A stretch of DNA of 64,000 bases from Liolophura sinensis (taxonomy: Eukaryota; Mollusca; Polyplacophora; Chitonida; Chitonidae): NCBI RefSeq assembly GCF_032854445.1, contig NC_088296.1, positions 9,398,706 through 9,462,705 on the forward strand, written 5' to 3'. The stretch's first letter is position 1. Every line of letters begins with the position of its first letter. Made by a program: the position numbers and the translations under genes. Shown piece by piece: positions 1 through 64,000 of this stretch. The notes beneath the pieces were generated by a model. The model was not told the origin of the DNA and searched no databases. It worked only from the letters and a program-made list of their open reading frames with translations.

Positions 1-88
1 AAAAACTACTGTGTACGGAACTACTCTCTAAAAACTACTTTGTGCGGAGCTACTCTCCAAAAACTACTGCGTACGAGAGGTACTAGTG
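1..88. repeat. Three ~30-bp tandem units
   Basis: The motif aaaaactactgtgtacgga followed by a tactctc-containing half recurs three times with small changes. Probably the end of a longer array left of the window. Confidence 0.7.
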
Positions 89-124
89 TGCATAACAGCA
101 ATTTATAATCCCTGTTATACCCGA

Positions 125-598
125 TTGATGTACACCATTTGTGTACCACTCATACACCTCTCAGTATGTATGTACATATTTGTGCACCACTCATACACCT
201 CTCAATATGTATGTACACATGCGTGTACCACACATACACCTCTCAGTATGTAAGCACACATTTGTGTACCACTCATACACCTCTCAGTATGTATGTACAC
301 ATGTGTGCACCACTCATACACCGCTCAGTATGTATGTACACATTTGTGTACCACACATACACCTCTCAGTATGTATGTACACATTTGTGTACCACTCATA
401 CACCTCTCAGTATGTATGTACACATGTGTGCACCACTCATACACCTCTCAGTATGTATGTACACATTTGTGTACCACTCATACACCTCTCAGTATGTATG
501 TACACATTTGTGTACCACTCATATACCTCTCGGTATGTATGTACACATTTGTGTACCACTCATACACCCTATCAATATGTATGTACACGTTTGTACAT
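125..598. repeat. 41-bp minisatellite, about 11.5 copies
   Basis: The unit contains gtacacatttgtgtaccact and acacctctcagtatgtatgt. As 41 is not a multiple of 3 and the unit has no stop, all three forward frames stay open (139-740); these ORFs are repeat artefacts. Confidence 0.92.
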
Positions 599-907
599 AG
601 TCGCTGTTAAAGGATATGCGACAAAAACAGAAACTAAAATCGTGCATGAGTTTATGATCCAGCTTGAAAAGTTACTGGTTTTCACAGCATTTTGGGAACC
701 ACATATGACTTCTCATAGCTTTGTGCATATATCGTTCTGAAATACTGCCTTGGTAAAATCTGTGGTGAAAAAAAGGTAGATGGGCAATGGTTGAGTACAC
801 GACCTTCATTCACCACGATTTATTGCCCCTTGTTTCATGCTTTTGTCTTATAACGCAGTGTGAAACGATATGTTGTTTTGGGAAAATATAAACATAAAAC
901 CATTTTA

Positions 908-1110
908 TGCTCATTGTGAGTTCAAGTCCAGCTCATGCTGGCTTCCTCTCCCACTGTACGTGGGAAGGTATGACAGCACCTTTCGGATGGTCGCTGGTTT
1001 TCCTCGGGTTCTGCCTTGTTGCCTCTCACTATAATGTGTTCGCCGTCGCGTAAGTGAAATATTCTTGAGTGAGGCATAAAACACCAATCAAATAAGTAAA
1101 TAAATGAAAT
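908..1110 (+). mobile_element. SINE copy, 5'-truncated
   Basis: Starts at the B-box region (gagttcaagtccagctc) and continues through the family body to the tail (aaacaccaatcaaataagta). The tRNA-like 5' head is missing. Confidence 0.75.
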
Positions 1111-1479
1111 CCAGGGTCAGTGTCATACTATTTTCCTTAGATGACCACAAGTCTCCGACATGGAGAGTAAATCCAGAGTAGCAATGACAGTGTGATAATT
1201 AAGGAAATGCAACCCGTAAATTTCCGACTTTTTTCAACTTATATGTATTTTAGGGTTTATTCATGTAATTACCTAAAATATATGTATCAGTAACTTACAA
1301 ATCCTCTATCTCTGTCTTGAACAGAATTTACCAGCTTATTAATGGCTTCCTTAACTGGCCAAGCTTCCTTATTCCATGCATTTCTGTGTATTTACAGTGG
1401 TGAAGCCATTGTGTCTGAGACGTGTTCATTCAGAGTTATAACCATCGATCAATTGATCTACCTTACCTTGACTATCCAA

Positions 1480-1870
1480 TACGATATCCATGGAATCTCT
1501 GGAAAGCCGCATGGTTTTCGTTGAATGCCGGGGTGACCCTTAAACCGGCTCGTCCCCATGAAAGCCTGCTGTTCCTCGAGGAAAGCTGAGTGATGGAGAG
1601 TACGGCTGCACTCGTGGAAACCCACGTTGTTATAGGAAACTGTGTGGTTCGATAAACCGGCGGTCCTCATGAAAGGATGGGTTGTTCTCATGGAAAGCTT
1701 GATGACCCTTGCAAATAACTCGACGGTCCTCGTGAAAGGATAGGTTGCTCTCATGGAAAATCTGCTGGTTCCTGTGTATATCCACATGGTCCCAATGGAA
1801 GGCCAGCTGGAAACCATGGAAAGTCTTGTTGTCTTTGTGGAAACCCAGTTAGTCCCCATGGATAACGTCA
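1480..1870. repeat. Degenerate minisatellite
   Basis: A G/T-rich phrase of the type tggttctcatggaaag recurs at irregular ~33-bp steps. It explains the long minus ORF here (1458-1952), which has no recognisable domain. Confidence 0.55.
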
Positions 1871-3397
1871 TGGATAGACAATCGTCCACCCAAAAATCAC
1901 CATGTTTGTTTTTGTCTGAATCCCACTTGTGCATATACTTGAGATACCACATCAGTCAAATGATTCACCACAGATATGAATTTCTACAGCTTTTGTAATT
2001 CCGGGAAAATTTATAAAAGTCTCCCCATAGTTGTTGTTTAATTGGATTGTCACATTAATGTTCCACGGCCAGAGTGTTGTCGTATTTATACCACTGACAT
2101 GGATATCATGCATCACCAACGTAATCACGCGAGATTTTAAAAAAACCTCCCAATGGAGTACTCATCAGTCATTATTTTTTTGCCAGTCCTCAAACAAATG
2201 ACATTCGCAATGAAGATCCCCCAATTACAAGTTTTTGTTCGGTACTGACCGAAACACGAGAGCTTTGAAAGGCTTGGCCAAACAAAAAAGTTTTTAAACT
2301 GTGTAGTTGATAAACTTTTTAAATCACATTCTACATTGTGTTTATGTGCAGAGATACAAAAAAGCAAGATTACGTATTGTATTTTTCCACTGATTAAATG
2401 CGTTTTATATCTAAAAAGATGAGATATTTGTTTTCTGTACTATATCGTTCACGTTGCCACAACCTAAAACGTGAAGGGCAAGGCCCAAAAGCGGCTTGAT
2501 AAAACAATTCAATATTGGTAGGCCAATCGGGGCTCTAAAGCTTCAAGCATCAAACATGCAGAACTTTATTTTTATTTGTATTTTATTTTTGTTTGACTCT
2601 TTTCTGTGTTCAAGGATTGAAAGACAACGATCTTGACACGTCATTGCCCACCTCCCGCATGGAAATATATTGTGTCGGTAACACCACGTCTGATATGAGG
2701 ATTACTGACATCAAATTTGTATTTCCTTTTCTTGACATATATTTACTGACACCATACATTTCCTTATACTGTCAACGAATAACTGCATAACGAATGTGTC
2801 CTCCAAACTTCCCATGAACTCAGCATAAAAGGCTGATTTACTGGCGAAGCGCTTCAGCGTCCTCAATTTTTCACAGTCGATCCAAGGGAGATAACCTAGT
2901 CACGCGACTACATGGAATCGGCAGCAGAATAAGGGCATATACGAGACCCTCAGTAACAACTGATGGCCAGTGAAATCCAAAGTATTGTTTCTCAAGCGGG
3001 ATAAAAGTCTTTAGAGATTTCTGTGTGTAATGGCTTGTTTATACTAAGTTAAATGTGGTCATTGGGTGACATGTGATGAGAGTTCACGAATGCTACTTGT
3101 ATTTCATTCTGTAAGCCAAACGACATGGAACGCCTCCTAATCTTTTACTACTATCGGACTTGAAGCTTAAATTTCGTACCTTTTCAGTCGCTAAGACGGC
3201 CATCTGTTCTTTAGATATCACGTACTTTCCACCAATATCACCTGAGCATTCCATCTGGTAATGAAAATGTGTGAGGATCATGTTCTTCGCTTACGTGCCA
3301 TAGGCCTGTGCTTTATGTTGTCTACTCCGTTGTTTCCAGCCGTCACAGTAATCATCTTTGAATGAGTGAAATATTCCTCTATATGTGTTGTTGTTGT

Positions 3398-3468
<71 letters not shown>
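3398..3468. repeat. (TA)n microsatellite
   Basis: About 35 uninterrupted TA units, preceded by a short GTT run. It produces spurious Tyr/Ile ORFs on the minus strand. Confidence 0.95.
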
Positions 3469-3472
<4 letters not shown>

Positions 3473-4802
3473 GAAACGACGTAACAATATACGTGCCATA
3501 AAAGGATTGAATCAAAGCGAATATATGCATATCAGTTATATGAATCTTTTATTACATTGGTGCAATAGTTATACATGCGATATAATGTCTTTGGAAATGT
3601 CAATGGTGCAAAAAAAAGTAGTACATTATTCAAGAACACTCGATACGTAATTATTTGCACGATATGTAAGCAGGGTAGCATAATGATGGTGGAAATCCGA
3701 AACACGTATATAAATTCAGACAGGTCTTTGACGATAAAGTAATATTTTCAAAAGAAAAAAAAATGTTATTAACCAGAAGAGTGGAAGTCGCTCAGCTTGA
3801 CCGGGTCAACGGCATCTGTGCAATTGTATACTAAGCATGAAAACTTCCGCCATTCTATGAATGAGCACGGTGTGCCTTATCGCTTTCCCATTTACGTTAG
3901 AGCTGCATTGTGGGAATACTCTGCATAAGATGTGTTCTAAATTTTAAAAAAAATACTAGTTATTAAAATTTTTGTACGCGACGTGCAAAAGTTTTCATGA
4001 TTTTGTTCTATTTTTTCTAACCTTCAGTCGCATTATCTTATTCAAAGATGAGTGCTGTTTTTATCTGTACTAATTTGCACATTTAGAATTTGAAGGGAAT
4101 TTTGGGCCAGTTGTATTAAACAGTAGTACTATCTCCTAAAATATCTACATTAAAGTCCAATGACACATGGAAAGTCTACCTGCACAATGTCATCATCGTT
4201 TGCCCAGAATGTAGGAAGTTACCCGCGCTTTGCCGAATAAAGGGCAACACATGTTCTCAAAGGCTCATTTTCAGTGATGCCAGTAATCCCCCATGTACTA
4301 TATATATCGCTAAATTATTTTCCAGTATCTACAATATAGGGCAACACAGAAAAATGTTATTATTGAAGCACTGTTGTTCGAGATGCGTAAACAGCGTTGA
4401 CATTCCAGCCTTCCAGACTGTTCCACACATCTGGCCAATGACATTCTATTTCATTCTATTTACTATTTCAAGTGTAAGAAAAAAACTGTAACGTGTTCTT
4501 TGACAAACAATCGACTGATATAAGCAGTTTCCGTGATGTTTTTTAAATTTATGGTAGCTATCAATGTATATTCCTCCAGCTAACACGATTTTATCACATA
4601 CCTATATTTGCATTGAGTTGTCAAACAAAAGAATCATAATAAATTATTTTCAACTATAACATACATACATATTTATATATAATCAACTCTTAAAATATAC
4701 ATAAACATATATCGCTGGTCGTTTCGGTTGGTCTTGATTCTAGCGTTGGACATCACATCAAAAGTGACGTATGTCCAGTTACATTTTGAGTATTGTCATT
4801 TA

Positions 4803-5028
4803 TCACGCATCATCGGTCGAGTCCGTCGAACCTGTGGAGAAATGGCCGGTGCCGAAAGGAAAGGCGCTGTTACCGAACCTGTCCTCCGGGACGGACGCCC
4901 AGCTTCTGTCGCCACGGTAGAATCCTTGATGCCAGATGTCAGGGCGGGGCAAGGAAAAGGGGCGGTCCTCGTCTTCAATGGATGACTCTTCCTTTGAGGA
5001 GGAGGGCGGTGCTTTCTTGCCGGAGGTG
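4803..5028 (-). CDS. Terminal exon: cytoplasmic tail and stop codon
   Basis: The exon starts after a pyrimidine-rich acceptor (ttcccacag) and contributes one base to the split codon TG|C, which matches the phase-2 donor of the transmembrane exon. It encodes 74 residues and ends in TGA at 4803-4805. The tail begins TSGKK, has a Ser/Glu/Asp-rich stretch (SSSKEESSIEDED) suited to acidophilic kinases, then an aromatic- and arginine-containing middle (DIWHQGFYRGDRSW) and a Ser/Thr/Asp-rich end (STGSTDSTDDA). I recognise no ITAM, NPxY or kinase motif. There is no internal Met early in the exon, so a scan that needs an ATG start misses this frame. Confidence 0.8.
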
Positions 5029-6234
5029 CTGTGGGAAAGAGAACAGGTTTGATTTAAAGTAGTTTCTCAACGTTCCTTAGGTATTTTTGTTGGGTTAACG
5101 TAGCTTTTAACAAGATTTCGGTCCTTGGACGAAGGCGTGTCATTGTAGCAGGCCAGGCCTCATGGACCCAGAAATTTTTGTAGTGCTACCTCACTAGATC
5201 ATCATACCGAAGACACCAAAGAACGACGATCCATCCAGTCACATTGTACTAGTCCTACTCCTCTTATTGTGTATTCCAGGCGAGGTACTGCCAAGATTGT
5301 CAGTATGAAGTAATGATACGTAAGCCGTCTATCCACTAGGCCAGCGCCGAACGAAATTTACGGCTAGTTTCATGCTAGACAATATTTCGTTTGAAACATT
5401 TACTGCACTCGGGACCAAAATCATAAACCCGTACATGTAGTGAGTAAAAGACATATGACTTCCAGTAACATGTCTAGGAATTCTAGTCTCTGAGAAATTA
5501 CCATTTTACCGCACTTTTGGATTTTCAAATTATATTAGCGTTACCACAGGAATAATTAGACTGGTAATAAATCGATAGCGTAATTGTGGAACATTTGTTT
5601 GTGAGCAAATAGGATATCACCGGCACGTGATTTACACTGCTTATTTCCTACGTTATGCATTGTTTGAAATAGATAAGACTTACCAAACCTTTCTACACAA
5701 AACGCCCACAACAAAAACAAGAACGCACAGGCAGAGAAAACCGGCAACCGACGGCCACAGGATTTCTGTAAAGCCAACAACAACAACAAGTTCAGTCACA
5801 CTGGACAAAATAGAAGATGGGGAAACCACCCCTTGTGCCACACCACCACCACAGCCTACCCCAGTTAATGTACTGATAATTTCTTGGATGGTGCTTTGCG
5901 CCATTGCAAGATCGCAGAAGGCCTTTCGCTGAAGTCCTGATAATTTCTTGGATGGTGCATTGCACAAAATGTACTACTGCAACTGGCCTTCAGCTGAAGT
6001 CCTGACAACATCGTTTATATGTTGTCCAGGTCCAGTTGGTTTGTAGGTTAAAGAGTACTTACTGTTAAAGAGTACTTACTGTTATTATTTCGCATATTTA
6101 CAAGGTGTTTAAGTAAAAATTGTACTGAAAGTTGCTCTTTCACATGCGAAAAGGTAGCGGAAATAGGGTATACGTAAACAAACAGTGTATTTTCCTTATG
6201 AGATACCCAACGTAGAGCGTCTTCCTAAATTTAA

Positions 6235-6269
<35 letters not shown>

Positions 6270-9200
6270 AGGTTCCAGAACAACTAGCTCACCGTGGGGT
6301 ATGAATGACAGTCCTGGAGACATATTTCCTGGAGACGTATTTTCTGGTGATCTTGGATTGCACGAGCCTGAAAAGTCAAGATTTATAATTCAAGAAACAA
6401 ATACATGGTGAAGAAAAGCACAAATAAATTGTATTATCTTTACCATGATATTACCTATGTATTATCTTTACCATGATATGGCCTATATATTATCTTTACC
6501 ATGATATGGCCTATGTATTATTTTTACCATTATACAGCCTATATATAAAGACTATAGCACAGAGAATTCCCCACAGTTAACGTTTTATTCTGGCTGTCCA
6601 TCCAGATGCAGATGCACCCCTCCCCCACTTCCCTACAATAGTAACCATGGCTTGAGCAGACATACAACTGCAGCCACCAAATTTATGCATTTATTTGATT
6701 AGTGTGTTACGTCGCACTCAAGAATATTTCAATTATACGGCGGTGGCTATCATTGTGGAGGGAGGAAATCGGTCAGGTCCGGGGGGAAAGCCACAATCAT
6801 CCGCAGGTTGCTGGAAGACCTTCCCACGTACGCCAAAAGAGGAAGCCCGCATGAGAGGCAGAAAAATTTTTCTGTATTTATTTTTAACGGTAATGTATTT
6901 GATGTCAACGAGACTGCAGGCCTTGCATTACATGCGCTATATCATTTTTTATACCTTCTCCCTCCTAACCTATTCTACTGCCGAAAAGCTGCTCACCCAA
7001 AGTAAAGTTGGAAAACACACACTGGAGCGTTTCGTTATTGAAGGCTCTGATTTCTTCGTCCGTTGCCCTTCTTAGATCTTCCCGACATGCACATCGACCG
7101 TTGATACACTCTTGTTCTCTGGACAAGAAGCACGTGTCCAGGCATCGTTCTCCGAGCAGAGGCCTTCCTGGCCTTTCACAGAACGTCCCGTCGCAGCCGG
7201 GAATGTAGCCTTTTTCACACTCGCAAGTTTTCTTCTCTTGATTGCACTTCATGAAGAGCCCGGCACAGCGTGTCACGCAAGTCTCGTTGTAATATGCCGC
7301 TAGAAATAAAACCAGAGAATAAATTACATAAAATATAGCCTAATTTATAATTTATGTCATTTGCTGGTGTTGAATGCTGCACTCAGGATTTTTCGCTTTA
7401 TTTGACAGCTGTCAGCTTTATACATGGAGGAAACCGGAGTGTCTATACAGTCCATGCTTAAGCCTGTGGGTCTAATTAGTGAGAACTGGATTTGAACCTG
7501 CGACACTATGGATCACAACTTAACCGACTGGGTCGAGTAGACAGCTTTAACCAATTATACAGACAAATGGAATAGTCTTCTTATGCCGAGTACGACGTCA
7601 GGTTGTCGCAAAATTACCAATGCTAGGGTAGCCTAGAGTAGGACTTGTTTCGTTGATTATCACTATTTCGTATTTTCGAAATACATAAGCTACTACTCTT
7701 TTTCAAGGATTAACCTCCCTTGAAGGAAAGCATATGTCGTTTATTTCGGTATTAAAGCATATGGCACTATGGAATATATTGCCCTTTACTTTACATTCTC
7801 GCAATGCACAAAACTAAATTGTAATGATTCAAAAGCGGTTACCCTTAGTTAGTCACACTGATCACTGTGGTTGTTTAAATTCCATCACACCAGGGCTTCC
7901 TAATGCCATCAGCATCAGATAGTGGAACTGATACCGGTCGTCAAGGGGGGATAATCCATGAAAAGGGTAGTAATCTATACATTACGAAAACATGGAATAC
8001 AACTCACGAAGCAGACGCCCCATCCACTTTGCCATAGAGGCTGATATGTCTACCTTGAAGAAGGCATTAGTCGTTTAATGCCAAATTGCCGGCAAACGGT
8101 TGCCCAGATTTAGTCGCCTTTTTACAAAATCTTTTCATTTATATTACCTTTTTCGCATGTCTTTAAGTCCAGTGAAGCCACATAACCCACGTTACAATAA
8201 CAAACATTGCCGGTGCAGTCACGTGGCTTGCAGGCAGCGTAGCTGGTGCACTGGTAGTCCCACAAACATACTCCGTACAAACTGACGCTTCCGCTAGTCC
8301 AGACAGAGGGCCACGTGTAGAGCGTTGTTGTCGTTGTGGTCAAATTGAGGCAGAAATCTGAAATATTGTGAATTGATTCGAATAAACATCCGCATTTATT
8401 TTACTGATTAAATGATACATATACCCAGGTCAATCTGTACCTTGCGATTGGGCTTCAATGTTTAAACTGGGTTTAATTCTTTAACAGTTGCTGAAGAAAA
8501 CTGACTGATTTCCCATATACTGGTTTACTGCATTTTAGAGCTTAACCTGTAAAGATTTTGAACACCACACCCTCTATTCTTAATAGAATTGGGGGGGGGG
8601 GAGAGATTTTTAGAGGAGTATGCAATCATTTTATTCACCGGCAAGTATTTACAAGAATTTAAATTAATAGCTTTGGATTGATCTTTGTTGTTGTTGTTGT
8701 TGTTTTGTTTGCAGATAACCTTACCCAATGAATACTCCTCGGGTCTACACTGACTTAGAGTATCATTGAAGGCCAGGATTTCGTCACATGTGGCACGTCT
8801 GGTCCCATTACGGCACGCGCACCGTCCGTTGACACACGTCTGTTCCTCGTCTAAGTAGCAGTCGTCTCTGCTCATGTCACATATTTCTCCCAAGAGTGGC
8901 CTGTTCTCAGGGGTACAGTGCTTGCCGTTACTATTGGGTATCATACCAGACTGACATCGACAGGTCTTAGTGAGATCATGGCAAATCATGTTCACGCCTG
9001 CGCAGCGCGTAATGCAAGGTTCATCGTAGAAGGCGTCTGTAGAAAGTGAAACCATAATATTCTGGCATTTGGCGGAAATAGAAATGCAAAAAAATATACA
9101 TATTCCCCGGTACTTTGCATGCGTTAAAACAACGTTTAGCGCCAGTGTATGCGTTAACAATCATGAGAGGGAACCCATGTATTATATGCGTATTAAAATG

Positions 9201-12200
9201 ATAGAAAGAGTGGCTTTCAACGGCGCGGCCATTTTAATTTGTGAGTAAAGTCAAGTAACTCGTAATCATGCAATCAAAAACCAAACAAACCTTTAAGATA
9301 AATGAAATTACTTTGTTATTAAATATTTACTCGTATTATAGCTATCTTATTATTAAGAAAATAGTTTTGCCTCTTTTTTTAAATTAAGAAAACCGTTACC
9401 AGCATGCTGTACAAACACAATAATCATTTGCCCTTTTCTTTTCCATTGTTTTTCGAAAAACAATGGCATGCGGAGTTCTGACAAGGTGTGCATCGCAGCT
9501 GAGCAATATGGGATTACCCATTTTTTTTTCTTTGTATTGTTTCTTGTTTTGAAAGAAAAACACAAACCTTTTTCGCAAGTGCGGTAGTCAATTGAAGGTG
9601 TGTAACCCGCCGAGCATGTGCACAAATATCCATCGCAACCCCGAAGTCTACAGCGAGCGTTCTGGGGGCATTGGGCATCATTGAAGCAGACACCGAACAC
9701 GATTGAGTGAGCTATAAATAACGTTCAAAATAATAGTTATTTAGTTATTACCAAGAAAGCGAATACAGTTTGAGCATTAAACATGTCAAACACACCAAAA
9801 AATCCCTGGTAATTTTAATCGTGAAAATGTTGATCTTTCTTGATGTTTAGTGGACCTTCGGTTTTTCTTATTACTTCAATCTTGTCATGGATCAGCAACA
9901 AATGCCATTATGTTGTCATTACCAAATTGGAGAATCTGATTTCTCAGCATTTATCGTGACAGCATGTCACCAGAAACAGTGGATCTCGCAAACTGTGGGC
10001 CCATTATGAACATGACCTATACTCCTTTCACATACTGTACGGTGCAAACATTCTTCGCCGGTGTTTTCCTTTAAGGTAATTTTGCTTCAAAAAATGAGCT
10101 ATATACTCAAGAATGAATGAATCTGGCTTAGAACTATTTCGGCAATATACATACTCAAAAAGTAAGTCTCATCGATGCACTGGCCCCTGTAATCAAAGGC
10201 CATCAACTCTTCACCAGTCATCGGTCGAAGTCCCGCGTTACAGAAGCAGACGTTGTTAACACAGGACTGCTCATTGGAAAGCTGACAACGTCTTGAGCAG
10301 GCCTGACCCAGGAGATCGTAGCCAGGTAAGACACAGTTAAGACCGTCATTCCCACGGTAATACCCTGGGTTGCACACGCAACGCTTCGTAACCGCATCAC
10401 AAGTGGTAAACATTCCAGCACAGCGAGTAACACAGGAGTCATTGTAATAAGCAGCTGAAAGATTAAGCAATTGGTGTTTACCACCGTACTCAAGAAGTAC
10501 GTTTGAACGGGCAGGTGTATGAATAGAATAAACAGCCGCTTTGCGCCAAGTAACTGGGAAAAAATATCATGACTTAAAGCCGCAGCCAATACTGCGAGAG
10601 CAGGACTTGAACACGCAACTAGGTCAAGGATGTGACAGTAGCGTCAAAATTTATTTACTTATTTGATTGGTGTTTTACGCCCTACTCAAGAATATTTCGC
10701 TTATACGACGGCGGTCAGCATTATGTCTGGAGGAAACCGGGTACAACTTTGGGGAAACCCACGAAAACCGGGTACAACTTCGGGGAAACCCACGAAGTGT
10801 CAAAATAGCACCCTAATAATTGGAGCCTTGAAGACTCGGAAAACACATGCTAGATATAACCGTCTTTCTGCAAACGTGTTTACGTGTTATGCTACAACAT
10901 CAACCTCATTTATAAATGAGTACTATTTATAGTTCATCTTAATTAAACCCTGATATTTACGTGTACTCTCAACAATCTATTAACATCACAGAAAGTCTGT
11001 GAGTGATGTTAGAACGTATTCTGTTCTTGTGAATGTATTCTTTCTTTGCAGCACATTACTCTACTCAGATCACAATTTGAATTGTTTCTGATGTCAGCAA
11101 ATCCATCCGCCATTCCCCAAAGATATCGCACTGACTGAAGGAAATATGACTCAAAAAAACGGGTTAATCATACATACCAGCTTCACATGCTGTCCGGTCT
11201 AGTGATGACACGAAGCCAGCGTTACAGTAGCAGATCGTTCCGTTCGGGTTCCTCTCTTTACATAAAGCGTTAGATGGACAGTCCCAGTTGAACGTACAGC
11301 TGTTGAATAGTCCTACTGCAGTAACGGAAGAAATATTGAAACATTAAGCAAATGAGGACATAGTGGAAAAAAAACCGAATAAACAAAGTTAAATGTCAAA
11401 TGGGTGAGTGAGTGCTTGGGGTTTAACGTCGTACTTAACAATTTTTCAGTCATATGACGACGGAGTTCTTAGAGTGTATGTAATGTGCCTCCTTGTTGCA
11501 GGACGAATTTCCACAGCTCTTTTATCTAGTGCTGCTTCACTGAGACGACTTACCGAAGGCAAGTAAACCGCCCCGCCCGAGCCATTATACTGATACGGGT
11601 CAACCAGTCGTGTCACTATCCCCTTCATTCTGAACGCCAAGCGATGAAGTTACAACTTCCTCTTTAAAAGTCTTAGGTATAACTCAACCCTGGGTTAGCC
11701 CTGGATCTACCGCTCCCAAAGCGTGCGCTCTACCAACTGTGCTATTGGGGGCCGGTCAAGTGGGTGAAGTTGGGATTATGCAATGGAGAAAATACTTGTA
11801 ACAGTACTTTCCTAAAGGGAATCGACGAAGCGCGAAGCACTGTTACGAGTGCTTTCTCCATCTGAAACAATAGTCACTAACAATATTCATGTGTCTCAGT
11901 GACTTTAATGATAAAGCATCTGACATACTGTCCTTTTTGTGCACTGAACTTGCAGTGAATTTGTTGATCTTTCTAGATATATACATATTTTGACTACATA
12001 TATCTACGAGGCTGAAAACTTCGTTACCGTCTTTTATGTAACACGTTCGTGAATTTATAACACATTGTTTTATACATGCGGTTCCGGATGAATTCTGTCG
12101 GATATCTGCCTTCATGTTTTTTGGATCTTTGAATACATGCGTTCATTACACAGTACAGCAGTAGAACATGCTATCGCATTTGCGTAACAAATGTAACGGT

Positions 12201-15200
12201 TTGTATAGGTGTCTTATACAAGGCTTGAATGGCGCACTGCTTGATAAAACCCAGGCCATATGGCACTGTGCATGATTTCACCGTGTAAAGCTGATTTTGG
12301 TGTCAAGTTCTCCGCCGTGCTGTACTTTCCAGAATAAGAAGGTGTAATATCTGCAGTTTTCTTAAAAAGAAACTACAGTTTGACAGTACCATCAGGGTGA
12401 TGTCACAACTATCGAATCAGGATGGATAATGTCCGCAGAGGTAAGGTGTACGACTAGCAGCAACGTAGCGCGGGTTCAAACCCGACGTTTATTTGTAGAT
12501 TATCCACTCCCAATGTTAGAGAGACCTAGGTCTTATCTCGGCATATAGTTCATGAGACAGGCATGATATTGGTACCACCTGGGCTGATCACCCCCTAATT
12601 GGTGCTGACATGTTTATACGGTCAATTAAGACTAGATTAAGACACGATAGTCTTTCAGCAAGGGTAGCTTCATCACACATTTTGATAAATGAAAAAATCA
12701 CCTTTTTAACAAGTATAAGGTACTGTGCAAGTTACAACAAGCGAGAGAAACGTCATTATTCGTGGACTCTCAGTTAATAATATAATAAGGCCAATTCGAA
12801 AGGGTGGTTTGTATGGTTTATTAAGCCAAGAAAATTTAGCAGTCCACATTTTGTCTATATTTCATGTACGCTATTAGCTGAATATTTAGTTGACCTGTAC
12901 ATTTACATGTACACGTAAGATTTTTAAGGTTTTCAGGTAGATCTGTTAATTACACCCATTATTAAGGTGAGTTAAGGTAGATTAGCTTAGGTAAGTAAAC
13001 GTTCGTGTGATTTCTTCACCTGTGATCTACATGTCTGAAAACTACAATGTCAGGGCAAACCTTTCATCAGATTTGTTGACTTTTAATCAAGAATGCTACT
13101 AATTAAAACTGATACCAAACACTAAGATCAAGGACTAAATTATTCCGTAATACTCACTGCAGACAGTAAATGACTACTTTGAAGTTAAAGACAAAAAAAA
13201 ATGAAAAACACTGTTATGAAGTGTATGTGAGAAAAAAATGCTTTTTGTTTTTGAAATTTTTATAACCTGGTAAATTGCCTTTCAATTGCCTTTACATATT
13301 TCAGTGACTTTTTCTGACCATACTGTGAACAGTGACATCTCATAAAGTTTTTGCCACTTGATAAATGCACCACTACATTAAAATGCACAGATATTAATGT
13401 TCCATAATTGCATTAACCGAATGGACTCTGAAGCAAGTATTATTTAATGGATATATCCTTCGTTGATGAATCCACAACTATGCAAATGGAACAGCCAGGC
13501 ATCGTTATTGTTTTGATTATGACTCTGAATCCTTGATATCACAAGAAGATTAGGTTCGAGGAACATCCTATAACGAGCGGTGGACATCAGGCAACTTGAA
13601 CACGAACAAATTAGAAAAATGTAGCATGACTGGTAGTTCAGTAGCATTTTCAAAGACTCGACTGTGCTACCCAAAGGTGCTTGTGATTAACCTGTAAATA
13701 TCACTTGTAGAAAATTGATTTTCCAAGGGTGCACAAACTACTTCCAGATCGCTCCACCCAGAACGTTGTTTGATATCTCTTAAGATATGAAATTTTGCGT
13801 GCACATTATTTCCAGCAGTAAATCAGACAAGATGTCTTAAGGATTAACATTGAGATGCAGTTGTTCTCTTATGAACGAAACCAAACGAGCCTCCTGTCCA
13901 GTTTGTTTAGCTTGGTGCAGATGGCCAGACCTTGATATTACAGTCGTGCATTAGAAACTATAGAATGTACTCAAAGAGGAGTCTTCCCGTAGAATTAGCG
14001 ATGTTAAGCCATAATCATTCATTCATTCCTCCAGAAGTAGTTCAGTGGAGGAACAGAAACTGACTGTAGGAATTAATGAAAACGTACAGTGAAAATACCT
14101 TCTGGTAAGGAGTGTTCTTTTAAATCAAAAAGTGTTGTACTGGACAGATTTACATGTAGCATCAAGGTCAAAACGTCCACAAACAATCACATTTCAAGGG
14201 AGATAAATCATTTGTTTTTCGGATAAGAGAAATCTTCTCAGATTCAGACAACGAACCAGGGTCCCATAATTAAAGCCACCATGTAATTAAGACATCAACT
14301 TAAGGGGCAAGATGTTAATGTTGATGACCATCCACGGCATGAAAAAATCTGAAAAAATCAAAAGTCTCGCAGTTTCCTATGGTATTTGGGGTCATGGAAA
14401 GACCCCTACTTTGTGCCATTTTCAATTTATCATTGATCTTTGAACTTGAAATCAACAGTTATTTGTTACCACAACCACGATAGAAGGCCCTAAAATGTTA
14501 CAAAACATAAACGTTATGTCTCGTGTCGTTTTCTGGCTGCAAACAAAATTGCTGATACAGTTCTTCTCGCTCCTATATCCCACCCCTCTCCAGGCCAGAT
14601 AGGGCTAAAATGTCATTTTTCATCAATATATCTGTCTCAAAAATGTTTGAGAAGAATATCTTGAGTTAGTTAAGGAAGTATTCCTGAAGGTAAACACTCT
14701 GTTCCTGAGTTGATTTTGGCGGTGGAAATAGCACAGTTATTGTATGATTGTTGACAGTATATGCGTTAGCACATGGAACACGTACGTTTATTAACGGGGG
14801 ATAACCCATACAAAGCTACGTATCTGCGAGGCCTGTCATATCAAAACATGAAGTAAAGACATGTACCAACTTAAAAATGGCAAGTAGATTTAGCCACTCT
14901 GGGTCTTACCAATACGTGAAATTTTGGCCTCCTGCCCAGCGACTATTCATTGGAGTTTAAGGCGCAACTCAATTCAACTCAAGTTGCATTGGGTTGCGTG
15001 GTTATTTTGCATACACAAGAGCTTAGTACCCGAAGCAACAGTCGAGTTTAGTTGGGTGTTAAGTTCCCGGGTATGGCGAATTTGAGACAATAAGTCAATT
15101 CAGCTCGTGAGTCCGACTGTGCGAACTATAGTTAGTGCTAAGACACTTTTATTCCACCAATCTGATCTGGAAGTATGCATATTAGGTCAAGCGTTGAAAA

Positions 15201-16153
15201 GTTAATTAGTACTTTGCAGAACGTCCATGGTTTTGTCTTGACACTTGAAAGAAAAAAAGAGAATAGAGAATAAAAAAAAATTACCTAGTCGGGCTGAGGA
15301 ATAATTCCTGCACTGAGGAAGTTCACTGTTGAAAGCTCTTATTTCAAATTCAGTTGATGACCGGAGACCATCTTGGCAGACACAGGTGCCGTTTACACAT
15401 TCCTTCTCCCTGGGGTGAAGACAGTCCTCAGTAACGTTGCACCCTCCATCCAGAAGGGAGAACCCATTAAGCACACAGTTTCTGCCGTCTGCCGCCAGGT
15501 GGCACCCTGGGTTACATACACATCTCGTGGTGTTCGTGTCACAAGTCATGTTCAGTCCCGCACACCGAGATACACAGACGTCTCCGTGATAGGCGGCTAT
15601 GCGTGGAAAAAAGACAAATATTTACGACTAGTTGTCTTTCACATAGGCATAACTTTTGTTGGTAAATTTTTATATTTTACATCCAAACGCAATGAATTCG
15701 AAGAAGAAGCATTCTTTTTAAACGGGGACAAGCACAAAACTATCTCAGCCGACGCAGAAGCTACAGTACTGATCGCCAAGGAAGCTACGCGCAAGTACCG
15801 CTAGGTGCGCTTTCTGAAACTGGTCTAAAGATACACAAAATCATGATACTGTCAAAATCTAAATAACAGAATTTCGTGTTTGTTGATTTGTTTATTTATT
15901 TGATTGGTGTTTTACGCCGTTCTCAAGAATATTTCACTTATACGACGGCGGCCAGGTAGGAGGAAACCGGACAGAACCCGGGGAAACCCACGACCATCCG
16001 CAGGTTGCTGCGAGACCTTCCCATTTACGGCCGGGAGGAAACCAGAATGAGCTGGATGTGAACTCACAGCCACCGCATTGGTGAGAGGCTTTTTTTCTTC
16101 ATTACGCTGCACTAGCCCGATAACCAACTTCGTGTTTGTCGAGATACCGTTTC

Positions 16154-16250
<97 letters not shown>

Positions 16251-19200
16251 AATAATATTTTTCTTAATCAACCGTCCTTGTAGAATAACCTTTTTATACG
16301 GCTATGAACAGCAACTCCAGGAAAAGATTCAAGGGTTTGAATTTCGAGAAAAAAAATATGATCCGGATGTTCTATCCCCTAACATTTTCAAATATAAAAG
16401 ACTAAGAAAATCTCACAAGAAATGGCGTGTTACTTAGTTTGATTTCATGGGAAATTCGTGGTGTATTGCAATTGGCACAGTAGTTTACGAGGAGATGCAC
16501 GGACAAAATCTGAATACAGGGAAGGCATTTTTATACAGTCCTAAACGGAAGTAATTATAAAAAAATATTTATCCGATTGCCATTAAACTTAGCCCTGCGC
16601 TAGTGTAGATAACAGGCAAGATGTGTGGTAAGTTTGATCGAAATCGGCTTAGTAGTTTGAGTGGAGATGCATGGATAAAACCATGTAGACAGACAGGATG
16701 ATTCCAGTGTACCCCCTAATTTCGTTGAGGGTGGGGAGAATACATAAAACTGATGGACATGAAATGAACAATTCGGGAGTAAGGCGATCAACAACACTGA
16801 AAATAAATAAGTAATGAATGAATGATTATGGTTTCACGCCACATCGGCAAAATCTATGGCCATATACGTGGCGAGAAATAAATGAAAACGCCGTACTGCC
16901 ATACCTGTGATGCATCCTGTATTGTCCTCAGAAGCCATATATCCGGTGTCACAGATGCATAACCACTCATTGAACCGTCTCTCCACGCACGAGGCGTGAC
17001 TTGGACACTGACCGTCATAAATACAAGAGACAAACAGGACCAAGTTCCTGTGGATGGAGCAAAAGGGAGAGACGAATGAATCCACAAATCTATACATGAG
17101 TTAATTTTGAAAGATTTATTTGATTGGTGTTTTTTGCCGCACTCAGGAATATTTTGCCGTACTCAAGAATATTTCACTTGTACGACGGCGGTCCAGGACC
17201 ATCCGTAGGTTGCTGGGAACCTTCCCACGTACGGCCGGTGAGGAAGCAAGCATGAGCTGGACGAACTCACAGCGACCGCATTGGGGAGAGGCTCCTGGGT
17301 CACATTTTGAAAGAAGAAATTTAGCAGCCTACATAAATGTGTAATGAAATGCAATCAAATGTCCCGATAAAAAAATTCTAAAAAATCAATCGAACAATAT
17401 TTGTGTACAATATTTTCTGATCTTTCGTCTGGCATATACTTCACGTTAGTGTTTAGTCTGTGTACTCACTTGCGACGTTTTCTTTTTTAGTGCGAGTTGG
17501 AAAAGAAAAATGTGACAAAAACTTACTTATGAAGTAAGAGCTTTTGGTACACTGAGGACTTTCCGTGTTGAATGCCCTTCTTTCTTCTCTGGTGGTAGGC
17601 CTTGATCCGTTTCTGCACGTGCAGACGCCATTCACACAAATCTGCTCTTCGGCGTAGTTACAAGAAGCTTCCAGACAGCTTCCTCCAAGTAAAGCCGAAC
17701 CGTCAGGTACGCAGTTTTTCCCGTCCGCCGCTAGGCGGCAGCCCGAGTTACACACGCATGTCTGTGTAGTCGAATTACAAGTCATATAGAGTCCGGCACA
17801 CCGGGACATGCAGAAGTCGCCGTAGTACGCAGCTGCAAACCAAATATGGAGGCAAGACAATCAGAAAGTGTATCAGTAACCGGGTATCTACGACGCAATA
17901 GACTCCGAGATCGCTTGGCCATGTTCCCAGATAACAAATGTATTTCTTATTATTTGATCCCCTTTAACTGCTCTGAGTCGTTACATTTAACAGTCTAAAT
18001 TTGTCCTGTTACCTACGCTGAACTCATTTTATTTATTTATTTGATTTGTGGTTTACGCCGTACTCAAGAATATTTCACTTATACGACGGCGGCCAGCATT
18101 ATGGTGGGAGGAAATCGGGAAAAGCCCGGGGGGAAACCCACGACCATCCGCAGGTTGTAGGCAGACCTTCCCACTTACGGCGCTGAACTCAAAGCGCCAT
18201 AGCTGTACGCGACAAAAGCAGGTATACCTGGCTTTTAACGTTGCAATGAACATACATGCGACTGACGCATACGCCACCCACCACCCCTTCCCACGGACAG
18301 CATCCGTACCACCATTTTCGAAACACGTGACTCCGTTGCCAGCAAGGACTGAAAGCGCCATACTTATATTCGAACAAAACAAGTTCCCCGTGAAATTAAC
18401 GTAATTCTATTTAATGAAGATTATAACGTTAAAATGAACACATATGTGACTGACACATATCCCCGGATACCATCAGAACTTTGCGAACCACCATTTTCGT
18501 AATACTTGACCCCGTTGCTAGGGAGGACGGAAAGCACAATGCTTGTACTCTAAGAAAACAAGTTTCCCGTAAATTTAACGTAATTATAATTAATAAAGAC
18601 CATGACGTTAAAATGAACACATATGTAACCGACCTACTTCTCTTCTCACAAATTAAGATCATCTCTTTTTTTAAGTTATTAACACATTATTATTAACACA
18701 AACCTAAAGTGACTACCCCATAAGCTTCAATTGTCATTCAATGGTGTACGTCTTCTTAGCTTAATTCGAAATTTTCGCGAGGTTATATTTTTTCCCGGAC
18801 GAAGCTGAGGGCAGCCGGCTGGAATCGAAAGTGAAAGTTGGCGAAGCTTCCCTTGTTGTTGGCGTGCCAGGAACATATGTGTTAATTGTGCCGTTATGGC
18901 CTCTGTTATTTAGGGATAACTAGGTGATATAAGGTGATATAATATCAAAACTACTGCAGGTTGAAAGTAAACATGTTTTGTGACGCACATCTTTGATGCC
19001 TTGAGGACAGCACCCTCGAAAACACGGAATTCCAGGTTAGTGTAGGAAAGACTACAAATATGTATGGACCGTTTCCTTTTAACTTTTCTCCATTATTGTA
19101 GACATATGGGACACACAGTTCCCAATCAATCAAATATTGTAGACATATATTACACACAGTTCCCAATGAATCAAATATTGCTTATAGACGCTCATTACTT

Positions 19201-22200
19201 TTTTACTATACTCTATTTCTGGAAATTCCGGAAGGACCATTTTTTTTTTCAGAGTGTACTCACCAGCTATACAACTCAAGCTGTCCTGAGATGCTATATA
19301 TCCACTGTTACAGTAACAAATCCTTCCATCTGGTCTCCTCTCCAAACAAGAGGCGTGCCTAGGGCACTGTTCGTCATGGATGCACGGTAAGAACAGGGCA
19401 ATTGTTCCTTGAATAAAGCATTGAAACAAATAATAATAAATACAACTTTCCTCTGCAACATATGTGAATAATAATATTAACGTTGGAACACGTATAAAGA
19501 AGCAACAGTTGAAATTTCTCAGATGCCTTGAAGAAAACATAAAAATTATCCGGAAATCAGATTGAAAGAGCGTCAAAAAATTTGTATATATGATCGTTTG
19601 ATATTTTTTTCGATTTTCTTTTTCTGGAGAAAAGATTATTTAAACTTGTTCTTCTATAGTGGGTATTTGTTACCACCTTTTGGTATTTATCGTTGTTGCA
19701 TTATAAAGCTCTAAATAATGATGTGAAATGAATAGCCGTCGCCACATGGACCCGGAGTATTTCCGCCTACAAGAGCAGGTCCCATGCTATGTAGACATAT
19801 TCATTTTGCGCTGTTACGCTGCCGTGATAATAGTCTATACGTTTTCTTTACAACTATACTGAAACAATGACCTATTACACAAAAACAACAGGGCTTGACA
19901 CTTACCTAAGTAATAGGAAGTTGATCTACATTGCGGTAAAGGGCTATTAAACGCCTGTACTTCGTCTTCACGCGTACGTCTCAGTCCAGTCTTGCAAGTA
20001 CAGACTTGCTGTACACAGTCCTGCTCGCTGTCGTAAATACATCTGTTGGTGGCACAACTTCCTCCTAGCAAAGCGAAGCCATTAGGGACACAGTTTTTAC
20101 GATCAAAGGATAAGTGACTTCCTTCGCTGCAAACACATTTCATGGTCTCCGCGCTGCACGAGAGGTACAGACCTGCGCAGTCGGATGTGCAATCCTGTCC
20201 GAAATAGGCCGCTGCAAAGTAAATAGGCAGAGGTTTCATGTAGGCTCTTAGAATAAAAAGGAAATTTTCGTGAAAATGGTTTAATTGAATCCAAAATTTT
20301 GACCTTGCGTCATTTGTTGGAGTTGCCACGTTAATCTACTTAAAGTGACAGAATACATAATAATTTTTGTATTGACAATTGCTGTCTTGCGATGTGTGAG
20401 GAAAGTGTCACAAGTTTGGCAAAAAAAATGTGACTGTAAATGCAGAAATGAGCAAAAAGGCTACACAACTTAGGCTTGAATTACTTCCGGCGGGAAAGAG
20501 TCCATATGACACCAAAGTATATGTAAAGCTGACCTTTTCTCTTATTTCGAAAGAATACCTTTTGGTGTACCTGGGTACTTTGCTGTCCACAACATTATGT
20601 TGCTGTAACATCCATTTTTCCATTAGGGAAACAACAATATGTTTAATTTAACACAATATTTTAGAGTGTAATATGTACACGACAAAATTAGGCTGTTTCC
20701 ACATGGTCTTCGTCCAAGTGCCTCCACCAATGAAGAAGGTGCAATCCACCCTATACTTCATCGATCCTATTTCGGAAATGCTTTTTATTTATTTATTTGT
20801 TTATTTATTTCATTGTTCGAGAATGTTTACGATTGTTATACCATGGCGGTCAGTTTTAAAAGTGGAGGGAAGTTGGTCTGCCCGGAACAACCCAACGAAA
20901 ATTGGCAAGTTACCAGTAAACTCGAGGACGTGTATCATATTTCGTATCGGCGGGAGGCAAGAAATCTCTGACGAATTTCCACAAATATCATGTAAGATAG
21001 CGTAGTTTACCATGTTACTACCACCAAGACCCCGGTAACACCGTTGATCTCAGAAAGTCCCTAATCGAGAATGGGGATTGGATCCATGTCTTGTATTGCG
21101 GCAGTTGCCTTAATCTTCTAGTGAGCCAAGTCACGGCTTGGCTCACTAGATTTAGAATTTGTCTGATCTGATTTAGGTGTTCAACGCACGAAAAATAAAG
21201 AAAAAGCAACCCGCGGATGGCCGTGGGTTTCCCCCGTGGGTGTCCAGTTTACTCCCAACATAAAACTGGTTGACGTCCTATAAGTAAAATATTCTTGAGT
21301 ACGATGTAAACCATTTATCAAATAAATATATACATATACCATTTGATACATTTTAGTGAGCTCCGTGGCCGAGGTGGTTAGCCCGCCAGCGCGATGCAAT
21401 GATACAGAAGCCTCTCACCAATACGGTCACGGTGAGTTTCAGTCCAGCTCATGCTGGGTTCCTCTTCGGCCGTAAGTGGGAAGGTCTGACAGCAACCTGC
21501 GGATGGTCGTGGATTTCCTTCAGGTTCTGCCCAGTTTCCTCCCACCATAATGCTGGCCGCCGTCGTGTAAGTGAAATATTCTTAAGTACGTAAACCAACA
21601 CTCCAATAAAATAAATAAACGATACATTTTATGTATGCTTCATCGTACACTAACGTACGGGCAATGCGCCAATTATTTTTTTTTTCATCGTGTTTATCGC
21701 CAGTAAATCAGCAAACTAACAAAACCCCAAATACAAACCAAAACCCATTTGCATGATGCATTAGATCTAACCCTTTAACTGTGACAAAACAATTCCATTA
21801 CTTACCAGATACACAGGTGAGGTTGCCTGGAGACGCCATCAGTCCAGCGTTACAATAACAGATCTTTCCATTAGGACGTCTTTCCAGACAGGATGCACCA
21901 TCGGGACATTCAGCGTTCGATAAGCAAGACGAAACAGTCTGGTGCTCCCTGCATCAACAAGAAAACAGAAAATATTAATTTAATTAAGGATGGAAATCCG
22001 CCCCCCCCCCCCCGCCTGCCAGTCCCAATTTGTTCCAGCTTTTGAATACTTTCTGCTTTTTGAAGGCGAAGAAAAAATAACATGATGTACATCAGATCCA
22101 AAAAATGCTGTATTGGAAAAAACAGTTTTATGTTTTTTGGAATTCTTTCCACCGTGTGAAATGCTTCCAAAACATCATATTTTACGGTGGTATGTTCCTA

Positions 22201-25200
22201 CCCAGAGGTAATGACATCACATCCACAGTTTTTGGTTTGAATGCTACTTTACTCAAAATTTGGTGAAAGGTGTAAATCTCAGCCATGTAGCGCTGCAACA
22301 CTTGGCGATTGCTCTGACGCCTGAACAGTGCTGTAACGCTTAACCAGTGCTGTAACACGTTGACCAGTGTTGTAACATTTGACCAGTGCTGTCACACGTT
22401 GACCAGTGCTGTCACACGTTGACCAATGCTGTAACTCTTAACCAGTGCTGAAACACTTGAGCAGTGCTGTAAAGCTTGACCAGTGCCGTAACACTTAGCC
22501 AGCCCTGTAACGCTTGACCAGTGCTGTAATGCTTGACCAGTGCTCGAACGTTTGGCCAGTGCTGTAAAGCTTGACCAGTGCTGTAACGCTTTGCCAGTGC
22601 TGTAACGCTTTGCCAGTGCTGTAACGCTTCGCCAGTACTGTAACGCTTGACCAGTGCTGTAACGCTTTACCAGCGCTGCAATGCTTAAACAATCATGTAA
22701 CTCCCTAGTGGACGGACGCCGTATATTTCGGTCAGCACTGCATTAAACTTGTTAAATTAGTTAAAGAACTTTTAACGCTGTAAATACCGTTAATATTTCC
22801 CTTGGAAGAAATATGTCTCCAGTATAATCCAGCCAAGAGTTTGTGTTCAAGATAAATATATTTTGTAGCGTTTTCTTTATGGCTGTAACTTACTTAGATA
22901 GTAACTACTGGGTCTGCACTGGGGTAGCTCGTTGTTGAAGGCTCGGATTTCTTCCAGTGTTGTTGCCCTCAGCCCAGCTTTACATGTGCACCTTCCGTTC
23001 ACGCATTCCTGCCTGTCCCTATATAGACAAGTGTTGACAGAGCAGCTACCTCCAAGCAATGCAGAACCATCGGGCACACAGTTTCTGCCGTCCGCTGCTA
23101 AGCTACATCCGGAGTTGCAGACACATCTCAGGGTAACAGCATGACAAGTCATAAATAGTCCGGCACACCTACTCACACAGTTCTGTCCGAAATAGGCAGC
23201 TGATGGATCAGAAAAAAGAAAACACATATACGAACGAAAAGGAAATATATACTACACTTTTCATGCACCAAAAAATCTACAACTAGAATAACAAATGCAT
23301 TTGCGTCCTAAAACCATGAACAAAACCACTTTTCCAGTATGTTTTAATCCCATTGTACGCATCACTAATTCAGTAGTGTCAGCAATACCCATGAATGACA
23401 ACAACGTCCCAGTCTTCCACTTAGTATGTGTTTCACTCCTTGGGATTACTGTTTTATTCGTTCAAGTTCTCACTTAGGAACAAAACGTGGAATTAAGAGT
23501 AAGGTTAATTTTCCCGGTAAAAATTTTCAAGCCATTAGCTATTTATTTATTTGATTGTGTTTTACGCCGTTATCAAGAATATTTCACTTTCGCCAGCAAT
23601 ATGGTGGAAGGAAACTTGGGGAAATCCCCGACAAGGTTGTAACTACATGTAAGAAGTGGGTCCGTTTACGGAAAGCCCTTTAGCGTTATGGCTATGTAAC
23701 TACTCTTGCTACTGGCACTGTAGGTATTACATTGCCTTGGCAATGTACCTTGTGCCAAAATTGGGTCCAGTCGGACTGTGCATTGCTCTCTTGTCACATA
23801 TCAGTATAACGTTTTCACTCCCTCCCCACTCCCTTCCCAAATTCTCATTGTAAAAGTAGGAATAAACAGCACACTTTACAGCTTGGACTCGAATTACTTC
23901 AGCGAGTTTCCCCATTACATGCTCTTAGCTTTTAATTAGAGGAGAGCGAATGAATGAAGCAAATTTCCAAAGAACAAGTGTATAAAATGCTGCCGGGAAG
24001 GAGAAAAAAAAAACATTAGAAGCAAGAAATGTATGGTGGATATTTGGGACCACCTCTTGGTATAATTAGTGTGGCACATTTACAAATGTAAGTATAAATG
24101 TTCTACAGTGAGGACGAGATCGTTCCCAAACGCATGTGCTAAATAAGAACTTCAGTCATGCATATTTCTTTATTCTATTCATAAGTACTGTCATAATTTA
24201 GATTTAACGCATGTCAACAGCAACCCTAAATCTGAATAAGTTTATTACATCAGCATGGCATTCTCATTTAGTGTGCATATATGCGGCAGACTCTTATATC
24301 AAGAGTTGATCCCAAATACCCACCATACAAAATTTTTTCAAATGACATGTTCTCCTAGAAGGAAAGTGGGGAAAAATTTCCGGAATCCAAATTTACAAAT
24401 AACATTTCACAGCCTTAAACACAAAGTTTGCACGTGTTGGTAGATTTTCTAGCCCCTGCCTTTGTGAGGGCTTCGCATAAATGGAAATAGGACAGTCAAA
24501 AGGAGGGTCTTGATACCGCGAAATGCTCTATAGCTACTTACCCCTGATGGAGCTAAGCCCGTCCAACGAGGAAATATAACCGGGGTCAGGATAGCAGATC
24601 TTGCCATCGGATCTTCTCTCTAAGCATGAGGCATGGTAAGGGCATTGGCTGTCATAGGAGCAGGCCGTAAACAGGACTGTGGTTCCTGCAAGGAAGAGTT
24701 CCTCCGTTATAAAGCTCGCGCTAAGGCAATCTTCACAATATTCATAAATATTTACTAGGCAAAGAGTTCTTTGGTTGTAGAGCTCCCACTACGGCAATCT
24801 TCACAATATTCATAAATATTTACTAGGCAAAGTTCCTTGGTTGTAGAGCTCCCACTAATGCAATATTCACAATATTCATAAATATTTACTAGGCAAAGAG
24901 TTCCTTGGTTGTAGAGCTCCCACTAATGCAATATTCACAATATTCATAAATATTTACTAGGCAAAGAGTTCCTTGGTAATATAGTTCCCACGAAGGCAAT
25001 CTTCACAATATTTATAAATATTTACTAGGCAAAGAGTTCCTTGGTTGTAGAGCTCCCACTAATGCAATCTTCACAATATTTATAAATATTTACTACGCAA
25101 AGAGTTCCTTGGTTGGAGAGCTCCCACTAATGCAATCTTCACAATATTTATAAATATTTACTAGGCAAAGAGTTCCTTGGTTGTAGAGCTCCCACTAATG

Positions 25201-28200
25201 CAATCTTCACAATATTCATAAATATTTACTAGGCAAAGAGTTCCTTGGTAATATAGTTACCACAAAGGCAATCTTCACAATATTCATAAATATTTACTAA
25301 GTAAAGTGTTCCTTGGTTGGAGAGCTCCCACTAATGCAATCTTCACAATATTTATAAATATTTACTAGGCAAAGAGTTCCTTGGTTGTAGAGCTCCCACT
25401 AATGCAATCTTCACAATATTTATAAATATTTACTAGGCAAAGAGTTCTTTGGAAATATAGTTACCACAAAGGCAATCTTCACAATATTTATAAATATTTA
25501 CTAGGCAAAGAGTTCCTTGGTTGTAGAGCTCCCACAAAGGCAATCTTCACAATATTCATAAATATTTACTACGCAAAGAGTTCGTTGGTTGGAGAGCTCC
25601 CACTAATGCAATCTTCACAATATTTATAAATATTTACTAGGCAAAGAGTTCCTTGGTTGTAGAGCTCCCACTAATGCAATCTTCATAGGTTTTATAAATG
25701 TTTACCAGACAAAGAGTCCCTGGATTGTAGAGCTCCCACTAAGGCAATCTTCACAATATTCGAAAATATTTACTAGGCAAAGAGTTTCTTGGTTGGAGAG
25801 CTCCCACTAATTCAATCTTCATAAGTTTTATAAATGTTTACAAGACAAAGAGTTCCTTGGTTGTAGAGCTCCCACTAATGCAATCTTCACAATATTTCTA
25901 AATATTTATCCGGCAAAGAGTTAATTGGTTGTAGAGTTCCAACTAGGGCAATCCTCACAATATTCATAAATATTACCTATACAAGTTATTTTTTTTATTT
26001 CATTGGTGTTTTACGCTGTATTCAAGAATGTTTTATTTATACGACGGCAAATTTAAACTTTATGTTTACACACAAGCAGTTACAAATGAACCAAGCAACA
26101 ACCAAGTGGTTGTTTTATGCACAACTTACTCAGATAGTAGGTGTTGATTCGGCACTGTGGTAGTTGGTTGTTGAAGGCACGTATTTCTTCATCAGTGGTA
26201 GCCCTCATCCCGCTACGGCATGCACACGTACCATTCACGCATACCTGTGTCGTGGCGAACAGGCACGAGTTGACATTACAACTGCCTCCAAGGAGAGCCG
26301 ATCCCACCGGAACACAGTTTCTACGATCGTTCGCCAAGTTAGAGCCGGCGTTACAGACACATATGCCTCGGGTTGTATCGCAATGCATGTATAGCCCGGC
26401 ACATCTAGATTCACACAGCTGCCCGTAGTACGCCTCTGTGTGATTGAAGTTAATGTGCATTAGATGTACAGACATCTGTGAATAAATCACGTATTGACCG
26501 ACACAGATTTGAGGAAAACAAAACAAATATCATCAAAATACCATTATGCCACAAAATGAATGATGTTGTACATCAAACTAGACATTTGTGAACATATCAT
26601 TTATGGCCTTACACGGGTTACGAAGAAACAGATATTACACGTCAAAAAAACAATACACACTAAAAGTAAGTGTTTCGCATTGAAACACATTTCTGTTACA
26701 GTTTGAAAACATGTGCTGGTGGTTATTCTTCACAAAACTATGTTTAGTAACTATTATGTTTTTGTGTTTACCACCGTGAGTTCAAGTCTAGCTCATGCTG
26801 GCTTCCTCTCCGGCCGTACGTGAGAAGGTCTTCCAGCAACCTGTGGATGGTCGTGTCCGGTCTCTTCACGGTTTCCGCCCGCCATAATGCTGTCCGCCGT
26901 CGTATAAGTGAAACATTTTTCAGTACGGCGTAAAACACAAATCATAGTTCTTGTGATGGTGTTTCGTTCAAGTTTTGTTTGTTTTCTCTGCCTTTAAATA
27001 ATGACTGTGTAGTAGACAAAAATAATTATCGACTATACATGGTAAGTGGTATGCTCCTCTTTGGCATAGTATCTGGCACATTGGGCACAGTCATTATCGC
27101 CTATTGCAGAAATGAGGAATGCGCCTGTGCACTGACCCAGCAGTGACCTATAAAATTAGATTCGTGACATCATCATTGGGTGATATGGATATGGAATTTT
27201 TCGATACTCGAAAATGCACTTTGTAGGTCGTAAGAAACACACCAAGTATTTAGTCGCTAGAATGAATAGACTTACATAAATCTTCAACCTATTCAACCAC
27301 TAAAACACTTTTTTCAGTGGAATTTATGCATATAATTTTCAGGAAACTGACGCTGAAAATGATTTGCTCGTGTCATTAAAGATGCAAGCCTTATCAAAGT
27401 GAGATAATTAATTCTTTACACCCGATAGTTCTCTCAGAAATTTTCAAAATACGGGTTGTAGAGGTGATCGAACAGGTTGACGAATTACGGTACATTCATA
27501 AATGCCATCAATCGTTCTTATATAGTTAGATGTACGCAGTGTTTACCTTGTATGCACTGATACCTATCAGTAGAGGCCATGTATCCGTTATTGCAGTAGC
27601 ATATCCTTCCATTCGGCCTTCGTTCCAGACAGGAAGCTTGAAGAGGGCATTGATCGTCACTGGTACAAGACGTAAACAACTGTCGTATTGCTGTGGGAAA
27701 CAAACCCAATAATGTTTATTAATCCGACACACGACGGAAGAAATAATATAATACTGAGCTTCATGAGCCGACGTTTTTGTATACACGTTTAGCGGGGTGG
27801 GGGGGCGTGGCTCAGTTGGTTAGCGCGCTAGCGCAGCGTACTGACCCGGAAGCCTCTCACCAATGGCGGTTGCTGTGAGTTCAAGTTCATCTCATGCTGG
27901 CGTCCTCTCCGGCCGTACTTGGGAAGGTCTTCCAGCAACCTGCAGATGGTCGAGCGTTTCCTCCCACCATAATGCTGGCCGCCGTCGTATGTGAAATATT
28001 CTTGAGAACGGCGTAAAACACCAATCAATTAAATAAATAAATAAAGAAACTTTTTACAGGCCTTAGAAGTAGCAACTTAAACGCTGGCACTGAACAGAAT
28101 CTTGTAAGCAAGAGCGCAGTTATGTTACCTGCAATTTATTAGACATCACTTGTCTAGAATGACTCTAGATGTTCTGGTGATAATCATGACTCAAAATGCT

Positions 28201-31200
28201 ATGATGCAAAAAATGAGTCAACTTACTCAAGTAATAACCAATAGCTCTGCACTGCGGCACTTCACCGTTAAAAGCTCTGATTTCCTCCGGAGTCGTTGGT
28301 CTCAGGCTGTTTCGACAAGTACAGGTGCCGCTGACGCATTCTTGTTCGTTTCTGTAATAACAACTCTTCACTAAGCAAACCCCTCCCAGAAGAGCCGATC
28401 CGTCTGGCACACAATTTCTGCCATCAGCTGCGAGACTGCACCCGGTGTTACACACGCACACTCTTCTCGTGACGTCACAGGTCATAAATAATCCGGCGCA
28501 CTTTGACACACAGTTTTGTCCGTAGTATGCGGCTGTGAATAAAAAGCACTCGTTGAACTGTGAAATATTAGGAATTTAATCCGGTTTGATACAGCAATAG
28601 TGAATATTTATAATGATACATTTAAATATATTTGATGTACAGTCTGACTACAGTTTGCCGGTGTAAATCAGAAGGAATTGTTCAAATGTGAAAAATGTCG
28701 TCTTAAATTCAAAATTTATGCTGGTTCCATGTCGTCCGAAAAAAAAGAATTTTGTACATATATTATCGACAACACTGTACAATTTTTGAAAACTGATTTA
28801 ATTCATTCGACTTGCGTCTTTTTATCATCAATGAAAACAACTGACTCATGCTTTTTACAGCATGCATTCGCCATAATTTTGTATTTTGTGTACTTTCTTG
28901 TTCTTTGGTAATTTGTATTGCATCTTGCTTTGAGAAATGGCATTGCTATTTTGTTGACACTTTATTTATTTATTCCACCCGACAGAGTAACTGGTTATAT
29001 ACAGCTGAGAACCCCTTTATAAACATTTCTGCTCTGAGAATTTAAAGCAAGTTTTACCTCTGCAATATACTAGTATTCCACTTTTAACAGTATGACATAT
29101 TGTGATGTATTGGCCAGAACAGTTTTAATAAGATGTACTGATTTTTGGAAAAACAGTTCACATCAACTTTTATAGACCAACGATTTTCTTTTATCTCACC
29201 ATCATGTAAATGATAATAATTTTCAATTCTAGATTGTTCATATTTCTGCAACTGAAATTGTTGACCTTCAGCTTTAAGTCCAGATCTGGATAGCAATGCC
29301 TTTGTACTAGCTCTGTCCTAAGATGACAAACTTCAACACTGCAACCTACTGATGGCAACCAACTGATGGCAGCCAACTGATAGCAACCAACTGATGGCTA
29401 CCAAATGATGGCAACCAAAGATGGCAAAAATGTTCAAAATAACCAAAACAAAAGCTCATTGTAAAGTGCCATCCTGTCACAAACAGACCAACTCCCTGAC
29501 CATTGCCATGTTAGGTTTTTTTTTTTACCTCTAATGCAGGAAAGCCCATCCACAGTGGACATATATCCGGCGTCGGGGTAGCAGATCTTCCCATCAGGCC
29601 GCCTCTCTAGACAGGAGGCATGGTAGGGGCACTCACTGTCATGGGAGCATGCAGCGAAAAGCGCTGTGGTTACTGCAATCGAATTTGTAGATTGTATTCA
29701 TGTGCTGGAATTGTAGGCCACGATTCTTATAAAACGCCGACTTAAATATACTTTTATTTCATTAAATTCCAAGAACTAACTTACGCTATCAATAAGACAA
29801 AGTGTGAAATGGCAATATTAAGTCTTTGTGAACGTACCCAGATAATAGTTATCCATTCTGCACTGCGGAAGTTCGTTGTTAAACGCCCGAATCTCTTGTT
29901 CTAATGTTGGTCTAAGTCCACTGATGCATGTACATTTTCCATTTACACATTCTTGTTCGCTGCCAAAGAGGCACCGGTTGGTAACACAGCTTCCCCCCAA
30001 AAGTGCAAACCCGTCTGGAACGCAGTTTCTCCCGTCCGTTGTCGGTTGGCTTCCTGCGACACACACGCATCTCTGCGTGTCTGGATCGCATGTCATGTAA
30101 AGTCCTGCACATCGAGACACGCAAACCTGGCCGTAGTAAGCCACTGAAATGCAAACAAAATAAAAAATGTTTGTATCATTGTCCTTTGGCGCCATACTCT
30201 CACTGGATGCCGTGAGTGTTTCAAGGAATTTTGGCCACTATAAATGCCTTGAAGAAATAATTAGCACATCTTTGCTTATTTAGTTGACTCATTTATTGAT
30301 TTGACTGGTTTTTACGCCGTACTCAAAAATATTTCAATTATACGACGGCGGCCAGCATTATGGTGGGAGGATACCGGGGAAAGCACGGTGGAAATCCACG
30401 ACCATCCACCCGATATAGGCAGACCTTCCCATGTACGACCGAAAAGGAAGCCAGCATAAGCTGGACTTGAACCTACAGCGACCGCTGTGGTGAGAGACTA
30501 TTAGGTCACTGTGCCACGCTGGCGTGCTAACCATCCTAGTTGTTTGACTTCATATTCCAGAAGTTTCCAAGTACACAGAGCACATATCCCTTTAATGGGG
30601 GGAGAAAAGCATACTGACGTAAGATAAACCACCGACACTTGACAAAATATTAACGATCTTTTCCAGATGTGCAGATATGGTTCTGTCTTCACAACGATAT
30701 CGCTCCGTAAAGATATAAAGACAAAGTCAGTTTACAAAGTCAAAAATATTACAGTTAACATCACTGAGTATTATTCTTAATATTTTATTAATAATTTATC
30801 TAATCTCATTTTTTTAAAACTAAAATCACTGCATTTTTTTACCTAATTCTGCTTCTTAAGTCATGGTGCTAGGGGGCGTGTAAATTGCTACTCTTAAGCA
30901 TTGGCTTGAACAGTTATATTAAAACCCTATCGGGCGTAAGCTGACAACAGGCCGTATTTCAACGGTTAGGTGTAGCCATTTACCAGCTATCACACTGTCG
31001 TCGCTGCGCTGGTTTTAATCTCTGTGCTGTACGTCTTTAATTATAATATCAATATTCCCTTCTCGAATATAACCACACTTTTACAAACCAGTAACAAACG
31101 CCGACGTCCTGTGTTTACTCCAGGTATTTATTTATTTCCTTGTAGTTAATGCCATCTTTGAGAACATTCTCAATGTTTCAATTTTCTAGGAAACCGGACA

Positions 31201-34200
31201 GAACCTCTGGGAAACCCATGGCCATCTGGTGTTTGCTGGTAAACCTGTTTCTAATTTTCATAGGCGATGCGTTCCACTTTTAATAACCTACTCAAGTTAT
31301 AGTCCTTGCAGTGTAGCACTATGTTGTTCTCGCGCACCTTGTGTCGAAGTGTGTATTAAACTATAACCCACCTTGTAAGCACGTGAGTCCATCCGGTGAA
31401 GCCATGTATCCAAAACTACAGTAGCAGATCCTTCCGTTCGGTCTCCTCTCCAGGCATTGAGCCCCAGTTGGGCATTGTCCATCATATGTGCAGGATGCAA
31501 AGAGGGCCAGAGTTCCTGTATGAGCAAGATAAATATTTTAACCAATGACTAATCTGTTCACGTGTATACGTTTATGAATGTGAGCTATTCTTGGTAAATA
31601 GAGAACATAAGATACATGTTTGAATAGTGAATATGTATTTCTGTTAAAAAGTTTCTGGTATACCCCATTTAACAACTTTACTACTAATAATTATAAATAC
31701 AAGCTTACTCAGAGCATACGACACCGAGCGACACTGAGGACTTTCGTTGTCGAACGCCCGGATTTCCTCGAATGTCGACGGTCGTAAACCACTTCGGCAG
31801 ACACAGGTATCGTTCACGCAGACCTGCTCCTGTGCAAAGTAACACTGAGTTATGAACTTGCAGCTGCCTCCCAGTAGTGCCGACTCAAAGATGACGCAGT
31901 TCCGGCCGTCAGCAGCTACACTATACCCGGTATTGCACACACATCTACGAGTTGCCACGTCACACGTCATGAACAGACCGGCACATCTAGATACGCAGAC
32001 TTGCCCATAGTACGACGCTGGAAAGTATACCCACATGTAGTTTCATTTATTTATTTGATTGCAGTTTAACGCGATAATGTTTGCACTTATACGAAATTGG
32101 ATAGTGTTATCAGTGGAGGAAATTGGATTAACTTGCGTAAACCATCGACCTATGGCAAGTCACCAACGAACTTTTCCACGTGACATACATGCTTGGGCAC
32201 TATTTTAACATTGTGTAAACCAGTGTCATCCACGGTTTATTGTCACAAATGTCAAACAGTGAGAGCATATGAGTATGTATTGTTGGGTGTAACGTCGTAC
32301 CTAACAATTATTGAGTTATTTGACGACTAGGTGTGTCCATATACTTTATCTTCTTGTAAAAGGGTGAATCCATGCCGTCAAATTGCTGTCGACACTAAGG
32401 TATCACGCCAAAGACACCAAACATGACACCCCACTCATTCAAATGAATGAAGGGAAACCGGGCCAACCAGTCTTGTTTCCTTGCTCCAACCTCTCAGTGC
32501 TGTGCCCAAGGTGAGGCAACAATAGGTCTTTAGTGACCAATCCCGGGGAACAAACCGTAAAATAAGATATCAGCCATTGAGAATCATAGAAATGTCGAGA
32601 GATCTTAAACTTTCAACTCGCTGTGAGTTCAAGTCAAGCTTAAGATGCCTCCTCTCCGGCAGTACGTGCAGGTCTACCAGCAACCTGCGGATGGTCGTGG
32701 GTTTCCCCCGGGCTCTGCCCCGTTTCCACCCACCATAATGCTGGCCGCCGTCGTATGAATGAAATATTCTTGAGTACGGCGTAAAACACCAATCAAATAC
32801 ATAAATACATAAATAAATAAATAAATAAACTTAAATTAAGGTTAAACTGAATATACAATATTTCACAGCATTTGAGGAACTGTCGGTTGTATTTAATGAG
32901 AACCACCATTAAAATTAAACACAACGTTCATTATAGAGTCACAAAATTAAAACTTGTTTTTAAACTAGGTTTTCAACTGGCTTATGCCCCTTTGACTCCG
33001 AAACTTGTCATCAACCATTTTCTGAGGTCCCATCTAATCAAAGCTTACTCCTAAAAACGCACACTTTAATCAAAAGAGTGACCTCAAGGGAGATAACTCA
33101 GTGCGGCCCTATTGCAGGTGCTGCATATTTACGTATAATTATATTAAAGAGAGGCCCAGAGTTTTCCGTTGAAAGCTGCAGTGAACAGAGCAAAAGGGTG
33201 AAATGAGAATGGACAAAAATTGGAAACAGAAAACAACAAAAAACGAAAAAAAAATCGACACAAAGTTAACGGGAATAAAAAAAATAGTTAAGCAGTTAAA
33301 AAAAAGAAGACAGCTGAAAAAAGTTCCAGCTTTTGGAAATGCAAGACCTCTAGGCCCAGTTGTCCGAAAGTAATACCTGTATTTGGTAACATTTTTTATA
33401 TTTAACGAAAAAAATTAAAAAATAATATATAGCCCCACCCATGCAGTTCTCCAAAGTCAAAGTTTAACAATAGCAGTTCAGCTCATATTTAATATAATAT
33501 AACACAATTTGTTTAAGCTAAGTACAACTTTTGAAAACTTGCCCCTAAGTTAAATCTGGTATTTTTTATAACAACAGTTTTAAAAATCCGGAAGCTACAA
33601 CCAAGTACCTCCTTGGCCGAGGGGGTTAGCGCGCTAGCTTGGCGCCATTATCCAAAAAGCTCTCACTAATACGTGAGTTCAACCCCAGGTCGTACTTTAC
33701 ACAGGCTGTGTCCGGTTTACTACCACCATAATGCTGACCGCCGTCGTGTAATTGAAGTAAACTTGAGCACGAAAAGCACAATCAAAGAAATAAATATACA
33801 CATTTTACTAGCTTGTGCTCAAAACCTGAAGCTTACCTGGAAGGCAGGTATAATGATCTTGTGAGGCCATGTAACCGCTATTACAATAGCAGATCTTTCC
33901 GTCCGTACTCCTTTCGAGGCAGGAGGCGTGACAAGGGCACTGACTGTCATAGGTGCAGGTCTGGAAAAGGCGAATGCCTCCTACAAAAAGATCAATTCCA
34001 AAAAATATGAATCCCCTTTATACATACAAAAAAACCGGGATTAGGCCGCTTACTGTCATAGGGGCAAAGAGTGGAACAGGCGAATGCTCTCTACAAAAAA
34101 AAATCACATACTTAAATCATAAATTTCCTCTATCCATATTGCAAGCGTAACAATGGCACTGACCGTTACACGTGCAAGCCTGGAACGAGAAAATGCCTCC

Positions 34201-37200
34201 TACAAAAAGATCACATACTGAAAACATGAACTGTCTATGTACACGTAGCAAAGGTGACAAGGGCACTGACTGCCATCGGTGCAATTCTGGCACTGACTGC
34301 TGTCCTAGCGATTGAAAAGCAAACACGTTTAACCACTATACAGAGGCCCACTGGGTTATAATTAAGTAATACAATTATTAGTAATGGCTATAAATTTCCT
34401 CACCCGTTAGGCTTACCCTGCACTTAAAAGCAGAGAAAACACCTAACTGAAGTATATATCAGATGTAACTGTGCGTCGAAACAGACATTCGTATACCGGT
34501 CGTCCACCAATAAGGACGAGGCCAATTCACAGAAAGACGTATGACACAAACCTCTAAAGAACGAAGGAAGCATATTAAGTCCATACACGGCACCATGCAA
34601 AGAGAAGCAACTGACAATTTTCAGGCGACTGAGTGATATCAGTATTCAAATCGTCTACTTGACTAGAATATCAGATGGCGATAATAAAAATTATGCCTGA
34701 TGGCGAAAGGCCACGAAACCTTTGCGCAGTTCAAGCAATCCAATTGCACTGAATTCCTATATTTTATCATTATTTCAAAAGACGTTCCTGCTGGCCTAGA
34801 AAGATTACCCAAGTACCCATGTACGTACCCAAGGCGTAGCCTGTTGGCAGACACTGGAAGTTTCTGTTGCTGAACGCCTGTCTTTCCTCGATGGTTGCTG
34901 GCCTCATGGTTTCCAGACACTCACATCTCCCGTTCACACATCGCTGTTCATCCGACAAGAGGCATGACGTCAGACATACTCCTCCTAGCAGAGGGAGTCC
35001 CGTGCGCACACAGTTCATGCCATCAGCAGATGGAATGTAGCCCGGTAAACACGTGCACAGACGAGTCCTGGAGTCACAGGTGGTAAAAAATCCGCCACAT
35101 CGCGTGATGCAGGCTTCGGACAGGCGAGCAACTGGCAAGCAAATCAAGATAAATTTATTAATTTACTTACTAACAAGATTTTCACTCAGCTGGTGGACTA
35201 AGTATCCACTACATGGGCTCTTGACATTGCTTTTCATGTTACTGTTTCTTGCATGCTATGACTTCAGAAATGCTGAACCAGAACCGTTCAGAACGTTGCT
35301 TTTAATCTCTGAATTTTCCACCTATTTAATCTTTAATAATTAAGTCTTTAATGTGATATCGGGGCCTCCGTGGCTCAGTTGGTTAGCGCGCTAGCGCAGC
35401 ATAATAAACCAGGAGCCTCTCACCAATGTGGTCGCTGTGAGTTCAAGTCCAGCTCATGCTAGCCTCCCCTCTGGCCGTAAGTGGGAAGGTCTGTCAGCAA
35501 CCTGCGGATAGTCGTGGTTTCCATAATGCTCACCGCCGTCGTATAAGTGAAATATTCTTGAGTACGGCGCAAACCACCAATCAAATACATAAATAAATTA
35601 ATATGATATCTAATACATAGATTCAAATTTGTGACAAATTCTTGAGAGCACACAATAAGCCATACCTGGTTCACAGCTAGACCCATCCAGAGAGGACACG
35701 TATCCAGCATCACAGTAACAGACCATTCCATCAGGGTACCGACTCTTACACGAGGCGTTGATCGGGCATTGACATCCACAGGAACAGGGGCTGTACAAGG
35801 GGACTAAAAAAGCAACAGCAACAGGGGATTGAGAATGTAAGGACTGTTAAACTGCAAGCATAGCGTGGAATTTATACATAAAATGACATCTGTATACACA
35901 CGACACAAATAAGGTTGAAACAAGTGTCAAAGCGGAAACAAAAAGTTACATCATATCTGATATTTACATGCAGTATTACGCTGACATGCATCTGCGCGAT
36001 AGCTATATGCTACTGACATGCACCTGTACGATAGTTATAAACTACCGACATACACCTGTACGATAGTAATGAGCTACAGAAATGTACCTGTACGATAGAT
36101 ACAGGTCACTGACATGTATCAGAATGATAGTTATAAGCTACTGATTTGCACCTAAGTAATAGTTATACTGACGTGTCTGTACGATAGTTACAGGCTACTA
36201 ACATGTATTTGTAAGATAGTTTAAAAGGTATTGACATGTATTTACAATACTTCTAGGCTGGTGACATAGACCTGTACGATAGTTATAAGCTGCTGATATA
36301 CACCTGTATGGTAGTCATAAACTGCTGAAATGCATCTGCACGTCAGGTACAGGCTACTGATATGTATCTGTTGGCTATTTTATGGCCACTGGCATGTATC
36401 TGTGCCATAGTTTTTAGCTACTGGCATACAGCTGTACGACAGTTATAATGTGCTGATATGCATCTGTACGATAGTTATAGGATGCTAACATGCATCTGCA
36501 CGATAGCTATATGCTACTGACATGCATCTGTACGATAGTTATAAGCTACTGAAATACACCTGTATGGTAGTTATAAACTGCTGAAATGCATCTGCACGTC
36601 AGGTACAGGCCACTGATATATATCTGTGCGCTAGTTTATGGCCACTGGCATGTACCTCTGCGCTAGTTTATGGCCACTGGCATGTATCTGTGCGCTAGTT
36701 TATGGCCACTGGCATGTACCTGTGCGCTAGTTTATGGTCACTGGCATGTACCTGTGCGCTAGTTTATGGCCACTGGCATGTATCTGTGCGCTAGTTTATG
36801 GCCACTGGCATGTATCTGTGCGCTAGTGTATGGCCACTGGCATGTATCTGTGCGCTAGTTTATGGCCACTGGCATGTATCTGTGTGATAGTTTATGGCCA
36901 CTGGCATGTATCTGTGCGCTAGTTTATGGCCACTGGCATGTACCTGTGCGCTAGTTTATGGCCACTGGCATGTATCTGCGCTAGTTTATGGCCACTGGCA
37001 TGTATCTGTGTGATAGTTTATGGCCACTGGCATGTATCTGTGCGCTAGTTTATGGCCACTGGCATGTATCTGTGCGCTAGTTTATGGCCACTGGCATGTA
37101 CCTGTGCGCTAGTTTATGGCCACTGGCATGTACCTGTGCGCTAGTTTATGGCCACTGGCATGTATCTGTGCGCTAGTTTATGGCCACTGGCATGTACCTG

Positions 37201-40200
37201 TGCGCTAGTTTATGGCCACTGGCATGTACCTGTGCGCTAGTTTATGGCCACTGGCATGTATCTGTGCGCTAGTTTATGGCCACTGGCATGTATCTGTGCG
37301 CTAGTTTTAAGCTACTGACATGCACATATGCGATAGCTATTTGCTATTTGCACGCACCTGTGTTGCAGGCTACTAAGCACATCTTACCTAAAGAGTAACT
37401 AATTGGTCGACACTGGAAGGTCTCGTTGTTAAACGCCTGTCTTTCCTCGTCTGTTGCTGGTCGCATTGTCTCTAGACACTCACATCTCCCGTTCACACAT
37501 CGCTGTTCATCCGACAAGAGACATGACGTGAGACATAATTCTCCTAGCAGAGGGAGTCCAGTGCGCGCACAGTTCATGCCATCAGCAGATGGAATGTAGC
37601 CCGGTAAACACGTGCACAGACGAGTTCTGGAGTCACAGGTGGTAAAAAACCCGCCACATCGCGTGATGCAGGCTTCGGACAGGCGAGCGACTGCAATGGA
37701 AACAGAGGACAGCTCAATTCACTGACACAGCCGTTCACTTTGATAAACATATCTATATATCGTCATACCTTCATATACCATCGCAGACCATCGGTTGGCG
37801 TTAGGGTTAACCGACAGGGGCAGGGCCCATTTCCAACACATAAAACACAGGGAGCTGATTCCAGAAAGCCATGTCTGACTAATAAATTGTACTCGATAAA
37901 GAAAGCGGGAAAATGTGCGGGAGAAAAGATAATAAGTTTTCATTGAAACAATAAAGACTTTCGATAGTGTATTCAAATTTCAATCTTGTTTAGTTATTTG
38001 CAAAGAGCGTTGTTTTCATTACAGCCCACTCATTCTTGACCAATGAGTTCACAGGTTTCCATCCAACTACATCTGAATCGGCTGTGGCTTTAAATCGGGG
38101 GTTTTGTCTGGTGTGTAACACAGAGCGGTGGTTTACACTGAGCGAGTCAGTGGCTTTTATTGATAAATCTGCCTGTCATGAAAACACGGACAAATTTTGA
38201 GAAAAACCTTACAAAGAAAGGATTCAGTGAACAATTATTGTACACACATTTATTTCACGAGGAAGTATGTGTTTCAAACATTAAGGTAACAATGGTCCCA
38301 CCATTGTCTCAAATAATAAATGTAACTTTCTCGTTTGCTGGTTTTCCTGTTTTCTATGGATTTCGCGGCTCCCGAACACTGTTATCAACATTTGTTCACA
38401 TACACGAGTAGTCAGGTACACTTTTATCTCAAAGTGCACTCTTTAAAGTTGTTGTTGCGATTGCTGGGTGCATTAGAAATTGTTGTTGAGCTTGCAACAC
38501 ACAAACTATGTCAACCAACTTACTGGGTTCACATCGCAATCCATCCAGTGACGACACGTATCCGGCGTCGCAATAACACACTTGTCCCCCGGGGAATCGG
38601 TACTTACACGAGGCGTGGATAGGGCACTGACCGTCGGAAGAACACGAGAAGTATAGCCGTATTAGAGCTGAAAATGATTAGAGGCACCTATATTATACAT
38701 GCGAAAGCACGAGGGTTCTAGCCCAACATTGGACCCGGCTCGAATAAACGTTTGTGCTGAAGGGAAATGTGCTGTCAAGAGCTTAGGCCAAGTCGAGCAT
38801 ATTCTGACTTCCTCTGCCTGCACGTGGAAAAGTCTACCAGCAAACCTCAGATGGTTCTGAGTTTTTTTCCAGGCATTGCCTGGTTTTCTCTCACCGTAAT
38901 TCTAGCCGCCATGGTATTGGGACACGTGGGTACGACCATTAATCCCAATCTGTGTACAAGTAATACACTAAGCACAATGCACGTATAACCACTAATGCCA
39001 ATCTGTGTACAAGTAATACACTAAGCACAATGCACGTATAACCACTAATGTCAATCTGTGTACAAGTAATACACTAAGCACAATGCACGTATAACCACTA
39101 ATGTCAATCTGTGTACAAATAGTACACTAAGCACAATGCACGTATAACCATTAATCCCAATCTGTGTACAAATAATACACTAAGCACAATGCACGTATAA
39201 CCATTAATGCCAATCTGTGTACAAGTAATATACTAAGCACAATGCACGTATAACCACTAATGTCAATCTGTGTACAAATAGTACACTAAGCACAATGCAC
39301 GTATAACCATTAATGCCAATCTGTGTACAAGTAATACACTAAGCACAATGTACGTATAACCATTAATGCCACTCTGTGTACAAGTAATAACACCTGCTTT
39401 CCTAAAACGCGTGAGAATGATAATAGAAATTACCTGACAACATGTATCAGTAAATACAATGTACGTTCGCCTTACGGCATGACTTACCGAAAGAGAAAGA
39501 CTCATCGATACACTGTTGGTTTGGGTTGTTAAACGCTCGTATTTCTTCGTCAGTCATCTGTCGTAAACCTGACCTACACCTGCACGTTCCCTCCACGCAC
39601 ATTTGTTCCTTTTCAAAGAGGCACCCATCTCGGCAGGGTTCATCCAGCAGTGCTCTTCCAGGAAGGACGCAGCTTTTGCCACCAGTGGACAGAGAATAAC
39701 CAGGCAAACAAACGCATCGTTTCGTGCTCGCGTCACACATTGTATTCCATCCATAGCATCTTGTGATACAAATCTCGTTTACATAGGCGGCTGAAAGGTC
39801 AGAATTCAATTTATTCAATATTTGTCCCTTTGCTGTTTATGATTTAGATAGAGTAGCATTTGTTTTATTGATGGATCAACAACATGTGTGTGTTAACAAG
39901 CTTTAATTCGCAATAGCAGAGGCCTCCGTGGCCGAGAGGTTGCCAGCACGGCGCAATGGCCGAGGAGCTTCACACCAATGCAGTCATCGTCGTGAGTTCA
40001 AGTCCAGCTCATTCTGGCCCCCTCTCCGGCCCTATGTGGGAAGATCTATCAGCAACCTCCAGATGGTGGTGGGTTTCCCCAGGTTTCCTCCCATCTTAAC
40101 TCTCCCCCCCCCCCCCACCTCCCAGGCTGACCGCTGGCGTATAAGCGAAATATTCTTGAGTACGGCGTAAAACATCAATCAAATAAATAAATAAATAAAT

Positions 40201-43200
40201 TCGCCATAACGGCCACAACTGTGCAAAAGGTTGATGCCGACTCAACGACTTGACTAAAGAAATGATTGTCGCGAATAGCAACCGAAATGCGAATAGCAAC
40301 TGAAGTTTTAATAGCTGCAACATCCAAGTTGACCTTGTTAAGTGAATGACTCATTTAAAAGCCAATTCAGACTGTGCCACTGACGGGTCGAAGGACAGAG
40401 AGAGAAAGCAATCACTGAGTCCTCTCCGCGACAATACAAATAAAGGCGTACTCCGGAGAGAGTAAAACCAGAACAGCATTTACAGCGTGACAGCTGCATT
40501 GTGATCACTTAGTCCTCTCCGCGACACTCTAAGTGAAGACGTACAGCACAGAAAGTAAAAGCAGAACGGCAATTACAGCGTGACAGCTGCATTGTGATCA
40601 CTGGGTCCTCTCCGCGACACTATAAGTGAAGACGTACAGCACAGAAAGTAAAAGCAGAACGGCAATTACAGCGTGACAGCTGCATTGTGATCACTGGGTC
40701 CTCTCCGCGACACTATAAGTAAAGACGTACAGCACAGAAAGTAAAACCAGAACGGCAATTACAGCGTTTTTGGTGCATTGTGATCACTGGGTCCTCTCCG
40801 CGACACTGTAAGTAAAGACGTACAGCACAGAAAGTAAAACCAGAACAGTGATTACAGCATGACAGCTGGTTGTGATGATGGCCACACGTAACCGGTGAAA
40901 TATACAGCCTCTTCTCAGTTTACATCAGGCATGGTTATACTCTTCATGTCAATACTTAAACAGCGGCAAATTACAATGGCTTATAGGTAGAGAAGAAATA
41001 AAAATCACACAAGTTCAGTTTGAAGTGTGGCTAGTTACATGTAAATGTCGTCTTCAATTTTAATTCTGATTTCCCTCTTCAAAAAAAGCACTTGAAAATA
41101 ATATTTGTATGATGGCTATTGTATTTAAGACCAGATCGTGATATATATTGACTTTGCGCAATAATGTTATAAATAAGGATGTAACACATGTTTAATAAAT
41201 ATATTCCCACTAGAATTTAGTCTTTTCACCTAACAAATGGGTCCAACCTGGATTTTATTTACAATTTTAATATATTCACAAATGTTATAATAAATCAGAT
41301 TAAACGCGTGCGTTTGTATGTAAACAACAAATTTGCATTCAAATAAATTGATTTAACAACCATCATGTCCTCATTTAACACATCACTATGCAAAGACGAT
41401 AAATGCCAAGAGGTGGCTCCAAATACTCACCATGTAATATATTTTCAAATAATTTTTTTCTCATCCAAAGAAACAAAAAAAATTAAAAATATATTAGCAA
41501 TTAAATTTTGACGCTCTTTCGTCTGATTATGTGATCGTTTTTGTGTTCTTCATCTTTTTTTGTCAGAATTACGTAAAAACAATGCAGCAATGCTAACTGC
41601 AATTTATTAACTGTAACTATTCTAGAATTATTCAGAATGCCGTGTCATTACATTTAACCTACAGTGCAATAACATTAAAGCAATGCAAGTCTTTCATATG
41701 TTCATACTCACCCTGTTCACAGGCAGCCAGATTTGTGGAAGACACGTAGTCTCTGTCACAGTAGCATATCTGTGCGGTCGGGTATCGAAGACGACAAGAG
41801 GCATTGTCCGGACATTGACTATCCACCTGACAAGCGAACGTAACACTAATGGTTCCAGCTGCACTCTCCTTCGTGGTTTGTATAGAAGGTAATATTGTTG
41901 CTACCGTCGTTGTAGAAAGCAAACCATCTGAAAAAGAACAGTATTCAATAGACAAGATTAAAGGAAGAACAATAGCAATAGTTTGATGCTTGCAGTTTAC
42001 AGGTAATCATAGTTGATCTGTGAAATTCGGCCTCGTGTCAGTTTATCCTAATGCAGGGTTTTGTTTTAACTCTTTATGAAAATGTTTAAATAGGAGAGCC
42101 TTACAAAACCAAAAGTGCACCCTATATAAGTATGCAGATATGCAAATATTTGGTTTGCTAAGTCCTTAATCTTTTACAAAGTGCCCATGACTACAACCAC
42201 CGAACAAACAAGTTTAAAAATGAAACTTAAATTTAACGCCCTTTGTTGTGCACGAAGGACCAAATTGAATGCATGAACGAATGAATTATTATGGCTTAAC
42301 GCCTCATCGGCGATATCTCAGCCATATCGTGGCGAGAGATACAACTGAGGCCAAAGAAATGGGGTCTTTTTGCTAATCCAAAGATGTCTCAGATTTACTC
42401 AAACTAATGCGATTCCATAGCCACTTCTTTGCAGGAACAATAGAACCATAAAAGTGGGTGTCCTAATCAAAAGTCATTGAGAAAGTGAGGATTCCATATT
42501 TACCGATTAAAACTTGGATAGATCGTTCATATACTGAATATTTTTGGTACACAGTGTCTTTCTATAGAGGCACATATTGCCGTTTTGTCACCAGAAACAT
42601 TTAAATTGTACATATTCTACTCGAATCTTTTGTTCTAAACGCGATTCATTTGGGGATCTATAAAGATAGAAGACCCCAATTTATTTTCATCAAGTTCTAC
42701 AGGTGTTCACGACAGAGGGACGTGAAGAGATCTAATGACACTTTAGAGCGACACAAGAGAAACTAATGTGACTCTGTAGCTCTTACTTCAAAGGTATGGA
42801 TTGGACGTCCAGGATGGGTGGCCCTAATTAAGGGTCACAGACAACATCAAGCCCTCATATTTACCTCATAAAAACCAGATAGAATGTTTATATATTGAAT
42901 CTGTCTCTTACACAATGTCGGCACAAGTCGTGGTTTTGACACCAGGGCCATTTAAATTGTACATATTAGACGTTAATGTTTTACTACATATCTGCCTCAT
43001 TTTGGGGTCAACTCAGCCTTTATTGTCTTAAATTTATTGTCTTAAACATGAACTGGAGTGCACCACAGATGACCTTTGAAGAGGTTTAATAGCACTTTAG
43101 AGCGACACGTGAAAACAAATGTGATTTCAAATTCACTTCTCCTGAAGTATTGATAGGAAAACGATGGGTGAAGAGCACATTAACACCCTATATTTACCCA

Positions 43201-46200
43201 CTTGAAAGTGGATGGATCGTTCATCTATTGAATTCTCCTGATACACATGTCTTTCTCCAGTGGCACTGATTGCAGTTTTTGTCACCAGAACCACTTAAAT
43301 TGTAAATATTAGACGTTAATCTTTCACTGTATATCTAGGCAAATTTAGGGTCTATAAAGACAAAAAGACCCAATTGTATTCACCTGAACTAGGCTTTGCG
43401 TGCACGACAAAGGACCTTTGAACAGATTCTATAGCCATTTAGAGCGCCGCAAAAGAAACTAATGCGATTCCGTCTCTTTACAGGGGTGGACATTGCATTC
43501 AAGTTGGATGGCCCTAATTAAGGGTCATAGAAAACATGAAGACCCCATATTTACCCACAAAATTGGATGGAACGTTCATATATATATATGATCTCTCAGG
43601 ACATATTGTCTTTCTAGAGTGGCACAAATGGTGCTTGTGTCACCATTTACATGGTACGTATCAGAATTATATCTTTGGTTGTGTATGTGGGACAAATAGA
43701 CAAACAGACGCGCGAGCGTTCGAACCGATTGACAGACAGACAGATGGGTGGACAAAGGTGGAACGGTGGAATGCTGAAATCCTTATACCACTCAATAGAC
43801 GGAACACTTCAGGAATGTGTTCTATATAAACAAATATACAGCGGTAAGCGACGGCCTCGTTGTGGAACCGGAAATTAGTAACCAGTCGCTAACTTCCGTT
43901 TCATCCGAGCTCAGAGGCGAGTTAAACTTGCGTACATGAAAAAAGGGAGATAACTTTTTCTAATTTCGACACACAATGTACTTTTGTTGCTGATACAGTC
44001 AGCCAGCAATACTGACAAACTTTTCCACTGACAACATACCAGGAGCATCTTTCCAGTGCTTATGCCACCACTTTGCAGTGGGAATTCTACTGTAGCTTAG
44101 TTAATAGAGCAGTTATGCTCTTCTTATGAAACTGTAGTTTGAATTCACTTTCTACACATGTAGTGTAGCAATTACATATTAAGCTAAACGCTTAGTATTA
44201 TTGTAAAAAATTGAAGTTCTATATTCCATGTTATGTATCAAATACGTATCGCGCAAATACATATCGCACAAATACATGTAGCTAATGGTAAACGTTATAC
44301 AAAGGCTATACATATGTTTCTGGTTAAACAGACAGTGGATAGCTGTTTCCACTCCGCATGGTCGAGATTTCTTCGATGCTGGACAAACAAGTCCTCGTCA
44401 CCGTGTCAAAGCATTATGACCCTCGGCAGTTACAGATATTTCATGCATTTGATTCCACTCGCCGAAGATTGTAAAGTTAAATTATAGGCATAAAGGATTA
44501 CGTGCTTTTCGTTATCCCACAAGTCCCACATTATGCATTACTCGAAACAGCTATCTGGCTTTTTCTGTTACCGAAACAAACCCAGAAATAAAGCTATTAT
44601 TTATTGTCTGCTAAGCAGGAAGTAATAGTAAGAATTGTCTGAAAAATCTCAATACTTCAACAACAAAATTTATGTTTTTATCTTCACAGGGTATCCACAG
44701 ATGTCACCGGTTTTCTCTCTTTAACATAACAACTTATGCTGTCGGATAATACCTCGGTATTTTTAGCTCCCTTTCTGAATGGCTACACCTAATTTGAGGG
44801 GCACTGCCGTCGACAGGGCAGTTAATTCACACAATCCACTCAAGACTTCCAGTTCTTACATGGAGCCAACCAGCTATATGTTACAATCGTCAAATAAACT
44901 ATAGGCTCAAAAAACAACTCGTAAAATAAAATGTACGAATCGACACAAAATGTAACCATCATGTTCAAAATCAAAATCCACAGACTGTACCACAATTAGT
45001 CAAAAATATTTTAAATGTAAGTCATTTCTATTTGAGCTAATAATACAAAAAAGTGTTGAAACATTTAATGCGATTTTCTTTCTTTGTGTTCAGGTTACAT
45101 ATCATTTCTTACATGCAACCTGCCATGTTTAACCTTTATCTCTATTAACCTATATATGTCTTCACAAACAAAATGGATCCAACATGTTCATTTATTTATT
45201 TATTTGTTGGTGTTTTTCCACCGTACTCAAGAATATTTCACTTATACGACGGCGGCCAGCATTATGGTGGGAGGAAACCGGGCACAGCCCGGGGGAAAGC
45301 AACAACCATCCGCAGGTAGCTGGCAGACCTTCCCACTTACGACCGGAGAGGAAGACAGCAAGAGGTGGACTTGAACTCACAGCGACCGCATTGGTGAGAG
45401 ACTCCTGGGTCATTACGCAGTGCTAGCGCGCTAACCAACTGAGCCACGGAGGCCAGTGAATTAAACGTAAGAATCATCTATTTCCGTCCTGATAAGAAAC
45501 TTGCGACTCGTCGTATCAGTAAACATTTTCGTCAAAAGTCGACAAATCAACGTTATTAGAAACAGAATGTTTTTTTTTTATTTTTTACGTCAGTGTCTTT
45601 CAAAATCTCGGCATACCCTTGATAATAATGAAAAAAAAAAACATTCATACCTAGAGTATAAGTGCTGGATATGCACTGTCTTTGAGGGTTGTTAAAGGCC
45701 TGAATCTCTGCCGTTGTCATACGTCTTAAATTCGACATACACGTACAAACTCCATTCACACATTCTTGCTCTGTGACAAAAACACAACCATCTCCGCATG
45801 CCTCTCCCAGCAGACCTCTTCTCGGCAAAACGCAGTTTTGGTTGTCCCCAGCCATGACATAGCCCGATAAACATTCGCACCGGCGTGACAAAGCGCTGCA
45901 CACCATAAACAAGCCAGCACACTGCGTTATACACACGTCGTTAATATAGGCGGCTGTAATGGAGAAAGGCACAATAGATGAGTCATAGATAAATTAAAGC
46001 AAAAGACCTAGGAAATCAATACTACAAACACTGAATGTACTAAAGTAGTATTAGCCATCCAAAATCGAATCACCTTCTCACAAAACAAGAATATCTCTAA
46101 CCACTCCCAGCACAACACTGCATCCGTATTTATTAATTAGTTTACTTATTTAATTATTTATTGTTTTGAATTATCCTTTAAGTTGCAGTCAGGAACTTTT

Positions 46201-49200
46201 CGCTTATATGACGACAGCCACGGTTACATGGCTAAAAAGGTCGGCTGACACAACTATATTTATGTGTCGAAACTGAAATGCATGTCTCTGTTGTCAAACA
46301 CATTGTCATTTGTCGATTCCTTGCACACTTTATCAGGTGTGACAGGATAGAAAACCAGCATCAGATCTACCTGAACTAACAGTGACTGTATTGACGAGAC
46401 ACTTCCAAGCCACTGCTATGACCACTCGGCTATGTAGAACCCTACATATATAGTAAACGCATTTAAACTTCCAACAATCTACAAAATAGAATTCATATTA
46501 TACCAAAAGCGCTGGTTAAAAACTCAATTTCATCAACATTACTAATTAAACAAAGGCTATGTCATGTAACTTGTTCTTCAGTATTTACCACAGCAAAACA
46601 AATTAACAATCACCTCTTTCACAACCAGCCAAATTGGTTGACGCCACAAATCCTTCGTTACAGATACACAATAGTCCGTCAGGATAACGAACACGGCAGG
46701 AAGCCTGAGCAGGACACTGGCTATTGGAACTGCAACTTGACAAAACTGCACGGAATGGAGCTATAGTGGTTGTAGTAGGTTGTGCTGTTGGAGATGACAC
46801 AGTAGGCGCTGCTGTTGTAGTTGGTGGTGGTGCCATTGTTGTTGTGGTTGGTGGACTTGATCCATCTGAAATAATATATATACATGTTTTCTACTTATCT
46901 TGGCAACCTGTAAGGAATAAAATTATCCCATAATTCGTCATACATATTTTAAGTATGTATAATTTCTACCTTAGTTAATAATAAAACACCCTTACACTAT
47001 TTGCTCCGCTTTCCTTTCTTTATGCCAATGTTTTAGAAATACAATGCAGTCATTTTTGACACCTAACCTACCACGTTTCTCTCCTTTGCCCCAAAACATA
47101 AGGCTTTTATCAACAGTTTGGATAAGGTGTAAGAATCGACGAGAAAAGTTTTATTGCGCCTAAAGGTTTAGCTTAATTTTCCACAGAAATACTTAAACTT
47201 TTAGAGCATTAAGCACAAATAGTTTACCAAAAAGTCTACAAAACGATGTCATTAGACACAGACTTTAAAAATCTGTTACTTTCCTAGCTTTCAAAATCTC
47301 TGAATCTCAAGCCATTACGTCCTCTGCAGATTTAGTGGTTTGCTTTAAATCCAGCCAAGGTGGGCAAATTTCTTTTACAGCCTTTGCTTTACATGGATTG
47401 CTTAAAAGTAACACATGGTCAGCGTACCCATTACTGAATAACAACGATCGATCCTGGCGACCACTACTAGTTAATAGTATGCATATACCAGTATTCATAC
47501 GAGAACAGGTACTTCCAATTACGAAGGTCATCCTTACCTAGTGTGTACGTCCAGCTTATACACTGACGTTGGGGATTATTGAAGGCTCGAATCTCTTCAG
47601 TTGTCATGCGTCTTAAGTTTGACATACACCTGCAAACCCCGTTCACGCATTCTTGCTCCGTATCGAATGCACAACCATCTCCACATGCCTCACCTAACAG
47701 ACCTCTTCTTGGCAAAACGCAGTTTTGGTTGTCCGCAGCTGATACATAACCCGGCAAACACGCGCACCGGCCAAAGAGAACGTTGCACACCGTGAACAAA
47801 CCAGCACACTCGGTTATACACACGCCGTAATTATTGGCGGCTGTAAAAGAGAAAAATCAGTGTTAAACAAGCCATAGTTTTTCCAAATGAAGAGAAGTAG
47901 CAAACCAATGTTAGAAAGCCGCAAAGTCGTCAAGCCTTATAATTGGATATAAAGAAAAAAAAATATTAAAACATAAGTTTGTTAAACTTGCTAACACTAA
48001 ACGAAGGAAATTGACAATAACCTTTTTCACAAACAGCCAAATTGGTAGATGCTATGTATCCCTCGTTGCAGATGCACAGTAATCCGTCTGGGTAGCGCAC
48101 CATACAGGAAGCATCGACAGGACAGTCACTGTCCTCATTGCAGGCTGACAAAATAGCGACGAATGGTACTGCCGCCGTTGTTCTTCTTGTTGTAGCTGGA
48201 CTTGTTCGTCCGATAAGTGTAAAATCAAACCTTGGAAATTGTTGCAAATTTTTTTCGTCACATTGTTCTGAAAGATGAAAAGCAGTGCTATAGTTAACAT
48301 TGCCATTAAGACAGGCAAAATAAACATTTCTATTTTATTTTCACGCTGTTAAAATTAAAATACTTATGTGACATTACAAATAAAACAGATGCTAACCTAG
48401 AAAATAGCCGATGTCTCTGCACTGAAGGTCAACGTCAGGGTATGCGTGTAGCTCTGCTATTGTTGCTTTGCGTTTTCCACTTATGCATTTACATTCTCCT
48501 TCTACACAAGTCTGTTCAGTTGAGAGGGCACAATTGTCAACAGTGCACGGCTCTTCCAAGAGAGCTTTTCCATCCTCAGTACAGTCTTTATCACCAGCGC
48601 TCGGAGAGAAGCCTTGCTCACAAACACACTTCTCGGTATTCCGATCACACACAGTGTGCAATCCACTACATCGTGTCACGCAAGTCTCGTTTAAGAAGGC
48701 AGCTGAGGAGAAAAATTATATTCGTTTAGACTGATTTGCCTAAGGCAAACTTTAGTCTTACATTCCACTGCTATCCTTTAATGAAAAAACACAATGTTGT
48801 TTCTTATAACGTTTCTGGCTTAAAGAACATTGAACAAACACTTGTGAATATTCTCTTTCACCTGATTCCATTTCAGTTGTTATCCAGGAAGTAGTCTCGC
48901 CAAAAAATACATAAAATACAGTAAGTTAATAAGAAATGTGAGACAGAACCTTGTAGAAATTTTCCTCAGAACATAAAAAAAATGTAATTATCAAACTTTT
49001 ATAGGTTTTAAATGAATTGAGTACAATCCACAGATATTGCCTACAACAGTGTATTATCCAAACAGCCTCAACACACCAATCCTACACACTATAGGAAACA
49101 TTCAGTTTGTTTAAGTTCTAGACACGGATCAAAGTTCAGTTATATGAAATTGCAAGAAATCGTCCTTTTTCACTTTTCTTACCTGGTTCGCAAAAGGTAA

Positions 49201-52200
49201 AATCGTAACTGGGCAGAAAACCTAGGTCACAGTAGCAAATCAGACCGTCACAGCCTCTTCTTTTACAAGAAGCCCCGTTAGTTAAACAGCCAGAGCTCTC
49301 AGTACATGGCCTAAACAAAGCTGCGGGGGCAGTGGTTTGGGACGTCGTTCTTGGTACATTAACAGTTGATGTTGTTGTTGATGGAGATGATCCGTCTAAA
49401 AAACACCATAGACATTTTCGTTTTTAGTTCCAATTTCATAAAACGTACCTCGGAAATATTTTAAATAGACTAATAATATGAATCTTAAATACTAACATGT
49501 ATGTAAAATTTGTAGACATATGCGTCGAAACAGACAGCCGTCAACCAAGTTCCCAGTCAATAATCGCAAGGCTAATTACCAAAATGGCGTTTAAGTCAAA
49601 CTACCAAAGGACTACCAAAGAAGGTACATAAAGTACAAAATTAGGGCGGAGTCATGCAAAGAGAAGCAGTTAACAGTTTTCAATGGTGTTGGAAAGACCC
49701 AAAATATGTTTTGGGGAAATCTGTAATCAAATCGTGCACCATGCTAGAATGTAAGTAGTCGATAATAAAAAATATGTCGCAGTTGCGCTTTGATTGCAAC
49801 TCTTCGTCTATTCAACTTATTGATCTAATTCCAGGTGAAGAATGTACAGCCCCCTAGCCCCGGGATAAGCCAGTTACATATTTTAAGCATATATAATTTC
49901 TATTTTAGTTAATATTATAATGGTGATACAAAATTTGGTGTGCGTTTTCTTTCCTTATATCAATGTTGTATAAATACAATTGTGTCATTTCTTACACGTA
50001 ACCTACAAAGGTTCGACATATTTACTCAATAAGCTATAGTTCCTTTACCAACGCAATAGATAAGTTTGAGAATAATCTGGAAAGACCACAATACGATTAC
50101 AAGTATAGCTTAATATCACACTCAAATACTTAAACTTTTAGAACAATGAAGGCAATTCGTTTAGAACACAGTGGACAAATCGTGGTAATTAGACACAGAA
50201 TTTTTCAATTTTTAATTTTGTGTTTTTCAAAAACCTGCATAATCTTGCTGATAAAAGATATAAAAACCATTCATACCTAGAGTGTAAGTATTGGATATGC
50301 ACTGTCTTTGAGGGTTATTGAAGGCCTGAATCTCTGCCGTTGTCATACGTCTTAAATTCGACATACATGTGCAAACCCCATTCACACATTCTTGCTCTGT
50401 AACAAAAACACAACCATCTCCGCATGCTTCTCCCAGCAGACCTCTTCTCGGCAAAACGCAGTTTTGGTTATCCCCAGCCATGACATAGCCCAATAAACAT
50501 TCGCACCGGCGTGACAAAGCGTTGCACACCATAAACAAGCCAGCACACTGCGTTATACACACGTCGTTAATATAGGCGGCTGTAATGGGGAAAAAGTATA
50601 TTAGACATGTCATAGATGATTTAAAGCAAAAGACATAGTAAACCAATACTACAAACACCCACTGCACTGAAGTAATGTTAGTCACACAAAACTAGATCTC
50701 ACAAGACAAGAATATCTCTAACCACTCCCAGCACAACACTGCATCCATTTATTCTTTAGTTTACTCACTTATTTATTGCTTTAATTAATTAACTCCAAGT
50801 TGTAGTTAAGAACATTTCATTTATATGACGATATTCGCGGTTACAATGCTAAAATGACCTGCAAATTCAATTCGATTCAAGCGCCGAAACTGACATGCAT
50901 GTCTCTGTTGTCAAACACATTGTCATCTGTCAGTCAATTGCACACTTTTTCAGGTGAGTCCGGAGAGGAAACCAGCATAAGATCTACCTCAACTAACAGT
51001 GACTGCATTGGTGAGACGCTTCCAAGCCACTGCTATGACCACTCGGCTATAGAGAACCCTACATATATAGCCAACGGATTTAAACTTCTAACGAGCTACA
51101 AAAAATAATTTACATTATAACAAAAGCGCTGGTTAACCACTCAATTTCATCAACATTACTAATTAAACAAAGGCTATGTCATGTAACTTGTTGTTCGATA
51201 TTTACAGCAGCAAAAGAAATTAACAATCACCTCTTTCACAACCAGCCATATTGGTTGACGCCACAAATCCTTCGTTACAGATACACAGTAGTCTGTCAGG
51301 ATAACGAACACGGCAGGAAGCCTGAGCAGGACACTGGCTATTGGAACTGCAACTTGACAAAACTCCACGGAATGGAGCTATAGTGGTTGTGGTACGTTGT
51401 GGTGTTGGAGATGACACAGTAGGCGCTGCTGTTGTAGTTGGTGGTGGTGCCATTGTTGTTGTGGTTGGCGGACTTGATCCATCTGAAATAATACATATAC
51501 ATGTTTTCTACTTATATTGGCAATCTGTAAAGTTTAAATCTGTCCCATAATTCGTCATACATATATTAAGTATGTATAATTTCTACCTTAGTTAATAATA
51601 AAACACCCTTACACTATTTGCTCCGCTTTCCTTTCTTTATGTCAATGTTTTAGAAATACAATGCAGTCATTTTTGACACCTAACCTACCACGTTTCTCTC
51701 CTTTGCCCCAAAACATAAGGCTTTTATCAACAGTTTGGATAAGGTGTCAGAATCGACGAGAAAAGTTTCATTGCGCCTAAAGGTTTAGGCTTTTTTTCCA
51801 CAGAAATACTTAAACTTTTAGAATATTAAGCACAAATAGTTTACCAAAAAGTCTACAAAACGACGTCATTAGACACAAATTTTAATAATCTGTTACTTTC
51901 CTAGCTTTCAAAATCTCTGAATCTCAAGCCATTATGTCCTTTGGAGATTTGGTGGTTTGCTTTAAATCCAGCCAAGGTGGGCAAATTTCTTTTACAGCCT
52001 TTGCTCTACATGCATTGCTTAAAGGTAGCACATCGTCAATGTACCCATTACTGAATGACAACGATCGGTCCTCGTGAGGATTACTACTTAATAGTTTTGC
52101 ATATACCAGGATTCATACCAGAGCAGGCATATTTTCGCCAAAAGAAGGCCACAATTTTTAATGCAAACAGTTAATCATCAAACGCCTTCAGTGCAAGTTT

Positions 52201-55200
52201 CTCATATTCTACAATAAAGTACACTTCTCCTGTCAATAATAAACGACTAAATGTCAAAGATTCCTTTCTCAAATCGTTATAAGTGTCGTTCACGTTGCCG
52301 AACGCGGAGAAAGCAGCGGACTATCCATCATCTTTGGTTTTATCGCCACAGATGGTTGCAATCAAAGCCAAACTCCCATACACAATTTGATTATTCTACA
52401 ACTGAATTTATAGTACGGTACATGATTAGAATACAGATTTGATTCATTCGCCTAGAAAATTCTTCCATCTTTCCATCTCTTGATCAATTTCTTTTCATTT
52501 CTTCTTTTATCTTTCTCCTTACTCCTTTGCAACATGTTGTTTGCGCTGAACGGCGTTTTGCTAAATCATTTAGCAATTATTAACCCAGAAAGCTTATTCT
52601 ATTTGACGGCTGTGACACGAACGTCTCTTTCAACATCAAGATTATATGCTTTGAACTGATAGCCAAGAGTTTCACATTTACTTGGAATTACAAAGGTCAT
52701 GCTTACCTAGTGTGTATATCCAGCTTATACACTGACGTTGGGGATTATTGAAGGCCTGAATCTCTGCCGTTGTCATACGTCTTAAATTCGACATACACGT
52801 GCAAACCCCATTCACACATTCTTGTTCTGTGACAAAAACACAACCATCTCCGCATGCTTCTCCCAGCAGACCTCTTCTCGGCAAAACGCAGTTTTGGTTG
52901 TCCCCAGCCATGACATAGCCCGGTAAACATTCGCACCGGCGTAACAAAGCGTTGCACACCATAAACAAGCCAGCACACTGCGTTATACACACGTCGTTAA
53001 TATAGGCGGCTGTAACGGGGAAAAAGCATATTACAAGTGTCATCCTTGATTTAAAGCAAAAGTCATAGGAAACCAATGCTCTAAACACTGAATGTGCTAA
53101 AGAATTATTAGTCATACAAAATCGAAACACCTTCTCACAAGACAAGAATATCTCTAACCACTGCCAGCACAACACTGCATCCATATTTATTCTTTAGATT
53201 ACTTATTTATTGATTTATTTTTGTATTGATTTATTTATTGTTTTCAATAATTCTTTAAGTTGCAGTCAGCAACTTTTCACCTATATGACGACAGCCACGG
53301 TTACATGGCTAAATAAAGGCCGGCTGACACAACTAGATTTATGTGTCGAAACTGACATGCATGTCTCTGTTGTCAAACACATCGTCATATGTCGGTTGCT
53401 TGCACACTTTGTCAGGTGTGACCGGAGAGGAAACCAGCATAAGATCTACCTCAACTAACAGTGACTGCATTGGTGAGACGCTTCCAAGCCACTGCTATGA
53501 CCACTCGGCTATGGAGAACCCTACATATATAGTAAACGCATTTAAACTTCCAACAATCTACAAAATAGAATTCATATTATACCAAAAGCGCTGGTTAAAA
53601 ACTCAATTTCATCAACATTACTAATTAAACAAAGGCTATGTCATGTAACTTGCTCTTCAGTATTTACAACAGCAAAACAAATTAACAATCACCTCTTTCA
53701 CAACCAGCCAAATTGGTTGACGCCACAAATCCTTCGTTACAGATACACAATAGTCCGTCAGGATAACGAACACGGCAGGAAGCCTGACCAGGACACTGGC
53801 TATTGGAACTGCAACTTGACAAAACTGCACGGAATGGAGCTATAGTGGTTGTAGTACGTTGTGCTGTTGGAGATGACACAGTAGGCGCTGCTGTTGTAGT
53901 TGGTGGTGGTGCCATTGTTGTTGTGGTTGGTGGACTTGATCCATCTGAAATAATACATATACATGTTTTCTACTTATATTGGCAATCTGTAAAGTTTAAA
54001 ACTGTCCCATAATTCGTCATACATATTTTAAGTATGTATAATTTCTACCTTAGTTAATAATAAAACACCCTAACACTATTTGCTCGGCTTTCCTTTCTTT
54101 ATGTCAATGTTTTAGAAATACAATGCAGTCATTTTTGACACCTAACCTACCACGTTTCTCTCCTTTGCCCCAAAACATAAGGCTTTTATCAACAGTTTGG
54201 ATAAGGTGTAAGAATCGACGAGAAAAGTTTCATTGCGCCTAAAGGTTTAGCCTTATTTTCAACAGAAATACTTAAACTTTTAGAACATTAAGCACAATTA
54301 GTTTACCAAAAAGTCTACAAAACGACGTCATTAGACACAGATTTTAATAATCTGTTACTTTCCTAGCTTTCAAAATCTCTGAATCTCAAGCCATTACGTC
54401 CTCTGCAGATTTGGTGGTTTGCTTTAAATCCAGCCAAGGTGGGCAAATTTCTTTTACAGCCTTTGCTCTACATGCATTGCTTAAAGGTAGCACATCGTCA
54501 ATGTACCCATTACTGAATGACAACGATCGGTCCTCGTGAGGATTACTACTTAATAGTTTTGCATATACCAGGATTCATACCAGAGCAGGAATATTTTCGC
54601 CAAAAGAAGGCCACACTTTCTAATGCAAACAGTTAATCATCAAACGCCTTCAGTGCAAGTTTCTCATATTCTACAATAAAGTACACTTCTCCTGTCAATA
54701 ATAAACGACTAAATGTCAAAGATTCCTTTCTCAAATCGTTATAAGTGTCGTTCACGTTGCCGAACGCGGAGAAAGCAGCGGACTATCCATCATCTTTGGT
54801 TTTATCGCCACAGATGGTTGCAATCAAAGCCAAACTCCCATACACAATTTGATTATTCTACAACTGAATTTATAGTACGGTACATGATTAGAATACAGAT
54901 TTGATTCATTCGCCTAGAAAATTCTTCCATCTTTCCATCTCTTGATCAATTTCTTTTCATTTCTTCTTTTATCTTTCTCCTTACTCCTTTGCAACATGTT
55001 GTTTGCGCTGAACGGCGTTTTGCTAAATCATTTAGCAATTATTAACCCAGAAAGCTTATTCTATTTGACGGCTGTGACACGAACGTCTCTTTCAACATCA
55101 AGATTATATGCTTTGAACTGATAGCCAAGAGTTTCACATTTACTTGGAATTACAAAGGTCATGCTTACCTAGTGTGTATATCCAGCTTATACACTGACGT

Positions 55201-58200
55201 TGGGGATTATTGAAGGCCTGAATCTCTGCCGTTGTCATACGTCTTAAATTCGACATACACGTGCAAACCCCATTCACACATTCTTGTTCTGTGACAAAAA
55301 CACAACCATCTCCGCATGCTTCTCCCAGCAGACCTCTTCTCGGCAAAACGCAGTTTTGGTTGTCCCCAGCCATGACATAGCCCGGTAAACATTCGCACCG
55401 GCGTAACAAAGCGTTGCACACCATAAACAAGCCAGCACACTGCGTTATACACACGTCGTTAATATAGGCGGCTGTAACGGGGAAAAAGCATATTACAAGT
55501 GTCATCCTTGATTTAAAGCAAAAGTCATAGGAAACCAATGCTCTAAACACTGAATGTGCTAAAGAATTATTAGTCATACAAAATCGAAACACCTTCTCAC
55601 AAGACAAGAATATCTCTAACCACTGCCAGCACAACACTGCATCCATATTTATTCTTTAGATTACTTATTTATTGATTTATTTTTGTATTGATTTATTTAT
55701 TGTTTTCAATAATTCTTTAAGTTGCAGTCAGCAACTTTTCACCTATATGACGACAGCCACGGTTACATGGCTAAATAAAGGCCGGCTGACACAACTAGAT
55801 TTATGTGTCGAAACTGACATGCATGTCTCTGTTGTCAAACACATCGTCATATGTCGGTTGCTTGCACACTTTGTCAGGTGTGACCGGAGAGGAAACCAGC
55901 ATAAGATCTACCTCAACTAACAGTGACTGCATTGGTGAGACGCTTCCAAGCCACTGCTATGACCACTCGGCTATGGAGAACCCTACATATATAGTAAACG
56001 CATTTAAACTTCCAACAATCTACAAAATAGAATTCATATTATACCAAAAGCGCTGGTTAAAAACTCAATTTCATCAACATTACTAATTAAACAAAGGCTA
56101 TGTCATGTAACTTGCTCTTCAGTATTTACAACAGCAAAACAAATTAACAATCACCTCTTTCACAACCAGCCAAATTGGTTGACGCCACAAATCCTTCGTT
56201 ACAGACACACAATAGTCCGTCAGGATAACGAACACGGCAGGAAGCCTGACCAGGACACTGGCTATTGGAACTGCAACTTGACAAAACTGCACGGAATGGA
56301 GCTATAGTGGTTGTGGTACGTTGTGGTGTTGGAGATGACACAGTAGGCGCTGCTGTTGTAGTTGGTGGTGGTGCCATTGTTGTTGTGGTTGGTGGACTTG
56401 ATCCATCTGAAATAATACATATACATGTTTTCTACTTATATTGGCAATCTGTAAAGTTGAAAACTGTCCCATAATTCGTCATACATATTTTAAGTATGTG
56501 TAATTTCTACCTTAGTTAATAATAAAACACCCTTACACTATTTGCTCGGCTTTCCTTTCTTTATGTCAATGTTTTAGAAATACAATGCAGTCATTTTTGA
56601 CACCTAACCTACCACTTTTCTCTCCTTTGCCCCAAAACATAAGGCTTTTATCAACAGTTTGGATAAGGTGTAAGAATCGACGAGAAAAGTTTCATTGCGC
56701 CTAACGGTTTAGCCTTATTTTCCACAGAAATACTTAAATTTTTAGAACATTAAGCACAAATAATTTACCAAAAAGTCTACAAAACGACGTCATTAGACAC
56801 AGATTTTAATAATCTCTTACTTTCCTAGCTTTCAAAATCTCTGAATCTCAAGCCATTACGTCCTCTGCAGATTTGGTGGTTTGCTTTAAATCCAGCCAAG
56901 GTGGGCAAATTTCTTTTACAGCCTTTGCTCTACATGCATTGCTTAAAGGTAGCACATCGTCAATGTACCCATTACTGAATGACAACGATCGGTCCTCGTG
57001 AGGATTACTACTTAATAGTTTTGCATATACCAGGATTCATACCAGAGCAGGCATATTTTCGCCAAAAGAAGGCCACACTTTCTAATGCAAACAGTTAATC
57101 ATCAAACGCCTTCAGTGCAAGTTTCTCATATTCTACAATAAAGTACACTTCTCCTGTCAATAATAAACGACTAAATGTCAAAGATTCCTTTCTCAAATCG
57201 TTATAAGTGTCGTTCACGTTGCCGAACGCGGAGAAAGCAGCGGACTATCCATCATCTTTGGTTTTATCGCCACAGATGGTTGCAATCAAAGCCAAACTCC
57301 CATACACAATTTGATTATTCTACAACTGAATTTATAGTACGGTACATGATTAGAATACAGATTTGATTCATTCGCCTAGAAAATTCTTCCATCTTTCCAT
57401 CTCTTGATCAATTTCTTTTCATTTCTTCTTTTATCTTTCTCCTTACTCCTTTGCAACATGTTGTTTGCGCTGAACGGCGTTTTGCTAAATCATTTAGCAA
57501 TTATTAACCCAGAAAGCTTATTCTATTTGACGGCTGTGACACGAACGTCTCTTCCAACATCAAGATTATATGCTTTGAACTGATAGCCAAGAGTTTCACA
57601 TTTACTTGGAATTACAAAGGTCATGCTTACCTAGTGTGTATATCCAGCTTATACACTGACGTTGGGGATTATTGAAGGCCTGAATCTCTGCCGTTGTCAT
57701 ACGTCTTAAATTCGACATACACGTGCAAACCCCATTCACACATTCTTGTTCTGTGACAAAAACACAACCATCTCCGCATGCTTCTCCCAGCAGACCTCTT
57801 CTCGGCAAAACGCAGTTTTGGTTGTCCCCAGCCATGACATAGCCCGGTAAACATTCGCACCGGCGTAACAAAGCGTTGCACACCATAAACAAGCCAGCAC
57901 ACTGCGTTATACACACGTCGTTAATATAGGCGGCTGTAACGGGGAAAAAGCATATTACAAGTGTCATCCTTGATTTAAAGCAAAAGTCATAGGAAACCAA
58001 TGCTCTAAACACTGAATGTGCTAAAGCATTATTAGTCATACAAAATCGAAACACCTTCTCACAAGACAAGAATATCTCTAACCACTGCCAGCACAATACT
58101 GCATCCATATTTATTCTTTAGATTACTTACTTATTGATTTATTTTTGTATTGATTTATTTATTGTTTTCAATAATTCTTTAAGTTGCAGTCAGGAACTTT

Positions 58201-61200
58201 TCACCTATATGACGACAGCCACGATTACATGGCTAAAAAAGGCCGGCTGCCCCAACTAGATTTATGTGTCCAAACTGACATGCATGTCTCTTTTGTTAAA
58301 CAAATCGTCATATGTCAGTTACTTGCACACTTTGTCAGGTGAGACCGGAGAGGAAACCAGCATAAGATCTACCTCAACTAACAGTGACTGCATTGGTGAG
58401 ACGCTTCCAAGCCACTGCTATGACCACTCGGCTATAGAGAACCTTTCGTATATAGTCAACGGATTTAAGCTTCTAACAATTTACAAAATAGAATTCTTAT
58501 TATTCCAAAAGCGCTGGTTAACCACTTAATTTCATGAATATTACTAATTAAACAAAAGGAATGTCATGTAACTTGTTCTTCAGTATTAACAACAATACAA
58601 TAAATTAACAATCACCTCTTTCACAACCAGCCAAATTGGTGGACGCCACAAATCCTTCGTTACAGATACACAACAGTCCGTCAGGATAACGAACACGGCA
58701 GGAAGCCTGAGCAGGACACTGGTTATTGGAACTGCAACTTGACAAAACTGCACGGAATGGAGCTGTAGTCGTTGTAGTAGGTTGTGGTGTTGGAGTTGAC
58801 ACAGTAGGTGCTGCTGTTATAGTTGATGGTGGTGCCATTGTTGTTGGTGTTGTGGTTGGTGGACTTGATCCATCTGGAATAATATATACATGTTTTTTAC
58901 AAATCTTTGCAACCCGTAAAGATCAATCTATACCATAATTCGTCATACACATTTTAAGTATACATAATTTCTACCTTAGTTTAAACAAAGACATTGTTAC
59001 ATTATTTGCTATGCTTCCTTATCTTTAGGTTAATATTTTATAAACACAAAGGACTTTTTATTTACATGTACCGCACCACGTTTATCTCATTGCCCCCCAA
59101 AACATAAGGCTTTCATTCACACAATAGATAATGTGTCAGAATCGACAAGAAAGGTTTTATTTGCCAACAAACATTTAGCTTAAATTTCCACAGAAATACT
59201 AAATCTTCTAGCACATTAGGTATAAATCATTTTCGAGAACGACAACAAATCGACGTTTTTAGACGGAGATTTAAATAATCTGTTACTTTCCTAGCTTTCA
59301 AAATCTCTCAATCTCAAGCCAGTATGTCATGATGAGATTTGGTGGTTTGCTTTAAATCCAGCCAGTGCGGGCAAATATCTTTCACAGCCTTTGCTCTTCA
59401 TGGATTGCTTAAAGGTAGCACATCGTCAGCGTACCCATTAATGAATAACAACGATCGATCCTGGTGACCACTACTAGTTAAAAGTATGCATATACCAGTA
59501 TTCATACGAGAACAGGTACTTCCAATTATGAAGGTCATCCTTACCTAGTGTGTACGTCCAGCTTATACACTGACGTTGGGGATTATTGAAGGCACGAATC
59601 TCCTCAGTTGTCATGCGTCTTAAGTTTGACATACACCTGCAAACCCCGTTCACGCATTCTTGCTCTGTATCCAATGCACAACCATCTCCACATGCCTCAC
59701 CTAACAGTCCTCTTCTCGGCAAAACGCAGTTTTGGTTGTCCGCAGCTGATACATACTCCGGCAAACACGCGCACCGGCCAGACACAGCGTTGCACACCGT
59801 GAACAAACCAGCACACTCGGTCATACACACGCCGTTAATATTGGTGGCTGTAAAAGAGAAAAGTCAGTGTTAAACAAACTATAGTTTTTCCAAATCAAGA
59901 GAAGTAGGAAACCAATGTTAGAAAGCCACAAAGTCGTCAAGCCTTATTATTGGATATAAAGAAAAACACTATTAAAACCTAAGTTTGTTAACCTTGTTAA
60001 AACTCAACAAAAGAAACTGACAATAACCTTTTTCACAGACAGCCAAATTGGTAGACGCTATGTATCCCTCGTTGCAGATGCACAGTAATCCGTCTGGGTA
60101 GCGCACCATACAGGAAGCATCGACAGGACAGTCACTGTCCTCATTGCAGGCTGACAAAATAGCGACGAATGGCACTGCTGCCGTTGTTCTTCTTGTTGTA
60201 GCTGGACTTGTTCGTCCGATAAGTGTAAAATCAAAAGTTGGAAATTGTTGCAAATTATTTTCGTCACATTGTTCTGAAATATAAAACGCAGTGCTATTTT
60301 TAACATTGCCGTTTAGACAGGCAAAATAAACATTTCTATGTTTTTTTCGCGCTGTTAAAATTAAAATACTTATGTGACATTACAAATAAAATAGATGCTA
60401 ACCTAGAAAATAGCCGATGTCTCTGCACTGAAGGTCAACGTCAGGGTATGCGCGAAGCTCTGCTATTGTTGCTTTGCGTTTTCCACTTATGCATTTACAT
60501 TGTCCTTCTACACAAGTCTGTTCAGTTGAAAGGGCACAATTGTCAACATTGCACGGCTCTTCCAAGAGAGCTTTTCCATCCTCAGTACAGTCTTTATCAC
60601 CAGCGCTCGGTGAGAAGCCTTGCTCGCATACACACTTCTCGGTATTCCTATCACACACAGTGTGCAATCCACTACATCGTGTCACGCAAGTCTCGTTTAA
60701 GACGGCAGCTGAGGAGAAAAATTATATTCGTTTAGACTGATTTTGCCTTAGGCAAACTTTTAGCTTTACACTTTAGTGCTATTTTCACAGATATGACAGA
60801 AAACAATGTTGTTTCTTTTAACGTTCCTAGCTAAAACAACATTGAACATGCAGTTGTGAATATTCTCTTTCGCCTGATCCCATTTCCACTGTCATCCAGG
60901 TAGTAGTCTCGCCAAAAATACATAAAATATGGCAGTTTTTAAAAGATATGTGAGACAGAACCACGTAGAAATTTTCCTAAAGAGATAAAAAAATACCTCA
61001 GTCTAAATTGTTTTATAGGCGTTAAACGAACTTTCCACAGGAATTGCATACAACAGTGTATTATCCAAACAGCCTCAACACAGCAATACTACAGACTACG
61101 GGAAACATTCAGTTTGTTTAAGTTCTAGACACGTATCAAAGTTCAGTGATATGAAATTGCAAGAAATCGTCCTTTTTCACTTTTCTTACCTGGTTCGCAA

Positions 61201-64000: not shown

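Follow-up and report, generated by a model that had tools for sequence, protein, structure and literature searches.

A predicted giant membrane protein gene built from alternating two-exon cassettes in the chiton Liolophura sinensis

Mechanical translation of the window, i.e. the whole stretch of 64,000 nucleotides (64 kb) analysed here, revealed on its minus strand 49 coding exons of two types, 25 D and 24 E exons, which alternate strictly from position 64,000 down to 6,997, one D exon being truncated at the end of the window. Among the complete exons, 46 of 48 were open, bounded by GT-AG and of phase 1-1, in agreement with the original prediction of 49 strictly alternating exons, nearly all of phase 1-1. 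Downstream of the last D exon, a single stalk exon, a single transmembrane (TM) exon and a single cytoplasmic tail exon were read directly from the sequence. As had also been predicted, their phases match (1-1 for the stalk, 1-2 for the TM exon), and the tail ends in a TGA stop at 4805-4803. The features are, in window coordinates:

63751..64000 (minus): D exon, 3' part; the whole exon, 64053-63751, crosses the window end
63031..63285 (minus): E exon, Thr-rich linker plus EB/EGF-like module
62250..62552 (minus): D exon, two six-Cys modules; final copy of the 1501-bp tandem unit
61190..61402 (minus): E exon
60403..60708 (minus): D exon
60028..60273 (minus): E exon
59545..59847 (minus): D exon
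58616..58873 (minus): E exon; linker-type acceptor 58873 matches its sisters (the automated pick was the nearer acceptor 58747)
57631..57933 (minus): D exon, 2462-bp tandem unit
56155..56406 (minus): E exon
55169..55471 (minus): D exon, 2462-bp tandem unit
53693..53944 (minus): E exon
52707..53009 (minus): D exon, 2462-bp tandem unit
51231..51482 (minus): E exon
50277..50579 (minus): D exon
49183..49395 (minus): E exon
48397..48702 (minus): D exon
48022..48267 (minus): E exon
47538..47840 (minus): D exon
46614..46865 (minus): E exon
45651..45953 (minus): D exon
41712..41927 (minus): E exon
39488..39790 (minus): D exon
38524..38667 (minus): E exon, short type without Thr-rich linker
37388..37690 (minus): D exon
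35666..35803 (minus): E exon, short type
34829..35131 (minus): D exon
33837..33980 (minus): E exon, short type
31709..32017 (minus): D exon
31372..31515 (minus): E exon, short type
29838..30143 (minus): D exon
29529..29672 (minus): E exon, one module Cys changed to Pro, still open
28227..28532 (minus): D exon
27547..27690 (minus): E exon, short type
26130..26435 (minus): D exon
24542..24685 (minus): E exon, two module Cys lost, still open
22894..23199 (minus): D exon
21806..21948 (minus): E exon, 1-base frameshift near 5' end
19906..20211 (minus): D exon
19264..19452 (minus): E exon; alternative acceptor 19407
17527..17832 (minus): D exon
16905..17047 (minus): E exon, 1-base frameshift near 5' end
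15285..15596 (minus): D exon
11178..11315 (minus): E exon, short type
10155..10454 (minus): D exon
9568..9711 (minus): E exon, short type
8725..9036 (minus): D exon
8148..8357 (minus): E exon with Thr-rich linker
6997..7299 (minus): last D exon, adjoins the membrane part
6293..6367 (minus): stalk exon, phase 1-1, two N-glycosylation sequons; read directly
5684..5765 (minus): TM exon, phase 1-2
4803..5028 (minus): cytoplasmic tail exon, conserved S[IL]PRPD[IV]W...DRSWA motif, TGA end

The coding length within the window was about 4,150 amino acids, and the six-cysteine modules came to 74 (25 x 2 + 24, one D exon being cut); the figures predicted for the visible part, about 4,175 residues and some 72 modules, were close to these. 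In the frameshifted E exons 21948-21806 and 17047-16905, the shift is of 1 base and lies between the acceptor and the first cysteine. The E exons 24685-24542 and 29672-29529 have a Cys-to-Pro change in common, with one further Cys loss in the former.

When the array was followed into the flanking chromosome (180 kb upstream and 20 kb downstream of the window), it was found to reach 127.3 kb in window coordinates and to comprise 64 D and 65 E exons. Of these 129 exons, 118 were open, of phase 1-1 and of a length that is a multiple of 3, and 11 were not open as assembled; D 73049 was counted as open, yet it bears two compensating indels. The sole break in the alternation was an E-E pair at 113.7/113.4 kb, the first member of which is decayed, with stops in every frame. 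At the 5' end, an exon with an ATG at 127,993 encodes MADLMKTPGKPASWLPAIGL, which continues in phase 1 into VLLLGGTFKSG of the first E exon; judged by eye, the two exons probably encode a signal peptide whose hydrophobic core is split by an intron. The gene spans about 123 kb, from 127,993 down to 4,803 on the minus strand, corresponding to 9,403,508-9,526,698 of the contig, and is about twice the size visible in the window, to which the size prediction had been confined. The sum of the signal peptide, the open exons and the C-terminal exons gives a predicted product of 10,568 amino acids and 1,126 kDa (1.13 MDa). The array is gap-free, with zero N within it. As two frameshifted E exons lie outside the repetitive block, the assembly holds no unbroken full-length open reading frame unless these exons are skipped or the frameshifts are errors.

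Several other features were noted around the gene. Beyond its 3' end, at about 130-600 of the window, lies a minisatellite of ~31-bp units, THTPLSMYVHICVPLIH-like and open in several frames, and a 200-N assembly gap was found at window -1496 to -1297, 6 kb past the gene end. Further on, at window -16438 to -17632 (about 9.381-9.382 Mb, minus strand), EB/EGF-like exons that have diverged from the D and E exons look like a separate downstream gene. Upstream of the gene, a long open tandem repeat, CMSVMCCGNCDPADD, at window coordinates 141.8-145.9 kb looks like a satellite and not an exon.

The whole array was scanned at the DNA level for phase-1 hydrophobic exons, yielding 21 rows. Two of these were the TM exon at 5765, with a mean hydropathy of 3.03, and the remaining 19 were weaker (2.28 at most), most of them overlapping D or E exons, their acceptor tracts or repeated introns. 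A lone signal-like open reading frame (39754) was discarded as an internal start, being an out-of-frame reading within D 39790. The scan gave no strong signal-peptide or TM exon inside the array, which therefore reads as one gene. Several separate genes, with starts or ends inside the array, are disfavoured by the single strong TM exon (5765) and the single probable signal-peptide exon, and at the DNA level the proposal of a giant type I membrane protein encoded by one gene holds. These results support a single gene of about 123 kb, most exons of which would be joined in one mRNA.

The open D exons measured 300-312 nt and contained 12 cysteines in 51 of 58 cases and 13 in the other 7, with the spacing C3C6C6C1C12C11C3C7C4C1C21C in 37 of 58 and a spacing off by one residue in 10 more. 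The E exons carry a single module, spaced C5C5C9C1C12C in 44 of 60, whereas 12 more have an extra cysteine; many of them start with a Thr-rich linker, and in 28 recent copies the linkers consisted of 33% Thr, 17% Pro and 11% Ser. The original prediction had not matched the domain order to any named family and had pointed to a profile search of the D exon against EB, EGF and other cysteine-rich families. In such a search, run at E<=0.01 on 15 members of each exon type, Pfam EB (PF01683) matched 10/15 D and 10/15 E exons, cEGF 9/15 D exons and FXa_inhibition 5/15 E exons, so that the modules can be assigned to EB/EGF profiles after all. Against EB, a single E exon scored 22.6 bits, below the gathering cut-off of 24.3 bits, as the other single exons with bit scores also remained below curated cut-offs, whereas a joined D-E query passed it with 29.3 bits. 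Profile matches in the PDB were weak (D exon to factor VII light chain, E = 0.014; E exon to micronemal protein 6, E = 0.0088). From its sequence, the D exon would be made of an EGF-like and an EB-like module, and the E exon of an often Thr/Pro/Ser-rich linker followed by one EB/EGF-like module.

The cbEGF start D-[IV]-[DN]-E with its Asx-hydroxylation consensus typifies fibrillin and calcium-binding EGF proteins, CCxGY is the Nim repeat motif of the Nimrod/Eater proteins, and Pfam includes a DPY model. The cbEGF consensus was absent from the 10,421 residues searched, as was RGD, and CCxGY was present in none of the 118 open exons. ZP gave no match at E<=1 in the last D exon plus stalk, TM and tail, nor at E<=0.01 in the 15 D and 15 E exons, and a DPY-type module was not matched by Pfam in those pieces or in the joined D-E query. 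Neither an EMI domain nor a lectin or other crosslinking domain was detected in the Pfam-scanned pieces of the array, and Rfam gave no match within the window.

The array contains tandem repeats of several lengths. TRF detected units of 1,501 bp (22.2 copies, 95.5-62.2 kb), 1,501 bp (4.2 copies), 1,500 bp (4.2 copies) and 1,727 bp (3.6 copies), the middle of the array being a 1,501-bp D-E cassette in about 22 copies. Self-comparison of the array revealed in addition an 8.7-kb segmental step, and the D-to-D spacing a 2,462-bp tandem at 58-53 kb. In a tree of the D exons, the most divergent copies came mainly from near both array ends and the youngest from the middle. Because every open D or E exon is of phase 1-1, D-E pairs can be gained or lost through unequal crossing over with the frame intact, and the 1,501-, 1,727- and 2,462-bp tandems and the 8.7-kb block show that this has occurred repeatedly.

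The quality of the assembly bears on how this repeat block is read. The chiton assembly of PMC11068029, renamed Liolophura sinensis by a correction (PMC12441733), is described there as made from 14x HiFi reads with a mean of 8.3 kb; this mean is shorter than the 33-kb repeat block, and the copy number of the 1.5-kb block is uncertain. Eight consecutive molluscan haemocyanin domains on another contig of the genome are consistent with a mollusc. Among 21 units of this block no two were identical. Four adjacent units (76.0-71.5 kb) showed 9-14 indel columns each, compared to 0-4 in the other 17, and the broken exons in them showed 0-2 substitutions relative to their sister exons, most of the differences being one-base indels; this cluster is most likely a local consensus error of the published assembly. 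Further frameshifts, at 106.9, 105.1, 98.3 and 88.1 kb and in the two older E exons, fall outside that explanation. After exclusion of the four noisy units, variable columns in the 17 clean recent units were 41/559 in exons versus 135/948 in introns (p = 0.00004) and indel columns 1/559 versus 10/948 (p = 0.06, not significant), p values that are optimistic because the units share descent. A stronger avoidance of indels in exons (1/9,486 exon versus 21/16,008 intron cells, p = 0.0007) was dropped, as shared differences had been counted once per unit, distinct columns giving p = 0.06.

These data could be read as a decaying or assembly-inflated array, consisting of several genes or pseudo-exons with an inflated copy number in the 1.5-kb block, as the 11 of 129 exons that are not open, the four indel-rich adjacent units and a mean read length below that of the block would suggest. 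This reading is improbable, since none of the 21 units is identical to another, exons are less variable than introns in the clean units, no strong internal start or TM was found, and the D/E architecture is retained in the paralogues described below.

Pairwise comparison of D exons gave Ka/Ks values (ratio of means) of 0.20-0.40 in six Ks bins that cover 569 of 1,653 pairs, the pairs outside the bins being saturated (1,001) or nearly without synonymous change (the remainder). For whole E exons, the ratio in the youngest bin was above 1 (1.23, 199 pairs). When linker and module were separated in the 28-copy E class (10 distinct sequences each), pN/pS was 2.79 for the linker and 0.47 for the module; therefore, in this class the excess in young pairs is due to the linker and not to the module. 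The 4-copy E class contrasts with it (linker 0.61, module 1.26), with very few changes. On these ratios, the D exons and the module of the 28-copy E class are under purifying selection. It was also considered whether the array behaves as a fast-changing coding VNTR, in which the number of 1.5-kb cassettes would differ between individuals and/or in splicing and provide an individual length and linker pattern for self/non-self recognition or defence; we regard this as quite unlikely.

The donors of the E exons in the recent block were weak, with GTCATT in 26 of 32 and a mean score of 6.19 of 9 compared to 7.25 for the rest, which could mean exon skipping. All 118 open exons are phase-neutral, and the two E exons with a frameshift could be left out of a transcript without loss of frame. 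Such cassettes might be spliced alternatively into a subset that differs per cell or tissue, as in Dscam or Dumpy, the latter being described as alternatively spliced (PMC2930355). Nevertheless, we consider a generator of isoforms unlikely: the recent D copies are near-identical, so that a choice among them alters length more than sequence.

A search of the same genome with the tail (E<=10) returned six places, two of them the gene's own exons, two paralogues elsewhere on its contig (9,200,959, plus strand, E 7e-5; 9,058,841, minus strand, E 8e-5) and two weak ones (E 0.18 and 5.7). In the 20 kb of flank examined for each paralogue, the 9.06-Mb copy showed 11 detected D/E exons in strict alternation, all of phase 1-1, the last one detected before the TM exon being a D. 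In the 9.20-Mb copy, also alternating, 4 of 7 exons were called as 1-1 and one as 0-1, and two, including the one adjoining the TM exon, gave no clear phase call. The D-E order is therefore not particular to the giant gene but is the same in both paralogues. When hydrophobic exons of phase 1-2 were sought, the giant gene and each paralogue yielded a single TM exon, with several candidate acceptors each; in the paralogues it lies 1.2-1.3 kb short of the end of the stretch containing the tail exon. S[IL]PRPD[IV]W and DRSWA were common to all three tails. By their alternation, phase 1-1 exons, phase 1-2 TM exon and PRPD[IV]W tail, the giant gene and its two paralogues form a family of D-E arrays.

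A D exon used as a genome query (E<=0.001) detected at least 101 places, all clustered on one contig (NC_088296.1), in the giant array and at 7.58-8.41, 8.99-9.2, 14.5 and 23.4 Mb. The giant array is the largest member seen here of a family clustered on one chiton chromosome. In a 10-kb sample, the segment at about 7.9895-7.9914 Mb contained an E exon, a decayed D exon, a D exon with 70% identity to the recent type, and a linker-type E exon. Cassettes near the recent type of the giant gene thus occur some 1.4 Mb away, related cassettes being spread along the chromosome.

A phagocytic or pattern-recognition receptor similar to Eater or NimC1, in which the array of cysteine modules would bind microbes and the tail would drive uptake, is possible, if doubtful. 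It would fit a single-pass protein that has an EGF-like array and shares a conserved tail with its paralogues, the clustered D places, and a YxxF endocytosis-like motif in two of the three family tails; Eater of Drosophila is described as having 32 EGF-like repeats, a TM segment and a tail (PMC4359741). However, the tail of the giant gene is the one that lacks YxxF, CCxGY was found in none of the open exons, and recent amplification has produced many near-identical modules, with purifying selection on the D exons and the 28-copy E module.

The reading that we prefer, with a probability of roughly 0.45, is that the gene codes for a giant type I membrane glycoprotein with one membrane pass, a mucin-linked EGF/EB rod that would tether the cell surface in a way analogous to Dumpy. 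A signal peptide would be followed by the alternating E and D exons, the stalk, a TM helix and the cytoplasmic tail, and the product would be a very long, disulfide-stiffened and probably O-glycosylated rod. By analogy, its role would be mechanical: the rod would tie the cell surface to the extracellular matrix or to a mucous or cuticular layer, the tail would couple it to a cytoplasmic adaptor, and the number of repeats would tune its length.

If expressed as modelled, the protein would be among the largest animal membrane proteins and would have its own length encoded by tandemly arrayed two-exon cassettes. The chiton gene would then illustrate how phase-symmetric exon pairs can allow unequal crossing over to enlarge a gene with the frame unbroken, and the three-gene family with its common cytoplasmic motif is open to direct testing.

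Dumpy of Drosophila, which mediates the adhesion of epithelium to cuticle, is according to PMC2930355 a giant membrane-anchored extracellular protein of modular build with an EGF-based repeating unit. The same source describes many small exons, the internal ones being multiples of 3 in all but one case, as well as tandem repeats that are nearly identical and are attributed to unequal crossing over; the chiton gene is likewise repeat-rich and membrane-anchored. In contrast, the repeating unit of Dumpy is EGF-DPY-EGF, with a DPY module of 21 amino acids, and a ZP domain is present (PMC2930355), whereas the chiton gene alternates 12-Cys D and 6-Cys E exons with Thr-rich linkers, and its tandem unit is an entire two-exon genomic cassette. 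As the scanned pieces yielded neither ZP nor DPY, the chiton gene is not classed as a Dumpy, which is nevertheless its closest working analogue.

Other known systems share single features with the array. Proteins with EB, cEGF or FXa_inhibition domains match the same profiles, although the scored single chiton exons stay below the cut-offs that only the joined D-E query passes, for EB. Eater and Nimrod proteins resemble it as single-pass receptors but differ in their Nim motif, and the chiton gene is far larger, with no EMI match in the scanned pieces. Octovafibrin from octopus, also a mollusc protein, has 29 tandem EGF repeats and disulfide-based mechanics (PMC10336842); it is, however, a load-bearing thread protein of 135 kDa with EGF repeats only and terminal C-type lectins, described without mention of a membrane anchor. 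Fibrillin and calcium-binding EGF proteins differ from the array in the cbEGF consensus, which the chiton residues lack. The D-E array architecture was not found announced among the open-licence papers searched, and its novelty is provisional. On that provisional basis, the parts of the gene are known modules, and the strict two-exon cassette and its scale are what is new.
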